64,000 nt of DNA from the NCBI RefSeq assembly GCF_009882945.1, contig NZ_WTUY01000003.1:140599-204598 (forward strand). The letters run 5' to 3'. This DNA is from Alcanivorax sp. DP30. GTDB lineage: Bacteria > Pseudomonadota > Gammaproteobacteria > Pseudomonadales > Alcanivoracaceae. Numbering within the stretch: the first letter of the stretch is position 1; each line of letters opens with the position of its first letter. This document shows positions 1 to 64,000 of the stretch, one piece after another. The notes beneath the pieces were generated by a model. The model ran no database searches, was not told the origin of the DNA, and saw only the letters and a list, made by a program, of their open reading frames with translations. The position numbers and the translations under genes are program-made.

Positions 1-58
1 CGCAAATAATACGGATTTATTTCCGCCTGACAAGGGGGAGAAAGGATTTTTTTCCCCT

Positions 59-727
59 TTACTGATAGTTTGTTGGATCTTTGACCAACGCTTCTTCAAA
101 ACCCAGCTTGCGCAACCGACAGCTGTCGCATTTACCACAGGCATTGCCGCTTTCATCGGCCTGGTAGCAGGACACCGTCAAGCCATAATCCAGCCCGAGA
201 TTCACGCCCTGACGAATGATGTCTGCCTTGCTGAGGTGCATCAGGGGCGTTTCAACACTGATGGGCCGGCCTTCAACACCAGCCTTGGTGGCCAGGCTTG
301 CCATGTTCTGGAAGGCTTCAATGAACTCAGGCCGGCAATCCGGGTAACCGGAGTAGTCCACGGCATTCACACCGATAAAGATTGCCTCGGCGTCCAACAC
401 TTCAGCCAGCCCCAGTGCCAGTGACAGGAAGACGGTATTGCGTGCGGGTACATAGGTAACCGGAATCCCGTCGCCGCCATCCTCGGGCACATCAATGCTG
501 TGATCAGTCAGGGCAGAGCCACCAATGCTGCCCATTCCCAAGGCCACCACGCGGTGACTGAGCGCACCCAGTGCCGCAGACACCCGTACGGCAGCGTCCA
601 GCTCCGCACGGGTGCGCTGGCCGTAATCGAACGCAATGGTGTGGCACTGGTAGCCCTGATCCCGGGCAATCGCCAGGCAGGTGGCAGAATCCAGTCCACC
701 GGACAGCAGCACGACAGCGTGTTTCAT
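59..727 (-). CDS. queC: 7-cyano-7-deazaguanine synthase QueC
   Basis: QueC makes preQ0 from 7-carboxy-7-deazaguanine, ammonia and ATP, a cytoplasmic step of queuosine synthesis. The N-terminal PP-loop [10 protein letters not shown] (residues 7-16) binds ATP. The C-terminal cysteine cluster (SCYQ...CGKCDSC, about residues 186-207) is the family's zinc site. The length of 222 residues is normal. It lies 15 bases downstream of queE on the same strand, so the two enzymes that follow each other in the pathway are probably cotranscribed behind the tol-pal genes. The start is an ATG. The 58 bases downstream hold only weak AT-rich dyads, and no clear terminator. Confidence 0.97.
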
Positions 728-742
728 TCGGTAATGGCTCCT

Positions 743-1408
743 CTAACGGCCCCGGGCATCATTCCAGAGCAATTTGTGCAGTTGTAACTGAAAGCGCACC
801 GGCAGGCGGTCAGCCACAATCCAGTCCGCCAGATCTCCCGGTGCCAGCTGCCCCTGCACCGGGGAGAACAGCACATCCTCTACCCGCTCATGCAGTTGAT
901 GCTGATCCAGCATGAAACGTGCCCAGTCATAGTCCTTGCGGTCTGCCAGCACGAACTTGACCTGATGGTGCCGGCGCAAATGGGGGATATTCTCCAGCCG
1001 GTTATTATGCTGCTCCGCTGATCCCGGGGCTTTCAGGTCCATGACCACGGATACCCGCTCGTCTACCTGACTGATATCCATGGCGCCGCCGGTTTCCAGG
1101 CTGACCTCATAGCCCAGATCACAGAGAGCCACCAGTAAAGGCAGGCAATTTGGCTGGGCCAACGGTTCACCGCCGGTGACAGTGACGTAATTCGCCCCGT
1201 GGCTGGCCACTTCCTCGAGAATGGCATCCAGGGTCCACTTGTCCCCGCCCGAAAACGCATACTCGGTATCACACCAGACACAACGCTGGGGACAGCCGGT
1301 CAGGCGCACGAAAACCGTCGGGCGACCCACGGTTCTGGCTTCGCCCTGCAGGGAATGAAAGATTTCGGTAAGACGGAGTTCCACAGCCTCTCCTGAAAGC
1401 CGGGCCAT
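743..1408 (-). CDS. queE: 7-carboxy-7-deazaguanine synthase QueE
   Basis: QueE is a radical-SAM enzyme that contracts 6-carboxy-tetrahydropterin to 7-carboxy-7-deazaguanine. The cluster ligands are visible as C39, C43 and C46 (CPQRCVWC, a CxxxCxxC motif). They follow the family's N-terminal EIFHSLQGE signature at 15-23, and a glycine-rich TVTGGEPL SAM-binding segment comes later. At 221 residues it is a Pseudomonas-type QueE. It precedes queC with a 15-base gap and follows cpoB after about 80 bases, so it may be transcribed with the tol-pal genes or from its own promoter in that gap. Confidence 0.96.
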   Translation of the reverse strand: MARLSGEAVELRLTEIFHSLQGEARTVGRPTVFVRLTGCPQRCVWCDTEYAFSGGDKWTLDAILEEVASHGANYVTVTGGEPLAQPNCLPLLVALCDLGYEVSLETGGAMDISQVDERVSVVMDLKAPGSAEQHNNRLENIPHLRRHHQVKFVLADRKDYDWARFMLDQHQLHERVEDVLFSPVQGQLAPGDLADWIVADRLPVRFQLQLHKLLWNDARGR

Positions 1409-1489
1409 GGCGAAACCATGACCGGGGCGGAAATGCGGCGGATTCTATCACCTTTGCCGGCGTCTGTGCCGCCGGCATTGGCATGACAA

Positions 1490-2263
1490 TCAGCCGTTCA
1501 GCTGATCAAGAAGGGATTTCGCCTGGCTGACCTTGGTGGAATCGGGGTATTGCTTGATCAACTTGTGCAGATTGATCTTCGCTTCGGGCACCTTGCCGCT
1601 GCGAGCCTGCATCACCGCCAGGGTATAGAGGCTGGAGGGTGCCTTGCTATGATCCGGGTAGTTATCGACAACAGCCTGGAACTGCTCCATGGCCTTGTCG
1701 TTCTGGGGTGTCTTCTGGTTGCTGTAGACCTGCCCAAGCCAGAAATGGGCATGGCCCCGATACTGGCCATTGGGGAAATCCTTGAGATAGGCCTCAAAGG
1801 CTTCAGCCGCCGCGTCGAAATCACGACCTACCAGATGATCCTTGGCCGCATTATAGGCCTGTTTGTCTGCTTCCGGGTCAACCGGACCCGCAGCATCACC
1901 ACTCTCTGACTGCTCGGCAACGCCCTGTTCAGCCAGAGTATTAATTCGTGTATCCAGATCCAGGTAACGCTCGCGCTCGGCATCTTTCATTACCTGAAGT
2001 TCATGGCGCAGTTCTTCGATCTGCCCCTGGAGCATCTGGACCTGCTCCTCAAACTGTTGTTGCTGCTGCATCAACATGATCAACGCATCTTCACTGGCGG
2101 CCGGTGCGGGAGTTGCCCCCTTGTCGGCTGCGGCAGAGGCCATGCTGCGAGCAGTACTGCGATCTTCAATGGCCAGCGGCCCAGTACCCTGCGCATGTGC
2201 GCAGAGTACCAGGGAGCTGAGCAAGACGCCTGCGAACAGGCGTTTTGTCATCACTACTGTCAT
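1490..2263 (-). CDS. cpoB: Cell division coordinator CpoB (YbgF)
   Basis: CpoB is a periplasmic TPR protein that couples Tol-Pal constriction to septal peptidoglycan synthesis. A signal peptide of about 24 residues ends near AHA. A glutamine-rich coiled coil (about 63-115, with a run of five Q) gives the trimerisation stalk. The C-terminal half holds three TPR-like repeats, as in other YbgF proteins. The ATG begins 3 bases after the pal stop codon, so it is translationally close to pal. The length (257) and position at the end of tol-pal match the family. A second in-frame ATG four codons later is an alternative start. Confidence 0.94.
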   Translation of the reverse strand: MTVVMTKRLFAGVLLSSLVLCAHAQGTGPLAIEDRSTARSMASAAADKGATPAPAASEDALIMLMQQQQQFEEQVQMLQGQIEELRHELQVMKDAERERYLDLDTRINTLAEQGVAEQSESGDAAGPVDPEADKQAYNAAKDHLVGRDFDAAAEAFEAYLKDFPNGQYRGHAHFWLGQVYSNQKTPQNDKAMEQFQAVVDNYPDHSKAPSSLYTLAVMQARSGKVPEAKINLHKLIKQYPDSTKVSQAKSLLDQLNG

Positions 2264-2266
2264 CGC

Positions 2267-2836
2267 TTACGGACGGCCAGCAGTGTAGTTCAGTTCAACG
2301 CGACGGTTCTTGGCCCAATCCATTTCAGAATGGCCGAAAGCCGCAGGCTTCTCTTCACCGTAGGACACGACTTCGATCTGGGAAGCAGATACGCCCTGAA
2401 CACGCAGGAACTTCTCTACCGCCTTGGAACGACGCTCGGACAGAGCCACGTTGTACTCACGGGTACCGCGCTCGTCAGCGTGACCTTCCAGACGCACTTT
2501 GGCGTTGGCGTTGTTCTTCAGGTGAGTCGCGTGAGCACGCAGAGTCTCGAAAGCAGCAGCCGGAACGGTGTTGCTGTCGAATGCGAAGTAGATCACCTTG
2601 CTGTTGGTGGTACCGTCATAGTTGGACGGATGGTTGTAGAAGTTGTCAGCAGTCATCGGGATGCTGCTGGTGTCCGGCTTGGCCGGAGCAGTGGGTTCTA
2701 CCGGGGTTACCGGAGCAACTTCAGTCTGCTCAGCGGTATCGGTAGCGGATGTGTCTTCTTCAGTCGGCGTGCTGGAACAAGCGGCCAGCGCGGCAGCCAA
2801 CATCAGGGCGAACAGCGGGTTGAGAAATGAACGCAT
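2267..2836 (-). CDS. pal: Peptidoglycan-associated lipoprotein Pal
   Basis: Pal is the outer-membrane lipoprotein that binds peptidoglycan and TolB and holds the outer membrane to the wall during constriction. A lipoprotein signal ends in a LAAC lipobox with C20. A Thr/Pro/Ala linker of about 50 residues follows. The OmpA-like domain (about 80-185) carries the expected GHADERGTREYN motif, which contains peptidoglycan-binding residues. The gene lies between tolB and cpoB on the same strand. The length of 189 residues is normal for Pseudomonas-type Pal. Confidence 0.97.
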   Translation of the reverse strand: MRSFLNPLFALMLAAALAACSSTPTEEDTSATDTAEQTEVAPVTPVEPTAPAKPDTSSIPMTADNFYNHPSNYDGTTNSKVIYFAFDSNTVPAAAFETLRAHATHLKNNANAKVRLEGHADERGTREYNVALSERRSKAVEKFLRVQGVSASQIEVVSYGEEKPAAFGHSEMDWAKNRRVELNYTAGRP

Positions 2837-2917
2837 GAAAAGCTCCTATTATTTCCTAAGTTTGGACTCCGAGAACCTGGCGAATTCCGAGTGACTCCTT
2901 GCACACTCAAAATTCTG

Positions 2918-4195
2918 TCAGAGGAACGGCGACCATGCCGGTTCTCTGACTTCCCCTTCCTTCGACGGCAGCTCAACTTTCACTCTGCCATCGATGGATA
3001 CGGCTTCCAGAACCCCCGTTCCCCGGTCTTGCGTCCCGTAAATTACCATACTTCCATTGGGTGCAACACTGGGAGACTCATCCATATCAGTACGGGTCAC
3101 AATATTGAATGTGCCCCGCTGGAGGTCCTGGACACCGACATTGAAACTTCCATTTCGTCGGTGCACATAAACTAGATAGCGCCCGTCAGGCGTCACATCC
3201 GGGCGCGCATTATAAGCACCCTGGAAGGAAACGCGTCTGACGGACTTATCATTTATGTTCAGTTTATAGATCTGCGGCCCGCCTGAACGACTGGATGTGA
3301 ACACCAGGTTCTCGCCATCCGGCAACCAGCGTGGCTCGGTATCGATACCATAATGATTGGTCAACCGGGTCAGCGCCTTGGTAGTGATATCCAGCACGTA
3401 GATTTCCGGATTGCCGTCACGGGACAGGGTCAATGCCAGTTTCTGCCCATCCGGCGACCAGTCCGGTGCACCATTAATGCCCTTGAAACTGGACACCTTT
3501 TCTCGCTGGGTGGTCGCCAGTTCATGGACATAAATGGCCGGCAGGCCGCGATCTTCAAAAGACACGTAAGTAACCTTGCGGCCGTCCGGCGACCAGGCCG
3601 GACTCATGATCGGTTCCTTGCTGCGCAGAATCGTGGTCACACGGTGTCCGTCCGCATCAGCATACTGCAACTGGTACGGGTTGGCGGCTCCGCGGTTATG
3701 GGTCACATACAGAATCTTGGTAGAAAAGGCGCCGGGAATACCGGTTAGCTGTTCATAGATACGGTCGCTAATGGCATGAGCCACATCGCGCAGCTGAGAA
3801 ACCGGCGGGCGGTAGGTTTCCTCCAGCAGTTTCACTTCGCTGCTGACATCGTACAGCGCGTAGCTGATCTCATAACCTCCGCTTTCCAGAGCCTTCATGG
3901 TGCCAGCCACAATGTATTCCATGCCAAGCACACGAAAATCCCGGTAAATCACTTCGCTCTGTTTTGACGGGCGACTGAGCATGTCTTCTGCCGGCAGCGG
4001 CTTGAACTGGCCACTGCGATGCAGATCCGCCGCCACAATGGCAGATACATCTTCCGGCGCTCCCTGCGAACCGGCAAAGGGCACCACCGCAATCGGCACG
4101 GCATCTACCCGCCCTTCAGTAACCTTGATGAGAAGCTCAGCTCTGGCGACCGTACTGGACAGCAATATCACCAATAACAACGCGATACGACTCAC
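2918..4195 (-). CDS. tolB: Tol-Pal system beta-propeller protein TolB
   Basis: TolB is the periplasmic propeller that shuttles between Pal and TolA. A Sec signal peptide ends at about ARA (residue 19). An N-terminal D1 domain follows (about 20-160). The rest is a six-bladed propeller whose blades carry SPAWSPDGRK-, APDWSPDGQK- and EPRWLPDGEN-type repeats. The length of 425 residues is normal. The ATG overlaps the end of tolA by 4 bases, which implies translational coupling. The gap of about 80 bases to pal may contain a second promoter, but I could not point to one. Confidence 0.97.
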   Translation of the reverse strand: MSRIALLLVILLSSTVARAELLIKVTEGRVDAVPIAVVPFAGSQGAPEDVSAIVAADLHRSGQFKPLPAEDMLSRPSKQSEVIYRDFRVLGMEYIVAGTMKALESGGYEISYALYDVSSEVKLLEETYRPPVSQLRDVAHAISDRIYEQLTGIPGAFSTKILYVTHNRGAANPYQLQYADADGHRVTTILRSKEPIMSPAWSPDGRKVTYVSFEDRGLPAIYVHELATTQREKVSSFKGINGAPDWSPDGQKLALTLSRDGNPEIYVLDITTKALTRLTNHYGIDTEPRWLPDGENLVFTSSRSGGPQIYKLNINDKSVRRVSFQGAYNARPDVTPDGRYLVYVHRRNGSFNVGVQDLQRGTFNIVTRTDMDESPSVAPNGSMVIYGTQDRGTGVLEAVSIDGRVKVELPSKEGEVREPAWSPFL

Positions 4196-4971
4196 TGCGA
4201 CACTCCTGTTGGCTCAAATATCATTAAAAATGAGCGAAATTCTTTATCAAACAAGGCCCCTGAGGGCACCGGCAATGGTGCCGCCAACTGCACAGCCTTG
4301 ATCACCGATTCATCAAATTGTGGGTAGCCACTTGACTTGACCACTGATACATCCAGCACATCACCGCCCGGAATAGTCCGAATTCGCACGGTTGTCTGCA
4401 GATCATTGCGTCCTCGGTAAGTGCCGGGAATCCGCCAGCGCTGTTTTACCGCGGCCCGAATCGCATCACTGTGGCTTGCCACCTCCACGTCGGACTGATC
4501 TGCATTGCTCGCCGCATCTTCCGCTTCATCCGCGGCAGGCTCCGGCTTGCTGTCCATCTCAATTTCTTCGTCTGCCAGCATCTCTTCCAGGCTGGGCTCC
4601 TCGATCTCCGGAATGTCAGGTTTGGGATCGGGCTTCGGCGCCGGTTTTGGTTTCGGTTCCGGTTTTGCCGCCGGTTTGGGCTTCTCTGCCGGTTTCGGCT
4701 TGGGCTTTTCCACCGGCTTTGGTTTTTCCTTCGGCTTTGGCTTCGGCTTTTCAACCGGTTTCGGTTTTGGGGCCGGCTTCTTCTCAGGCGTCGGTTTTGC
4801 CACAGGCGCCTTCTTCTGCTTGGACGTTTCCACCATGGTGGCTTTCACATGAGGCGGGATTACCGGCGCCTTGTGCAGTACCGGATCCGTGCTCCAGCTG
4901 AACACCAGAAGTCCAAACACCAACAGGTGAATGAAAAGGGTGAACGCAATCGCAACCTGACGATCACTCAT
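4192..4971 (-). CDS. tolA: Cell envelope integrity protein TolA
   Basis: TolA links the TolQR proton motor to TolB and Pal across the periplasm. One N-terminal membrane helix (about 9-28) anchors it. The C-terminal globular domain (about 165-259) binds TolB and is the conserved part. The middle is unusual: instead of the long Ala/Glu/Lys helix of the E. coli protein, residues about 50-125 are a Lys-Pro repeat (KPKPVEK, KPAEKPK, PKPKPAPK) like the periplasmic spacer of TonB. The protein is therefore short, 259 residues against about 420 in E. coli. Context between tolR and tolB, with overlaps on both sides, makes TolA certain over TonB. Confidence 0.95.
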   Translation of the reverse strand: MSDRQVAIAFTLFIHLLVFGLLVFSWSTDPVLHKAPVIPPHVKATMVETSKQKKAPVAKPTPEKKPAPKPKPVEKPKPKPKEKPKPVEKPKPKPAEKPKPAAKPEPKPKPAPKPDPKPDIPEIEEPSLEEMLADEEIEMDSKPEPAADEAEDAASNADQSDVEVASHSDAIRAAVKQRWRIPGTYRGRNDLQTTVRIRTIPGGDVLDVSVVKSSGYPQFDESVIKAVQLAAPLPVPSGALFDKEFRSFLMIFEPTGVSQ

Positions 4972-5401
4972 TGCTGCCTGCAGGCTCCGTCACCAGACCC
5001 AGCTGGGTAATGCCTGCTTCCTGAAGGGCCGCCATCAGCGAAATGACACTGGAGTAAGCCACCTTGCTGTCACCTTCCACCAGAAACAGGGTTTCGGGCT
5101 TGTGCTTGTGGATACGAAGCACATGCCCTTTTACCGTTTCCAGACTGGCGGATTTCTGGCTATCGCCACCCACGTCAATGTAGTAACTGCCATCCGCCTT
5201 CACGGAGACAATGACGGGTTCATTCTTGGTGGTATCAATCGGCGCACTGTTGCTGTCAGGCAAGTCCACATTAATGCCCTGGGTCATCATTGGTGCTGTC
5301 GCCATGAAGATAACCAGCAGCACCAGCATCACATCGATGTAGGGCACCACATTCATCTCGGCAACCAGCTTGCGCGGCACCCGTATCTTCACGCCATTCA
5401 T
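4964..5401 (-). CDS. tolR: Proton motor subunit TolR
   Basis: TolR is an ExbD-family inner-membrane protein that forms the proton channel with TolQ. It has a single transmembrane helix (about 20-38) with the proton-carrying aspartate in PYIDVMLVLLVIFM, then a periplasmic domain. The length of 145 residues is typical. It starts 3 bases after tolQ stops and overlaps tolA by 8 bases, which is the tight packing usual for this complex. Confidence 0.97.
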   Translation of the reverse strand: MNGVKIRVPRKLVAEMNVVPYIDVMLVLLVIFMATAPMMTQGINVDLPDSNSAPIDTTKNEPVIVSVKADGSYYIDVGGDSQKSASLETVKGHVLRIHKHKPETLFLVEGDSKVAYSSVISLMAALQEAGITQLGLVTEPAGSNE

Positions 5402-5404
5402 GGA

Positions 5405-6091
5405 TCAGGCTCCCCGCCCGTGTGCCTGACGGTGAAGCACAGAGGAAAATTCCTCCGCGAACATTTCATTTTCGGTCAGCAGGGAATCACTCTGTGCGGA
5501 GAATCGGTTGTAGGCCATGACAGCCGGGATGGCCGCAAACAAGCCGATAGCTGTGGCAATCAACGCTTCAGCAATACCCGGCGCAACCACACTAAGGGTC
5601 GCCTGCTTGACATTGGCCAGCGCCATAAAGGAATTCATGATCCCCCACACGGTACCGAACAGGCCCACATAGGGGCTGGTGGAACCCACCGTAGCAAGAA
5701 ACGGAAGATGCTTGGTAAGACGGGTCTGTTCACGCTGCAGGGCCACGCGCATGGCACGCTGGCTGCCGTCCATTACCGCGTCGGCACTGCGGGAGCTTTT
5801 GGAAAGGCGCACAAATTCCTGGAAGCCAGCACGAAAAATGGATTCAGTGCCGGAATCCGGGTGCGGATTTTCCCGACTTTTCTTGTACAGGGAAGCCAGA
5901 TCATCACTGGACCAGAACGTCTCTTCGAAGGCTCTGCCGGCTTTCTCCGCTCGGCTCAACACCCGGAAGCGGCCCACAATCATGTACCAGGACGTCAGTG
6001 ACGCCAGAATCAATAGCGCCATCACCAGCTGCACCACAATGGTAGCGTTACTGATCAAACTGACAACCGACATGCTGGATGCCTCAACCAT
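5405..6091 (-). CDS. tolQ: Proton motor subunit TolQ
   Basis: TolQ is the MotA/ExbB-family inner-membrane subunit of the Tol motor. It has a first membrane helix near residues 18-40 and two more in the C-terminal half, with the conserved VGSTSPYVGLFGTVWGIM segment before helix 2. I chose the ATG at 6091 because AAGGAG lies nine bases upstream and it gives the standard 228 residues starting MVEASSM. The open frame extends further upstream inside ybgC without family similarity. The start overlaps the ybgC stop by 8 bases. Confidence 0.95.
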   Translation of the reverse strand: MVEASSMSVVSLISNATIVVQLVMALLILASLTSWYMIVGRFRVLSRAEKAGRAFEETFWSSDDLASLYKKSRENPHPDSGTESIFRAGFQEFVRLSKSSRSADAVMDGSQRAMRVALQREQTRLTKHLPFLATVGSTSPYVGLFGTVWGIMNSFMALANVKQATLSVVAPGIAEALIATAIGLFAAIPAVMAYNRFSAQSDSLLTENEMFAEEFSSVLHRQAHGRGA

Positions 6092-6527
6092 TGAGCCCTT
6101 CTCCTTCGCTGGCTGCGATAAATTCTTTGTATAAAGCCTCAGGAATGCCTGTCGGCTTGAGTGTGTCTGCCGCCACACAGGCCACCTTGATCTCGGCCTG
6201 ACACAGCAATGTCTTTCCCCGACGCACCTGCTGATCAAACAGCAGCGTGGCCTTGCCCAGCTTTTTCAGTCTTGCACTCACCTGCAGGGCATCATCAATG
6301 CGCGCCGGCTGGCGATACTGCACGTTGGCCGAATGAACTACAAACTGAAAATTGTCATCGGCCAGGGCGTAGTGCTGGTAACCCAACGTTCGCAGGTATT
6401 CAGTGCGCGCCCGCTCCATGAATTTCAGGTAGTTCACGTAATACACGATGCCACCGGCGTCAGTGTCTTCGATGTAGACGCGCACCGGGAGGGTAAATTC
6501 CCCACTTTGCTGTTTTTTTTCAATCAT
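6084..6527 (-). CDS. ybgC: Acyl-CoA thioesterase YbgC, Tol-Pal associated
   Basis: YbgC is a cytoplasmic hotdog-fold thioesterase that is almost always the first gene of tol-pal clusters. The family signature [17 protein letters not shown] is present near residues 20-36, with the catalytic aspartate in DTD. The ATG at 6527 overlaps the ruvB stop in an ATGATTGA arrangement. An ATG at 6542 would add five residues and is the alternative start. Neither has a strong ribosome-binding site. The gene ties the ruv and tol operons together. Confidence 0.95.
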
Positions 6528-7548
6528 TAAACAAATCGCCATCCCGACGGGGGGACTTCAGCCCAAAATGCCGCCAGGCATGGTTGGTAACGGTGCGTCC
6601 ACGCGGGGTACGCTGAATGAAACCCTGCTGGATCAAATAGGGCTCCACCACTTCCTCCAGGGTCCCGGCGTCCTCATTCAGTGCCGCCGCCAGCGACTCC
6701 AGCCCCACGGGTCCGCCATCAAACTTGTGCATAATCATGTCCAGCAATCGCCGGTCGGTGCTATCAAGGCCGCAACTGTCCACCTCAAGCATGTCCAGCG
6801 CCCTCTGTGCCATCACCTCGGTGATGTTCCCATCCCCTTTCACCTGGGCATAATCGCGAACCCGGCGCAGCAGGCGATTGCCGATTCGCGGTGTGCCCCG
6901 TGAACGGCGCGCCACTTCCAGCGCCCCGGCATCATCAATGGGAATGGAGAGAATGTCACAGGCTCTTTGCACAATTCCTGCCAGATCCTCCACAGAATAG
7001 AACTCCAGGCGCTGCACAATGCCAAAACGGTCACGTAATGGCGCCGTCAGCAGGCCCGCGCGAGTGGTGGCACCCACCAGGGTAAAAGGCGGCAAATCCA
7101 GTTTGATGGAGCGGGCAGCAGGGCCTTCACCGATCATGATATCCAGCTGGTAGTCTTCCATGGCCGGATAGAGTATCTCTTCCACTACCGGGGAGAGCCG
7201 GTGGATTTCATCCACGAACAGCACATCCCCTTCTTCCAGATTGGTAAGGATGGCCGCCAGATCGCCGGCCTTTTCCAGCACAGGACCCGATGTGGACTTG
7301 AGTTCGCAGCCCATTTCACGGGCAATAATGTGCGCAAGGGTGGTCTTGCCCAGGCCGGGCGGACCAAAGATCAGGGTATGGTCAAGGGCTTCATGGCGAC
7401 CACGGGCAGCATCGATGAAGATCTCCATGCGCTCGCGGACTTTAGGCTGGCCATGGTAATCGGCCAGACTGGAGGGGCGGATGGCCCGATCCTGTTGCTC
7501 TTCCTGACTGCCTTCGGCGGCCGCAGATATAAGTCGTTCGTTATCCAT
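6520..7548 (-). CDS. ruvB: Holliday junction branch-migration ATPase RuvB
   Basis: RuvB is the AAA+ hexameric motor that moves Holliday junctions together with RuvA. Walker [13 protein letters not shown] and Walker B FVDEIHRL are present, the family arginine-finger region follows, and a C-terminal winged-helix domain ends the protein. The ATG at 7548 gives 342 residues and begins MDNERLI, in register with known RuvB proteins. A TTG sixteen codons upstream would extend the frame, but it adds sequence not seen in the family. The gap of 121 bases from ruvA may hold a separate promoter. It overlaps ybgC downstream. Confidence 0.96.
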
Positions 7549-7669
7549 GGTTGCGGTAAAACCGCCTCTGCCCGGTGATTCGTTATCAATATACAAGGTG
7601 CGGCTAGCGTAACCCAGCCGACTACCCGGCGGCTATTGCTGTTATCACAGTTATAGCGAAGTTTATTGA

Positions 7670-8269
7670 CTACCGCGCCAGGTTTTTCAGGGCCATACGG
7701 ATGATTTGCTCGCTGGTGGCGCCCTCTTCCGCCACTTTGCTCACGGCAGCCACTGCGTCCTTGCTGCGGTAGCCCAGCGCCTCCAGCGCCGCAATGGCAT
7801 CGCTGCGCGCATCATCGTCCGGCGTCAAAGACAGCCGCCCCGGCAGACTGGCTGGCCCACCATCGATCTTGTCCATGCGGTCGCTCATTTCAATGACCAG
7901 CCGCTCGGCGGTTTTCTTGCCGATGCCGGGCACTTTTACGAGAGTGCCGGAATCCTGATCCTGAATGCACTGTGCCAGACGGTCCGCCTCGATTCCGGAG
8001 AGAATCGCCAGCCCCATTTTCGGCCCCACCCCATTGACCTTGATCAGCGCCCGGAACAACTCGCGCTCGTAGCGGCTGGAGAACCCATAAAGAAGCTGAG
8101 CATCTTCACGAACCACAAAATGGGTATGCAGTGTGAGCGGCTGGCCCGTTTCCGGCAGTTCGTAGAACACCGTCATCGGCGCTTCCACTTCGTAACCCAC
8201 GCCATTCACATCCAGCAGCAGCACCGGGGGACGCTTTTCCAGCAGGGTGCCACGCAGTTGTCCAATCAT
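7670..8269 (-). CDS. ruvA: Holliday junction DNA helicase subunit RuvA
   Basis: RuvA tetramers clamp the four-way junction and load RuvB. The N-terminal OB fold begins MIGQLRGTL. The two helix-hairpin-helix motifs are seen as VNGVGPKMGLAIL and VPGIGKKTAERLV. The C-terminal RuvB-contacting domain (about 150-199) has the EALGYRSKDA signature. The length of 199 residues is normal. It follows ruvC by 25 bases on the same strand. Confidence 0.97.
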   Translation of the reverse strand: MIGQLRGTLLEKRPPVLLLDVNGVGYEVEAPMTVFYELPETGQPLTLHTHFVVREDAQLLYGFSSRYERELFRALIKVNGVGPKMGLAILSGIEADRLAQCIQDQDSGTLVKVPGIGKKTAERLVIEMSDRMDKIDGGPASLPGRLSLTPDDDARSDAIAALEALGYRSKDAVAAVSKVAEEGATSEQIIRMALKNLAR

Positions 8270-8294
8270 GCCGAATCCTTAAAGACTGCCTTGG

Positions 8295-8813
8295 TTATCG
8301 TATGCGGCGGTTTCTCACCGCCGTTGCGCCCGCCATACGGGCAAGAGAAACACGCATATGGGCATGGCAAAGTGCAATGGCCAGGGCATCGGCGGCATCT
8401 TCCTGGGGGCGCTTGTCCAGCCCCAGCAGATGTTTGACCATTTCCCCTACCTGGACCTTCTCAGCACTGCCCTTGCCCACCACTGCCTGTTTGACCTGAC
8501 GGGCAGAGTATTCAAACACCGGCAACGATGCCTGCATGACCGCCGCAATAGCTGCCCCGCGGGCCTGACCCAGCTTGAGTGCAGAATCCGCATTGCGCGC
8601 CATGAAAACCTTCTCGATGCTCACTTCCGCCGGACCGTATTCCTTCACCACCTGATCGATGCCGACAAAGATTTCCCCCAGCCGTGGCGGAATTTCCTTG
8701 TGGGTGGTGGAAATGGTGCCAAAGGCCACCGCCCGGGACCGATTCCCCACGTGCTCAACCAGACCATAGCCGGTATGCCGCGAACCGGGATCGATGCCGA
8801 GAATCAATGCCAT
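8295..8813 (-). CDS. ruvC: Holliday junction resolvase RuvC
   Basis: RuvC is the dimeric endonuclease that cuts Holliday junctions. The first catalytic aspartate is in [13 protein letters not shown] (residues 5-17). The family motif [19 protein letters not shown] supplies the second acidic residue, and the [14 protein letters not shown] segment supplies the remaining pair. The length of 172 residues is typical. It is the first gene of the ruvC-ruvA-ruvB series and follows yebC across a 432-base repeat-filled gap, so it may use its own promoter. Confidence 0.97.
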
Positions 8814-8973
8814 AACTGTTTGACCGAAAATGGAAAATCTGCGTCAGTTGTACCGAAAGACTGTCCAGATGTCCAGTTAGTTAAAATACGCTGCATGCAG
8901 CACGCGAAAGTGTTCGGTCTGGGCTGCCGGTAATGGTCAGGCCTGCGTTTCTGACAAGGTAAAAAGGGACGAA

Positions 8974-9176
8974 GAGTTTAGTGGCGAGTTTCGAGGAGCG
9001 CGTTTCGAAAGGCAAAACCGGCAATAAGAGGCAACACGCCAGATCACTTCGCGAGCAAGCAAGCTCCCGCAATAAAACAGGATGCCCGCCCCACTCTATT
9101 GTGTCCTGCGGGCTGCTGCGGGAGCGTGCCTGCACGCGAATTTGCCTTTCGCAACCCGAAACTCGTAACTCCACCC
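8974..9176. repeat. Heptamer-bounded element A (GTTNCGA family) enclosing a REP pair
   Basis: The left array is six in-phase heptamers: GAGTTTA, GTGGCGA, GTTTCGA, GGAGCGC, GTTTCGA, AAGGCAA (8974-9015). The right array is the inverse: TTGCCTT, TCGCAAC, CCGAAAC, TCGTAAC, TCCACCC (9142-9176). Between them, 9051-9071 and about 9117-9137 are facing REP-like hairpins ending in CTCCCGCA/TGCGGGAG. The element lies upstream of ruvC and just beyond the yebC 3' end. Confidence 0.7.
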
Positions 9177-9181
9177 TGAAA

Positions 9182-9216
9182 AGCAAAAACCCCGGGAGAT
9201 CCGGGGTTTTGCTTTT
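9182..9216 (-). terminator. Rho-independent terminator of yebC
   Basis: A perfect ten-pair stem AAAACCCCGG/CCGGGGTTTT surrounds a GAGAT loop, with T-rich flanks on both sides. It sits 30 bases after the yebC stop and could work in both directions. Confidence 0.8.
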
Positions 9217-9245
9217 ACTCGCAGCTTGTAGCTCGCAGCCTGCGG

Positions 9246-9983
9246 CTATTCTTCTTCCGCCGGCCAGCTGGCGTTGGTGTAGACGTTCTGCACATCGTCC
9301 AGATCTTCCAGCATGTCGATCATCTTCTGCACGGTTTCGGCTGTCTCCGCATCGATCTCGGCTTCCGTGGACGGATGCATGGTCACTTCGGCCTCGGCGA
9401 ATTCCAGACCGGCGTCGCGCAGCCCATCCACCACTTCACCAAACTGGTTGTCCGGGGAGGTGATAACCAGATAACCACCGCCATCAATTTCTTCCACGTC
9501 TTCGGCACCGGCTTCCAGCGCCACTTCCATGAGCTTCTCTTCATCGACACCAGGCTCGAAGTAAATCTCGCCACGCTTGCTGAACAGAAAAGCCACTGAA
9601 CCACTGGTGCCGAGATTACCGGCAAACTTGGTGAAGGCATGACGCACCTCGGCAACCGTCCGGTTCACGTTATCGGTCATGGTTTCCACCAACACCGCTA
9701 CGCCACCCTTGCCGTAACCCTCATAGGTGATCTCGTCCATGTTGCCGCCGTCGTCACCACCGGCACCGCGCTTGATGGCCCGGTCAATGGTGTCACGGGT
9801 CATGTTCTGACCCAGCGCCTTGTCCATGGCCGCACGCAGACGCGGGTTATCGGCAGGCTCACCACCGCCCATCTTGGCGGCCACGGTGAGCTCACGAATC
9901 AGCTTGGTAAAGATCTTGCCGCGCTTGGCATCCTGGGCCGCCTTGCGATGCTTGATGTTGGCCCATTTACTATGTCCAGCCAT
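9246..9983 (-). CDS. yebC: YebC/PmpR-family protein
   Basis: This is a member of the YebC family, known as a DNA-binding regulator and, in more recent work, as a translation factor easing polyproline stalls. It opens with the invariant [22 protein letters not shown], and the later KGGVAVLVE and GGYLVITSP segments belong to domains 2 and 3. The length of 245 residues is normal. It follows aspS by 72 bases on the same strand, and the aspS-yebC-ruvC order is common in gammaproteobacteria. The C-terminus is strongly acidic (PAEEE). Confidence 0.96.
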
Positions 9984-10055
9984 GCTGTCTCCCGTAATTG
10001 CTACGAACAGACCGGCGCGACCGCAGCCGCGCCGTTGTACTGCCTGCTGTTACTG

Positions 10056-11819
10056 TTATTGCTCTTCCTTTCGAACCTGAATACCCACTTCGCGCAGTTG
10101 CTTGCTATCCACCGGGGAGGGTGCATTGGTCATCATGCAAGCCGCGGTCTGGGTTTTCGGGAACGCGATGACGTCACGGATGGAATCACAGCCGGTCATC
10201 AACATCACCATGCGATCGAGACCGAACGCCAGACCACCATGAGGTGGCGCGCCATACTTCAGTCCGTCCAGCAGGAAGCCAAACTTCTCGTCTGCTTCCT
10301 CGTCGGAGATGCCCAGCGCTTCAAACACGGTGCGCTGCATGGCCGGGTTGTGGATACGGATGGAACCGCCACCCAGCTCGGTGCCATTGAGTACCATGTC
10401 ATAGGCACGGGACAGCGCGCTTTCCGGGTTGCTCTTCAGTTCTTCCGGGCTGCAGCTGGGCATGGTGAAGGGGTGATGCAGGGCATGGAACTGACCGTCA
10501 TCCTCTTCGAACATGGGGAAGTCCACAACCCACAGCGGGGCCCAGTCGCCTTCGACCAGATTCAGATCGTGACCCACTTTCACGCGCAGGGCACCGAGGG
10601 CCTCGTTAACGATCTTCGCCTTGTCTGCGCCAAAGAAAATCAGGTCGCCTGTCTCGGCACCAGTGCGCTCCAGAATGCCCTGGATCGCGTCTTCGGTAAG
10701 GAACTTGAGGATCGGCGACTGCAGACCTTCTGCGCCTGCGGCCAGATCATTGACCTTGATGTAAGCCAGCCCCTTGGCACCGTAGATGCTGACGAACTTG
10801 GTGTAGCCATCAATGTCCTTGCGGGACAGACTGCAGCCACCCGGCACCTTCATGGCGGCCACGCGACCTTTCGGATCGTTGGCCGGGCCGGAGAAGACCT
10901 TGAAGTCAACGCCTGCCAGCAGGTCCGCGATATCGATCAGCTCCAGCGGGATGCGCAGGTCCGGCTTGTCGGAACCAAAACGGCGCATGGCTTCGGAGAA
11001 CGGCATGCGGGGGAATTCCGGCAGCTCCACATCGAGCAGATCCTTGAACAACTTGCGCGCCATGCGCTCGGTGACACCCATGATGTCTTCTTCATTCACA
11101 AAAGACGCTTCGATATCGATCTGGGTGAATTCCGGCTGACGGTCAGCCCGCAGGTCTTCGTCGCGGAAACACTTGGCAATCTGGTAGTAACGGTCGAAGC
11201 CAGCCACCATCAGCAGCTGTTTAAACAACTGGGGGGACTGGGGCAGCGCGAAGAAGCTGCCAGGATGGGTACGGCTGGGCACCAGATAATCGCGGGCACC
11301 TTCAGGAGTAGCACGAGTCAGGATCGGGGTTTCCACATCCATGAACCCTTCGCCTTCCAGGAAAGCCCGGATGGAGTGGGTCAGGCGGGAACGGAACTGG
11401 AAGTTACGCAGCACCTCCGGCCGACGAAGATCCATGAAACGGTACTTCAGGCGCACTTCCTCGCCGGCACCGCCATGCTCATCCAGCTCAAAAGGCGGGG
11501 TGGCCGCTTCATTAAGGATGGTCAGCTCCTTGCCCAGCACTTCGATATCACCGGTGGGCATCTTGCTGTTGCGCACCGCTTCATCACGCATGCGCACACG
11601 GCCTTTGACCTGTACCACAAATTCACTGCGCACCTTGTCGGCCAGAGCGAAAGCTTGTTCGGTGTCCGGGTCAAACACCACCTGAACCAGGCCATTACGA
11701 TCGCGCAGGTCGAGGAAGATTACCCCGCCGTGGTCACGGCGACGGTGTACCCAGCCGCACAGCTCAACTGTTTCTCCATCTTGGGAGGCTCGCAAATCAC
11801 CGCAATAATGGCTTCGCAT
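10056..11819 (-). CDS. aspS: Aspartate--tRNA ligase
   Basis: AspRS charges tRNA(Asp) (or also tRNA(Asn) in non-discriminating forms). The OB-fold anticodon domain starts MRSHYCGDL and includes [18 protein letters not shown]. The class II catalytic core follows, with motif 2 [16 protein letters not shown] and motif 3 [12 protein letters not shown], and the bacterial GAD insert lies between them. The ATG at 11819 gives 587 residues, the normal length. The open frame continues about 180 codons upstream, but that part is low-complexity and unrelated. A weak GGAC lies upstream of the start. I cannot tell from sequence alone whether it is discriminating. Confidence 0.97.
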
Positions 11820-12183
11820 GCTAAATGTCCGTTCGTATTTCTGGTGGCACAGCCCCGTTACCAGAGTCATTTGCTCCGCCGGATAACCGGGCCGTTGAAA
11901 AAGGCGCCACAGTATAGCGATTCCACTGGCTGCGAGCCATGCCGGCCGGCAATCCGGTGGCAAACAGTGCCCTGACAGGCACATTTTTCTTAATAACCAT
12001 GAAAAATAGTGGTTTGAGCGCTTGTGAACTGGATTTTCCTGCCTTATAAAAGATCCGAACCATGTCAGTGACCCTCTGAGTAATTGCAGTCCAGGGGCGA
12101 ACCTGATCAGGGAAGCATCGCCGGCGTCCAACCAGAAGACGTCATCACAAATCAGGAAGACACCAAAAAGGGGTAAGCAATCC
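11820..12183. other. Divergent intergenic region aspS / HU-like gene
   Basis: This 364-base region separates two divergent genes and should hold both promoters. A candidate plus-strand promoter is listed separately. An 11-base dyad GTGCC-TGTCA-GGCAC type hairpin is visible near 11965-11985. No further gene is supported. Confidence 0.5.
12022..12050 (+). promoter_or_regulatory. Candidate sigma-70 promoter for the HU-like gene
   Basis: TTGTGA (12022-12027) and TATAAA (12045-12050) are separated by 17 bases. It would give a leader of about 125 bases before the ATG at 12184, which has an AAGGGG ribosome-binding site. This is a pattern match only. Confidence 0.4.
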
Positions 12184-12558
12184 ATGGCTGCAAAGAAGAA
12201 AACCGCTGCCAAAGCCGCCAGTGCACCAGCTGCGCGCAAGGTGAAAACCATCACCGAACCGATGAACAAGACCCAGATCGTTAACCAGATCAGTGACACC
12301 ACCGGCCTGACCAAGAAAGACGTCAATGCCGTGTTCGACGAGCTGGCCGATATCATGGAAGGCCATCTCAAGAAGCGTGGTGCCGGTCAGTTCACCCTGC
12401 CCGGTCTGATGAAGATCGTGACCCAGAAGAAGCCTGCCACCAAGGCTCGCAAGGGCATCAACCCGTTCACTGGCGAAGAAACCACCTTCGCTGCCAAGCC
12501 GGCCCGCACCATGGTTAAAGTGCGTCCGCTGAAGAAACTCAAGGACATGGCCTCCTGA
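12184..12558 (+). CDS. HU/IHF-family DNA-binding protein with basic N-terminal tail
   Basis: This is a nucleoid-associated protein of the HU/IHF fold. Residues about 27-120 carry the fold, starting [21 protein letters not shown], with the DNA-binding beta-arm around [15 protein letters not shown]. The first 26 residues are a Lys/Ala-rich extension ([16 protein letters not shown]) that is absent from canonical 90-residue HU and resembles histone H1-like tails. It has its own promoter candidate and a downstream hairpin, so it is probably monocistronic. Which HU/IHF role it plays is unclear; a typical housekeeping hupB would be shorter. Confidence 0.9.
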
Positions 12559-12567
12559 TTCTGGCCC

Positions 12568-12591
12568 GGCCACCGGTACCGCCGGTGGCCA
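12568..12591 (+). terminator. Hairpin after the HU-like gene
   Basis: GGCCACCGG and CCGGTGGCC form a nine-pair stem ten bases after the stop codon. The following sequence is C/T-rich rather than a pure T tract, so termination strength is uncertain. Confidence 0.5.
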
Positions 12592-12733
12592 GTCTCCTCT
12601 CCTGAATCACACTCCCTCTGGCCTCTGGCCATCACAACCTTCTATAATGCGCGCCCTTGATTGAGGGCAGTGGTCATTTCGCTATCGCGACCGCCTCCAA
12701 TGCCCGAAACCCGATTTGGAAGCAGGAGTCTCC

Positions 12734-13033
12734 ATGGCTGAGCGCAAAGACAAGAAAAAGGTGATCGGCGAACCGATGACCGATGAGCAGATCAAGGTAT
12801 TTCTGGACGTGCCCGCCGAAGAGGGTGTTTCCACCGATTTCCACATGCTGGAAAAGGCCTATCGCGCCCTGCGTGCAGAAGACTTCGAGCGTTTCATTGC
12901 CTTCTTCAAGGAACAGGGACGAGACCTGAATGCCCGGGACCCCGAAGGCCGCACGCTGCTCGCCCACATCGGTAGTCACCAGAAGTGCGAAGACTACGCC
13001 GAGGCACTCCGCGCCGCCGGCGCCAGCGCCTGA
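12734..13033 (+). CDS. PA4642-family protein
   Basis: A small cytoplasmic protein of 99 residues of unknown function, known in Pseudomonas as the PA4642 family. The ATG at 12734 has AGGAG six bases upstream and gives the usual start MAERKDKKKV. The conserved part includes IGEPMTDEQIKVFL and the C-terminal DPEGRTLLAHIGSHQ segment. An upstream in-frame start would add six residues without a site. It stands alone between the HU-like gene and a secreted-protein gene. A GC-rich dyad (13048-13071) follows the stop and may act as its terminator. Confidence 0.85.
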   Translation: MAERKDKKKVIGEPMTDEQIKVFLDVPAEEGVSTDFHMLEKAYRALRAEDFERFIAFFKEQGRDLNARDPEGRTLLAHIGSHQKCEDYAEALRAAGASA

Positions 13034-13310
13034 CTCTCGCACAAATTGCGCCAGGTCCTCTCGGCCTGGCGCGGCCCTCCTTGCTGCCAAGCTTCGCATC
13101 CGTTTTCCCACGGCAACAGCCCTTCCCCCGGTCACGGCAGCCCGCCCCTTACAAAACCCCAGCGCAACACATACCATGCGGAACTTGTTCACAATCCCTG
13201 CCCATGGCATTGTTAGGTATTGGGGCTTGCACGCCTTTTGCCGAAGGGAGGTCTGACAGCAACTGCTCAGAGCCTACCCAGTCGAAACAACAACAACAAA
13301 GAGCCGTTCA

Positions 13311-14531
13311 ATGATGGCATCAAATTCCAAATCGCTTTGGCGTAACCTGTTTGTGGTTGCGCTTTGTACCGTCAGCCTGCAAACCCTCGCCGCCCGCGAA
13401 GACGATGACGACGAGATGGATGAAGTCACCGCGGAAGAGCTGCAGATGCAGGAAATCCCGGTGGATGAACGCATTTTTGTGGAGAAATGGAACGAAGTTC
13501 CCTACAAGAAGAGCTACTTCACCTACAACGATCAGCAAATCCGCGACAAGTGGGATTACCTGATGCGGGGCCTGAAGGTACCCTATCCTTCTGCCGAGTA
13601 CATGAAAGTTCAGTTCGAGAAGTACCCTTTCATGAAGGACGGCATCACCAACTGGGATGGCAACTACGACAAGCTCGAAGACCGTTACCTCTCAGTCTGG
13701 CGCCTGTTTTTTGCCGGTGATTTCCAGAAAGCCCGCGAAGAAGGCATCAAGCTGGGCCCCATGGGGGAAATCCCGGCCCTGTTCTCACAACTGATGTACG
13801 CCATCTACCTGACCGAGCGCCAAAGCATCAAGTACATGATGCTGCAGGACGTGGCAAACCGGGCCCAGGACTACTTCGATGTCATGAAGGAAGCAGAGGG
13901 TGATCCCGAAGTGGCGCCCATCGTGGCCAGCGTGAAATTAGGCTATGCCTATGCCATCGCCCGAATCGCCGAGGAATCACCGGTTCCGATCGTGGTCGCA
14001 CGCCGCTACATCGGCAAGATCAAGAACAGCGCCGAAGAAGTGGTGGATATCATGCCGGAGCAGCCCCTCGCCCACGCCTTCCGGGCCGGGGTTGATGCCG
14101 GCATCATGCGTCGGGTCGGCAAGTTCACCGGTCGCATGACTTACGGTGCCCGCACCACCACGGTGGAAGAATCGTTTGCCGATGCCCTGACCCTGGCGCC
14201 TGACATCCCCATCGTGAACTACGAATATGCCAACGCGCTGATTTACATGAACCGCAAACGTGATCTTAACGAGGCCATCAGCTATCTGGTAAAGGCCATG
14301 AAGATCCGCCCCGAGTTCTCCATGGATGCGCTGGACGTGATGTATTCCTACAAGCGTCTGCAGGAAGTTCGCTTGTACGCGCTGAATTTCCGCAGCTTCC
14401 GCAAGTTTGAGAAACTGCGCCGCAAATTCAGCAAGAAAACCGACCGCAACCTGACCAGCGTACTTTCCGACCCATTGAGCATGGACATGCTCAACAACCC
14501 GGAAAACTACGTGCTTCCAGAGCGCAAGTAG
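13311..14531 (+). CDS. Exported protein of unknown function with acidic N-terminus
   Basis: I do not recognise this 406-residue protein. A Sec signal peptide (about 1-27, ending LAA) is followed by a strongly acidic stretch (REDDDDEMDEVTAEE), so the mature protein is probably periplasmic. The rest is helical. Residues about 285-345 (ALIYMNRKRDLNEAISYLVKAM region) look like one or two TPR-type repeats. The C-terminus is basic (RKFEKLRRKFSKKTDR). A methyltransferase gene starts 2 bases after its stop, so the two are likely cotranscribed and coupled. Confidence 0.75.
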   Translation: MMASNSKSLWRNLFVVALCTVSLQTLAAREDDDDEMDEVTAEELQMQEIPVDERIFVEKWNEVPYKKSYFTYNDQQIRDKWDYLMRGLKVPYPSAEYMKVQFEKYPFMKDGITNWDGNYDKLEDRYLSVWRLFFAGDFQKAREEGIKLGPMGEIPALFSQLMYAIYLTERQSIKYMMLQDVANRAQDYFDVMKEAEGDPEVAPIVASVKLGYAYAIARIAEESPVPIVVARRYIGKIKNSAEEVVDIMPEQPLAHAFRAGVDAGIMRRVGKFTGRMTYGARTTTVEESFADALTLAPDIPIVNYEYANALIYMNRKRDLNEAISYLVKAMKIRPEFSMDALDVMYSYKRLQEVRLYALNFRSFRKFEKLRRKFSKKTDRNLTSVLSDPLSMDMLNNPENYVLPERK

Positions 14532-14533
14532 GC

Positions 14534-15151
14534 ATGTCACTGTACGAAGACCGTGTCTTCCCCAAACTGCTGGACTGGGCTACCCGCCCGGTCTGGCGGG
14601 ACCGGGAAAAACTGCTAAGCCAAGCCCATGGCAAGGTTCTGGAACTGGGTGTCGGCACGGGCGCGAATTTCCCGCTCTACACCTCAAACGCCACGGAAAT
14701 TCATGGCATCGAGCCCGGCGACGCCTTGCTGGATCTTGCGCGTGAATCCGCCAACCAGTGTGGCAATCCGCAACGCTTCCACCTCCAGACTGGCGACGCC
14801 CAGGCACTGCCCTATGCGGATGAAACCTTTGATACGGTTGTGGCTTGTCTGGTGTTTTGCACCATACCTGACCCCCAGGCCGCTGCCCGGGAAGCCTTTC
14901 GGGTACTGAAACCTGGCGGCACTTTGCTGGCGCTGGAACATGTGGCCAGCGAAAAACGTTGGGTAAGGCATGTCCAGACCGGCCTGAACCCGGCTTGGAA
15001 ACACCTGGCCTGTGGCTGTCAGCTGACCCGCGACACCGCCACCACCTTCCGTGAAGCCGGCTTCAAGCTCAACAAGGCCACTCATCGAAAACACCCCAAG
15101 CTACCCGCCTTCGCCGCAGAGTTACTGGACGGGGCATTGCTGAAACCCTGA
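14534..15151 (+). CDS. Class I SAM-dependent methyltransferase
   Basis: A 205-residue Rossmann-fold methyltransferase. Motif I is LELGVGTGANF (about 36-46), the acidic motif II residue is in IHGIEPGD, and motif post-I/III follows at DTVVACLVFCTI and LKPGGTLLALEHV. The overall layout (LGVGTG..., CTIPDP, EHVASEKR) resembles phospholipid or ubiquinone/menaquinone-type methyltransferases of the UbiE/PmtA group. The substrate cannot be told. It follows the acidic exported protein by 2 bases. Confidence 0.85.
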   Translation: MSLYEDRVFPKLLDWATRPVWRDREKLLSQAHGKVLELGVGTGANFPLYTSNATEIHGIEPGDALLDLARESANQCGNPQRFHLQTGDAQALPYADETFDTVVACLVFCTIPDPQAAAREAFRVLKPGGTLLALEHVASEKRWVRHVQTGLNPAWKHLACGCQLTRDTATTFREAGFKLNKATHRKHPKLPAFAAELLDGALLKP

Positions 15152-15157
15152 AGAGCA

Positions 15158-15258
15158 GCTGCAAGTCTCAAGCTACAAGCTGCAACGCGTAGAGATCATT
15201 GCGAGGCACGTAAAGCACAGAAAGGCCTTGCCTCGTGTTGAAGCTTGAAGCTTGTAGC
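15158..15258. repeat. Heptamer-bounded element B (GCTNCAA family)
   Basis: The left array (15158-15185) is GCTGCAA, GTCTCAA, GCTACAA, GCTGCAA followed by CGCG. The right array (15238-15258) is TTGAAGC, TTGAAGC, TTGTAGC, preceded by CTCGTG. The arrays are inverted relative to each other and enclose 52 bases. The element starts seven bases after the methyltransferase stop. Confidence 0.7.
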
Positions 15259-15314
15259 CACCGAGGCAAATTGCCACACGCCACTCCCGCTATTCTCCTC
15301 TACAATATCAGGCC

Positions 15315-16526
15315 ATGGACAACCGCCTCCCCCTGAGAAACTGGCGCCTGCGTCTGGTCTGGCTACGCAGTCTGCTGGTATTGCTGTTTACCCTGGCCTT
15401 GATGCTGCTGCAGAGTCTTGGCCATACCGGCTATCACCTTGCGCAACTGAGCTGGCTGGGTGCCTTGCTGTTGCCCAGCCTGATCACCCTGCTTAGCCAT
15501 CGCTCCCGCAAGCACCAGAGCCAGCTACTTACACTTGAACTTGCGCTGGATACCCTCCTGTTCATTCTGCTGCTGCAGTCGTTTGGCGGGGCTGGCAATC
15601 CGTTGTCTTTTTACTTGCTGGTGCCAGCGCTACTGGCTTCACTGACATTGCCATTACTGAACGGCCTGCTGGTGACAGGCATGGCATTGAGCGGCTATCT
15701 GGTCACCTTCAACTGGTATCACCGCCCCGCCAGCGACACCCCTTTGCACGCCCTCAGTCATGAACTCAGTGGCCTGCACAGTATCGGCATGGCCGTCGTA
15801 TTCGTGGCCTTGCTGTTGATGCTCACGCTGCTGGGCCAGGTGATCCAGCGACTCATGCGACAGCAACAACGCCAGCAAGAGCAGGCGCTGGACCTGGCGG
15901 GACGCCGGGAGCATATGTACCAGATTGCCGCCACCCTCGCCGATCAGGCCCATGAGCTGAATACCCCTCTCGGTACCCTGGTGATGCTTGCCGACAACCT
16001 GCAACATGCCCCTGAACTCCCTGAGAGTCTGCACGCGGAGGTCAACCAGATTGACCAACTGGCCCGCAGCGTTTCGCAGCGGCTGAAACAGAACTCTGCA
16101 GCACACCTCTCCGGCCCGCAGCCACTCAGCACACTGATTGAACAACTCAGGCAGCAGCTGCGGCATTTGTCTCCTACACTCCAGGTAGAAAGCGAACTCG
16201 ACGTGGACCCAGTGCTAGCTGATGGCGAGAGCTGGTTTCGCATTCTCAGCAACCTGGGTTATAACGCCATGGATGCCGGCGCCAGCCGCTGGGTCATCGC
16301 CAGCCGTGCCGATGAGCAGGGCCATCTATTGCAGGCCAGCGACAACGGGCCGGCCCACCCTGATACAGAACGTCAGGGACTGGGCATGGGACTGATTCTG
16401 GTCAATGCCGCCCTGGAACAGATGGGGGCCAGTCTGGATATGGCGTTTGGCGCCCAATGGACCCAGGTGCGCATCCATTATCCTCACCATGCGCTGCACA
16501 ACCCCAAGGTGCCCGACCATGACTGA
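15315..16526 (+). CDS. RegB/PrrB-like membrane sensor histidine kinase
   Basis: This is a sensor kinase of the RegB/PrrB/ActS redox family. About six membrane helices fill residues 14-175. A GGAGNPL motif (91-97) matches the GGxxNPF quinone-binding signature of RegB except for the last residue. The H-box [10 protein letters not shown] carries H213, the N-box [10 protein letters not shown] lies at 311-320, and the G-boxes DNGPA and GLGMGL lie at 343-360. The protein has no cysteine at all, so it lacks the redox-active cysteine known in RegB. The response-regulator start overlaps its stop by 8 bases. Confidence 0.9.
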
Positions 16527-17091
16527 ACCGATGCGCCTGCTACTGGTGGAAGATGACGCCCTGCTGGCCGAGCAGACCGCCCGGGCTCTGGGCCGTCGGG
16601 TTGCCGAAGTGAACGTCGCCCATGATGCCAGTGGTGCCCTGTCGATACTTGACCGCCTGGCGCATCTGGATGCTGCCGTGCTGGACCAGAACCTCGGTCA
16701 GGATAACGGGCTCGACCTGATTACCCCGATTCGCGAGCGCTTCCCGCACTGCAAGGTGCTGCTGCTGACTGGCTACGGCAGCATTGCTGCCGCTGTGGCA
16801 GCAACGCATCGCGGCGCCCATAACTATCTGACCAAACCTGCCAGCGCCAGCGACATTCTCGACGCGCTCAATGCCGACCCTGCCAGCCTGGGCACTGCAC
16901 TGCCTGCTACACCACCCTCTTTACAGCGGCTGGAGTGGGAGCATATCCAGCGCACGCTGGAGACTCACGATGGTAACATTTCCCGTGCCGCTGAAGCCCT
17001 TGGCATCCACCGCCGCACCCTGCAGCGACGCCTGAAGAAACGCCCCAGCGCCAGCGAATACCAACGAGAGAAAAGCCCATCGAAAGACTGA
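16519..17091 (+). CDS. RegA/PrrA-like response regulator
   Basis: The partner of the upstream kinase. The receiver domain (1-115) has acidic residues E11, D12 and D13, the phospho-acceptor D56 in AVLDQNL, T84 and K106. A short linker leads to a Fis-type helix-turn-helix (about 151-172, [20 protein letters not shown]), the arrangement of RegA/PrrA. The ATG at 16519 is inside the kinase reading frame and gives 190 residues, close to the family's 180-185. RegA-type regulators control respiration and redox genes. Targets here are not evident. Confidence 0.92.
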
Positions 17092-17128
17092 TTTCTTGTC
17101 GCGGCCCGCTTGGCTTACACTGGCAGCA

Positions 17129-18886
17129 ATGACTGACAAGGAACAGGGATTGAGCCCACAGCTGCCAACAGGATGGATCGCAGTACTGCTGTTACTGTTG
17201 CCTCTTTCGCTCCTTGCCCGGGAAGCACCCGAATTGATCATTTCCGGCGATGCCAACGAGGCGGTCACAGGCAATATCCACGCGCTGATCAATCTCGAAG
17301 GCTACCCCTGCCAGCCCCCCAAGGCCCAGTACGGTTTGATTCGCCGCCAGATTCTCAAGCACGGCAACGAAGCGCTGCAGGCCATGGGCTATTATGACGG
17401 GGAACTGTCCTTCAGCGCCGATACCACCGGCGACTGTGCCACTGTCACCCTCGATGTGCGTACCGGTCCTCCCGTCATACTGGTGAGCGCAGACATCCGT
17501 TTGCATGGCGAAGCGGCCGACGATCCTGCCTTTCAGAAACTGGCGAAAGATCACCAGCTGCATATCGGCCAGCGCCTGCAACATGACCGCTACAGCCGCC
17601 TCAAACGCAGTCTGCAGCAAAACCTGATCAATCGTGGCTACGTGGAAGGCAGTCTCAGTCGCCATGAACTCACGGTGGACACCGTAAGGCGAGAGGCCAC
17701 GATAGTACTGGTGGTCGATAGCGGGCCGCGTTACCACTTTGGCAAAGTGGAAGTGAACGGCAGTGATCTGGCTCCTGGCCTGGTGAATGCCTATATCCAG
17801 TTTCAGGAAGGCCAGCCCTTTGACAGCAAGCGGGTGCTGGAAACCCAACAGGCTTACCTGGGCGCAGGCTACTTCAGTGCCGCCAGAATCCAGAAAGGTA
17901 CCGCGGATCCGGCAACCCGGGAGATCCCTGTCAGCATCACCCTCAGCGACAACCATCGCTGGTCGCTGCTTACCGGCATCGGCTTCAGCACCGATACCGG
18001 ACCTCGCATCCGGCTTGGGATCGAAAACCGCCGGGTGAATCGTCAGGGGCACCGCTTTCGCGCGGAAACCCAGTTATCCGAGGTGGAACAGGGTGCCGGG
18101 GCCAGCTACCAGATTCCCCTCTCCGACCCGTTGCGCGAGCGTCTGGATCTGCATACCAGTTACATCAACGAGGACACGGACAGCAACACCAATGAACGCT
18201 GGAGTACCGGCGCAGACTATATTGTAGAAATGGATAACAAGTGGGTGAGCACCCTGTCGCTGGAATACCTGCGGGAAACCTGGCAAATCGCCGATGAAGT
18301 GGATCAGGCGGAACTGGTCATCCCCGGTTATCAACTCAGTCGCATCAAGGCCAATGATCCCATCTACCCCACCTTTGGCTGGCGACTCAGCGGCAAGATC
18401 AAGGGCGCCCATCAAGGATTGTCTTCGACGGCGTCCTTTCTGCAGTTCACACCCAGCGCCAAGCTGGTCTTCCCCGTCGTTGGCGGCCGGGTACTGACCC
18501 GTGTTGACCTGGGCTATACCGAAATCAATGATGTCACCGAGCTGCCCGCCTCATTGCGCTTCTTTGCCGGTGGTGACTCCAGTATTCGCGGCTTCGGGTA
18601 TGAATCCCTGGGCCCGGAAGACGCCAATGGTGAAGTGATCGGTGGCCGGCACATGGCTACCGGCTCGCTGGAGTACGATCACCCCATCACGGCAAAGTGG
18701 CACTTTGCCGTATTCACCGACGCCGGCAACGCCTTCAATGACATCGAAGATTACGAGTTACGTCACAGTGCCGGCGCAGGTATACGCTGGCGATCCCCGC
18801 TGGGTCCCATCCGCCTGGATCTGGCCCGCGCAGTGGATGAACACCGCGCCTGGCGCATCCACCTCAGTATGGGACCAGACCTGTGA
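17129..18886 (+). CDS. tamA: Translocation and assembly module subunit TamA
   Basis: TamA is an Omp85-family outer-membrane protein that works with TamB in envelope assembly and lipid transport. The ATG at 17129 gives 585 residues with a signal peptide ending at about LLA (residue 30). Three POTRA domains follow (about 35-270). The 16-stranded barrel (about 275-585) contains the family motif FFAGGDSSIRGFGYESLGP (lid/loop 6) and ends in a C-terminal aromatic-poor GPDL strand. A TTG eleven codons upstream is less likely. The tamB start overlaps its stop (GTGA). Confidence 0.93.
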   Translation: MTDKEQGLSPQLPTGWIAVLLLLLPLSLLAREAPELIISGDANEAVTGNIHALINLEGYPCQPPKAQYGLIRRQILKHGNEALQAMGYYDGELSFSADTTGDCATVTLDVRTGPPVILVSADIRLHGEAADDPAFQKLAKDHQLHIGQRLQHDRYSRLKRSLQQNLINRGYVEGSLSRHELTVDTVRREATIVLVVDSGPRYHFGKVEVNGSDLAPGLVNAYIQFQEGQPFDSKRVLETQQAYLGAGYFSAARIQKGTADPATREIPVSITLSDNHRWSLLTGIGFSTDTGPRIRLGIENRRVNRQGHRFRAETQLSEVEQGAGASYQIPLSDPLRERLDLHTSYINEDTDSNTNERWSTGADYIVEMDNKWVSTLSLEYLRETWQIADEVDQAELVIPGYQLSRIKANDPIYPTFGWRLSGKIKGAHQGLSSTASFLQFTPSAKLVFPVVGGRVLTRVDLGYTEINDVTELPASLRFFAGGDSSIRGFGYESLGPEDANGEVIGGRHMATGSLEYDHPITAKWHFAVFTDAGNAFNDIEDYELRHSAGAGIRWRSPLGPIRLDLARAVDEHRAWRIHLSMGPDL

Positions 18887-21800
18887 TCCGCCGCGCCGTC
18901 ATCGGGCTGTTTGCCCTCGTTGTCCTGCTACTGGTGCTGGGCTCATTGCTCATCTACACCCTGGTCGGCACCGCCCCCGGGAACCGCTGGCTGCTCGCAC
19001 AAGCCAGCACGGTGATTCCAGGCGAACTGACCGTGGAAAACTGGCAGGGCAACCTGCTTGGCAGCGTGGAATTGAGCGGCATACGCTATCACCAACCTTC
19101 CGTGACCGTGGAACTGGATCACCTCAGTGCCCGCCTGCAGCTCATGTCACTGTCACGGGGCTGGCTCACCTTCGAGCACCTGTCAGTGGGCCACCTGCTC
19201 ATCCAGACGGCACCGGCAAAAACCGCCAGTGATGACAGCTCGCCCCTGCCAGACAGTCTGGCGCTGCCGCTGGGCATCCGCATCGAACACCTACAGGTCA
19301 GTGCAATCCAGCTCAACGACACACAGTTGGCCCACGGCATGGAAGGGGAAAGCCTGTCGGCATGGCGGCGTTTCCAGCTCGCCCGCCTTGAAGGCCAGGT
19401 ACTCGAAGACCTGCTATTCAACGCCAGCGCCCATGGCGAACTTACCTCCCCCTACACGCTTGAAAGCCGCATCCGCTGGCAAAAGCCCCTGCCTGCCAGC
19501 GACCAGATCTCTGCCATACAGGCCAGCGGAGAACTACTCGCCAAGGGGCCGCTCACTGCCCTGCAGCTAAGCCATGATCTTCAAGCGCCGCTGATCATCC
19601 ACTCACAGGGGCAATGGCTGCATCGCGACGACCAGTGGCTGATCGACCTGCAACATGCGTGGCAGGCTCAGCCCCTGCCGTTGACAGGGGATAACCGCCT
19701 GAAGCTGGCTTCCGGAAGCCTGACCACCCGTGGCCCCTTGACTGCCCTGCAACTTAAAGGCCACACCGCACTGCAACGCTCCCGCCCCGAACAACAGGAT
19801 CTGAGACTGGACATCCTTCTGGACAGCAGCCTGACCGGAGAAAGCCTCAATATCAGTGAACTGACCCTGCGCCAGTCGGACCAGCGGCTCACCGGCAAGG
19901 GGAGCATCCAGCTACAACCGGTGAAGTGGGACCTGGCCCTGGATGGCGACATCGATACCGCTATCTTCTCTCCACAACTGCCCGGCCAACTCAGCCTGGA
20001 CGGCCACAGCAAAGGGCAGCTTGATGGCTCACGCTGGCAGCTGGAACCTGGCACCCTCACCGTCACCGGCCACCTTCGCCAGCAACCACTGACACTGAGT
20101 GCCAGGACTCAAGGCAGTGCCGACAACCTGCAAATCGACAGCAATCTGCTATGGGGCAATAACCGGGTGCAGCTGACGGGCAAAGCCTGGCCGCAATGGC
20201 AGCTGACAGGCCAGCTATCCCTGGCCGATCTCTCCCAACTGGACGCCACGCTTCAGGGCAGCCTCACCGGCAACCTGCAAATCCTCGGCAAAACCAATGC
20301 ACCTCGTCTCAGCGGCAAACTGGTGGGCAAACACCTGGGCCAGGGCCACCTGAAACTGCAAAACATGCAGGCCGAATTCCAGAATTTGGGGACCGGCGGA
20401 CAAACCCAGCAGTTAACGCTTAGCGGCAGCACACTTCATCAGGACAGCCGGCTGCTCCTCGACACAATTCACCTTGCCGTCCAGGGCAAACTCAACCGTC
20501 ACGAACTGACGCTCGGCTTGCGCAATGGGGATACCACGCTGGAAACACAGTTGGATGGGGCTCTTTCCCTCCCCGCCAATTCGCCCCTCAGCTGGACCGG
20601 CACACTTAGCCAGACCCGCTTGCAACAGCAACATCTCGGCCAATGGAAACAGGCCCAGCCCAGCGCTCTGGCCCTGTCACTGGCGCGGCAGCGCCTTGGC
20701 AATTTCTGCCTGCAACAGCAACAAAGCCGGTTATGCCTCGATGGAAGCCTGAGCAATGGCGATGCACTGACCCTGGAGGCCAGTGCCAACGCCCTCCCCC
20801 TTGCCCTGCTGTCTTCGCTGATCGGTCCTGATTACAGCCTGGAAGGCACCCTGAACGGCCAGGCCAGCCTGGCAGGCCGGCTCGCTGCCCCCAGCGGTAG
20901 CCTGAGCCTGAACACGGAAGGAGCCAGACTGACCTTCAATGTTGATGATGGCCCACCGCCCTGGGTCCTGGACACCCTCTCGCTTAACAGCGAACTGGAC
21001 GGCCAGCAAGCCCACACCCGTTTTGTACTGGCCACCGCCCTCGGCCAGATCAATGCACAGGCCAGCCACGGATTCAGTCTTGAGGCCCCCATGGAGGGAC
21101 AGGCATCGTTTCGCATCGAACGATTGTCCGCAGTGGAAATGCTGACTGCTGATCTGCGTGATGTGCGCGGCACACTTAACGGCGACATCCAGCTCGGCGG
21201 CACTCCCGGAGAACCGGTGATCGAAGGCGTTATCGCCCTGCAGGAAGGCCACGCACTGATCCCGGCCCTTGGCACCGCCATAAGTGATATTGATCTGTCA
21301 CTGCAAGGCTCACCCAAAGGCCGCCTGGCTGTCAGTGGGCAGGCCCTGATGGGCACAGGCACACTCAAGGTTACGGGCTACCTGGACCCGGCCCGCTGGC
21401 CCATGGCCCTGAGCCTGAAATTCAGCGGCGAGCGTCTGCTGGTGGCAGACCGTCCAGATGCCAAGGTCTGGGTGTCACCGGATCTGTCTCTGGATGGCGA
21501 TCTGCAGGGTCTGCAGCTCAGTGGAAAACTGCTGATTCCGGAAGCCGCGATCCATCCAGAACAGTTACCGGAAGGCGCCGTTACCGTCAGTGATGATCAA
21601 GTGCTGGTGCACCAGGAAGGGGATGCTGGCCAGCGTCTGCCACTGGGCATGGATGTCACTGTGACTCTGGGCGACAAGGTCAACTTCAACGGCTTTGGCC
21701 TGAATGCCAACCTGGGCGGCACGCTGCAAATTCTGCAGCAGCCCCAGCAGCCTCCACAACTCAACGGCCAGTTGGTGGTTGTCAAAGGGCGCTATCGGGC

Positions 21801-22353
21801 CTATGGCCAGAACCTGGCCATCAGCGATGGGCAGTTGATATTCCAGGGCCAACCGGACAATCCCGGCCTCGATATTCGTGCCTATCGCAAGATCCCCAGT
21901 GAGGCGATCACCGTAGGGGTCCAGCTCAGCGGTACCCTGCAAACCCCGGAAGCTGTTCTCTATTCCGACCCGGGCATGGAACCCAGCCAGATCATGTCTT
22001 ACCTGCTCACCGGCCGCCCTCTGGAAGGAGGGACCCAGAGCGATGCCAACCGTATCGCCCAGGCACTGGCCGTGTACGGTCTGGAGAAAGGCAGTGGCGT
22101 CACGGACAAGATTGGTGAAAAGCTCGGCGTGGATGAAATTACCGTGGGCAGCGACTGGGAAACTGAAGACGCTGCCCTGATGCTCGGCAAACAGCTCTCT
22201 GACCGGCTCTACCTGACCTATGCCATCGGCCTGTTCGACGCCGTCTCCACCGTCATGTTGCGCTACACCCTCACCCGAAGCCTGCATCTGGAAGCCCGCT
22301 CCAGCTCGGAAGCCAATAGCCTGGATCTGATCTGGGAGAAGGAGTTGCGGTAG
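18883..22353 (+). CDS. tamB: Translocation and assembly module subunit TamB
   Basis: TamB is an AsmA-like bridge protein that spans the periplasm and partners TamA. One N-terminal membrane anchor (about 4-26, LFALVVLLLVLGSLLIY) precedes more than 1000 residues of repeating beta-sheet with alternating L/G/T patterns. The conserved C-terminal DUF490 region (about 820-1156) ends with the IWEKELR barrel-docking strand. The start is a GTG inside the tamA stop, giving coupled translation. The length of 1156 residues is slightly below the E. coli protein. An imperfect CACC/GGTG stem before a T tract (near 22455-22478) may terminate the pair. Confidence 0.94.
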   Translation: MIRRAVIGLFALVVLLLVLGSLLIYTLVGTAPGNRWLLAQASTVIPGELTVENWQGNLLGSVELSGIRYHQPSVTVELDHLSARLQLMSLSRGWLTFEHLSVGHLLIQTAPAKTASDDSSPLPDSLALPLGIRIEHLQVSAIQLNDTQLAHGMEGESLSAWRRFQLARLEGQVLEDLLFNASAHGELTSPYTLESRIRWQKPLPASDQISAIQASGELLAKGPLTALQLSHDLQAPLIIHSQGQWLHRDDQWLIDLQHAWQAQPLPLTGDNRLKLASGSLTTRGPLTALQLKGHTALQRSRPEQQDLRLDILLDSSLTGESLNISELTLRQSDQRLTGKGSIQLQPVKWDLALDGDIDTAIFSPQLPGQLSLDGHSKGQLDGSRWQLEPGTLTVTGHLRQQPLTLSARTQGSADNLQIDSNLLWGNNRVQLTGKAWPQWQLTGQLSLADLSQLDATLQGSLTGNLQILGKTNAPRLSGKLVGKHLGQGHLKLQNMQAEFQNLGTGGQTQQLTLSGSTLHQDSRLLLDTIHLAVQGKLNRHELTLGLRNGDTTLETQLDGALSLPANSPLSWTGTLSQTRLQQQHLGQWKQAQPSALALSLARQRLGNFCLQQQQSRLCLDGSLSNGDALTLEASANALPLALLSSLIGPDYSLEGTLNGQASLAGRLAAPSGSLSLNTEGARLTFNVDDGPPPWVLDTLSLNSELDGQQAHTRFVLATALGQINAQASHGFSLEAPMEGQASFRIERLSAVEMLTADLRDVRGTLNGDIQLGGTPGEPVIEGVIALQEGHALIPALGTAISDIDLSLQGSPKGRLAVSGQALMGTGTLKVTGYLDPARWPMALSLKFSGERLLVADRPDAKVWVSPDLSLDGDLQGLQLSGKLLIPEAAIHPEQLPEGAVTVSDDQVLVHQEGDAGQRLPLGMDVTVTLGDKVNFNGFGLNANLGGTLQILQQPQQPPQLNGQLVVVKGRYRAYGQNLAISDGQLIFQGQPDNPGLDIRAYRKIPSEAITVGVQLSGTLQTPEAVLYSDPGMEPSQIMSYLLTGRPLEGGTQSDANRIAQALAVYGLEKGSGVTDKIGEKLGVDEITVGSDWETEDAALMLGKQLSDRLYLTYAIGLFDAVSTVMLRYTLTRSLHLEARSSSEANSLDLIWEKELR

Positions 22354-22865
22354 GGAAACAAGCTACAAGCTTCAAGCTGCAACACGTGGAGATGCCCTGT
22401 TAACCGGGTAGTTTTATGCTCCGCGCTGGCATGCTCTGAAAACAAAAAAACTACACCTGTCAGGGTGCGATTTTTTTGATTGCAGGCAGGCGACTTGCCC
22501 TAAACAAGACAAGTGCCAGAGGCACCTCAGTTCCTCGCTCAGGCTCGGATCGCTTGCAGGCAAGCTCCTACAGCCCCGCCTGCCAACAGCGTCAGATGCG
22601 TGCTGTAGGAGTTCCCTTCCAGGGGACGAACCTCGCGCAGCGAGGCGACCGTAGGGAGACCATTCTTTAGAGACCTATCGAGCCTGGAAATGCCTGATCG
22701 CACTTCGCTCGATTCCGTGCTGCGCACGGTGCCCACCTCAAGAGCCAGTCCTACAGCGGCTTCGTAGAAAAGCCAAAAAGATGGGAACCTTTCGGCCTTT
22801 CTTAATCCAATCCAGCGTAGCTTGTAGCTTGTAGCTTGTAGCTTGTAGCTTGTAGCTTGTAGCTG
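22354..22865. other. Gene-free tamB-thioesterase gap with heptamer arrays and REPs
   Basis: This 512-base convergent gap has no supported gene. It is bounded by the heptamer arrays of element C. Inside it are REP-like hairpins: one at 22543-22574, an inverted one starting GTAGGAG near 22605, and a third degraded copy near 22675-22755. Confidence 0.7.
22362..22863. repeat. Heptamer-bounded element C (GCTNCAA family), expanded right array
   Basis: The left array (22362-22382) is GCTACAA, GCTTCAA, GCTGCAA followed by CACG. The right array is six perfect TTGTAGC copies (22822-22863), ending two bases before the thioesterase stop codon. The perfect six-copy run suggests recent expansion by slippage. 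The arrays are inverted relative to each other and enclose 439 bases. Confidence 0.75.
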
Positions 22866-23282
22866 TCAGCCAACCGGCAAGGCATAGGTGCCGGTCACAT
22901 GGGCCACCATGTCATGGCTGCCTTCGCTGAAAAGCTGCACTTCCAACACCGCTGAACGACGGCCCAGACGCAGGATCACCGCCTCTGCAATCAGATCCTT
23001 CTGCGCCGGACGGGACAGGAAGTTGATGTTCAGGTTCTGGGTCACCGCCATTTCCACCCTGCCCAGAGCCCCCAGCACCGCCGCGTACATGGCCGCATCC
23101 GCCAGGCCCATCATGGTAGGCCCAGAAATGGTGCCGCCAGGGCGCAAGGTCGAAGGGCGAAACGGACTACGCACCCGGGCACGGTGTTCACCAATGGACT
23201 CTACCAGCAGCCCCTCCTCTGATGCCGCCGGCAAGCCATCGTAGATCACCGCCTGAACCTGTTCCGCATTCAACATATCCAT
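22866..23282 (-). CDS. PaaI-type hotdog thioesterase
   Basis: A 138-residue hotdog-fold protein of the PaaI/YdiI group of acyl-CoA thioesterases. The family core is visible as GGTISGPTMMGLADAAMYAAV (about 49-69), where the aspartate is the likely catalytic residue, and NLNINFLSRPAQ follows. The substrate cannot be told. It reads into element C at its 3' end, and the terminator of the next gene lies immediately upstream, so it probably has its own promoter within a short space. Confidence 0.85.
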   Translation of the reverse strand: MDMLNAEQVQAVIYDGLPAASEEGLLVESIGEHRARVRSPFRPSTLRPGGTISGPTMMGLADAAMYAAVLGALGRVEMAVTQNLNINFLSRPAQKDLIAEAVILRLGRRSAVLEVQLFSEGSHDMVAHVTGTYALPVG

Positions 23283-23289
23283 TCCTCAC

Positions 23290-23314
23290 AAAAAAGGGCC
23301 CAACCGGGCCCTTT
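23290..23314 (-). terminator. Terminator of the 783-residue surface-protein gene
   Basis: A nine-pair stem AAAGGGCCC/GGGCCCTTT with an AACC loop is followed on the minus strand by a T tract. It begins ten bases after the gene's stop. Confidence 0.85.
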
Positions 23315-23323
23315 GATCAACAC

Positions 23324-25675
23324 TTAGTGACACCGTTTTCGCAAGCGGAAATAGAGCACTCCGAGCAACCCGGTCAGCAGTCCAAGGCTACCGCCCCCAC
23401 CGCCGCCGCCACCGGTACTGAATCCACTGCCAGAGACAGCACCAGTACCGCCGCCTCCGGTGTCGCCACCGGTAGAACCGTCACCACCGCTGTCACCGCC
23501 AGCATTATCGCCAGAGCCCTCGAAACTGGGCGCATCGGACAAATCGCTGCTAACCGCAGTGAATCGATACTGCCCCTGGTACAGGGTGGTGACCAGCAGA
23601 TCATCGGTTGCAGGGTCGACGATATCCGTTCTCAGCGGCAAGCCCGCCAGGCTACCTTCGCCCGCCGGGGTAAACGTTGCATGACCATCCGCACCCAGCG
23701 TCAACAACCACCGCTGTAGGGCCGAGGCTTTAGTGCCCTGATTATCTCCACCACTGAGGTTATAGAGCGCGTAGTAGCCAGCCGAGCCCTGGGTCATTTC
23801 TGACCAGGTCGCCGCTTCCAGCATACCTGGCAGAAAATCCTGCGGCTTGCCCTCTGAGTAAGCCAGTCCATTCTTCTCGAACAGAACGGCGCTATCTTCC
23901 GGCAGGTTTAGTGCGAACAAGGTCTGATCTGCAGACGCAACCAACGGTGCCTCAATGGAATCCACGGTGTCATCAAGAACCGCATTGGCGTAGGCCACCT
24001 CAAAAGTAAACGTAGTTTCGTCTTCGGTGAACGTAAGCAGGCTGAGGTCGTCTTCAGCCTTGACCGCAAGCCCGGCCGTTTCACCCAGTTCTGCCCGGGA
24101 ATCCCATCCATCTATGATACTGAGGCTGCCTGACTCACTACCCAGATGAACGTAGGTATCAAGGCCGCCACCCGGGCCGACGCCAGTAATGATGCTGAAA
24201 TCAGGCTGGGACGCCACTTCCAGCTGAAACAGGACCGCATGGCGACTGGGTTGAACCGTACTCAAATCAAAGAAAGAAGAGCCGTATTCGGCAAAATCCA
24301 GGGCCGCATCTTCTTCCACTGTAGCGGCATTCAGATCGATGAATGAGACCAATGGATCACTGCGTCCGTATCTGTCATAGGCCACTTCATGCACCACCGC
24401 CAGCTGGTCGTCGCTAGTATCCGGATTTGCACCGCCAATCAGCGCCAGCGCATCCGCACGCCAGCGAAGCGGAATCGTGCCCTGCCAGGTATTTGTTACC
24501 AGGTTATAGATTCTGACCATGGACTGGCAGGTGGCATTGCCCTGATGCAACACATAAGCGAGTGTCTGATCGTCATTCAGTGCGACATGGCGACCCAAAA
24601 CCCCTTGCTGCAATTGATATTCCGACAAGGTTGCATCTGCAGCCACAGAGAAGGGCACCTTGCCATCATCGAAGTCCAGACCATCAGCTCGCTGGGACAC
24701 CCTTGCCTGCAAGGTTCCCGGCGCACTCTCCCTGAACAGGTGGGTACCCGGATTGGCGCCCGAACCCCAGACATGCACCACATCAAAAAGCACATCAGGG
24801 GTGCCGGCCTTCTCACGACTGTCAAACTGGAGAGAATAATCGTAATGAATCAGGTCAGAGCCCCAGTCACGCATTGCTTCGGGCTCACAGGCGATCACCT
24901 TGTCACGTACCACTGACCAGTTGTCATCTTCCGCCTGATCCAGGAAGTGAAACTCTCGACCGGCAATCCAGCCATCGTAAAGGCCATCCAGTGACCACTT
25001 GGAGCCATTGTCCATCAGGATCACGTCACCAGTAGTACCAGCACCCTCCAGAAAGAAAATATTTTCCGGTATTTCCAGTTGCTGGCCGGGTGGAATGTCG
25101 AAACGCTCCGACTGAGCAATATTTTCCGCATCAAAAACGATCGGGAAGCTCAATCGCGAGAGGTCACTCTGGTTGGGACTGTAAAGTGCCTGCAGGGGAC
25201 CCGTACCGTTTGCAGGGTAGGCCACCAGTCGGTTCATTGGCTCCTGGAGAGTCAGGTACGCTTCACCACCCACAGCGGCAAGATCGCTGGTACTGAGCTG
25301 GTAGATAGAGTCACCACCATGAAAGGCGGCATAAAGTGTAGAGTCATGGACCAGAATATCGGTAGTCTCAACAAGGTTCCTCTGGATCAGGCCATTGGCG
25401 TCACTGAGAAGGCTTCCATCAAAACCACGTTTTTCCACCCTGGACGGATAGGCAACGAAAACACCATCCGACGCAGCATCCACGGCAACAGGAGCCATAT
25501 CCAGGGCAAAGGAATCCACCGTTTCGGACACAGAGTCGTAAACGTAGAGGTGGGTCTCGGAAATGAGGTAGGCATTGTCACCGGCCCGGACAGAATCGAT
25601 AAGCTCGGCTTGGGCTCCTGTGCACAACGCCATACCCAGGGCGCATCCTGACGCCCACTTGAATAGGTGGTCCAT
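23324..25675 (-). CDS. Exported beta-rich protein with GlyGly-CTERM tail
   Basis: I do not recognise the body of this 783-residue protein. It has a signal peptide (about 1-23, ending AQA) and a long beta-rich region with propeller-like repeats. Near residue 735 a Gly/Ser/Thr/Asp linker starts, leading to eight glycines, a hydrophobic helix (LGLLTGLLGVLYF) and a basic end (RLRKRCH). That tail is a GlyGly-CTERM sorting signal, recognised by rhombosortase, so the protein is probably cleaved and exported to the surface or medium, often through type II secretion. No rhombosortase gene is in the window. It is a single gene with its own terminator. Confidence 0.8.
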   Translation of the reverse strand: MDHLFKWASGCALGMALCTGAQAELIDSVRAGDNAYLISETHLYVYDSVSETVDSFALDMAPVAVDAASDGVFVAYPSRVEKRGFDGSLLSDANGLIQRNLVETTDILVHDSTLYAAFHGGDSIYQLSTSDLAAVGGEAYLTLQEPMNRLVAYPANGTGPLQALYSPNQSDLSRLSFPIVFDAENIAQSERFDIPPGQQLEIPENIFFLEGAGTTGDVILMDNGSKWSLDGLYDGWIAGREFHFLDQAEDDNWSVVRDKVIACEPEAMRDWGSDLIHYDYSLQFDSREKAGTPDVLFDVVHVWGSGANPGTHLFRESAPGTLQARVSQRADGLDFDDGKVPFSVAADATLSEYQLQQGVLGRHVALNDDQTLAYVLHQGNATCQSMVRIYNLVTNTWQGTIPLRWRADALALIGGANPDTSDDQLAVVHEVAYDRYGRSDPLVSFIDLNAATVEEDAALDFAEYGSSFFDLSTVQPSRHAVLFQLEVASQPDFSIITGVGPGGGLDTYVHLGSESGSLSIIDGWDSRAELGETAGLAVKAEDDLSLLTFTEDETTFTFEVAYANAVLDDTVDSIEAPLVASADQTLFALNLPEDSAVLFEKNGLAYSEGKPQDFLPGMLEAATWSEMTQGSAGYYALYNLSGGDNQGTKASALQRWLLTLGADGHATFTPAGEGSLAGLPLRTDIVDPATDDLLVTTLYQGQYRFTAVSSDLSDAPSFEGSGDNAGGDSGGDGSTGGDTGGGGTGAVSGSGFSTGGGGGGGGSLGLLTGLLGVLYFRLRKRCH

Positions 25676-25830
25676 TACTTCCCCCGTTCCCCGGAATTGT
25701 TGTCATTAATACTGATACTTTATTCTGAAGCTGATTCTAGACAATAGAGACCGGGAAAGCCAAGACTGGAGTCACACCCCCTTTATCCCTAGAATCGTGC
25801 CTTCCCGAGAATCCTGGTTGTAGAACTCCT

Positions 25831-27549
25831 ATGCGCACTTCCCAATACCTGCTCGCCACTGTCAAAGAAACCCCTGCAGACGCGGTTGTCATTAGCCACC
25901 AGCTCATGCTGCGCGCCGGTCTGGTGCGCAAGCTGGCCTCCGGCCTGTACACCTGGCTGCCCACCGGGCTGCGGGTACTGCGCAAGGTGGAGAATGTGAT
26001 CCGCGAGGAGATGGACCGGGCCGGCGCCCAGGAAGTGCTGATGCCGGTGGTGCAACCCATGGAGCTGTGGGAAGAGTCCGGCCGCGCCCCGGCCTATGGC
26101 CCGGAGCTGCTGCGCATTACTGACCGTCACAACAATCCCTTCTGCCTGGGCCCCACCCATGAGGAAGTGATCACTGACATGGTCCGCAACGAAATCCACA
26201 GCTACAAGCAGTTGCCGGCCAACTTCTATCAGATCCAGACCAAGTTCCGTGACGAGATCCGTCCGCGCTTTGGCATCATGCGCTCGCGGGAATTCATCAT
26301 GAAGGATGCCTACTCCTTCCACACGGACATGGATTCCCTGGCTGAGACTTATCAGGTCATGCACAACGCCTACTGCGCCATCTTCGATCGCCTGGGCCTG
26401 GACTACCGTCCGGTGGAAGCCGATACCGGTGCCATCGGTGGTGCTGCCAGCCATGAATTCCACGTGCTGGCCGATTCCGGCGAGGACGACATCGCCTTCT
26501 CCGACAGCTCCGACTTCGCCGCCAATGTGGAGTTGGCCGAAGCCCTGGCCCCGACCAGCGAGCGGGCGGCACCGGGTGCCGCCATGGAAAAGGTGGATAC
26601 CCCCAACGCCAAAACCATCGAGGAGCTGGTGGAACAGTTCGATCTGGCCATCGAAAAGACCGTCAAGACCCTGGTGGTGAAAGGTGCTGAGGAAGGCACG
26701 CTGGTCGCCCTGCTGGTGCGTGGCGATCACGAACTCAATGATATCAAGGCAGAAAAGCTGGACGCAGTGGCCGCGCCCATGGAATTTGCCAGCGAAGACG
26801 AGATTCGCAAGGTTGTCGGTGCCGGCCCCGGCTCCCTGGGCCCCGTCAACCTGCCCATCAAGGTGATCGCTGATCGCAGCGTGGCAGTGATGAGCGACTT
26901 CGGCGCCGGCGCCAACGAAGACGGCAAGCATTTCTTCAACATCAACTGGGAGCGCGACGTGGCGCTGCCGGACGTGGCCGACCTGCGCAACGTGGTGGAA
27001 GGTGATCCGAGCCCGGACGGCAAGGGTACCCTGACCATCAAGCGCGGTATCGAGGTGGGACACATTTTCCAGCTGGGCACCAAGTACTCCGAAGCCCTGG
27101 GCGCCAAGGTGCTGGACGAGAACGGCAAGTCCGTCGTCATGCCCATGGGCTGTTACGGCATCGGCGTCACCCGCGTGGTGGCTGCCGCCATCGAACAGAA
27201 CCACGACGACCGCGGCATCATGTGGCCGGAAGCCATCGCCCCCTTCCAGGTGGCCCTGGTGCCGGTGAACATCAAGAAGAGTCCCCGTGAACGTGAACTG
27301 GCAGAGACGCTCTATGCCGAACTCACTGCCGCTGGCATCGACGTTATTTTTGATGATCGCGAAAAAGAGCGCCTGGGCGTGAAACTGGCCGACAGTGAAC
27401 TGATCGGCATCCCCCACCGCATCGTCATCGCTGAACGCGGCATGGACAATGGCGTGTTGGAGTACAAGGGACGTGGGGATGCTGAAAATACTGATGTGCC
27501 GGTGGACGAGGTGGTGGCGTTCATCAAGAAAAAGCTGGGCGTTAATTAA
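25831..27549 (+). CDS. proS: Proline--tRNA ligase
   Basis: ProRS of the bacterial type. It begins [10 protein letters not shown], has class II motif 2 near [17 protein letters not shown] and motif 3 near [12 protein letters not shown]. The editing INS domain lies between motifs 2 and 3 (about 225-405), and a C-terminal anticodon-binding domain ends the protein. The length of 572 residues is standard. Its stop codon TAA lies inside the left terminal repeat of element E1, so that repeat forms the gene's last codons (GVN-stop). Confidence 0.97.
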
Positions 27550-27706
27550 TAGTTAATAATGAATAATTAATAACGTCGCGAACCCGGTTTTTAGGGTTCT
27601 CAAAACAAAGAGGCCGCGTCCAAAGCTTGGACGCGGCCTCTTGCGTTTAAGGCGCACAGGCGTTGACTCGCGCCAGCTATTAATTATTCATTATTAACTA
27701 TTAATT
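27544..27706. repeat. Element E1: 163-bp inverted-repeat element with terminator hairpin
   Basis: The ends are perfect 29-base inverted repeats made of four heptamers: ATTAATA, GTTAATA, ATGAATA, ATTAATA. The inner edges read ACGTCGCG on the left and its counterpart GCTGGCGCG on the right. The centre holds a perfect 12-pair stem (27610-27640, GAGGCCGCGTCC with loop AAAGCTT). T-rich sequence on both sides makes it a likely bidirectional terminator. The stops of proS (left) and the DUF4062 gene (right) fall in the repeats. Element E2 at 29750-29910 is the second copy. Confidence 0.85.
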
Positions 27707-28778
27707 AAAGTTTCACCGTCCTTTTCACCGCCATCACCTGGCTCATGGTGTTGTCGCCATGGGCGGTGAGCTGCCAGAGTGGCAGGCCGCGGCTATCCAT
27801 TTCCTGGGACTTGGTGATCAGGCCAAGGGCACGCAGGTGGATCTTGAGCTGGTTGAAGGAATGGGCCGCCAGCACCACGTTGCGCACGGCGTGGGCGCGG
27901 GGGAAGTCTTTCTGCACATCGGCCAGGGCCTTGCGCACGATGAAATCTTCCAGAGCTTTTTGCATCACCGGCTCCGAAGCCGGATTGAGCATCAGCGGCG
28001 CCACACAGGAGAACGCCTGGTCCCAGCTAATCCGGGTGGTGACCATGGCCAACTTGCAGTCGCCGCCTTCATAGACATTGCAGGAATAATCCAGCGCCAC
28101 CTGATCCGCCCCTCGTGACAGGGTCTTGAGGGGGGGGCGGGACTGGGCAAGAGCCTCTTCCCGTTCCTTCTCCAGCTCCTGGATGCGGGCCTTGAGCCCG
28201 GAGGTGTCGGCGCCACCACCGGTCGCGGTCTGATCAGCCCGAACCCAGCCCGCGGCCCGGTGTTCACGCATCAGGTTCGGCAGTACCTTGCGCGCCACTT
28301 CGGTGAGACCCGCTTCCGTGCTCCAGCGAAAACATGGCACTTTCTCTTCCAGCAAACGCACAAAGTCGTCTCGACGCACCTGGCCATCACGGGTGGCCTC
28401 CTGCTGATCGGCTTTCAGCAAGGTGGGGTTGTCATGAATAAACGCCACCACTGGTTTGCGCTTGGTGGCTGCAAAGATATATTCGCGATGAATCTCACTG
28501 AGCCCCATGGGCGAGAGATGACCGTAGCGCCCTCCCACGATCAGGATGAAATAATCACTGGTTTCGATCAGCTTCTGGATCACCGGCAACAGCGTGTTGC
28601 CGTCGGCAGCGGCACTGTCCAGACCGGTCGGAATCATGCCGTTCTCGATCATGGGCAACATCATTGCCTGACGCGCCCCCTGCATGTCGGGATACGTGGC
28701 GCTGATAAAGACCTGATAGCGTTTCGAAGCTGTCACCCTGATTACCTGTTCCTTTGGCTTTTTACCCTCTGAGGGCAT
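27705..28778 (-). CDS. DUF4062 (TIR-like) domain protein
   Basis: This 357-residue protein begins with a DUF4062 domain (about 20-125; KRYQVFISATYPDMQ, then LIVGGRYG and SEIHREYIFA), which belongs to the TIR-like fold group. A coiled coil follows (about 195-215). The C-terminal 150 residues are unrecognised and end VKRTVKL. It diverges from a ParA-like gene across 226 bases, and the pair is bracketed by elements E1 and E2. DUF4062 proteins often occur in defence or signalling contexts, so a defence role is possible but not shown. A GTG start at about residue 15 is an alternative. Confidence 0.8.
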   Translation of the reverse strand: MPSEGKKPKEQVIRVTASKRYQVFISATYPDMQGARQAMMLPMIENGMIPTGLDSAAADGNTLLPVIQKLIETSDYFILIVGGRYGHLSPMGLSEIHREYIFAATKRKPVVAFIHDNPTLLKADQQEATRDGQVRRDDFVRLLEEKVPCFRWSTEAGLTEVARKVLPNLMREHRAAGWVRADQTATGGGADTSGLKARIQELEKEREEALAQSRPPLKTLSRGADQVALDYSCNVYEGGDCKLAMVTTRISWDQAFSCVAPLMLNPASEPVMQKALEDFIVRKALADVQKDFPRAHAVRNVVLAAHSFNQLKIHLRALGLITKSQEMDSRGLPLWQLTAHGDNTMSQVMAVKRTVKL

Positions 28779-29004
28779 TGGCTGGGTGGCTATTAAAACG
28801 CCTGACGGCCAGCATCACAAGAGAGCCCCCAACTGACGCTGCCGGACATGGCAGGCAAAATGGGACAATGGCTTGGATCATGCTAGCCTGAGATCAACAA
28901 TAAAGGTAGCGGTGAACGGCATTCTTCACCGTATGAACCCTGCGTATTCGCGGCTATAGTAGTGCCCAAATCCGCTCTTGGACTTGCTCACAGGATAGAA
29001 AGCC

Positions 29005-29751
29005 ATGAAGACCATTGCCTTTTATAACCTGAAAGGGGGTGTCGGCAAGACCGCTTCGGCAGTAAATATCGCCTGGCACGCAGCGCGCTGGAAGCACCGT
29101 ACCTTGCTCTGGGATCTGGACCCCCAGGGCGCCGCCAGCTTCTACCTTGGCGTGGATGATGGTGATGGCTACAAGGCAGGCAATGTGCTCAAGGGCAAGC
29201 AGCCCATCGGCCGACTCAAGCGGGAGACCCGCTGGACCAATCTGGATGCCATCCCCGCCGACCTGTCCATGCGCAATGCGGATATCAAGCTGACTGAAGG
29301 TGGCAGCGCCAAGAACAAGCTGAAGCAACTGATCGCGCCACTGGGTGAAAGCTATGAACTGGTGATTCTCGACTGTCCACCGACCCTCAGCCCAGTGGCA
29401 GAAAGCATCTTCGCAGCAGTGGATTATCTGTTCGTGCCGGTGATTCCCACTCATCTTTCCGTGCGCGCCTTTCAGCAGGTGCTGGACTGGATCGAGAGCA
29501 AGAACTACAAGAATCTCACCGTGGTGCCGTTCTTCAACATGGTGGACCGCCACCGCGACCTGCACGTGGAAATGCTGGTAAAACGCCCCAAGGTCATGAA
29601 AGGCGGCTTGAAGACCTGGATCCCCTACTCCACCCATGTGGAACAGATGGGCGATCACAAGGCCCCGGTAGGCGAATTCGCCCCCTACACCCCCAGCGCC
29701 CAGGCGTTTCGGGCCATGTGGTTTGAGATTGCAGGAAAACTGAAGCTCTAA
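29005..29751 (+). CDS. ParA-family ATPase, no ParB partner
   Basis: A 248-residue MinD/ParA-type ATPase. The deviant Walker A motif KGGVGKT is at residues 10-16, Walker A' is near LLWDLDPQGAAS, and Walker B is LVILDCPPTLSP. Such proteins position DNA or large complexes. There is no ParB-like gene next to it, and the chromosomal parA is normally with parB near the origin, so this is an orphan ParA. It is divergent from the DUF4062 gene. Its TAA stop lies in element E2. A ribosome-binding site (AGGA) precedes the ATG. Confidence 0.88.
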   Translation: MKTIAFYNLKGGVGKTASAVNIAWHAARWKHRTLLWDLDPQGAASFYLGVDDGDGYKAGNVLKGKQPIGRLKRETRWTNLDAIPADLSMRNADIKLTEGGSAKNKLKQLIAPLGESYELVILDCPPTLSPVAESIFAAVDYLFVPVIPTHLSVRAFQQVLDWIESKNYKNLTVVPFFNMVDRHRDLHVEMLVKRPKVMKGGLKTWIPYSTHVEQMGDHKAPVGEFAPYTPSAQAFRAMWFEIAGKLKL

Positions 29752-29910
29752 TTAATAATGAATAGTTAATAATTAATAACGTCGCGAGACGGGTTTTCGT
29801 GTTTTGAAACGCATGAGGCCGCGCCCAATGTTTGGGCGCGGCCTCATTGCTTGGCATTAAGACAGTCGCTGCTCGCGCAGCTATTAATTATTCATTCTTA
29901 ACTATTAATT
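29750..29910. repeat. Element E2: second copy of the inverted-repeat element, 161 bp
   Basis: The left end has the heptamers ATTAATA, ATGAATA, GTTAATA, ATTAATA, with the middle two in the opposite order to E1. The right end (inverted) is ATTAATA, GTTAAGA, ATGAATA, ATTAATA. The centre is a perfect 15-pair stem (29814-29846, loop TGT). Compared with E1, a T-A pair in the stem is a C-G pair, a compensatory change that keeps the structure. The ParA and aidB stop codons fall in the ends. Confidence 0.85.
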
Positions 29911-31599
29911 GCTCTCCCACGGATCAGCCCGTCCCAAAATCTCCCCCAGGTCCAGCCCCCTCGGCAAGGTCCCATAATTACGGTCGCCGTGCTGACCGAG
30001 ACGAGAAGCGATAAACGCTTCCGCCACTGCCTGATTCCCCGCCGCCACCAACTGGCTGGCCTGCATGGTCAGCGACAACCGATCGACGATGTCGCGGGCA
30101 CGGTATTCCGCGTCTTCCATGTCTCTGAATTCCTGTTTGAGCGCGTCGACGGCCTTGTCCAGTCGCACATCGCTACCGCGGGTCTTGTCCAGTTCGGCAA
30201 ACCAAGTCTCCAGCACCGTGGGTGTCTTGGCCAGTGCGCGCAGCATATCCAGCGCCTGCACATTGCCGGAACCTTCCCAGATCGCATTGATAGGCGCCTC
30301 GCGATAGAGCCGCGCCATAATGAAGTCTTCGGTGACACCGTTTCCGCCAAGACATTCCATGGCCTCATAGGCATGGAAGGGACTGCGCTTGCAGATCCAG
30401 TACTTGCCCGCCGGCAAGCCCAGCCGCAGCAACAGTTTTTCATGGTCGTTCTTGGGGTCCAGAGTGGACTGGTCCAGCGCCTCCCCCATACGCATGGCAA
30501 TGGCCAGAGACCCTTCCACTTCCAGCTGCAGGTCCGCCAGCACATTACGCATCAGTGGCTGGTCCAGCAGGGTCTTGCCGAATGCCGCTCGGCCGGAGGC
30601 ATGGTTTACCGCCTGGGCCACAGCCTGACGCTGGCCCGCCATGGAACCGATCATGCAATCGAACCGGGTCATGGCCACCATCTCGATGATGGCGGGTACC
30701 CCACGGCCTTCTTCACCGACCATCCAGCCCAGGGCACCGCGCAGTTCGATTTCGGAGGACGCATTGGACACATTGCCCATCTTGTTCTTGAGGCGCTGCA
30801 CCTGGATCGGGTTCTTGCTGCCATCCGGACGCCAGCGCGGCACCAGGAAACAGCTCAGACCATTCTCGGTCTGGGCCAGCACCAGAAAGGCATCGCACAT
30901 GGGCGCGGAGGTGAACCACTTGTGCCCCACCAGCTCGTAGGCCTCGCCGGTGCCTTCGGCGCCAATGGCCCAGGCACGGGTGGTATTGGCACGCACATCG
31001 GAGCCACCCTGCTTCTCGGTCATGCCCATGCCGATGGTCAGCGCCTCTTTTTCATAGTGAGGCACATTGCGCGGGTTATAGGCGTTATTGAGGATCTTTG
31101 GCAGCCACTCCTTGGCCAGCGACGGCGTGAGGCTGATGGACGGCACCGCCGCAAAAGTCATGGTCAGGGGGCAGCCATGGCCGGCTTCCACTTGGGCCTG
31201 CAGATAGCTTTGCGCGGCGCGGGCCACATGGGCTCCCGGCTTCGGGTCCGTCCATGGCGAGGAGTGCATGCCGGACTCCAGGCCCAGCGCCATCAGCCGG
31301 TGATAAGACTCGTGATACTTCACGTAATCCACCCGGTAGCCCTGCCGGTCATGGGAGAAGAACTGGGGCTTGTGTTCGTTGGCCAGAAAACCCCATTCAA
31401 TCACCTCAGCCGTGCCGGTTCTGGCACCGTGCTCGAGCAGTTTAGGCTCTGCCCAACCGGCACCATGACGCTGCACCGCTTCTCGCAGAGCGGTGTCAGT
31501 TTCATAGGGGTTATAATTTTCCAGCACCCGGGCCTGGTTGAAGACCTCATGGGTCTGGGCCAACGGATCCGGCTTGAGGCTGTCGTGCTTGGCATTCAT
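29905..31599 (-). CDS. aidB: AidB-like acyl-CoA dehydrogenase
   Basis: This flavoprotein belongs to the acyl-CoA dehydrogenase superfamily. It aligns closely with the AidB branch: VFNQ near the start, PLTMTFAAVPS, IGMGMTEKQGGSDVRANTTRA, VGHKWFTSAP and MARLYREAPINAIWEGSGN. AidB is part of the alkylation (Ada) response in E. coli, has weak dehydrogenase activity and binds DNA through a C-terminal basic region. At 564 residues it is slightly longer than E. coli AidB. A TetR regulator gene ends 22 bases upstream on the same strand, so local TetR control is likely. Its stop is formed by element E2. Confidence 0.9.
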   Translation of the reverse strand: MNAKHDSLKPDPLAQTHEVFNQARVLENYNPYETDTALREAVQRHGAGWAEPKLLEHGARTGTAEVIEWGFLANEHKPQFFSHDRQGYRVDYVKYHESYHRLMALGLESGMHSSPWTDPKPGAHVARAAQSYLQAQVEAGHGCPLTMTFAAVPSISLTPSLAKEWLPKILNNAYNPRNVPHYEKEALTIGMGMTEKQGGSDVRANTTRAWAIGAEGTGEAYELVGHKWFTSAPMCDAFLVLAQTENGLSCFLVPRWRPDGSKNPIQVQRLKNKMGNVSNASSEIELRGALGWMVGEEGRGVPAIIEMVAMTRFDCMIGSMAGQRQAVAQAVNHASGRAAFGKTLLDQPLMRNVLADLQLEVEGSLAIAMRMGEALDQSTLDPKNDHEKLLLRLGLPAGKYWICKRSPFHAYEAMECLGGNGVTEDFIMARLYREAPINAIWEGSGNVQALDMLRALAKTPTVLETWFAELDKTRGSDVRLDKAVDALKQEFRDMEDAEYRARDIVDRLSLTMQASQLVAAGNQAVAEAFIASRLGQHGDRNYGTLPRGLDLGEILGRADPWESN

Positions 31600-31620
31600 T
31601 GGTGCTCTCCCGATATCTGG

Positions 31621-32265
31621 TTACGCCGTCTGATGCAGCGATTGCGTGTTGTCGTATGAGGCGGCCTGCATGTCCACACCGGTGGCACGCAGGCAGAACT
31701 GGGTCAGGGATGACGCCAACCCGGTCTTGGGCAGCGGTTCGGACAATGGTCCTACCAGGGCTTCAGCAATGGCGCCTACCATGGCGGCGGCGGTGATGGC
31801 GGTATCCTGCGCGGGCAGCTCACCCAGCCGCACCCCTTCCGCCAGAAACTGTTGATATAACTCTGCATAGCGCTGGCGGTAGACCAGACGCTCCGCGTCC
31901 ACGGCAGGATCCACCGGCTCGGCGATCAGCGACCAGGCCAGGGTCGGCGCCGCCTGGGCGCGGCGGACAAAGGTTTCCAGCACATGCGTCAGGCGCTGGG
32001 CAAAACTGCCATGCAGCGTCATCGCATCCGCCACCGCCGCCACTTCGCGCTCCGTGGCCACCCGGAACACCTCCGCCGCCAGCACCGCCTTGTTCTCAAA
32101 GTAGCGATACAGGGTCCCCACGCCGACCTGTGCCTCAGCGGCCAGGGTCTGCATGGTCAGGTTGGCAAAGCCACCCTCACGGACCAACTGCTCAGCACAG
32201 CGCAACAGATGCTGCCGCTGGGCCGCCTTGCGGGCGCGAACATTATCGGTTTCCCGGTAGGCCAT
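31621..32265 (-). CDS. TetR/AcrR-family transcriptional regulator
   Basis: A 214-residue regulator with an N-terminal TetR helix-turn-helix (about 14-62; LTMQTLAAEAQVGVGTLYRYF) and a helical ligand-binding domain. The ligand cannot be told. It ends 22 bases before aidB and is read in the same direction, so it probably sits at the head of a TetR-aidB operon, which it may repress. The upstream region contains repeats from about 80 bases on. Confidence 0.9.
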   Translation of the reverse strand: MAYRETDNVRARKAAQRQHLLRCAEQLVREGGFANLTMQTLAAEAQVGVGTLYRYFENKAVLAAEVFRVATEREVAAVADAMTLHGSFAQRLTHVLETFVRRAQAAPTLAWSLIAEPVDPAVDAERLVYRQRYAELYQQFLAEGVRLGELPAQDTAITAAAMVGAIAEALVGPLSEPLPKTGLASSLTQFCLRATGVDMQAASYDNTQSLHQTA

Positions 32266-32547
32266 GATCGGAATCCATATTCACCTCTTTAAAGAAGTGA
32301 ACCATGGTTCCGATTTTCAGGCAAGACCGGTGGTCGGGGCGGAGATGAGTTGAAAGTTCAAAGTTGAAAAGCGCGATGGAGGTGATCGGGCTCTGGCAAG
32401 CTGTGCCCGCGCCATGATCAACGATCATCAGCACGGCGTTGGCGTACTTGTATCGCGCAAACGCTGAAGATCGCTTTAGGAACGCCACTTGAAGCAGGGA
32501 TATGCATGCCTCAATTAGCCGTTAGCTACTGCATTTCAACGAAGCTG

Positions 32548-32638
32548 CTGTAGGAACGTAGCGTAGCGGAGTAACGCACGGAGTGCGGCCCCGAAGGGGT
32601 GAGCGGAGCGAATAACGAGCCTGCTCGCGATCCGAGCC
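32548..32638. repeat. Long-form REP element
   Basis: It begins with the GTAGGA edge and ends GATCCGAGC, the inverse of the short REPs. About 60 extra bases lie inside, with small dyads such as CGCACGGAGTGCG and CCCCGAAGGGG. The copy at 36475-36566 has the same plan. Confidence 0.6.
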
Positions 32639-32667
32639 CGAGCGAGGCAAGGATTCCAGAGAGAAGG

Positions 32668-32756
32668 GTTACGAGTTTTGTGTCTCGAAAATCTTTAACC
32701 TCAAAAATGAGCAAGGTGTACAGGCTTTTCAAACCTCGTCACTCAAAACTCGCTTA
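32668..32756. repeat. Heptamer-bounded element F-inner (GTTNCGA family)
   Basis: Left array: GTTACGA, GTTTTGT, GTCTCGA (32668-32688). Right array: TCAAACC, TCGTCAC, TCAAAAC, TCGCTTA (32729-32756), in inverse orientation. A short REP follows 15 bases later. Confidence 0.65.
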
Positions 32757-32771
32757 TTTTACCTCGCCGTG

Positions 32772-32803
32772 GCTCGGATCGCTTGCAGGCAAGCTCCCAC
32801 AGC
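32772..32803. repeat. Short-form REP hairpin
   Basis: The 32 bases run GCTCGGATC, the hairpin GCTTGCAGGCAAGC, then TCCCACAGC. The inverse strand shows the GTGGGA/GTAGGA edge plus palindrome typical of Pseudomonas-type REPs. Near-identical copies are at 22543-22574 and, in part, at 36475 and 61882. Confidence 0.7.
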
Positions 32804-32921
32804 AGAACAGGGAAATGGCAAATTGAGCACGCATATCCCCATGAAGCGCGCCCTCTGCATCTCTGGCCGAACACCCTCTCCCGCGCTTTTCAACTTTGCA
32901 CTTTAAACTTTCAACTGCCCC

Positions 32922-34058
32922 TCACAGCACGACAGCTACCACCCCAAAACTCGCCATCCCCAACACCATCCCCCACAACGGCACCTTGCCACTGCGCAAC
33001 AATGCGAAGCCGGCCGCAACCACCATCAGGTCCCAAAACCCGTTCACCGCGGACACAAACACCGGCTGGTACAACGCCGCCAGCAACAGCCCCACTACCG
33101 CCGCATTGATACCGGCAACGGCGCCGGCCAGCGCCGGTCGCGAAGAGAGCCATTGCCACCCTTCCAGCAGCCCCAGCACCAGCAGAAAACCGGGCAGGAA
33201 AATGCCCAGGGTGGCCATCAGCGCTCCCAGCCAGGGACTGGCCGGCAGCAACACGGCGCCCAGATAGGCGGCCAGGGAAAACATCGGGCCGGGCACCGCC
33301 TGAGCGGCGGCATAGCCGGTAAGGAACTTGTCCGGGTTCATTTGCGGTCCCACCAGCTCTTGCAACAATGGCAGCACCACATGGCCACCGCCGAACACCA
33401 GAGCACCGGCGGCAAAGAAGTCATTCCACAGCCCCAGCACACGGCCACCGGTAAACACGGCAATCAGTGACAGCAGTGCAAACAGGATCAGGGGCACACG
33501 ACGTACCACCGGCGCACCGCCCTCTGCCGCTTCCCGATCAGGCCGCAACCGGTGCCAGCCCAGGGCAGCAGCTGCCATCAACGCCACGATCTGCCCATAC
33601 AGGGACGGCCAGAAGATCAGCAGCATCGCCACCGCCACAGCCAGCCCCCGGGTCAGCGAGGTGGTGCAGAAACGCTTGCTCATGTTCCACACCGCATCGG
33701 CCACCACTACCACAGCCAACCATTTCAGCCCGGTAATCGCCCCGCCCTGCAGCCAGTCCGGCAGGCTGCTGGCATAGATACCCAGCAGGGCCATGATCAG
33801 GAACGACGGCAGGGTAAAAGCAACAAACGCAGTGAACGCGCCGGCCACCCCACCGCGCACCCGGCCGATAGCAAAGCCCAGCTGACTGGAGGCAGGCCCG
33901 GGCAGAAACTGGGTCAGCGCCATCAGCCGGGCAAACTCGGTCTCATCCAGCCATTTCAGTTCGTCCACAAAACGACGATGAAAATAGCCCACATGCGCTG
34001 CCGGTCCGCCAAAGCTGACAAGCCCGAGGACCAGAAACTGACGAAAGATATCCTTCAT
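32922..34058 (-). CDS. chrA: Chromate transporter ChrA
   Basis: ChrA is an inner-membrane exporter of chromate, and possibly sulfate, of the CHR family. Both CHR domains are present in one 378-residue chain: the first starts FGGPAAHVGYFHRRF (about 17-31) and has FLPGPASSQLGFAIG; the second has FGGGHVVLPLLQELV and AVPGPMFSLAAYLGA. About ten membrane helices are visible. It diverges from recQ across 95 bases. No chrB regulator is nearby. The gene's stop is seven bases from the F-outer heptamer array. Confidence 0.93.
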   Translation of the reverse strand: MKDIFRQFLVLGLVSFGGPAAHVGYFHRRFVDELKWLDETEFARLMALTQFLPGPASSQLGFAIGRVRGGVAGAFTAFVAFTLPSFLIMALLGIYASSLPDWLQGGAITGLKWLAVVVVADAVWNMSKRFCTTSLTRGLAVAVAMLLIFWPSLYGQIVALMAAAALGWHRLRPDREAAEGGAPVVRRVPLILFALLSLIAVFTGGRVLGLWNDFFAAGALVFGGGHVVLPLLQELVGPQMNPDKFLTGYAAAQAVPGPMFSLAAYLGAVLLPASPWLGALMATLGIFLPGFLLVLGLLEGWQWLSSRPALAGAVAGINAAVVGLLLAALYQPVFVSAVNGFWDLMVVAAGFALLRSGKVPLWGMVLGMASFGVVAVVL

Positions 34059-34153
34059 GACTGACTCATAAATCCGCTGCTTTTGACCCGGAACCTAGCA
34101 CACTTCTCTTTCCGGCGGATGTCAGTGCCACAGGCGACAGGTATACTCGCGCC

Positions 34154-36289
34154 ATGCAATCCGATCCCCACTCCGTCCTCCAGCACGTTTTCGGCTATCA
34201 CCAGTTCCGTGGTGAGCAACAAGCCATTATCGACACCCTGGTACAAGGCGATGACGCCCTGGTGCTGATGCCCACCGGAGGCGGTAAATCCCTGTGTTAC
34301 CAAATCCCGGCGCTGGTGCGCGACGGCGTGGGCGTGGTGATCAGTCCCTTGATTGCCCTGATGCAAGATCAGGTGGATGCACTCAAGGCGCTGGGAGTGC
34401 GTGCCGCCTTCCTCAATTCCACCCTGGATTTTGAGCAGGTTCGCCAGCTGGAAGATGCGCTACTCAATGGCGAGCTGGACATGCTCTACATTGCCCCGGA
34501 ACGTTTGATCCAGCCGCGCACCCTCTCGTTGTTGCAGCAGACCACTATTTCCCTGTTTGCCATCGATGAAGCGCACTGTGTGTCTCAATGGGGTCATGAT
34601 TTCCGCAACGATTACCTGCAGCTGTCATTGCTGCACCGGGAATTCCCCAAGGTGCCTCGCATTGCTCTCACGGCGACTGCGGATCAACGCACCCGTACTG
34701 AGATTGCCGAACGGCTGGACCTGACCCAGGCCCGCCATTTCGTCTCCAGCTTCGACCGGCCCAATATTCAGTACCGCATCGAACGCAAGGACGGCGCCCG
34801 AAATCAATTACTGCGTTTTATCCGCAGTGAACACGCCGGAGACGCCGGCATCGTTTATTGTCTGTCCCGTAACAAGGTGGAGACCACCGCTGAATGGCTT
34901 TGCCAGCAAGGCATCAACGCCCTGCCCTACCACGCCGGCCTGGCCGCCAATGTGCGCGAGAAACACCAGCAGCGCTTCCTGCGTGAAGACAGCATCGTCA
35001 TGGTGGCCACCATCGCCTTCGGCATGGGCATCGATAAACCGGATGTGCGCTTCGTCGCCCATCTGGACCTACCCAAAAGCATTGAATCCTATTACCAGGA
35101 AACCGGTCGCGCCGGTCGTGACGGCGAGCCCGCCACCGCCTGGATGGCCTATGGCCTGGAAGACGCCATCAAGCTCAAGCAGATGCTGGCCCAGAGCAGT
35201 GGCAGCGAACAGCACAAGCGCAATGAAAACCAGCGCCTGGAAGCCATGCTGGGCCTGTGCGAAGTGACCCACTGCCGTCGTCAGGCCTTGCTGCACTATT
35301 TTGATGAAACCCTGGAAAATCCCTGTGGCAACTGTGATACCTGCCTGAATCCACCAGAAACCTTCGATGCCAGCGTGGCCGCCCAGAAAGCCCTGAGCTG
35401 CGTGTACCGCACCGGCCAACGCTATGGCGCAGGCCACCTCATCGATGTGCTGATCGGCAACCGCAGCGACAAGATTGCCAGTGCCGGCCACGATCACGTG
35501 TCTACCTGGAACATCGGCAGCGAGTTCAGTGCCACCCAATGGAAGAGCATCTACCGGCAACTGGTGGCCCGCGGCCTGCTCAGCGTGGACATGAACGGCT
35601 ACGGCGCGCTCAAGCTGACGGAAACCTGCCGCCCCTACCTGCGGGGCGAGCAGCCCCTGCACCTGCGCAAGGAACTGGCCAAGGCAAAGAAAGCCACCAC
35701 CCGCAAAAGCCAGGCCCACATTGCCGACGCAGACCGTACCCTGTGGGAATCCCTGCGCGCCTGCCGCAAGCGGCTGGCTGACGAAGAAGGCGTCCCGCCC
35801 TATGTGGTGTTCCATGATGCCACTCTGATGGACATGCTCGCCATCCGCCCGCGCAACCGTCGGGAAATGGCCGCCGTCAGCGGGGTGGGTGATCGCAAAC
35901 TGGAACGTTATGGCGACGACTTCCTGGCCATTCTCAATGGTGCGGGTGACAGCGAGAACCTGGTCGAATCCCCCGGCCCGGACCGCAATGACATTCTCGC
36001 CCTGGCCCAGGCCAACATGGCCCCGGGCGATATTGCACGCCAACAGAACCTTAACGAGCAAACGGTCTATCGCGAACTGAGCCAGCTTATCGTCTCCGGC
36101 CAGCTGGGCCTGGAGCAGGCCCTGGGGCTCAGCGACGTGGAGATCGGCATCATCCAGGACGCCCTGCTCAGCCAGCCCAACCTGGCAGAGGATTCCTTCA
36201 GCTACCGCCAGATCCGGGAAGACCTGGCCGACGACTGGCCCACCGGCGTGCTGCACTGTGTCCGCCAGGCCATTCTCGCGCAGAGCTGA
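34154..36289 (+). CDS. recQ: ATP-dependent DNA helicase RecQ
   Basis: RecQ is a 3'-5' DNA helicase of recombination and replication restart. Walker A TGGGKSLCYQ is at about 41-50 and DEAH at 138-141, and GTGR-type motif VI appears as QETGRAGRDG. The RQC zinc region is visible as CEVTHCRR...CGNCDTC (about 372-398), followed by the winged helix. An HRDC domain lies near 530-600. A further helix-turn-helix-like tail (about 610-711) makes it longer than the 609-residue E. coli protein, as in some other gammaproteobacteria. It is divergent from chrA. Confidence 0.95.
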   Translation: MQSDPHSVLQHVFGYHQFRGEQQAIIDTLVQGDDALVLMPTGGGKSLCYQIPALVRDGVGVVISPLIALMQDQVDALKALGVRAAFLNSTLDFEQVRQLEDALLNGELDMLYIAPERLIQPRTLSLLQQTTISLFAIDEAHCVSQWGHDFRNDYLQLSLLHREFPKVPRIALTATADQRTRTEIAERLDLTQARHFVSSFDRPNIQYRIERKDGARNQLLRFIRSEHAGDAGIVYCLSRNKVETTAEWLCQQGINALPYHAGLAANVREKHQQRFLREDSIVMVATIAFGMGIDKPDVRFVAHLDLPKSIESYYQETGRAGRDGEPATAWMAYGLEDAIKLKQMLAQSSGSEQHKRNENQRLEAMLGLCEVTHCRRQALLHYFDETLENPCGNCDTCLNPPETFDASVAAQKALSCVYRTGQRYGAGHLIDVLIGNRSDKIASAGHDHVSTWNIGSEFSATQWKSIYRQLVARGLLSVDMNGYGALKLTETCRPYLRGEQPLHLRKELAKAKKATTRKSQAHIADADRTLWESLRACRKRLADEEGVPPYVVFHDATLMDMLAIRPRNRREMAAVSGVGDRKLERYGDDFLAILNGAGDSENLVESPGPDRNDILALAQANMAPGDIARQQNLNEQTVYRELSQLIVSGQLGLEQALGLSDVEIGIIQDALLSQPNLAEDSFSYRQIREDLADDWPTGVLHCVRQAILAQS

Positions 36290-36373
36290 ACTTCCCCGGA
36301 GCCATAGGAGCCTTCTCTGCCCTTCAGAGTAGGCTTGCAGGCGATCCAGGCCTTGGAGAGGGATGTGTCAGGA

Positions 36374-36453
36374 GATGCGAGTTTCGAAAGGCAAAACCTC
36401 AAACCCTGGACTGGGCATCGTCTTTTTGAGTTTCGAAACTCGTCACTCGTCAC
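36374..36453. repeat. Heptamer-bounded element G (GTTNCGA family)
   Basis: Left array: GATGCGA, GTTTCGA, AAGGCAA (36374-36394). Right array: TCGAAAC, TCGTCAC, TCGTCAC (36433-36453). The left array ends in the same AAGGCAA unit seen in elements A and J. A long REP starts 22 bases to the right. Confidence 0.7.
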
Positions 36454-36474
36454 TGGAATCCATACCTCGCTCAG

Positions 36475-36566
36475 GCTCGGATCGCTTGCAGGCAAGTTAT
36501 TCGCTGCGCTCACCCTGCGGGCCTGCCAGCGGCTGTTACCTCCGTTGCACTCCGGTTCCCACAGCC
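36475..36566. repeat. Long-form REP element
   Basis: It starts GCTCGGATCGCTTGCAGGCAAG like the short REPs and is interrupted by a GTTATTCGCTGCGCTCACC segment before the CACAGCC edge. The inserted part resembles that of the copy at 32548-32638 in opposite orientation. Confidence 0.6.
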
Positions 36567-36714
36567 AGAAATGCAGTTACATGCACTGCACATCAGAAAG
36601 GCAACTCACACTCTGTAAGAAAAAGCTTACAACGCTGCAACAGTATCCTCACCTTTGCCTCTCTAGAGTGAGGATATGAGTTCAATGACCTAGCCATATT
36701 GATAGGGGGCAAAC

Positions 36715-36849
36715 ATGGAAAACCAAGAAGTGCTGGATCTGGAATGGATGCCGAACCACCTGGATTCCCTGTTCGAAGATGCCCACGCAGACACCGCCGG
36801 GCAGTGGGAATACGTCTCAAACCAGTTGCAGGACAGCAAAGCGGCCTGA
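36715..36849 (+). CDS. Small acidic protein, unknown
   Basis: A 44-codon frame with an ATG, a good AGGGGG site seven bases upstream and a TGA stop. The product (MENQEVLDLEWMPNHL..., ending SKAA) is acidic, with two tryptophans and no signal peptide or membrane segment. It lies 91 bases upstream of rhlE on the same strand, outside the repeats, and could be a leader peptide or a small regulator. No family was recognised. Codon use looks like that of its neighbours, but the length makes this a tentative call. Confidence 0.5.
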   Translation: MENQEVLDLEWMPNHLDSLFEDAHADTAGQWEYVSNQLQDSKAA

Positions 36850-36939
36850 ACCGCCGGTCTAAACCCGCCAAATACCCCTCGTGCCTCAGGACCGAATCAG
36901 TTAGGCTTGCCGCCCATTTCGCACTGATTTAACCCCCTG

Positions 36940-38310
36940 ATGCACTTTTCCGAACTCGGGCTTTGTGAAGCCCTGCAAAACGCCGTTGCCGACAAGGGCT
37001 ACTCCACGCCGTCTCCGATTCAGGCCCAGGCGATTCCTGCCGTGCTGGATGGCAAGGATGTGATGGCCGCCGCCCAGACGGGCACCGGCAAGACCGCCGG
37101 TTTTACTCTTCCCCTGCTGGAGCGCCTGCGCACCGGCAAACCCGCAAGCAACAATCAGGTACGTGCCCTGGTGTTGGCCCCCACACGGGAGCTCGCGGCT
37201 CAGGTAGGCGAGAGCGTTGCCACCTACGGCAAGCATCTGCCCCTGAAATCCGCCGTGGTGTTCGGCGGGGTCAAGATCAATCCACAGATGCAGCGACTGC
37301 GTGGCGGTGTTGATATTCTGGTAGCCTGCCCCGGCCGCCTGCTGGACCTGTACCAGCAGAACGCGGTGAAGTTCGACAGGCTGGAAGTGCTCGTTCTGGA
37401 TGAAGCCGACCGCATGCTGGACATGGGCTTTATCCACGATATCCGCAAGATCCTCAGCAAACTGCCACCCAAACGGCAGAACCTGATGTTCTCCGCCACC
37501 TTCTCTCCGGAAATCCGGGCCTTGGCCAAAGGCCTGGTAAATGACCCGGTGGAGATTGATGTGAGCCCGCGCAACACCACTACCGAGCTGGTTTCCCAGT
37601 GGTTGGCGCCGGTGGACAAGAAGCGCAAGCCAGCGCTGCTGACCCACCTGATCCATGACCACAACTGGCACCAGGTACTGGTGTTCAGCCGCACCAAGCA
37701 CGGCGCCAACAAGCTGGCCAAACAGTTGGAAGGAAGCGGCATCGAGGCGGCTGCCATTCACGGCAACAAGAGCCAGAATGCCCGCACCAAGGCCCTGGCG
37801 GACTTCAAGAGTGGCAAGATCCGCGCCCTGGTGGCCACAGACATCGCCGCCCGCGGGCTCGATATCGAACAGCTGCCGCAGGTAGTGAACGTGGATCTGC
37901 CCAACGTACCGGAAGACTACGTACATCGTATCGGCCGCACCGGCCGTGCCGGCGCCACTGGCCAGGCCGTCTCTCTGGTCAGCGCGGATGAATTCCCCCA
38001 GCTCACCGATATTGAGCGGCTCACCCAGCAGCATCTGGAGCGCCGTATCGTAGCCGGCTTCGAACCGGGTGAACCGCTGCCCCAGGCTCGTCCGCTGCAA
38101 GCCCCAAAGAACAAGCGCCCCAAGAAGCCAAAGAAACCCGGCCAGAATCAGGGCCAGGCTCGCAGTCAGGCTGGCCAGAAAGACACCAGGCCTTCCGGTA
38201 ATCGCCCTCCCCGTGCAGCCAGCGGCAACAAGCCCGCCGGTGGCAATGGCCAGCAGCGCCGCCGTCGTCGCCCCAGTGGTAATCGCCCCCAGGCGAAGAC
38301 AGGGTCGTAA
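36940..38310 (+). CDS. rhlE: DEAD-box ATP-dependent RNA helicase RhlE
   Basis: RhlE unwinds short RNA duplexes and takes part in ribosome assembly and RNA turnover. The Q-motif phenylalanine and GYSTPSPIQ lie near the start, Walker A is TGTGKT (about 47-52), and [18 protein letters not shown] and [10 protein letters not shown] follow. A Lys/Arg/Gln-rich tail from about 385 to 456 ([19 protein letters not shown]) is the usual RNA-binding extension. The length of 456 residues is normal. A strong terminator follows. Confidence 0.95.
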
Positions 38311-38375
38311 CGACTGCCACCGGTCATCCGCCCGGCATATACCTGATCGCCTCCCACAGCAGGCAATCAGGCACA

Positions 38376-38403
38376 AAAAAGGCGCCTCACGGCGCCTTTT
38401 TTT
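38376..38403. terminator. Bidirectional terminator, rhlE / convergent gene
   Basis: A ten-pair stem AAAAGGCGCC/GGCGCCTTTT with a TCAC loop has A and T tracts on both sides, between two convergent genes. Confidence 0.88.
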
Positions 38404-38439
38404 CGCTTATTGTCTGCAGTCTGAAGCGTGCGGTGCATC

Positions 38440-39114
38440 CTATCGCTTCATCAACAACGTGGCGTAATGCCCCATGTAGCCTTTCAGCTCGTCGTTGTTC
38501 AGGTCTCTCAGCACCTTGTTGTTCACCGAGTGCACTGCCTTGCGGCTGCCATCCACCCCCACGTTCAGGGCTTTCTGGGTCACGAATCCGATCTTCACTT
38601 CCTTGGTATTCACCAGAAACACTTCATCAATGATCTTGTCTGCCATCTCACCCATGACGCGGGTGACCAGCGCCACATCCTCGGTGCCACGGCCTTCTTC
38701 ACACAGAGAGCAGGCCTTGCTGAAATCCGCGGCAAAGCTGTCATCCACCGGGAAGGAAATATACGGATGATTGTTGTTATCCTCACCGGCCTGCCAGTAC
38801 ATCTGCTTCACATTCTCCACCACCGGCGCAAACTCAGCGTTGGAGACTTTCTTGAAGATCTGGCGAGTCAGCATGCTGGACGCCTTGCCCGCGGTGGACA
38901 CGGCAAAATCGATCACCTTCTTCTGGCCACTGGACAGGTTGGCCATGTTGGCGGGCTCGACCAGGAACAGGCTGATTACCCGGTCGGTGAGATGATCAGC
39001 CATGTGTATGAACTTCTCGGCGCTATCCTTGCGGCCGTGCTCAACAGCGTGAAGAAAATCTTCGGTGCTGTTCACCAGCGCCGGGTTTGCGGGAATCGCC
39101 ACCACGTTCTGCAT
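38440..39114 (-). CDS. Conserved protein of unknown function, cytoplasmic
   Basis: I do not recognise this 224-residue protein. It has no signal peptide and no membrane helix, and is predicted mostly helical. A central CSLCEEG segment holds two cysteines. The C-terminus ends LNNDELKGYMGHYATLLMKR. The pattern of moderate charge and full length without internal repeats supports a real gene. It converges with rhlE on a shared terminator and lies about 150 bases from the next gene. Confidence 0.75.
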   Translation of the reverse strand: MQNVVAIPANPALVNSTEDFLHAVEHGRKDSAEKFIHMADHLTDRVISLFLVEPANMANLSSGQKKVIDFAVSTAGKASSMLTRQIFKKVSNAEFAPVVENVKQMYWQAGEDNNNHPYISFPVDDSFAADFSKACSLCEEGRGTEDVALVTRVMGEMADKIIDEVFLVNTKEVKIGFVTQKALNVGVDGSRKAVHSVNNKVLRDLNNDELKGYMGHYATLLMKR

Positions 39115-39267
39115 GTATGTAATCCTTGCCTGTCGATATCTTTCCGGGATAACCCCGTTAAACCGTCAATATTACGGCTCAGTCAGGGACAGGGAAACCG
39201 CCGCAGGGCCCGAATTACAAAGCGCATACGTCAATACCGCAGAGAAAGTACAACACCGCCGCCAGAC

Positions 39268-39753
39268 TCAAGGATTGACCCGCGGCTGAATATCCACCGG
39301 CGGCGTGGTCAACATGGTCCCATCCATGGCACAGTCTGGCCCCAACGCCACCGACGAGAAAGTGGCAGCAGCGTTGTGGTTGGTCCATTCCAGAGTGACT
39401 GGCCCCGGACCACATACGCCTCCCAGCAACGGAACCCGCACCTTCACCTGCATATCCTTCACGGTGAGCTGGCCAGGATGATCCACCTGCCCCTGCCAGG
39501 GCAGGCCCAGAGCCTTGATGCTTTTACAAAGCGGATTGAAACCACCGAAATAGACAGCGGTCACCGTGATCTCTCCATGGGTATCCACTTCTCCATCGAA
39601 GGTGGTCTTACAGCTGACCGGGATGCTCCCTTTTTTCATGGCGAGTTCGCCGCTGGCGGAAAAGCCGCCCGCAGGCCTCACACTTACTGGGGTTGAGGCA
39701 GTTCCCGCAGCGGCGTTCAGCAGCAGCGTGGCAGCAATGACAGTCCTTATCAT
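39268..39753 (-). CDS. praB: PraB-like exported protein (activator of alkane oxidation family)
   Basis: A 161-residue exported protein with signal peptide (about 1-19, ending TAS). The mature part has the layout known for PraB, described in Pseudomonas as a protein activator of alkane oxidation: FSASGELAMKKGSIPVSC, FGGFNPLCKSIKALGLPW, GVCGPGPV and a final DCAMDGTMLTTPP segment. Four cysteines could form two disulfides. The ATG at 39753 was chosen because it starts a good signal peptide; the frame extends 27 codons upstream. No alkane oxidation genes are adjacent. Confidence 0.8.
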   Translation of the reverse strand: MIRTVIAATLLLNAAAGTASTPVSVRPAGGFSASGELAMKKGSIPVSCKTTFDGEVDTHGEITVTAVYFGGFNPLCKSIKALGLPWQGQVDHPGQLTVKDMQVKVRVPLLGGVCGPGPVTLEWTNHNAAATFSSVALGPDCAMDGTMLTTPPVDIQPRVNP

Positions 39754-39923
39754 TATTCTTGTCCATCCATAAATTGCACAGTGATGGTGGCATGGACAGG
39801 CCATCGTGCCAAGGTGGCAAGCCCGGAATCCCAAAAGAGGTCACAAGCGAGGGAGGTGGGAGGGAATAACAGACAAATCGCGCCGACCCGGCAGGCCGGC
39901 GCTGAAGCTAAAGCCGAACAGGG

Positions 39924-40829
39924 TCAGACCAGACGGGATCCGATGGCATAGAGGATACCGAGAATCACTGCCCACTTGGCCACCACGTAGAAGGTCTTGT
40001 TGCGGCGTTTCACAGACTTGAGAAAGTGTTTGTAGGCCAGCACGCCCTTGCCCAGCTTGTTCCCCACCCCGGTATGATCCGGGTTCAGGTTGTCGATGAA
40101 GAACAATCGGTTGAAGAACCAGCCAAAGGACCAGTAGATTTTCTCCACGAATTTCAGCTTCATGGGACGATCCACATCGGTCATCAGGATGATGCGCGGC
40201 GTGTCGGTGTTATTCCAGGCGGAATGGATGTAGGTCTCGTCGAACACCACGCTCTCACCATCACGCCAGATGTAGTCTTCCTCGTTGATGGTCAGCCCGC
40301 ATTTCTCATCGTTGGGGGTGCTCAGGCCCAGGGAATAGCGCACGGTGTAGGCAAACGGATCATGGTGACGGTTGAGTTTCTTGCCCGGCATCAACACGGC
40401 AAACAGAGCGATATTCATGGTCGGCATCTGGTCCAGCAGCGCCATGGTCTTGGGCGCCAGCTCATAGGCGGACGGCAGTTTGTTGTCGTACACCTTCAGA
40501 TAGAAGCTGGTCCATCTGCCGTCCTTGTAAAAACTGCTGGCAGGTAGATCATCCTTGGCGGTGATATTGCCCCCTTGATAAAGCGCCAGGGCCTCATCGC
40601 GGATAGTTTCCCAATTGTCTTCCAGCAGCTGCAGCTCCGGCAGGCAGGACTTGTCGATCTGCGGGGTGGTGGGAATCTTCGACAATAGATACGCCGGAAT
40701 ATTGAACGGCACCATAAAGGTGGAAAAATCCGTCAGTTGGCGCTTGAGCCCGAACGGCTTCGCATTGCGGATCCGGATAAAGACAATGCACCCCACGTAG
40801 ATCAGCAAGGCACTGATAATCACAGCCAT
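39924..40829 (-). CDS. lpxO: LpxO-like lipid A / aspartyl beta-hydroxylase
   Basis: A 301-residue Fe(II)/2-oxoglutarate dioxygenase. An N-terminal membrane helix (about 2-18) places it at the inner membrane, and RQLTDFSTFMVPFNIPAYL follows as in LpxO. The iron ligands appear as LNRHHDPFA and FDETYIHSAWN, and the 2-oxoglutarate arginine is near PRIILMTDVDRP. LpxO makes the 2-hydroxyl on lipid A secondary acyl chains. The start at 40829 has GAGAGG upstream. A general aspartyl/asparaginyl hydroxylase is the alternative. Confidence 0.85.
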   Translation of the reverse strand: MAVIISALLIYVGCIVFIRIRNAKPFGLKRQLTDFSTFMVPFNIPAYLLSKIPTTPQIDKSCLPELQLLEDNWETIRDEALALYQGGNITAKDDLPASSFYKDGRWTSFYLKVYDNKLPSAYELAPKTMALLDQMPTMNIALFAVLMPGKKLNRHHDPFAYTVRYSLGLSTPNDEKCGLTINEEDYIWRDGESVVFDETYIHSAWNNTDTPRIILMTDVDRPMKLKFVEKIYWSFGWFFNRLFFIDNLNPDHTGVGNKLGKGVLAYKHFLKSVKRRNKTFYVVAKWAVILGILYAIGSRLV

Positions 40830-41074
40830 GGTTAACCTCTCGACATACTGCGGCACAGGGCCGCTCTGAATACTGGCGGGCATTCTAAAGCAAAATGAGG
40901 CCCGAATCCGGCACTATATCCACCAGGATAGGCCACTGAACGGCCAGATATGCCCATCCTGCACTGCTGTCAGGCAACGAACCGGGTTACAGTGATGCGA
41001 CACAAACCGGCTTGAGCCAGACGCCGCCCCGGTTAGGCTTGTGCCCCTAATTAACCCGTTGAATGGAGTTGTTC

Positions 41075-41392
41075 ATGCTCAAAGGCCTGCTCATCCTCGG
41101 CACCGCTGCCGCCCTCACCGCCTGCGTCACCCCCGCTGCTCCCATCAAGGTGGCCGGCGGCAACCAGTCGGAAGGTACCGTAGTCATGTCCGTGGACTAC
41201 AACATCATGCAGAACCCGCAAACCAACTGGCAGGAAGGCCTGCAGAAAGCCAGCGCCCAGTGCATGCAATGGGGCTACACCGCTGCCATCCCCAGTGGCA
41301 AACCCAGTCAGACCTGTAGCACAAAAACCGAGAGCGGAGATTGCCTGGGCTGGACCGTCAGCAGCACCTTCCAGTGCACCGGTGGGGCTTAA
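41075..41392 (+). CDS. YecR-like lipoprotein
   Basis: A 105-residue lipoprotein. The signal peptide ends in a lipobox LTAC (cysteine at 17), and the mature protein shows the YecR pattern: VAGGNQSEGTVVMSVDY, CMQWGYTAA and a terminal FQCTGG. YecR is part of the flagellar regulon in E. coli, but its function is unknown and no flagellar genes are here. The ATG at 41075 has GGAG seven bases upstream; an earlier ATG at 41063 is less likely. A terminator follows. Confidence 0.82.
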   Translation: MLKGLLILGTAAALTACVTPAAPIKVAGGNQSEGTVVMSVDYNIMQNPQTNWQEGLQKASAQCMQWGYTAAIPSGKPSQTCSTKTESGDCLGWTVSSTFQCTGGA

Positions 41393-41434
41393 CAGCAGTA
41401 AGTCGGACGACAGACGACGATGATCGCCCCGTAG

Positions 41435-41469
41435 GGCGGAAATGCCGGCAAGGCATCTCCGCCTTTTTT
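41435..41469 (+). terminator. Terminator of the YecR-like gene
   Basis: A stem formed by GGCGGA and TCCGCC, with an inner ATGCC/GGCAT pair set, is followed by six T. Confidence 0.82.
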
Positions 41470-41682
41470 ACTCCCCACAAAAAACACGCCCCCAAACCAT
41501 CACCGCTTCCTCCCTGCCAAAACACTTCCACACCCTGAAAACACGTTCATACCCAATTTGGGGGATGTGTGGCCCCTTGGCGTTCTCCTACCCTGTCATC
41601 ACTGGGAAAACATCGTTACCGGGGCTCCGTTTGGGGAAGACCATGCCGGCGATGTTGTGAGCTGTAAACCGGGGAAACTGTC

Positions 41683-44600
41683 ATGAACACATCCAAAACG
41701 GCTACGAGCCGCGTAATCCATCACCTACTCACCGGTCTGGTGAGTTTACCGTCCATCCATCGAAGTCCCATATTCGCAGCACTGCTGGGGATGGCAGGGC
41801 TCATTGGCAGCATGCCAGCCCTGGCGGCACCGGGGGATCTGGATACCAGCTTTGGGGAAGGCGGTATTTCGTTGAGTCAGGTTGGGCCCCAACTATTTGA
41901 CGGCTCTGAGTTTTTTAACGCCATCATCCAGGACATTAATGGCAATATTGTTGCCGTCGGGCACAGCTCAAACGGCAACGCTGACGATTTCAGCATCGCC
42001 CGATATACCAGTGAGGGACAAGCGGACGTCACATTTGGCGATAACGGGATTGTCCTTACCGACCTTAGCGGCTCACTAGACCAAGCTTATTCCGTTATCG
42101 AAGACAGCAGTGGCAAGCTGGTAGTTGCTGGTGTTAGCCATAACGGAAGTGATACCGACTTCGCTCTCGCCCGGTATACCAGTGAAGGACAACTGGATAC
42201 CTCTTTCGGCGACAACGGGATTGTCATTACCGACCTCAGCGGCTCATCAGACCAGGCCTACTCCGTTATCGAAGACGGGAATGGCAAGCTGGTGGTTGCT
42301 GGCCATAGCCATAACGGAAGCGATTATGATTTTTCTCTCGCCCGTTATACCAGTGATGGGCAACTGGATACCTCCTTCGGTAACAACGGCATCGTCATCA
42401 CCGACCTCAATGCCGCCTCGAGAGATACCGCCCGATCGCTGATCAAAGATGATAGCGGCAACCTTATCGTCGCAGGATCAAGCCGAAGCGACACCAGCAG
42501 TGACTTTGACTTTGCCCTCGTACGCTATACCAATACGGGTCAACTGGACTCCTCCTTTGGTGACAACGGCATCGTCATCACCGACCTCAATGCCACCTCG
42601 AGCGATATCGCCCAATCACTGATCACAGACGATAGCGGCAAACTTATCGCCGCAGGATCTAGCCGTAGCGGCACCAACAGTGCCTTTGCCCTTGTACGCT
42701 ATACCGCTACAGGTCAACTGGATACTGGTTTCGGCACCAACGGCAAGACACTTACAGATATTGGAGGTTCAGGAGGAGGGAGTTCCGTTATACAGAACGG
42801 CAATGGAGATCTTGTTGTTGCTGGTTCGAGCAATAATGACTTTGCTCTCGCCCGCTACACCAGTGAGGGGCAGCTGGATGCTTCTTTCGGCGACAATGGC
42901 ATGGCTATCACAGACATCAGCACTCAGGACAGCGCCAGATCGGCAATGGAAGATGCCAACGGAAACCTGGTTCTGGCCGGATTTAGCCGAAACAGCAGCA
43001 ACCTCGACTTTACCCTTGCCAGCTTTACCAGTGAAGGCCAACTGAATACCAGCTTTGGCGACAATGGCATTGTGATCACAAGCCAGAAGTTCAGTAAAGA
43101 CCAGGCCCGATCGATCATCACCGACAGCAGCGGCAAATTGATTGTTGCAGGTCATAGCTACACTGTAACCGGTACTGACTTTGCGCTGGCTCGCTATCTC
43201 AGTAATGGCGAACCGGATACCAGCTTTGGCTCCGAAGGCGCAGTCATCACCGACATTAGTGCCAATAGCGATTATGCCAAATCGGTCATTGAAGACAGCA
43301 ACGGCAATCTGGTGGTTGCTGGTTATAGCCATAACGGAAGCGCATATGACTTTGCTCTCGTCCGCTATACCAGCAATGGAGAACTGGATACCTCATTCGG
43401 TGATGGCGGCCTGGTGGTTACCGACATCGGCTCAAACAACGACTATGCCCACGAAGTGATTGAGGATAACAACGGCAACCTGGTCGTTGTGGGTTACACC
43501 AATAACAAGCGCTTTGACAGCAACAATTATGACTTTGTCATTGCGCGTTATACACCAGCCGGCGAATTGGACACTACATTTGGCGAAGCCGGCATCACCG
43601 TTATGGGGCTTACCGGCAATGATTATGCGCACTCTGTTATCGAAGACAGTAACGGCAACCTTGTTATCGGCGGAAGGTCCAGATCGACCTACGATAGTTA
43701 TCTGTCACTGGCACGCTTTACCAGTAACGGGATTGCAGACACGTCATTTGGTGGCAGCGGTGCCGTCACCACCCGCGTTCAGTCAAACACTGCTCACGTC
43801 TACGCACTGATTGAAGATCACGAGGGCAACCTGGTTGTTACAGGTAAAATTGACGAAGACTTCCTGCTTGCCCGGTATACCGGCGCAGGGACACCAGACA
43901 CCTCATTTGGAACCCAAGGAATTATCAGCATCGACGCTGGTTTGGGTGATACCGCGTGGTCTGTCATTGAGGATCTCAGAGGCAACCTTGTCGTGGCGGG
44001 GTATCGTGAAAGTGCCGCCCAGTACGAGCCCGTCCTCTTGAGATATACTCATGCTGGCGCACCGGACGGCGACTTCGGGGTTGATGGCATTGTCACGCTT
44101 GACGCCCCGAAGGATGCCATGGCTTACGATGTTGTGCAGAATGCCGAAGGGCACTATGTGATTGCCGGTCACAGTCGCACCCCATCCCATTTCATGCTCG
44201 CTCGTGTCTTTAGCGGCCAGGAAGACTCCGACGAGGACGGAATCAGGGACGATGAGGACAACTGCCCATTAATCATCAACCCGGACCAGCTGGACACCCC
44301 GGACGGCGATGGCATCGGCAACGCCTGTGACCCGGACAGGGATGATGACGGCATCGACAACGATACCGAGATCGCCAATGGCACCGCCCCCGACAACGCC
44401 GACTCCGATGGTGACGGCAGTGACGATAATCTGGATGCTTTCCCCAATGACCCCACGGAAACCACCGATAGCGATGGCGACAACGTGGGCGATAATACAG
44501 ATGCCTTCGCGGACAATCCCAATGCCTCCGCGGACACCGACGGCGACGGTTTCCCGGAAGACTGCAGTAACGACTGTGGCGGCCTGACACCGGACCCGTC

Positions 44601-45705
44601 CCCCAATGATGCGGATAACGATGGTCTGGTCGATAGCGAAGACAAAGTGGACGGTGACAACAATCCACCGGAAGTCACCGCACCGGCAGATATCGAGCTT
44701 GTGGCCAGCGGTGATCTGACAACAGTGGATCTGGGGACAGCCTCAGCCTATGACTTTGTCGATGGCAATATAGCCACCGTGACGCCGGATACGGCAGACG
44801 AACAGACCAGCGTGGAACTGCCTCCCGGCCGCCACATCATCACCTGGAGCGCCTCGGACGAGGCCGGTAACACCGGCACCAACACCCAGGTCGTCGACAT
44901 TTCCCCGCTGGCGCGCTTCAGCAGCACAGGCCAGACCGTGGGCGACGGCAGCCCGGTGATCCTGACCGTGGAACTGAATGGGGATGCCGTGAGTTATCCG
45001 GTGAGAATTCCGGTAGCGATCGACGTGACCTCCACTGCCACCGGCGATGACCACGATGCGGCCGAGGCTATCATCGAGATCCTGGAGGATGCCGACCCGG
45101 CCAACACTGGCACCTACGAGTTTGTAGCCACGGATGACGGCCTCACCGGTGAAGCGGACGAAACCGTGATCTTCAACCTGGTTGAGGAGAACAGCCTTGA
45201 TGTGCTGGAAAATGCCGCTCTCGATGACAACGCCAAACAGCACACGGTCACCATCACCGAGCTGAACGTGGCGCCGCTGATCAGCACCGTGACGCTGAAC
45301 TACGGTACCAGCGAGACCGTGCTCACCGGCAGCGAGCTCGAGGCACACACGGTGATCCGCAAGGATCAGGACATCACCCTGACCGCCGGCCTCACTGATG
45401 CGAACCCGGAAGACAGCCACACCTACAGCTGGATGATCAACGGCGAGCTGCAAGCTGCCACGGGGGGCACCCTGATGCTCAACCCCATGGATTACGAGCC
45501 CGGTGAGTACAGCCTCAGCGTACAGGCAGTGGATGATGCCAATCCGCCGGAGTACAGCAACACTCTGGAGGCCACGCTGACCCTGAAGAACCCGGCCCCG
45601 ACACCCGCCCCTGTCAGCGGCAGTTCCGGCGGCGGTGGTGCACTGCACTGGCTGTGGCTGCTTGCCGGTTTCCTACTTGCGCCACGGTTGCGAAGCCAAG
45701 ACTAA
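41683..45705 (+). CDS. Giant delta-60-repeat surface protein with GlyGly-CTERM tail
   Basis: A 1340-residue exported protein. After a long signal peptide (about 1-46, ending ALA) come 14 repeats of about 50-60 residues, each with a DTSFGDNGI-type motif. These are the delta-60 repeats, predicted to form a beta-propeller-like or solenoid array. Aspartate-rich thrombospondin-3-type calcium repeats follow (about 845-990), then HYR- and Calx-beta-like domains. The tail SGGGGALHWLWLLAGFLLAPRLRSQD is a GlyGly-CTERM signal. It has the same plan as the protein at 54465-58448 and is probably a paralogue. A single gene with its own terminator. Confidence 0.9.
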   Translation: MNTSKTATSRVIHHLLTGLVSLPSIHRSPIFAALLGMAGLIGSMPALAAPGDLDTSFGEGGISLSQVGPQLFDGSEFFNAIIQDINGNIVAVGHSSNGNADDFSIARYTSEGQADVTFGDNGIVLTDLSGSLDQAYSVIEDSSGKLVVAGVSHNGSDTDFALARYTSEGQLDTSFGDNGIVITDLSGSSDQAYSVIEDGNGKLVVAGHSHNGSDYDFSLARYTSDGQLDTSFGNNGIVITDLNAASRDTARSLIKDDSGNLIVAGSSRSDTSSDFDFALVRYTNTGQLDSSFGDNGIVITDLNATSSDIAQSLITDDSGKLIAAGSSRSGTNSAFALVRYTATGQLDTGFGTNGKTLTDIGGSGGGSSVIQNGNGDLVVAGSSNNDFALARYTSEGQLDASFGDNGMAITDISTQDSARSAMEDANGNLVLAGFSRNSSNLDFTLASFTSEGQLNTSFGDNGIVITSQKFSKDQARSIITDSSGKLIVAGHSYTVTGTDFALARYLSNGEPDTSFGSEGAVITDISANSDYAKSVIEDSNGNLVVAGYSHNGSAYDFALVRYTSNGELDTSFGDGGLVVTDIGSNNDYAHEVIEDNNGNLVVVGYTNNKRFDSNNYDFVIARYTPAGELDTTFGEAGITVMGLTGNDYAHSVIEDSNGNLVIGGRSRSTYDSYLSLARFTSNGIADTSFGGSGAVTTRVQSNTAHVYALIEDHEGNLVVTGKIDEDFLLARYTGAGTPDTSFGTQGIISIDAGLGDTAWSVIEDLRGNLVVAGYRESAAQYEPVLLRYTHAGAPDGDFGVDGIVTLDAPKDAMAYDVVQNAEGHYVIAGHSRTPSHFMLARVFSGQEDSDEDGIRDDEDNCPLIINPDQLDTPDGDGIGNACDPDRDDDGIDNDTEIANGTAPDNADSDGDGSDDNLDAFPNDPTETTDSDGDNVGDNTDAFADNPNASADTDGDGFPEDCSNDCGGLTPDPSPNDADNDGLVDSEDKVDGDNNPPEVTAPADIELVASGDLTTVDLGTASAYDFVDGNIATVTPDTADEQTSVELPPGRHIITWSASDEAGNTGTNTQVVDISPLARFSSTGQTVGDGSPVILTVELNGDAVSYPVRIPVAIDVTSTATGDDHDAAEAIIEILEDADPANTGTYEFVATDDGLTGEADETVIFNLVEENSLDVLENAALDDNAKQHTVTITELNVAPLISTVTLNYGTSETVLTGSELEAHTVIRKDQDITLTAGLTDANPEDSHTYSWMINGELQAATGGTLMLNPMDYEPGEYSLSVQAVDDANPPEYSNTLEATLTLKNPAPTPAPVSGSSGGGGALHWLWLLAGFLLAPRLRSQD

Positions 45706-45718
45706 ACCTCGTCATTCA

Positions 45719-45745
45719 GCCCCGCCCAGTGCGGGGCTTTTTTTT
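45719..45745 (+). terminator. Terminator of the delta-60 gene
   Basis: GCCCCGC and GCGGGGC surround CAGT and are followed by eight T. Confidence 0.88.
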
Positions 45746-45889
45746 GAGCACACCCCCACGTCACGGACACAATCACCGTAGACCGCTATCGGCGCTGCGC
45801 CCACCTTTTCAACCACCGAATCCTGCAATTGGCCTCAACCGCCTGACAGGGTAAATTGCAGGTCTCTATCCTGTTAACGAGATGCCACT

Positions 45890-47611
45890 ATGCGCAGGCC
45901 CTTCCCGATTCTTCTGGCCCTGGCGGGCCTGCTATTCACGGCCACGACCCTGGCCGAAGAACCGGCAATCACCGTAAAGGATGTGCTCGATACCGGAGAA
46001 AAAACCGAAGCCGTCAGAGAGCAGGTTCTCAATGATGAATCCTTGCAGCCTGGCGACACCCCGTTGAGCACCATGCTGGCCATTGTAGATGCCACTGAGC
46101 GGCAGGACTGGGTTGCAGCCGGGCAATACCTGGACATGCGTTACCTGCCCGCCGATATGGCCGATACCGACCCGGCCACCCTGATCAAGCAGCTCAGCAT
46201 CGTCTGGGGCCAACAGCGCATTCTGGACCTTACCCGGCTCTCCAATCAGCCCGATGGCCACCAGGATGATGGCCTGCCCAGCTACCGTGACAAGGTGGGC
46301 ACCCTGACCCTGCCTGAAGACAGGCTCACCCTCTACCTTCAGCGCATTCCCGAAGAAGGCCGCCGCGTATGGAAGATCTCCAACACCACGGTCAGAGAGA
46401 TTCCCGAGCTCTGGAATATTTTTGGCTACAACCCGGCCATCACCCAACTGGCCAACTATCTGCCGGATTTTACCTTCCTGCACATGCAGAACTGGCAGGT
46501 GGCCGGCCTGATACTGATCCTGATCGGTGCCTGGGTCATTGCCGCCCTCGCCCGACGCCTGCTACTGGCATTGCTTGAACTCTCCGATCGTTACCGCGAC
46601 ACCCTGCACCGTTTCTTTGCCGTGCCGGTGCGCTGGTTCCTGTTCTTCAAGCTGCTGCAGACCGGTGTCGCCGAGCTGGGGCTATCTATCAAGGCACGGG
46701 TCTATTTGAATGAATCCGCACTGGGCTATCTGGCCACGGTGTTCCTGGCGCTGGGCATCATTGAGCTGCTCTCCGCACTATTCCTGAGCAATGCGGCCAA
46801 TCAGAAATACTGGTCTGGCATCATTCGGCCGGTACGCACCATCCTAAAAATGATCGCCATCGTGGTGATCTTTTTACTCTGGCTGAGCGATTCCGGTTAC
46901 GACATCACCACCGTGCTCACCGGGCTCGGTATCGGCTCCATTGCTGTGGCCCTGGCCGCGCAGAAGACCCTGGAAAATGTCATCGGCGCTTTCACTCTGT
47001 ACATTGCCAAACCGATCCAGCCCGGTGACTTCTGCAAGGTCGGCACCACCGCCGGCGTCATTGAAGAAATCGGCCTGCGCTCCACCCGCATCCGGCGAAC
47101 CGATCGCAGCGTGGTGTATGTGCCCAATTCGGTGCTTTCCAGCGCCAGCATTGAGAACATCAGCGAATCCGACCTGCGCCGTTACCAGCGTGACCTGCAC
47201 ATCCGCCTGGGCGCCTCCCCGGACCAGCTGCGTAATTTGCTGGCGGATCTCAGACGCCTGATCTACAGCCACCCCCGCCTCACCGCCAAGGCAGCCCGGG
47301 TACGCTTTGTAGAAATCCTTCGCGACAGCTATCGCCTGCAGATCAACTGCTATGTGGACAGCAGCGAGTTTGGTGAGTACCTGGCAGTCAGCGAAGACTT
47401 GAACCTGCGCATCCTGGCCTTGCTACAGCAGAACAACCTGCAACTGGCCGTGCCTGTACAACAATGGGTACGCGGGGATATTTCAGCGACAAATGAAGAA
47501 GGGGCACTCCCCGGAGAAACCCTGCAGGCCTTCCCGGATTTCGCCAGTGAAGAAAAAGACGGCATGCGCGGCAGTCTGGACTACCCGGAAAAGGGTCGTG
47601 AGTCTGATTAA
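45890..47611 (+). CDS. MscS-family mechanosensitive channel
   Basis: A 573-residue channel protein with a signal peptide (about 1-22) and a periplasmic domain of about 170 residues, then several membrane helices. The pore helix region reads TTVLTGLGIGSIAVALAAQ (about 340-358), the MscS TM3 signature, and the cytoplasmic vestibule begins GDFCKVGTTAGVIEEIGLRS. The large N-terminal part resembles the longer MscS-like channels rather than MscS itself. Its role would be relief of osmotic downshock, a function expected in a marine cell. Confidence 0.92.
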   Translation: MRRPFPILLALAGLLFTATTLAEEPAITVKDVLDTGEKTEAVREQVLNDESLQPGDTPLSTMLAIVDATERQDWVAAGQYLDMRYLPADMADTDPATLIKQLSIVWGQQRILDLTRLSNQPDGHQDDGLPSYRDKVGTLTLPEDRLTLYLQRIPEEGRRVWKISNTTVREIPELWNIFGYNPAITQLANYLPDFTFLHMQNWQVAGLILILIGAWVIAALARRLLLALLELSDRYRDTLHRFFAVPVRWFLFFKLLQTGVAELGLSIKARVYLNESALGYLATVFLALGIIELLSALFLSNAANQKYWSGIIRPVRTILKMIAIVVIFLLWLSDSGYDITTVLTGLGIGSIAVALAAQKTLENVIGAFTLYIAKPIQPGDFCKVGTTAGVIEEIGLRSTRIRRTDRSVVYVPNSVLSSASIENISESDLRRYQRDLHIRLGASPDQLRNLLADLRRLIYSHPRLTAKAARVRFVEILRDSYRLQINCYVDSSEFGEYLAVSEDLNLRILALLQQNNLQLAVPVQQWVRGDISATNEEGALPGETLQAFPDFASEEKDGMRGSLDYPEKGRESD

Positions 47612-47636
47612 CCCGGAGCTGTCATAAAGACTTAAT

Positions 47637-47676
47637 ATGTATATACATTGACTATCTATTAGATAGCCAATAGTTT
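47637..47676 (+). promoter_or_regulatory. Promoter with two perfect palindromes, candidate operator
   Basis: ATGTATATACAT (47637-47648) is a perfect 12-base palindrome. TTGACT (47648-47653) and TAGTTT (47671-47676), 17 bases apart, form a promoter candidate. CTATCTA-T-TAGATAG (47652-47666) is a perfect interrupted palindrome lying between the two boxes. The gene that follows encodes a ribbon-helix-helix protein, so autoregulation is plausible. Confidence 0.55.
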
Positions 47677-47738
47677 GGATTGCACGTCGCCGATAAACCC
47701 GCGACGATGCAGCCTGTTTTCCTGTGACGGTTTCTCAA

Positions 47739-47918
47739 ATGTCCAAAGACAAGAGCAAGTCCAAAAAGAAGAACAGTCAGCTCATCGTTCGCATTAACGA
47801 CGAAGAACGCCTGCGCTTTATCGCACTCTGCGAAGAGCTGGATACCAGCGCCGCGCGTGAAGTCCGCCGGTTTATCCGTGATTTCATCAAGGCCCAGGAC
47901 TCGCAGTCCGGCGATTAG
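47739..47918 (+). CDS. Small ribbon-helix-helix-like protein
   Basis: A 59-residue protein. After a Lys/Ser-rich leader (KDKSKSKKKNS) the pattern SQLIVRINDEERLRF... to ...VRRFIRDFIKAQ matches the strand-helix-helix plan of MetJ/Arc-type DNA-binding proteins. The ATG at 47739 was chosen over a GTG five codons upstream. A perfect palindrome overlaps the promoter, which fits autoregulation. There is no toxin gene of the usual kind next to it; the following gene codes for a 35-residue lysine-rich peptide. Confidence 0.65.
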   Translation: MSKDKSKSKKKNSQLIVRINDEERLRFIALCEELDTSAAREVRRFIRDFIKAQDSQSGD

Positions 47919-47961
47919 TCGAGGGATCCGGCCCACTCACTTGCGAAAATGGAGAGACACC

Positions 47962-48069
47962 ATGTCCAAGAAGAAAAAGCTGAAAAAAGCCATCAAGCAG
48001 AGCAAGTCCAAGATCAGCAAGCATGAAAGCGTGGTCAAGAAACTGAAGAAGAAGCTCAAGAAGCTGTAA
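47962..48069 (+). CDS. Lysine-rich 35-residue peptide
   Basis: A 36-codon frame with ATG and a GGAGAG site seven bases upstream. The product MSKKKKLKKAIKQ...KKLKKKLKKL contains more lysine than any other residue and could form an amphipathic helix. A hairpin terminator follows the stop by about 17 bases, which supports a real transcription unit with the RHH-like gene 43 bases upstream. Function is unknown; RNA or DNA binding, or membrane activity, are all possible. Confidence 0.6.
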   Translation: MSKKKKLKKAIKQSKSKISKHESVVKKLKKKLKKL

Positions 48070-48085
48070 TTCAGTTGCGCCACCA

Positions 48086-48107
48086 AACGGGCCATTCATG
48101 GCCCGTT
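48086..48107 (+). terminator. Terminator of the small-protein pair
   Basis: AACGGGCC and GGCCCGTT surround ATTCAT, followed by CTTGATTCC; the T tract is short. Confidence 0.7.
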
Positions 48108-48213
48108 CTTGATTCCCCCCAAGGCTCTTCCTGTTTCCAGACCCGCTACAGTCCTCCGCCTCAAGGTGCTAGCATCAGCGATCAACCTTCGCCAGCGGGA
48201 CATCGCCGACATC

Positions 48214-49497
48214 ATGATTCGTCATCTTCTGTGTGTTGTTATTCCACTTATCAGCGCTTGCAGCTTTCATCCCGGAACCGTGGACAACGACACCCTGCGC
48301 ACCGGTGCCCGCCACCACCATGAAGACACTGTCACGGTTAGCGCCAACGTGATCAGCGACAGCGAAGCCCGTGACATCTTTGGCGTCTCGCTGGGCCACC
48401 ACGGTATCCAGGCCGTATGGCTGGAAGTGGATAACCGTACCGACCACCCCCTCTACTATCTCCCCGTCACCACGGACCAGCAGTATTTCTCACCCCTGGA
48501 AGTGTCCTGGAAAGTGAAAGGCAAGTACGGCAAAGAGGATGGGAAGGCTGTGGACCGGATGTTCATTGCCCGGACCATGCCGGTGAACCTGCCTCCCGGC
48601 GAGCAAACCAGTGGTTTCGTCTTCACCAATCGGGACCTGGGTATCAAGGTCGTCAACGTGGACCTGCTGGGCGGCGGCAAGAGCTGGCAGACGTCATTCA
48701 TGATTGACGTGCCCGGCATCAAACTGGACGTGGAGAAAGTGGACTTCACTACTCTCTACAGCGAACACGAATACCTCAACGTGGACAGGCCAGGGCTTCG
48801 CGAATGGCTGGAAGAGCAAACGTGCTGCACGGCCAACGCCGACAACGACGCCAGCGGCGACCCCCTCAATTTTGTTCTGGTGGGCGATAGCCAGCTGCTG
48901 CTCAGCGCTCTGGTACAGCGAGGCTGGGATGTCACCGAACGCATCCACGGCGGCTCCATCTGGAAAACCACCAAGTCCTTCCTGGTAGGATCCAGTTACC
49001 GCTACTCACCGGTGAGCTCCCTCTACGCCCTGGAGCGCCCTCAGGATCTGGCCCTGCAGAAAGCCCGTGGCAACATTCATCAGCGTAATCATCTGCGCCT
49101 GTGGCGTGCTCCGGTGCTGTGTGACGGCGAACCGGTATGGCTGGGCCAGATCAGCCGGGATATCGGCGTGCGCTTTACCTTCAAGTCCCCCACCCTGACC
49201 ACCCACAAGATCGACCCGGACGTGGATGAAGCCCGGGACTATCTGCTGCAGGACATGATTTTCTCCCAACGGCTCTCCGAGTTCGGCTACGTGCATGCCC
49301 AGGCCCCCAAGACCATTGCCGAACCCGGCCACAACCTCACCGGTGATCCGTTCATCACCGACGGGCTAAGACTCGTCATGTTCTTCCATAGCCCCATGAC
49401 CCCCATGCATAAAGTAAAGGATCTGGGTTGGGAGCAACCGAACCGGAATCGGCGGGCCTGGTTGGAACAGCAGGAAGCCGCCTCCTCTTCACCGTAG
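48214..49497 (+). CDS. LssY C-terminal domain lipoprotein
   Basis: A 427-residue exported protein starting MIRHLLCVVIPLISAC, a lipoprotein-type signal with the cysteine at 16. The C-terminal half (about 205-350) has the LssY_C pattern: DPLNFVLVGDSQLLLSALVQRGWDV, KTTKSFLVGSSYRYSPVSSLY and WLGQISRDIGVRFT. LssY_C is found alone or fused to phosphatases, and its function is not known. The frame runs 35 codons further upstream, but that part has no signal peptide. A single gene. Confidence 0.8.
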   Translation: MIRHLLCVVIPLISACSFHPGTVDNDTLRTGARHHHEDTVTVSANVISDSEARDIFGVSLGHHGIQAVWLEVDNRTDHPLYYLPVTTDQQYFSPLEVSWKVKGKYGKEDGKAVDRMFIARTMPVNLPPGEQTSGFVFTNRDLGIKVVNVDLLGGGKSWQTSFMIDVPGIKLDVEKVDFTTLYSEHEYLNVDRPGLREWLEEQTCCTANADNDASGDPLNFVLVGDSQLLLSALVQRGWDVTERIHGGSIWKTTKSFLVGSSYRYSPVSSLYALERPQDLALQKARGNIHQRNHLRLWRAPVLCDGEPVWLGQISRDIGVRFTFKSPTLTTHKIDPDVDEARDYLLQDMIFSQRLSEFGYVHAQAPKTIAEPGHNLTGDPFITDGLRLVMFFHSPMTPMHKVKDLGWEQPNRNRRAWLEQQEAASSSP

Positions 49498-49694
49498 GCG
49501 CTAGCTCCCAAGCAACGGACAGGCAACGGGGATACGCACAAACGTCCCTCACCACACACCGCAAATCACACACATTCCGGACGAAAAAAGTCCATCACGG
49601 ATTAGAGAGCGGGGACTGGTTTGTGGGAGCGCACTAGCATTTGATTCAGCCAACACTCTGGGGACTGTGGTTTGCCCTAATCCGCAATGAACAA

Positions 49695-49720
49695 AAAAAG
49701 CCTCTTTTCAGAGGCTTTTT
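49695..49720 (-). terminator. Terminator of sat
   Basis: AAAAAGCCTC and GAGGCTTTTT surround TTTTCA, an almost symmetric stem ending 36 bases after the sat stop. Confidence 0.85.
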
Positions 49721-49755
49721 CGATACCTGTTGAGTACAGAACCACTCAGGGCGGA

Positions 49756-50961
49756 TTACTTGTCGGCATCCAGCGCCTGGTAGTAGTCCATCAGGATCTG
49801 TGCCACTTCCGGACGGGAGAATTCCGGCGGCGGAGCAATGCCTTGGCCCAGCATCTCACGGACCTTGGTACCGGACAGCAGTACAAAGTCGTCCTTGGTG
49901 TGATCCGGCACATCACGCATCATCACCACGCGATCGAGCTTCTTGGAGTAGGCAGTATGGTCGGCTTCGAAGATCTTGATCTCCAGTGCGCCGGCCGGCA
50001 CCTGCTCCTGGAAGATGGTTTGCGCATCGAAGGCACCGTAGTAATCGCCCACACCGGCGTGGTCACGGCCCACAATCAGATGGCTGCAACCGCAGTTCTG
50101 CCGGAATACCGCGTGCAGTACCGCCTCTCGGGGACCGGCGTACAGCATGTCGAAACCGTAGCCTGTGATCATTACCGTGTTCGGCGGGAAGTACACTTCC
50201 ACCATCTTGCGGATGGAAGCATCACGCACGTCGGCAGGAATATCGCCGGGTTTCAGCTTGCCCAGCAGCATGTGAATCAGGATACCGTCGGCGTTCAGCG
50301 CTTCCTGGGCCATGCGGCACAGTTCTTCGTGGGCGCGGTGCATCGGGTTACGGGTCTGGAAGGCAACCACATTGTTCCAGCCACGCTCCACGAACTCGTT
50401 ACGGATGGACACTGCGGTTCGGAAGGTATCCGGGAAGTCGTCAGCAAAGTAGGAGTAGTTGAGTACCTGAATGTCGCCAGACACGATGAAGTTGCCGGCA
50501 GCCAGGAAGTTGGCCACACCAGGGTGCTGCTTGTCAGTGGTGGCAAAGACCTTCTCGGCAACAGCCTCCAGATCGGCATCAGAGATTTCTTCGATGGCCG
50601 CCACGTCCATGACCGCAATCACCGGCTGGCCGTCTACATTGGGGTCACGCAGCGCAATGCGCTTGGCGCCTTCGATGGCGCTAACATCCTTGAGCACATT
50701 GACGATCGGCACTGGCCAGAACAGGCCATTGGCAGTGGTCATATTGTCCGCCACGGACAGCATATCCGCCTTGTTCATGTAGCCAGTCAGCGGGGTGAAA
50801 TAGCCAGCACCCATCATTACCGCATTGGCGGCAGCAGCAGAGCTGATCACCACTGAAGGCAGAGATTCTGCTTCTTTCTGCAAGGCAATGCGTGCAGCTT
50901 CATCCGCAACGTACAGGGGGGTTAATGCGTCCGCACCATGCGGCTTCACCAAAGCGACCAT
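49756..50961 (-). CDS. sat: Sulfate adenylyltransferase (ATP sulfurylase, Sat type)
   Basis: Sat makes adenosine 5'-phosphosulfate from ATP and sulfate. It is the single-chain type related to those of sulfur bacteria, not the CysDN pair. The active-site motif TRNPMHRAHEEL (about 200-211) holds the HxxH equivalent, and GRDHAGVGDYYG and a terminal region with VREMLGQGIAPPPEF are family features. The length of 401 residues is standard. No cysC, cysH or apr genes are adjacent, so assimilatory use is the default reading. A terminator follows. Upstream lies a 34-base repeat shared with the far side of cptA. Confidence 0.95.
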   Translation of the reverse strand: MVALVKPHGADALTPLYVADEAARIALQKEAESLPSVVISSAAAANAVMMGAGYFTPLTGYMNKADMLSVADNMTTANGLFWPVPIVNVLKDVSAIEGAKRIALRDPNVDGQPVIAVMDVAAIEEISDADLEAVAEKVFATTDKQHPGVANFLAAGNFIVSGDIQVLNYSYFADDFPDTFRTAVSIRNEFVERGWNNVVAFQTRNPMHRAHEELCRMAQEALNADGILIHMLLGKLKPGDIPADVRDASIRKMVEVYFPPNTVMITGYGFDMLYAGPREAVLHAVFRQNCGCSHLIVGRDHAGVGDYYGAFDAQTIFQEQVPAGALEIKIFEADHTAYSKKLDRVVMMRDVPDHTKDDFVLLSGTKVREMLGQGIAPPPEFSRPEVAQILMDYYQALDADK

Positions 50962-51029
50962 CTAATTACTCCAAATGCTCAATCAACGAGGGTTCCGTGA
51001 GCGGCGCAGTATATCAAAGGATAAGCGAC

Positions 51030-51063
51030 AGGTCGGCCCGGGATTGAGACATAAGGAAAGCAC
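51030..51063 (+). repeat. Direct repeat bracketing cptA, copy 1
   Basis: AGGTCGGCC...ATTGAGACATAAGGAAAGCAC; the second copy at 53127-53160 differs at three of 34 positions. The two copies lie on either side of cptA, in the same orientation. Confidence 0.75.
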
Positions 51064-51067
51064 GAAA

Positions 51068-51101
51068 AATTATAAGGGAAGCCTTCATGCCTTCCTTATA
51101 C
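51068..51101 (-). terminator. Terminator of cptA
   Basis: TATAAGG and CCTTATA form the outer stem of a long dyad. On the minus strand it is followed by ATTTTTC, about 90 bases after the cptA stop. Confidence 0.65.
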
Positions 51102-51191
51102 CGGGAGCGGAATCCGGATTGTGGACAGCGTGGCCGAAATACTCTGGCTGTCTTAGAAGGAGCGGATGTCGAGTAACAGTGCCTGTCCGCT

Positions 51192-52940
51192 TCAGCCACC
51201 CTTGCCGGGTTTCTCCCTGCCAGCGCCAACTGACTCCTGAGCCAGCTCGCTCCATACATCACCGCGGGGGAAGACCGCACTGTAATCACGCAGGGTTTGC
51301 GGGTTATCCGGATCACCGATCAGGCGCGGCATCGCCTTGAAACCATCGGAAATCAGACTCCGCTGCGGTTCGAAGCTGGCAAAATCCAGCTGTGCTGCAT
51401 CCGCCCAGGTATAGATGAAATCCGCCGTGCTGTAGGGACGATGCCGGAACTTGTTCCAGCCCTGGAAGTCGTTGGCCTTGGCATAGTCACTGTTTGCCCA
51501 GGCAATGAACGGCACCGTGTACATGGCCGGCGACGGATCATACTCGTTGCGGCCGCAGAACGGCTCGGGGTAATCAAACACCTCTTCGCCATGATCAGAG
51601 AAGTACATCAACAAGGTTTGACCCGGAGTACCTTTCAGGGAATTGATCAGACTGCTCACCACAAAATCGTTGTAGCGCACCGCATCATCGTACTGGTTAT
51701 ATTCTTCCAGATTGCCGTCATCCACCCAGTTCGGCACACCCTCTCGGCCAGAAAAATGCCTGAAGCTGGCTGGATAGCGATAATCGTATTTGCGGTGGGT
51801 ACCCAGTAGATGCACGATGATGACTTTCTTGCGTGCCTCGTCGCTGAGCGCCTGGCCGAATGGCGCCAGCACATCTTCATCATACTGGCTGGCATTCTGT
51901 GCGCGGTTGTTGTTCAGGTACACCTGATGATCCGCCATCTGCGACAGCGTGGTGAGCATGGTGTTGCGGCGGGTTTGGGTCTGCTGGTTAGTGATCCAGG
52001 TAACTTCATAGCCCGCCTGCTTCATCATATTGATCAACGTGGGTTTCTCGAAAAACGTCTGGGTATTGTTGCTATCGGCAAAGGACAAGGCCTGCTGCAG
52101 CGCCTCAATGGTATAAGGGCGCGCTGTCACCACATCATCAAACACCACAAGTTCATCCTGCATGGCATCCAGCAGCGGCGTGGTCTCGCGGTCATAGCCG
52201 TACAGGCTCATGCGCTGGCGGTTAGTGGATTCGCCCAGCACCAGCACCAGGGTTTTCTCGGCATCCGGCTGTTGCTCGGTGAGCTGCTCAAGCGGCGGCA
52301 CCTGCCGGTTTTTGTCGAGAATGGACTCCATGGCCGCCAGCTGATCCTGGTACTTCATGTAGCCAAACACCAGATTCCACGGCGCCGCCGGCTCCATCCG
52401 AATCACCTGGTGATAGCGACTTTTATCCAGCCCTTCCTGCTTGACCAGCAAGGAGCCCCAGAACGGCCAACCCACCACCAGCACCAACGCTACTGCAAGA
52501 CGTGAGCGATACCGCACCGTCAGCACCGGTACCGTAATCTGTCGCCACATCCACACCGGCACTGCCGAGAAACCCAGCACCGCCAGCACATGCCATGGCT
52601 TCAGGTAGGAAGACACGAATTCCAGGGATTCCGCCGCGTTGGACTCAAAAATGATGAAGATCACGCTCTGGGAAAAGTCCTGTCCGAACACCAGCCAGTA
52701 ACTGAATCCAACCAGCGACGCAGCCCACAGCACCACCCCCAGCAACGCCGAATAAGCACGCACGGCACGGGGCCAGACCAGCACCGGCACCAGCCACAGC
52801 AGGCTCATGATAATGGCCTGCCGCAACCCCACCGTCCCGGACATACCGGAAATGTGGATCAGCAGCTGGGGTACTGCGGAAAAATACAGAAAAAACAGAT
52901 AGACCCAGAACAAAGGGTATCGGCGGGCAAAATCTCGCAT
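51192..52940 (-). CDS. cptA: Phosphoethanolamine transferase CptA (EptC)
   Basis: An inner-membrane phosphoethanolamine transferase for lipopolysaccharide core. It aligns closely with E. coli CptA: five membrane helices in the first 165 residues, SLLWLVPVLVWP, GVVLWAASL, and RMEPAAPWN before the periplasmic sulfatase-like domain. The nucleophilic threonine is in LGESTNRQRMSLYGY, and the metal site includes YFSDHGEEVFD. The ATG at 52940 gives 582 residues. Flanking 34-base direct repeats suggest that the gene arrived as a unit or that its border was duplicated. Confidence 0.93.
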   Translation of the reverse strand: MRDFARRYPLFWVYLFFLYFSAVPQLLIHISGMSGTVGLRQAIIMSLLWLVPVLVWPRAVRAYSALLGVVLWAASLVGFSYWLVFGQDFSQSVIFIIFESNAAESLEFVSSYLKPWHVLAVLGFSAVPVWMWRQITVPVLTVRYRSRLAVALVLVVGWPFWGSLLVKQEGLDKSRYHQVIRMEPAAPWNLVFGYMKYQDQLAAMESILDKNRQVPPLEQLTEQQPDAEKTLVLVLGESTNRQRMSLYGYDRETTPLLDAMQDELVVFDDVVTARPYTIEALQQALSFADSNNTQTFFEKPTLINMMKQAGYEVTWITNQQTQTRRNTMLTTLSQMADHQVYLNNNRAQNASQYDEDVLAPFGQALSDEARKKVIIVHLLGTHRKYDYRYPASFRHFSGREGVPNWVDDGNLEEYNQYDDAVRYNDFVVSSLINSLKGTPGQTLLMYFSDHGEEVFDYPEPFCGRNEYDPSPAMYTVPFIAWANSDYAKANDFQGWNKFRHRPYSTADFIYTWADAAQLDFASFEPQRSLISDGFKAMPRLIGDPDNPQTLRDYSAVFPRGDVWSELAQESVGAGREKPGKGG

Positions 52941-53097
52941 CAAATCGCTCGGCGCAGGGGGGGGTTAAACAGCATTATCTACGTCGAGTCTTAAACGAAG
53001 CTTAACGGCAACCAAATATGCGAATTCATACGATATTCAGAGCCATGAAGCGAATGCCGAAAGGTTAAGAATGAAAGCGCTGCGAACTCCGAGCATG

Positions 53098-53120
53098 CAA
53101 TTGGTGCACGTCCTCAATAA
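53098..53120 (+). repeat. RAYT-flanking repeat, divergent copy
   Basis: CAATTGGTGCACGTCCTCAATAA resembles the two repeats at 54374-54452 (about 18 of 23 positions agree) and lies on the other side of the transposase gene. Confidence 0.5.
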
Positions 53121-53126
53121 CTCTTG

Positions 53127-53160
53127 AGGTCGGCCTAGCATTGAGACATAAGGAAAGCAC
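53127..53160 (+). repeat. Direct repeat bracketing cptA, copy 2
   Basis: The partner of 51030-51063, matching at 31 of 34 positions. It starts seven bases after the divergent RAYT-type repeat. Confidence 0.75.
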
Positions 53161-53300
53161 TAACAAAAGCAAAGAACCTTCGCCGAATAAATCAATTAAA
53201 TCAAACAGTTAACGCCACTCTATTCTGATTGCGCTGTGTATATTCTGATAGACATGCGCCCCTACCTCCAACACGCCCAGAGAAAAGACAAAACAACAGG

Positions 53301-54281
53301 TTAGAGACCGGCCAAATGTTGCCCCGACACCCAGCACCGCCCCGTCACCGACGCAAAAGCTTTTATTTTCTCCACAGTTCCAACCGCAACAGGTCTCCGC
53401 GGTTTTCGTGTCCTCATGTGGGCAAGCCACGCCTTCTCGTCGATACCCAGACGGTCCAATACTCCCGCAGCCCGCACAGAGATTGCGCCGCGTTTATCAT
53501 CCCGTACCGCCCTGCCCGTGCTGTCTACCAGTTCAAGATAGTCCATTAACCGGAAACGACAGAGGGTCTCATCCTCATCGCGCTCAATCGTCCCTGCCGT
53601 CACCATGGGGAGCAGTGTGGGCTGCGCCGGACTGGACTGCTGACGCCCAACCTCCTTACTGCGCTGCTGAATGGAGGTATAGTCGGAAGCCTCCGGGGTT
53701 GCCGCCATCCCTGCCCGCACCGGATTCAGGTCCACGTAAGCCATGCATTGCAGCAAGGCGGCCTCATCCAGTAACGCCTGGCACTTGTAGCGGCTCTCCC
53801 AGAATCGGCCCTTGCAACAATCTTCGGCGTTGGCCCGTCTGGCGAGGTGCTCGTTCAGGCACTTCATGAACCAGCCCAGGTCCATCAGCCGATCACGCCA
53901 TTGAGCAACAATTTCCTGCGCCTTCAGGGATTCCGCCTCTCCCGTCTCCCCGTTTAGCCAACGCTTGACGATCAACGGACCACTGAACAGCTGCATCCAC
54001 CGCTCAGCCACCTCCCGGTCCGACAAGGACTGTGCCGTCTTCTGATCAATACGAAGCACAAGGTGATAGTGATTGGACATCACCGCATACGCACACAGAT
54101 CAATGGCAAACACCTCCACCAGCACCGCCAGGCGATCCACCACCCACTGACGGCGATGCTCATAGTCCTGACCGGAATAGTGATCCTTGCCACAAAGAAA
54201 CGCCCGCCGCACACAACGGCAGATGCAGTGATAGTAAGGCGTGGAATCCAGAGAAACCTGGGTAGATCGAGCACGAGTCAT
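53301..54281 (-). CDS. REP-associated tyrosine transposase (RAYT)
   Basis: A Y1 transposase of the IS200-like TnpA_REP group, the single-copy enzymes associated with REP elements. It has the HUH motif in VMSNHYHLVLRI (about 67-78). ALLQCMAYVDLNPVRAG is the conserved helix region where the catalytic tyrosine lies. The ATG at 54281 has a perfect AAGGAGG seven bases upstream and gives 326 residues, typical of the longer RAYTs. It is flanked by 27-base direct repeats. The gene appears intact and may be active. Confidence 0.9.
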   Translation of the reverse strand: MTRARSTQVSLDSTPYYHCICRCVRRAFLCGKDHYSGQDYEHRRQWVVDRLAVLVEVFAIDLCAYAVMSNHYHLVLRIDQKTAQSLSDREVAERWMQLFSGPLIVKRWLNGETGEAESLKAQEIVAQWRDRLMDLGWFMKCLNEHLARRANAEDCCKGRFWESRYKCQALLDEAALLQCMAYVDLNPVRAGMAATPEASDYTSIQQRSKEVGRQQSSPAQPTLLPMVTAGTIERDEDETLCRFRLMDYLELVDSTGRAVRDDKRGAISVRAAGVLDRLGIDEKAWLAHMRTRKPRRPVAVGTVEKIKAFASVTGRCWVSGQHLAGL

Positions 54282-54373
54282 GGGATGCCTCCTTACATAA
54301 CCATGACCCAACACTACCGGCCCCAAAGACAGACCAACATCAGACAAAGACTAAAAATCGCGTAGGACATCAA

Positions 54374-54400
54374 CCAATTGATGCGTGTCCTCGATTATTT
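54374..54400 (+). repeat. RAYT-flanking repeat, copy 1
   Basis: CCAATTGATGCGTGTCCTCGATTATTT. It differs from the copy at 54426-54452 at one position. CATCAA and TTGATG around it form a small hairpin. Confidence 0.75.
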
Positions 54401-54425
54401 GCCCATCCCTAGTGTAAGAGATTGC

Positions 54426-54452
54426 CCAATTGATGGGTGTCCTCGATTATTT
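54426..54452 (+). repeat. RAYT-flanking repeat, copy 2
   Basis: The second copy of the 27-base repeat with a 52-base period. It lies just before the end of the second delta-60 gene and upstream of the transposase. Confidence 0.75.
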
Positions 54453-54464
54453 CGATTATTGTGA

Positions 54465-57400
54465 TTAGCGACTGAGGCGCCGCATTCCCCCCAGCATCGC
54501 CAGCAACAGCAACCCCCAGTGCAGAGAGCCTCCACCACTACTACCTCCACCACCTGTGGTACTGGGTGCCGGCGGATTACGCAGAGTCACTGTCGTCGAC
54601 AGCGCATTGCTATATTCCATGGGCACGCCACTGTCCAGCGCCTGGACGGCTACGATGTATTCACCCACAGCATACTCCGACATCTCCAGCACCAGCTGCG
54701 GTCCATCTGACAGCTGGATCTCGCCGTTGATTTGCCATTGATAGTTATGTGTATCCAGCGGATTGGCGTCCTCCAGCAACGCCGTCAAGGTCACCGTCTG
54801 ATCTCGACGGATGATGGTATGGCCATCGATCTCCTCCTCGCCGATAACAATGCCTTCGTTTTCTTCCGTCAGCTCACCTTCCTGGATGCGCACGCCACTG
54901 ATGACGGGGGCAACATTCAGTTCTGTCAGAGTCACCGTATGACGTGACCGCGCCGCATCCACTGCGGCGTGACTCAGCACGGCTTCGCCACTGTCTTCCA
55001 CCAGATCAAAGGACAGGGTGTCATCCGCTTCCCCGGTCAGACCGTCATCCACGGCCAGGAAAGCGAAGCTGGCCCGGTTGGCAGGCTCCGCATCCGACTC
55101 GATCACCAGTGACTGAGCCTGTGCGGTGTGATCATCTTCAGTGGCCGTGCCACCGGAGATGATGACAGGAAGGGTGACTGGATACGCCACAGCATCACCG
55201 TTCAGGCTGACCGTTACCGTCACCACACTGCCCTCACCCACAATCTGGGAAGACAAGTCAAAACGGGCCAGCGGCGTAATCTCGACGACCTGCTCCGCAG
55301 ACCCCACATTGCCGTTTCCATCAGTGGCCGTCCAGGTCACCACGGTGCGGCCCGGGGGCAGCTTCACCCCCCCTTCGGTCAGCACCACATCATTTGCCGG
55401 TGTGGTAGCTGTGCCATTGATATCGCTGGCCCCTGCCATCCCCAAATTCACGTCCGTGAGATCACCGGTTGCCACCAGCTGAATGTCGGCGGGGGCAATA
55501 ACGGTTGGCGGATTGTTATCGCCAGGCACATTATCTTCCCCATCGGGAATACCATCATTGTCGTTATCATCCAGCAACGGATCCAGCGTCAGACCGGAAG
55601 CAGACTGGCACGCTGCGTCACAATCCGGATTCCAGTCATCAGGGTAACCGTCTTCATCCGCATCAGTGGCGGCAGCGTTGTCATCGGGAAACGCATCGCT
55701 GTTGTCGCCGGCCCCATCGTTGTCGGAATCCTCGGTCTCGGCGGGATCATTCGGGAAGGCGTCAGTGTCATTTGCCGCGCCATCGTTATCGCTGTCTCCC
55801 GGATAGGCATCCAGAACCAGTCCAGACGCTGACTGACAGGCCGCATCGCAGGCCGGGTTCCAGGCATCAGGCAAGCCATCGAAATCATCATCCTGCTCGG
55901 CAGCATCGTTCGCCGGGAAGGCATCCAGTTCATCATGAACACCGTCAGCATCACTGTCCGCGATCACCTCCATACCTGCCAGGAAGAAATCCCCCGGTGT
56001 AACGGTATGGCCCGCAATAGTGGCGAAGCCACTACGATGCATCATGATATTGGTAACGGAATCGGTAAGCCCTACATTCAATGTCTGAATACCGCTGGCG
56101 CCGAATTGATCGTTCAGTACGCCATCCTTGATATCGATCAGAGCAACATCCGTAACGGCTGAACCGGTATTGGCTGCAACCAGCCAATGGCTCGCAGACA
56201 CCTCTTGAATGGATTGCCCCTCGTCATTACCTGAAGACAGATTCACCAACATGACACCATCATCGGCAAATCCGCTTTCGAAACTTCCATTCGCCTGAAG
56301 CTGTGCGATCAACACATCATTGTCGCTGCCATTGTAGGCATAACCGGTTACCACGATGGAACCATCAGCAAGCTCAGCCAGCCCTGCAAGCACAGTATTC
56401 CTGCCATCTACCTGAAAAGTCAGGATGCCATTCATGCCAAACCCGCTTTCCAGATCTGCCTGACCGTCCAGTTTGGCCACCAGACCCACATTGCCTCCAC
56501 GACGCCCGGCCAGCAGCAGACCGCCATCTTTGGCTGGCACAACATCCGACACATAGTCATAGGAAGAGCTCAGGTCGACAACCTTCTCACCAGTACCATT
56601 GAAACTGGTATCCAGGGAGCCATCGGCATTGAACCTTACCATCTGGATCTGCTGACCATTTTGCCAGTCTCCCAGGGCAAGCAGCTTGCCATCACCCAGT
56701 TCAATCAGCGCTTCAAGGTTGTCGTTGTATTGGGAAATGTCGAGCTGGAGATACCCGGATGTGCCAAACCCGGTATCGACTGAGCCATCGGGATTGAGCA
56801 TCAGCAGTAAAGCGTCGCTGTAACCCGGCGCAACGGGCCGGATTTCACCAGCAATCAAGTAACGACCATCGGCAAGTTCTACCGCCGCATTGGCGTCGAG
56901 TTCCTGCCCGGACAACGAAAAGGTGGCAATGCCGTCATTACCAAAGGTTGTATCCGCTGTGCCGTCAGCAAGGAAACGGGCAAATGCCGCAGCGGTATCC
57001 ACCCCATCCCGGGTTTGCCCCACTTGGAGAAATCCGCCACTAGCAAGCTCTATCGACTGGTTCGCAGTATCGATGCTGCCGCCACCCGATAGCGTGACCT
57101 TGCCATTGTTTCCAAAGCTGGCATCCACCGCGCCGGCGGCAGTAAATGCGACAATGGCCGCTTCATCATTGCTGCCGTTATAACTGTCGCCCACGGTAAC
57201 AATGCGCCCACTATCGAGAACCGCAACGCCAAGTGCCACATCCCGGGATGCACCATAGGCATGGGACACCAGACCGTTACTTCCGAAGCTGGTATCCAGC
57301 GAACCGTTGGCGTTATAGCGCAACAGCGCCATATCTGAATTGCTGCCGTTATAGCGACGCCCAGCAGCAATAATTTTGCCGTCAGCCTGTATCGCTACGC

Positions 57401-58448
57401 TGCTCGAGTAGTTATAAGCCGAACTGACCGAGTGAAGCGCTTTCCCACCGCTTCCAAATCCGCTATCCAGACTGCCATCGGTATTCAGACGCACAGCCAG
57501 AAATGCGGATGCGCCATTGCTGGCAGTTTCGATCCGCCCGGACAGGAGCAATTTACCGTCGGCTTGCTGGGCCATGGCGTAAATCTGCTCACCGTAACTA
57601 CTCATATTGATAAGTAGTTTGCCGCCGACAGCAAACCCCGAATCCAGCGAGCCATCGGCATTGAGCCGTACCACAGAAACAGCGGGATCGTAACTCCCGG
57701 TGACAGCATCCGAATACCCGGCCACGACTATCTTGCCATCACTCTGGATCAACGCAGAGGTGGCAGTGTTCCAGCTCGTGCTGGCCCCAACCGCCACCAG
57801 GCCATTATTACCAAAGGAGAGATCAGGGCTACCGTCAGCGTTGTATCTAGCAACCAATAGCTCAGTATTACCGTTAATCGAACCATGGCCGGCAACCAGC
57901 AGCTTGCCATCGCTCTGTATGGCTACCGATGCAGGAACCTCGCCAGTCGCCGCGCTGGGGAGCATGGCGAAACCCTGCTCGCCAAAGCTGGCATCAATAC
58001 TCCCGTCAACAAGATAACGCACCAGCGTCATGCGGGTGTATTGCCCATCGAAGCCCTGGCCGAGTGCAACCACTTTGCCATCTGGCTGCTCCACCACACT
58101 CACGGCAGTATCATTGTGAATGTTAATGGCTGTCTGCACCGTTCCCCCGTTGCCAAAGCTGCTATCAAGGCTCCCATCAGCGTTCAGCCGGGTCACGCTG
58201 AGATCCCGGTTGACACCATTGCCCCCGTTGCCGGCAACGAGCAGCTTCCCGTTGGCCAGCTCGATCGTGGCCCTGGCAGCCCCATGGTTGGCCTGATACT
58301 GGGCAATATTGGTCCTTGCCACCCCCGCATCACCAAAATCAGCGGATAGGTCTCCCGGCGCAGCGTTCACCGCAGGGGAGCAACACACCCCCAACAGAGC
58401 CGCCCCCCGGCAGGCCCGTCCCAACATCGTTGTTGCGTTTAAAAACAT
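54465..58448 (-). CDS. Second giant delta-60-repeat surface protein with GlyGly-CTERM tail
   Basis: A 1327-residue paralogue of the protein at 41683-45705. The ATG at 58448 has GGGGGA seven bases upstream and starts a signal peptide ending VNA (about 30). Fourteen delta-60 repeats follow (DSSFGNGGT, DASFGEQGF, DTSFGSNGL types), then Asp-rich thrombospondin-3 calcium repeats, HYR- and Calx-beta-like domains (LARFDLSSQIVGEGS and so on), and a GlyGly-CTERM tail (GGGSSGGGSLHWGLLLLAMLGGMRRLSR in pieces). Probably anchored or released by rhombosortase processing. No terminator was recognised; RAYT repeats lie just past the stop. Confidence 0.9.
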   Translation of the reverse strand: MFLNATTMLGRACRGAALLGVCCSPAVNAAPGDLSADFGDAGVARTNIAQYQANHGAARATIELANGKLLVAGNGGNGVNRDLSVTRLNADGSLDSSFGNGGTVQTAINIHNDTAVSVVEQPDGKVVALGQGFDGQYTRMTLVRYLVDGSIDASFGEQGFAMLPSAATGEVPASVAIQSDGKLLVAGHGSINGNTELLVARYNADGSPDLSFGNNGLVAVGASTSWNTATSALIQSDGKIVVAGYSDAVTGSYDPAVSVVRLNADGSLDSGFAVGGKLLINMSSYGEQIYAMAQQADGKLLLSGRIETASNGASAFLAVRLNTDGSLDSGFGSGGKALHSVSSAYNYSSSVAIQADGKIIAAGRRYNGSNSDMALLRYNANGSLDTSFGSNGLVSHAYGASRDVALGVAVLDSGRIVTVGDSYNGSNDEAAIVAFTAAGAVDASFGNNGKVTLSGGGSIDTANQSIELASGGFLQVGQTRDGVDTAAAFARFLADGTADTTFGNDGIATFSLSGQELDANAAVELADGRYLIAGEIRPVAPGYSDALLLMLNPDGSVDTGFGTSGYLQLDISQYNDNLEALIELGDGKLLALGDWQNGQQIQMVRFNADGSLDTSFNGTGEKVVDLSSSYDYVSDVVPAKDGGLLLAGRRGGNVGLVAKLDGQADLESGFGMNGILTFQVDGRNTVLAGLAELADGSIVVTGYAYNGSDNDVLIAQLQANGSFESGFADDGVMLVNLSSGNDEGQSIQEVSASHWLVAANTGSAVTDVALIDIKDGVLNDQFGASGIQTLNVGLTDSVTNIMMHRSGFATIAGHTVTPGDFFLAGMEVIADSDADGVHDELDAFPANDAAEQDDDFDGLPDAWNPACDAACQSASGLVLDAYPGDSDNDGAANDTDAFPNDPAETEDSDNDGAGDNSDAFPDDNAAATDADEDGYPDDWNPDCDAACQSASGLTLDPLLDDNDNDGIPDGEDNVPGDNNPPTVIAPADIQLVATGDLTDVNLGMAGASDINGTATTPANDVVLTEGGVKLPPGRTVVTWTATDGNGNVGSAEQVVEITPLARFDLSSQIVGEGSVVTVTVSLNGDAVAYPVTLPVIISGGTATEDDHTAQAQSLVIESDAEPANRASFAFLAVDDGLTGEADDTLSFDLVEDSGEAVLSHAAVDAARSRHTVTLTELNVAPVISGVRIQEGELTEENEGIVIGEEEIDGHTIIRRDQTVTLTALLEDANPLDTHNYQWQINGEIQLSDGPQLVLEMSEYAVGEYIVAVQALDSGVPMEYSNALSTTVTLRNPPAPSTTGGGGSSGGGSLHWGLLLLAMLGGMRRLSR

Positions 58449-58657
58449 GGAATGTCCCCCAACAGAAACCACATAACGGGTATCGGATTTTCCAATGCGC
58501 AGCCGACGGCCAGCACCGGAATTCAGTTAGTCACATGGTAGGAGGACGACAGAAAGGGCCGCATCACCCATATTGGGGATAGCGATTACTTTCTTTTCAG
58601 AAAAGCGTGCAGGAATGGCGATCCCATTTGTCACGACCCGAAGGCCGCGACCAGGAA

Positions 58658-59716
58658 TCAAACGATGGGCGGCTCGCCCGAAAGGGTCGGCCCTTCTTCA
58701 ATATCGTGGGTAAACTCTTCCAGCGACTGAGCCACTTCGCCAACTTCTTCGAAGCGGGCGATGTGGTAGAGGGCTTCGCCTTCATTGACCAGCGGCAGGT
58801 TGTTTCGGCCGACCAGAATGCCGGCGGCGGGGGCGTGGATGTTGATGTCATCGCCACCAAAGGGGCTGGAGATACGGCCGATGAGATCCCCTTTCTTGAT
58901 CCAGGCACCAAGGGCGACGAGGGACAGGAATACGCCATCACGCTCGGCACGGACCCAGCTGGAAGAACGGGCGATATAGGGCTCAGCGGGGGCCTTGGTG
59001 CGGCGGGAACCGGTCATGCCGAGATGATGCATCACATTGAGCACACCTTTAACGCCAGCGCGGATGCAGGACTCGTCAAAGCGCAGAGCTTCGCCCGCTT
59101 CATAGGTGATGACAGGAATACCCTGGGCTTCGGCCACTTCACGCAGTGTGCCCTCACCCAGTACCGAGTTGATCACCACCGGCACGCCAAAGGCATTGGC
59201 CATGGCCCCGGTATCGTCGTTGGAGAGATCCGCACGAATCTGCGGCAAATTAGCGCGGTGGATCGCGCCAGTATGCAGATCCACCGCATGGGTGGCGCGA
59301 TCCAGCACCTGGCTCTTGAATTGCCATGCCATGCGCGCCCCGAGACTGCCAGTCTCGGACCCCGGGAAGCAGCGGTTCAGATCACGACGGTCTGGCAAAT
59401 AGCGGGATTTGTGGATGAAACCAAAGACGTTCACCACCGGAACCGCCAGCAGAGTACCGCTCAGACTTTTCAGGGCCGAGTGACGAAGCAGGCGGCGGAT
59501 GATTTCCACGCCATTGAGTTCGTCACCATGGATCGCAGCACTGACCATCAATACCGGACCGGGTTTGCGTCCATGAATCACATGAATCGGCACGTTCAGG
59601 GGAGTCTGGGTATAAAGCTGCGCCAGCGGCAATTCCACCTTGGCGCGGGTGCCAGGCTGAACGGTAATGCCATCAATTTCAAAAGGCGCGTTTTTCGGTT
59701 CTTTCGTATTTTTCAT
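58658..59716 (-). CDS. Succinylglutamate desuccinylase / aspartoacylase family protein
   Basis: A 352-residue zinc-dependent deacylase-like protein of the M14-related AstE/aspartoacylase family. The zinc ligands are suggested by AAIHGDELNGVEI and DLHTGAIH, and the fold continues with TYEAGE near the C-terminal third. The last 90 residues (GGDDINIHAPAAGILVGRNN) resemble a lipoyl-like barrel. It is the last gene of the gloA-rimB-rimK series. The ATG at 59716 is preferred over a TTG ten codons earlier. A role in removing or sensing glutamyl groups added by RimK is a guess. Confidence 0.85.
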   Translation of the reverse strand: MKNTKEPKNAPFEIDGITVQPGTRAKVELPLAQLYTQTPLNVPIHVIHGRKPGPVLMVSAAIHGDELNGVEIIRRLLRHSALKSLSGTLLAVPVVNVFGFIHKSRYLPDRRDLNRCFPGSETGSLGARMAWQFKSQVLDRATHAVDLHTGAIHRANLPQIRADLSNDDTGAMANAFGVPVVINSVLGEGTLREVAEAQGIPVITYEAGEALRFDESCIRAGVKGVLNVMHHLGMTGSRRTKAPAEPYIARSSSWVRAERDGVFLSLVALGAWIKKGDLIGRISSPFGGDDINIHAPAAGILVGRNNLPLVNEGEALYHIARFEEVGEVAQSLEEFTHDIEEGPTLSGEPPIV

Positions 59717-59765
59717 TGTTGTTCTGACCACCTTGCTGGCCGCCAAGCCCGGTCACGGGTTTTGG

Positions 59766-59829
59766 GTACCGAGTACCGAAAACCCAAACCCTGTTTGCCG
59801 TTGGTAACGCGAAACGCGTGACTCACTTC
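59766..59829. repeat. Heptamer-bounded element H (GTTNCGA family)
   Basis: Left array: GTACCGA, GTACCGA (59766-59779), then AAACCCA. Right array: TGGTAAC, GCGAAAC, GCGTGAC, TCACTTC (59802-59829). A REP-like hairpin follows at 59839-59861. Confidence 0.65.
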
Positions 59830-59838
59830 TAGCCGTTC

Positions 59839-59861
59839 GCACCTCAAGAGGTGCTCCTGCA
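59839..59861. repeat. REP-like hairpin next to element H
   Basis: GCACCTC/GAGGTGC forms a seven-pair stem, followed by TCCTGCA, the same edge that follows the other REP stems here. It lies ten bases from the rimK stop. Confidence 0.6.
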
Positions 59862-59871
59862 ATAAACAGCC

Positions 59872-60780
59872 TTATCCCTTGGAACCCTTGGTTTGTGTCC
59901 GGTAGGGGCGTGCATCTTTCTCGATGAACTTGATGATCATGCCCGCCACATCCTTACCGGTGGCCTGCTCAATCCCCTCAAGGCCCGGAGAGGAGTTCAC
60001 CTCCATGACCACAGGGCCATGGTTGGAGCGCAGGATATCCACACCCGCCACGTTAAGCCCCATGATCTGTGCCGCCCTGACGGCAGTGGCTCGTTCTTCC
60101 GGCGTGATGCGGATCAGGCTGGCGCTACCGCCACGGTGCAGATTGGAGCGGAACTCCCCGGGCGCCGCCTGGCGCTTCATGGCTGCAATGACCTTGCCAC
60201 CCACCACAAAGCAGCGGATGTCGGCGCCGCCCGCTTCCTTGATGTATTCCTGCACCATCACGGACACGTTCAGGCCCATGAAGGCTTCGATTACAGATTC
60301 AGCCGCCTTGCGGGTTTCCGCCAGCACCACACCAATGCCCTGGGTGCCTTCCAGCATCTTGATCACCAGCGGTGCGCCACGGACCATGTTGATCAGATCG
60401 GGAATGTCATCCGGGGAGTGGGCAAAGCCGGTAATCGGCAGGCCAACGCCCTTGCGCGACAACAGCTGCAGGGAACGCAGTTTGTCCCGGGAGCGGGAGA
60501 TAGCCACGGATTCGTTGACGGGAAACACCCCCATCATTTCGAACTGGCGCACGACTGCCGTGCCGTACTGGGTAATGGATGCGCCGATACGGGGAATCAC
60601 CGCATCGAAACCTTCCAGCACCTCGCCTTTGTAGTGAATTTCCGGCTTGTGCGCCACCATGCTCATATAGCAGCGCAGGGTATCGATTACATGGACTTCA
60701 TGACCTGCGGCCTCGCCGGCTTCCACCATGCGACGGGTGGAATAGAGTCGCTTGTTTCTCGAGAGAATCGCAATTTTCAT
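59872..60780 (-). CDS. rimK: Ribosomal protein S6--L-glutamate ligase RimK
   Basis: RimK is an ATP-grasp enzyme that adds glutamates to the C-terminus of ribosomal protein S6 and so tunes translation. The opening [21 protein letters not shown], the nucleotide loop [15 protein letters not shown] and the ATP-grasp end [15 protein letters not shown] are the expected motifs. The length of 302 residues is standard. It follows rimB by 48 bases and precedes the aspartoacylase-like gene across a 155-base gap with element H. Confidence 0.95.
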
Positions 60781-60828
60781 GGCTGCACTATCTGGTAAAG
60801 GTTAAAAAGCGTTAAGGGGTTGCCTGCT

Positions 60829-61263
60829 TCACGGATTGTCCCGATCACCGCCAAGCAAGAACGATGCCGTTGGCTCCACCATGATTTCATTCATGGCGGT
60901 ACGCCCAAGCAGCATACGGAATATCATGTTTTCACGGTCGGTCAGGGTGACTTCGATGGGCCACTGGCGGCCACCCAGGTCGATGGTAGTAACAATGACC
61001 GGGCGTTCTTCCTTGTGACCACCGGAATCGGTGACCACCCGGCGGTCAAGAACCGGTGCTTCGCAGACGGTGATTTGGGGGTGCTCCTGAATGGGATGCA
61101 GGGAAAAGCGTACCCATTCCTGGCCATCACGCATGAAGCTTTCCACTTCGAAGGCGTGTATGGCAGAGGTGCGAGCACCGGTATCCACCTTCATCTTGAT
61201 CGCATCAATGCCCAATTCTGGCAGGCTGGCCCATTCGCGCCAGCCAACTGTCACCTTGCCCAT
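60829..61263 (-). CDS. rimB: RimB-like retropepsin-fold protease
   Basis: A 144-residue protein of the 'ATP-dependent zinc protease' (DUF785) family, a retropepsin fold with the active-site triad DTGARTSAIHA (about 27-37). The family, called RimB in Pseudomonas, is linked to RimK and the control of S6 modification. The ATG at 61263 overlaps the gloA stop by one base (TGATG), so the two are coupled. The context directly upstream of rimK supports the assignment. Confidence 0.88.
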   Translation of the reverse strand: MGKVTVGWREWASLPELGIDAIKMKVDTGARTSAIHAFEVESFMRDGQEWVRFSLHPIQEHPQITVCEAPVLDRRVVTDSGGHKEERPVIVTTIDLGGRQWPIEVTLTDRENMIFRMLLGRTAMNEIMVEPTASFLLGGDRDNP

Positions 61264-61646
61264 CAATCGCGTCCCAGCAGTTCAATCTTGTAGCCATCCG
61301 GGTCTTCCACAAAGGCCAGCACCGTGGTGCCGTGTTTCATCGGCCCAGGTTCACGGGTAATCCTGCCGCCCCGTTCCCGAATGCGCTCACAAGCAGCGTA
61401 CACGTCATCCACGGCCAGCGCGACATGACCATAGCCGGTGCCAAGATCGTAGGATGATTCATCCCAGTTATATGTCAGCTCCAGCACTGCGCCTTCGGCT
61501 TCCGGCTGATAGCCCACAAACACATTGGTAAAACGCCCTTCCGGGTATTCCTTGCGGCGGATTTCATGCATGCCGAGCACGTCGGTATAGAAGGCTACGG
61601 ATTTTTCGAGATCGCCAACACGCAGCATGGTATGCAGGATTCGCAT
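61263..61646 (-). CDS. gloA: Lactoylglutathione lyase (glyoxalase I)
   Basis: GloA isomerises the hemithioacetal of methylglyoxal and glutathione to lactoylglutathione. It is a small VOC-fold metalloenzyme. Metal ligands are expected at H5 ([10 protein letters not shown]), E in [10 protein letters not shown] in GYGHVALAV, and E in YKIELLGRD. The ATG at 61646 gives 127 residues, near the usual 130-135, and has GGAG upstream. It is first in the cluster with rimB. Confidence 0.93.
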
Positions 61647-61813
61647 GGTCGGAGACTCCTGACAGCGAGGAAAATTCACAGGCACAGGTTGCGCCTGCCG
61701 TGTCAGGGCGAAGTGTGGTGGCAGTAAGGAGAATTGACAAGAAAAAACGCCGGATTCCGGCCATCAAGCCCGGGCTTTCTCTCCGGCAAGGGAAAACAAG
61801 TTCCAGGACACGG

Positions 61814-61872
61814 GTTTCGAGTAGCGAAATGCCCTGCCCGGTTCCCGTGACTTGTCACTCGAAACTCGTTAT
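61814..61872. repeat. Heptamer-bounded element I (GTTNCGA family)
   Basis: Left array: GTTTCGA, GTAGCGA, AATGCCC (61814-61834). Right array: CCGTGAC, TTGTCAC, TCGAAAC, TCGTTAT (61845-61872). A REP-like hairpin starts ten bases later. Confidence 0.65.
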
Positions 61873-61881
61873 TCCCCCACT

Positions 61882-61908
61882 TATCGCTTGCTGGCAAGCG
61901 CCTGCAGC
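61882..61908. repeat. REP-like hairpin next to element I
   Basis: ATCGCTTGCTGGCAAGCGCCTGCAGC is close to the short REPs at 22543 and 32772; the stem is GCTTGC/GCAAGC. Confidence 0.65.
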
Positions 61909-61972
61909 TGAGGCTCATCAATGACATTAAGCCTCAGCATTTAGCGTCAGTCATCCAGCATAGGGCGAATCA

Positions 61973-63370
61973 TCATGGCAGAAACAGTGAACCCTGATCT
62001 TCTACCCAGGCTTCCGGCACGCGGCCTTCGCGAATACGTTGCGGGTGATCACCCACATCCACCCGCGCCACTTCCTGGCCACTATCATAATTGAACACGG
62101 ACATCTGATCGGTACCGCTCCAGGATATATAGCAATGCTCGCCATCTTCACTGGTGGTCACCCAGTAAGGTTTCTCGCCAATGCCAGTCTTGATGGTGTA
62201 GTCAAAGGTTTCACGGTCAACCAGCGCCACGTAGTCACTCATGGTGCCGGCCACACACAGGGTCTGGTTATCAGCACTGAGAGCGATGCCGTGGTGGGCG
62301 GAGTCATTCACGTATAACTCGCGGGGCAGACCGTTGGTGAGATCGGGCAGCTCCGCCAGACGCAGTACCTTTTCCTCTTCAAGGTCGTACTCGATGAAAC
62401 CGTGCAGGAAGGAGAGCTGAAAATAGAAGTAGCGCTCGTCACTGGTGTGGGCCATGGGCCGCACGGCTGTGCTCAGGTTGCCGTACCCGGCCTCTTCCAG
62501 ATCCGCGGCGAGATCCAGCTGCTTGATGATTTCCATGCTGTTGGCGTCTACCACCTGAAAGATTCGCTCTCCCTTGGTGGCATCCAGAAGATTCTGGCCC
62601 AGCAAGGCATCGGTGAGATCGCCAATCAGTTTGCTGTCCAGCGGTGTGTAGACGGTGCCGATACTGGCATGGAAGATCCGCTCACCGTCTTCGGAATAGA
62701 TATTTTCATGGGGAGAATCACCAGACGGGAAGCGGTTGAGTTCTTCCCCGGTTTCCACATCGAGAATGTGCACCACATTGCCGGTGGAGGCCGACACCGC
62801 CACCTGGGTGCCATCCGGGGAGACGGCCATGTGATCAGACCGGTAACCATCTACCTCAAAGCGCCACTCCACTTCGCCAGAAGCAATGTCGATCCCCACC
62901 ACATCCGCGTAACTGGGCCGCGACACGATCAGCAGGCGACCATCGTTACTGCTGTACATATCGTCCACGTACTGGTGATGCCCTTCCCCAATCAGCAAGC
63001 GAATACCCTGGAAGAACAGCAGATCCTCAGGGTTGCTGGCAATGGCCGCCTCCCGTTCCGTCTGATCGGGAATTCCGTTAATACGGCCCAGACGCTGGTA
63101 GGTATCACGATCTACCACGTCCACCATGCCCTCCCAATTGTTGCCCACGAAGATCACCTCACGGGCCTGGGCAGCCGGTTCCGGCAGCACCGGGGTCTGG
63201 GCGTCTTCCGCCACATTGGCGACCGGCGCCTGCGACACACTCTCTGCGCCAGCCGCAGGTGCACTGGAGCTGCCACCCCCGCCACACGCGCTGAGAGAGA
63301 CAGACAGCACGGCAGCCAGCAGGCAACGTCGATGCAGGGATGGGATTGAAGCAGTCAGCACAGGAACCAT
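61973..63370 (-). CDS. Beta-propeller lipoprotein (YVTN/WD40-like)
   Basis: A 465-residue lipoprotein with lipobox LSAC (C29) followed by GGGGSSS, then a linker of about 40 residues. The rest is a propeller of YVTN-type repeats, for example GNNWEGMVDVVDRDTYQRLG, ISPDGTQVAVSASTGNVVHIL-like and YVALVDRETFDYTIKTG. Such proteins are known as surface or periplasmic scaffolds or as partners of periplasmic enzymes. The ATG at 63370 has GGGAGGA upstream. It is a single gene. Confidence 0.85.
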   Translation of the reverse strand: MVPVLTASIPSLHRRCLLAAVLSVSLSACGGGGSSSAPAAGAESVSQAPVANVAEDAQTPVLPEPAAQAREVIFVGNNWEGMVDVVDRDTYQRLGRINGIPDQTEREAAIASNPEDLLFFQGIRLLIGEGHHQYVDDMYSSNDGRLLIVSRPSYADVVGIDIASGEVEWRFEVDGYRSDHMAVSPDGTQVAVSASTGNVVHILDVETGEELNRFPSGDSPHENIYSEDGERIFHASIGTVYTPLDSKLIGDLTDALLGQNLLDATKGERIFQVVDANSMEIIKQLDLAADLEEAGYGNLSTAVRPMAHTSDERYFYFQLSFLHGFIEYDLEEEKVLRLAELPDLTNGLPRELYVNDSAHHGIALSADNQTLCVAGTMSDYVALVDRETFDYTIKTGIGEKPYWVTTSEDGEHCYISWSGTDQMSVFNYDSGQEVARVDVGDHPQRIREGRVPEAWVEDQGSLFLP

Positions 63371-63515
63371 GGTCGATTTCCTCCCAACGGATATGGGTGT
63401 TGTTATTCTGGGAACCTCAGCTTAGTTGTGACCATGGTACAAATTAAATGAGACTTCGTTTGCGTTGTGTAACAGGTGTTCACAGCAGGAGCGCAGGATG
63501 CCTGATGCTCAACGA

Positions 63516-63592
63516 GTTGCCAGTGACGAGTTCCGAAAGGCAACGCCAGTAGCCGGTCTCGAAGTTGGGTTTTGATCTTCGCCACTCGCAGT
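63516..63592. repeat. Heptamer-bounded element J (GTTNCGA family)
   Basis: Left array: GTTGCCA, GTGACGA, GTTCCGA, AAGGCAA (63516-63543). Right array: TCGCCAC, TCGCAGT (63579-63592). The AAGGCAA unit at the inner edge is shared with elements A and G. Confidence 0.65.
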
Positions 63593-63652
63593 TCCTTGCT
63601 CGCTAACGCCCCGCTCGCCCCTCACCGCGCGAAGCAAAGAAGCACCTTTCAA

Positions 63653-63697
63653 GGCGGCCCCGAAGGGGTGAGCGCAACGAATAACCGAAGAGCCTGC
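63653..63697. repeat. Partial long-form REP
   Basis: GGCGGCCCCGAAGGGGTGAGCGCAACG... matches the inner part of the long REPs at 32548 (inverse orientation shared) and 36475. Confidence 0.6.
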
Positions 63698-63708
63698 AAC
63701 GAAGGCAT

Positions 63709-63745
63709 AAAAAACCGCCGCGACCTTTCGGTGGCGGCGGTTTTT
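63709..63745 (-). terminator. Terminator of argG
   Basis: AAAAACCGCCGC and a GCGGCGGTTTTT-type arm form a stem about 30 bases after the argG stop, with T tracts on both sides. Confidence 0.85.
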
Positions 63746-63773
63746 CGTGTTGCGTGCAACGTGATGCGTCGCT

Positions 63774-64000
63774 TTAACTCAACTTGCGACCATTCTTGGC
63801 GGCAATGCGCAGACGCAGGGCATTCAGCTTGATGAAGCCTTCCGCATCCTTCTGGTCGTAGGCGCCGGCATCGTCTTCGAAGGTCGCGATGGAAGCATCG
63901 AACAGGCTGTCTTTCTCGGAACGACGACCCACTACGCTGACGCTGCCTTTATAAAGCTTGAGGCGAACTTCACCGTTCACATGTTCCTGGGTCGCATCGA
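63774..64000 (-). CDS. argG: Argininosuccinate synthase, 3' end (partial)
   Basis: The window ends inside this gene. The visible C-terminal part of about 75 residues reads [18 protein letters not shown]..., [19 protein letters not shown] and [14 protein letters not shown], the end of ArgG, which joins citrulline and aspartate in arginine synthesis. An internal ATG-like start at 63980 is only an artefact of the cut; the frame runs on beyond the edge. Its terminator lies downstream. Confidence 0.93.

Follow-up and report, generated by a model that had tools for sequence, protein, structure and literature searches.

Short inverted intergenic repeats of high copy number, the REP, BIME and REPIN elements, have a single palindrome as their building block, are associated with RAYT genes and do not consist of tandem heptamers. 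Heptamer repeats, too, have long been noted in bacteria, and no explanation of them has gained acceptance. Rehm et al. 2015 (PMC4692102) described GGGAATC and GGGGA(C/T)T heptamer repeats in Xanthomonas and Nostoc, intergenic and preferably of four units, with 70 convergent GGGAATC pairs in Xcc and 75 in Xac; the Xanthomonas heptamers mostly lie within 50 bp of an ORF, either past its stop, on the coding strand, or 5′ of it, on the non-coding strand. The same paper offers a G-quadruplex explanation for G-rich units, cites a polymerase-footprint idea for heptamers, states that the function of the repeats remains to be found and, in its introduction, mentions three Calothrix repeats as cyanobacterial STRR heptamers. 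MacGregor 2015 (PMC4679880) reported tandem TAACTGA repeats in Beggiatoaceae, Cyanobacteria and Bacteroidetes.

We investigated facing heptamer arrays in a window of 64,000 nucleotides (the whole stretch of DNA analysed). The original prediction held that elements starting at eleven listed positions share one plan, a heptamer array and its inverse around a core. Seven starts had both arms clear (15158, 22362, 27544, 29750, 32349-32915, 32668 and 61814), three (8974, 36374 and 63516) had one clear arm and the other under the 95% level of shuffles when scored with a consensus model, and 59766 yielded no array pair in inward order. The features, with arrays named by their heptamer unit, are:

8974-9009, plus strand: degenerate AGTTNCG-type left arm of the 8974 element together with its inner motif (sequence read; below the shuffle 95% level)
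9150-9173, minus strand: inverted AGTTNCG array, right arm paired with 8974-9009 (sequence read and consensus model)
9218-9246, minus strand: single AGC-NNNN heptamer array, lying between the stop of a YebC-family gene and its terminator
15155-15184, plus strand: AGCTNCA left arm, directly 3′ of the stop codon of gene 14534-15151
15238-15262, minus strand: inverted AGCTNCA array, right arm of the 15158 element
22358-22382, plus strand: AGCTNCA left arm, 4 bp past the stop of a TamB-family gene
22817-22864, minus strand: inverted right arm of 6.9 exact copies, 1 bp off the stop of gene 22866-23282
27543-27573, plus strand: ARTKRAY left arm, including the stop codon of a prolyl-tRNA-synthetase-like gene
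27574-27677, no strand: core of the 27544 element, containing a strong terminator hairpin and inverted in orientation relative to several relatives
27678-27707, minus strand: right arm of the 27544 element, located where gene 27705-28778 has its stop and forming the inverted complement of the left arm
29749-29779, plus strand: ARTKRAY array where gene 29005-29751 has its stop, left arm of the 29750 element
29780-29881, no strand: core of the 29750 element, containing a terminator hairpin; at the orthologous position, sisters G014 and G016 have cassettes that differ as a unit
29882-29910, minus strand: right arm of the 29750 element, at the stop of AidB-like gene 29905-31599
32348-32369, plus strand: AGTTNAA left arm, outer element of a nest
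32888-32916, minus strand: inverted AGTTNAA right arm, adjoining the stop of gene 32922-34058
32667-32692, plus strand: AGTTNCG left arm of an element that lies within the 32348-32916 element (consensus model)
32736-32753, minus strand: AGTTNCG right arm of that inner element (consensus model)
36374-36390, plus strand: short AGTTNCG-type left arm (below the shuffle 95% level)
36430-36455, minus strand: inverted AGTTNCG array, right arm of the 36374 element
61811-61829, plus strand: AGTTNCG-type left arm (consensus model)
61850-61875, minus strand: inverted AGTTNCG array, right arm of the 61811 element (consensus model)
63511-63534, plus strand: AGTTNCG-type left arm (consensus model)
63578-63592, minus strand: weak right arm of the 63511 element (below the shuffle 95% level)

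At an array threshold score of 10, a scan of 864 kb of this genome, comprising the window and 40 stretches of 20 kb, recovered 60 intergenic and 3 coding period-7 arrays, whereas dinucleotide shuffles of the intergenic segments gave a mean of 0.15 (maximum 1 across 20). Other shifts between 3 and 20 produced 0-6 intergenic arrays each, with the exception of shift 14, a multiple of 7 (44 arrays); shift 21 gave 18. Of the 40 stretches, 20 were chosen around BLAST hits of one array and are biased; for the window plus the 20 stretches selected without BLAST, 34 arrays were observed versus 0.25 in shuffles. The predicted 7-base phase thus held in the count against shuffled sequence: period-7 arrays are strongly non-random, and the heptamer-array observation, confirmed in part, is real.

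The facing design was likewise borne out. An inverted, inward partner lay within 700 bp of 55 of 84 arrays; 29 had none, and no array had a direct partner only. ARTKRAY pairs were inward in 37 cases and outward in 0, and among the 117 matches listed for loci with three AGCTNCA units, from many taxa, the inverted partner lay downstream in 67 and upstream in 4, with 40 loci partnerless and 7 having direct partners only. Six of the inward neighbour pairs compiled have cores longer than 600 bp. The elements share with MITEs terminal inverted repeats that flank a short core in many copies. In viral contigs, the same heptamers run in one direction.

The families had been taken to be unrelated in sequence, yet most of them, read inward, align on one degenerate unit, A-R-Y-T-N-M-D, with a common-consensus score of 222.8 against a maximum of 178.6 over 40 random-orientation controls; the CGCG-type inner motif reported for the GCTNCAA, ATTAATA and GTTGAAA families was found on reading the sequence. 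Each arm usually holds 2-4 unit copies, and the two arms agree in alphabet in 27 of 37 pairs (10.9 expected; maximum 21 in 20,000 shuffles), a concordance that partly reflects shared descent. Within AGCTNCA pairs, the variable base N is independent between arms, being equal at 74 of 253 positions (0.29) versus 0.34 when shuffled, and is C in 18 of 628 units. Because of this independence, AGCTNCA arms look like rows of candidate recognition sites rather than stems, and a hairpin stem is ruled out as the conserved feature of these pairs. No GGG run occurs in the main alphabets ARTKRAY, AGCTNCA, AGTTNCG and AGTTNAA, the few G-rich exceptions being GAAAGGG and GGGTATG-like units, so our data argue against G-quadruplexes as the general cause of heptamer repeats. 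A three-frame stop device, with stops every 7 bases, was weighed for ARTKRAY and rejected for AGCTNCA and AGTTTCG/AGTTACG units, which carry no stops on their sense strands.

Arrays read away from the abutting gene, often starting at its stop codon. Every element had been said to adjoin at least one gene 3′ end, which was mostly so: of 54 placeable inward arrays, 37 have a gene 3′ end behind them and the other 17 a 5′ end. This placement bears on a possible but doubtful explanation, that the arrays belong to 3′-end modules built by the host, in which selection keeps the array as a DNA or RNA signal read before a terminator and convergent genes sharing a bidirectional terminator give rise to facing pairs. 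Consistent with such modules, 30 of the 37 arrays at 3′ ends sit −14 to +9 bp from the stop, 22 of 26 ARTKRAY cores fold far better than shuffles (z<-2), with a T-rich stretch following the longest helix in 18 and preceding it in 1, and a single sense array followed by a terminator lies 3′ of trpC in 7 of 8 genus members and 3′ of the chorismate mutase gene in 6 of 8. However, a gene 5′ end lies behind 20 of the 64 arrays that could be oriented, and 14 of the 20, including ones at divergent genes, belong to inward pairs; only 28 of 77 AGCTNCA cores fold at z<-2, which argues against a terminator as the common core outside ARTKRAY; and sites stay while their sequence differs wholesale between sisters. 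The array at trpC is single, with no inverted partner ahead of the next gene, and copying of this module from trpC to the next gene is only suggestive because identity within genomes (0.66-0.81 in five genomes) overlaps that between species (0.66-1.0). The chorismate mutase gene (locus L026), the only gene seen within a short facing pair, was considered as cargo and judged resident because G017, from the neighbouring genus, shows this gene order but carries no arrays.

Comparison with relatives revealed which parts of an element change together. Between G014 and G016, coding flanks of the 29752-29904 site are 94-100% identical in 100-bp windows whereas arms and core differ; the differences between sister species comprise arms and core as one unit, with gene order fixed. 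Junction 9983-10056 carries either of two unrelated cassette types or none, depending on species, and differs within three sister pairs; the similarity of junctions between relatives has a median of 0.21 with detected arrays versus 0.58 otherwise. Presence at orthologous sites extends across the genus at several positions, with arrays of three alphabets in 15 of 17 same-genus genomes at the best-studied site, but is patchier elsewhere: by eye, the 15158 site lacks an array in G014 and G016, the pair at 8974 is missing in about half of the relatives, and related but variable arrays occupy the YebC-family gene site (9218-9246) in most. At the best-studied site, the core has been inverted between its arms at least twice; the inversion, seen at this one locus and between species only, is found in G000 and G012 and with moderate support in G009, and such a core flip between inverted repeats is a trait of invertons. 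Related species thus appear to keep many cassette sites while the cassettes are swapped, flipped or replaced.

Such inversion would also be expected if the arrays were a functionless mutational by-product of 7-base polymerase slippage and of template switching between inverted arms, with no dedicated factor. Adjacent units share their N base more often than expected (0.47 versus 0.32), exact many-unit arrays exist, and Rehm et al. (PMC4692102) cite the polymerase-footprint idea. We nonetheless consider the by-product explanation unlikely, since template switching should match the arms at N, which AGCTNCA pairs do not do, and since neither one consensus and one polarity across many taxa, nor genus-restricted occurrence, nor joint differences of arms and core are predicted by it.

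The elements had been interpreted as products of one mechanism, such as a mobile or amplifying class, and this is partly supported. One mechanism is backed by the shared inward consensus, the constant polarity across taxa and whole-element replacement; mobility or amplification is plausible, but no target duplication and no linked enzyme was found. Flank repeats of 81 AGCTNCA pairs (4.28 versus 4.16, s.d. 0.11, for shuffled partners) and of 16 ARTKRAY pairs (4.13 versus 3.90, s.d. 0.19) revealed no target duplication above chance, and the three Y1_Tnp loci of the genome itself (3.2-3.3 kb each) yielded no linked enzyme gene. We consider it very unlikely that the elements belong to a known class, either REPIN/BIME elements mobilised by the RAYT (Y1_Tnp) transposases or ordinary insertion-sequence MITEs. 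They do resemble these in their intergenic position and in the inverted repeats that enclose a variable core, and Y1_Tnp matches occur in the genome itself and in 15 of 16 same-genus relatives, missing from G015, where arrays are scarce. Yet arrays detected over 40 kb are just as scarce in G014, which has two Y1_Tnp matches; of nine outgroups sampled for arrays, seven have Y1_Tnp, and six of the eight without arrays do; and target duplications are lacking above chance. RAYT was not supported as the mover, the three Y1_Tnp genes of the genome being flanked by REP-like palindromic repeats of different sequence, with an array at only one of the three loci, about 1.1 kb away.

We favour, with a probability of roughly 45%, short, dispersed and mostly non-coding cassettes with iterated heptamer ends that are copied, swapped and flipped between sites at gene boundaries. 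The arms would serve as interchangeable cassette ends, used by a trans-acting factor or by homology-directed recombination between copies to copy, swap and flip the cassettes; selection may then leave cassettes directly abutting stop codons, since any sequence beyond an ORF can be freely replaced. The cargo of ARTKRAY cassettes would usually be a transcription terminator, so that copying to a gene end could give that gene, and often its convergent neighbour too, a terminator. More tentatively, we propose a single unrecognised class of exchangeable cassettes across several phyla, with oriented degenerate-heptamer ends at which a putative array-reading recombinase or transposase inserts, swaps and inverts cassettes precisely at gene boundaries, most described heptamer repeats being such ends. 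The repeats are now given one polarity and, within the genus, one consensus; they border cassettes that vary as whole units against an unchanged gene order, which makes the question testable. Should cassettes move terminators between genes, they would also contribute to regulatory divergence among closely related species.

Text searches of the open-licence literature with the unit sequences returned no relevant paper, and cassette exchange (swap, flip or replacement) was not found in the open-licence literature searched. The original prediction that no bacterial family has the inverted layout does not stand, given the 70 and 75 convergent Xanthomonas pairs of Rehm et al. 2015 (PMC4692102). Our arrays resemble the Xanthomonas and Nostoc repeats in their tandem heptamers, convergent pairs and placement, sense past stops or antisense ahead of starts, which we also found here; whereas those repeats are G-rich and discussed as G-quadruplexes, most alphabets here lack G-runs and several occur per genome. 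Compared by description, the present elements further differ in that arms and core vary as units between sisters, with one core inverted, and in that the variable base of AGCTNCA is independent between arms. TAACTGA repeats (PMC4679880) are also intergenic heptamer arrays spread sporadically across taxa, and the rotation AACTGAT fits ARYTNMD, but in their main genome they lie mostly just 5′ of start codons. Pseudomonas fluorescens R0, R1, R2 and R6 (Silby et al. 2009, PMC2718517) similarly have two inverted repeats, a variable core and a tail-repeat-tail bias, although their inverted repeats of 24-43 bp are not described there as heptamer arrays. Geobacter metallireducens elements (PMC2700814) are multicopy with 4-5 tandem heptamers, yet are proposed regulator or RNA sites, include a partly intragenic 49-member family and come with no facing cassette in that description. 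The convergent heptamer layout and its placement thus had a precedent in Xanthomonas, a genus of plant pathogens; what the present data add is further alphabets, occurrence in more taxa, a single polarity, and the replacement and inversion of cassettes.

Our sample of the Alcanivorax sp. DP30 genome (3.62 Mb, 24 contigs) comprised 40 stretches of 20 kb, a biased half placed around BLAST matches of one array and the other half spread blind; 16 genomes of the same genus served for comparison. Self-comparison at a fixed shift (score 10, over 864 kb) found, for shift 7, 60 arrays between genes and 3 within coding sequence, against 0–6 intergenic matches at each other shift from 3 to 20 apart from the multiple 14 (44); shift 21 gave 18. 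Dinucleotide-preserving shuffles of the intergenic segments averaged 0.15 shift-7 arrays, and the unbiased part of the sample held 34 arrays against 0.25 in shuffles, bearing out the original prediction that heptamer arrays exceed those of shuffled intergenic DNA. An inverted partner lay within 700 bp of 55 of 84 arrays and none was found for 29; 8 of the 55 also matched a direct copy, and no array matched a direct copy alone. Among neighbouring arrays of at least three AGYTNMR-like units within 600 bp of each other, drawn from the 40 stretches, 20 stretches of relatives and the 117 pattern loci listed, 65 pairs faced inward (towards the core between them) and 3 outward.

Oriented inward and aligned by phase alone, the 55 paired arrays share the unit A-R-Y-T-N-M-D: A (87%), a purine, a pyrimidine, mostly T, a free base, A or C, and any base except C. 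This consensus, built on many copies of few alphabets (unit types) and few independent families, scored 222.8, compared with a mean of 174.0 and a maximum of 178.6 over 40 runs with randomised orientation. Thus, the main heptamer families, previously described as unrelated, are variants of one unit; by eye, the GTCKGAC family fits it most poorly. The consensus oriented 64 of the 84 arrays, including the paired arrays from which it was derived (19 were unclear and 1 lay at an edge): 47 were paired inward, none outward and 17 were unpaired. According to a simple hexamer-based gene finder with rough start positions, gene 3′ ends lay behind 44 of the 64 and gene 5′ ends behind 20. An open reading frame (ORF) came within 15 bp of the non-core side in 39 arrays and of the other side in 1 and, with orientation taken from partner position, 30 of the 37 arrays with a 3′ end behind them sat −14 to +9 bp from its stop codon. 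Selection that trims all DNA outside ORFs would leave arrays flush with stops in this way.

Eleven starts had been listed in the window. Scored with a consensus derived from this genome's own arrays, which include some of the listed sites, seven have two clear arms (facing arrays) and three (8974, 36374 and 63516) have one weak arm, whereas 59766 lacks a pair in inward order. One facing pair, at 32348-32916, has a REP-like repeat and another such pair nested inside it. REP-like palindromes of the GATCGCTTGCAGGCAAGC type often occur around or within heptamer elements (32500-32660, 36300-36560 and 22530-22740), and such enclosing or enclosed palindromes form nested inverted repeats with them.

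In facing pairs of AGCTNCA type (n = 89), the two arms had the same variable base at 74 of 253 opposed units (0.29), which does not exceed the value for shuffled partners (0.34, s.d. 0.03), and C was rare at this position (18 of 628). Judged from these unit comparisons, the arms appear to be rows of sites and not a stem. Neighbouring units within an array share the variable base more often than expected (0.47 versus 0.32), a trace of duplication. Both ARTKRAY arms carry the same alphabet in 27 of 37 pairs, which include orthologous loci and are not independent, against 10.9 expected, a pattern consistent with both arms having been copied together recently. Recent expansion is indicated by very long arrays of almost identical units: AGCTACG arrays of about 12–14 units in three sequence stretches (L045:5716-5813, L024:14996-15086 and L043:15571-15654) and ACGCCTG arrays at two neighbouring junctions in one relative (G011, L076).

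Folding is far stronger than in shuffles for most ARTKRAY cores (22 of 26); the longest helix is followed by a T-rich tail in 18 cores and preceded by one in 1. Among AGCTNCA cores, 28 of 77 fold better than their shuffled versions. A bidirectional terminator built by the host would explain convergent sites well, but leaves both the arrays at 5′ ends and the heterogeneous cores unexplained. At a locus whose outer genes we take to be trpC and crp, flanking a chorismate mutase gene identified by Pfam and closely copied in eight genus members, a sense array plus terminator comes directly after trpC in seven of the eight, where the gap to the next gene has no inverted partner, and after the chorismate mutase gene in six; a neighbouring genus (G017) has the same gene order without arrays. 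These lone sense arrays suggest that a half-element, array plus terminator, can by itself serve as a 3′-end module in this family.

Conservation in relatives, which had been anticipated, held at some sites and was patchier at others:

27544-27707: facing arrays around a terminator in 15 of 17 genomes, in at least three alphabets; arrays eroded in G015; a REP-like palindrome replacing both arrays and terminator in G002 (L059, downstream of the matched gene); nothing but a plain terminator in the neighbouring genus (G017)
29752-29904: in sisters G014 and G016, coding flanks 94–100% identical (100-bp windows), arms and core different; G016 core nearly the same as in the more distant G000 and G007
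9983-10056: junction beside a YebC-family gene; different cassettes or none within the pairs G016/G014, G007/G011 and G000/G003
15158: by eye, array absent in 2 of 10 relatives and disrupted or eroded in two more
8974 and 36374: elements missing or partial in many relatives, by eye

Across 9983-10056 and its orthologous junctions (L071-L090), arrays are GTCKGAC-like, CACGCAN-like or absent, depending on the species. Median junction similarity between relatives was 0.21 with an array detected in either genome versus 0.58 without (rank test, P = 1.9e-4; 36 and 51 junction pairs, not independent, the threshold having placed a few sites that do have arrays, for example 27544 in G005/G010, in the array-free group).

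At 27544-27707, G000 and G012 carry the core in the opposite orientation to that in G003, G007 and others: aligned with G007, the core scores 54 forward and 115 reverse in G000, and 69 and 134 in G012. The G009 core appears to be inverted too, by a smaller margin. Because these three genomes are not sisters in a single-gene tree lacking support values, we infer at least two, perhaps three, inversions among the callable genomes (excluding G014, G016 and G015). Slippage accounts for changes in unit number, but not for polarity, the independence of the variable base or swaps. The arms may act as ends for the copying, swapping and flipping of cassettes, the agent of exchange being either a putative factor or homology between copies. 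We looked for target duplication at facing pairs and for a candidate gene for an array factor, and found neither.

Ten genomes of the genus, at 40 kb each, contained 53 shift-7 arrays, of which a few probably lie in coding sequence, and 388 kb from nine genomes of the order that belong to other genera contained 1. Of the 274 genomes covered in the class, one, our own, contained exact triple AGCTNCA, the one alphabet queried. In a named genome collection, the same query matched at least 117 loci, mostly in Pseudomonas, with Stutzerimonas, Halomonas and Alcanivorax (L124, L132, L133, L137, L204, L206 and L221) and a minority in Bacteroidota, Clostridia, Verrucomicrobia and others. Among the 117 loci listed, an inverted partner lay downstream (inward) in 67 and upstream in 4, with one locus having both; 7 had direct partners alone and 40 had none. 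Inward loci among the matches listed include Bacteroidota, Clostridia and Verrucomicrobia; thus, inward polarity extends well beyond Alcanivorax, with a patchy taxonomic spread. Within the genus, the 3.12-Mb genome G015 (L064, L087 and L088) has few, eroded arrays; it alone among 17 genus genomes has no Y1_Tnp match. AGCNNCA arrays in viral contigs run in a single direction in all 120 contigs listed (L231-L350, for example L284, L298, L256 and L270), a set with at least 365 arrays in 809 kb that includes all 80 contigs with three or more arrays. In several of 45 inspected viral arrays, the last bases are AAGCTTGACA and a stretch resembling TATAGGAT comes next, as though a promoter adjoined the array.

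A search for the array sequences in open-licence full text returned no relevant description, and none of the open-licence literature matches listed described heptamer arrays whose alphabet changes, whose cassettes are exchanged or whose core inverts. The facing layout itself, for which the original prediction knew of no bacterial family, is already known: Rehm et al. 2015 (PMC4692102), on Xanthomonas and Nostoc heptamer repeats, describe convergent GGGAATC pairs that have the same placement, with four units preferred. Those repeats are tied there to G-quadruplexes, whereas the main alphabets here lack G-runs. TAACTGA repeats (PMC4679880) and Geobacter heptamers (PMC2700814) may be related phenomena.
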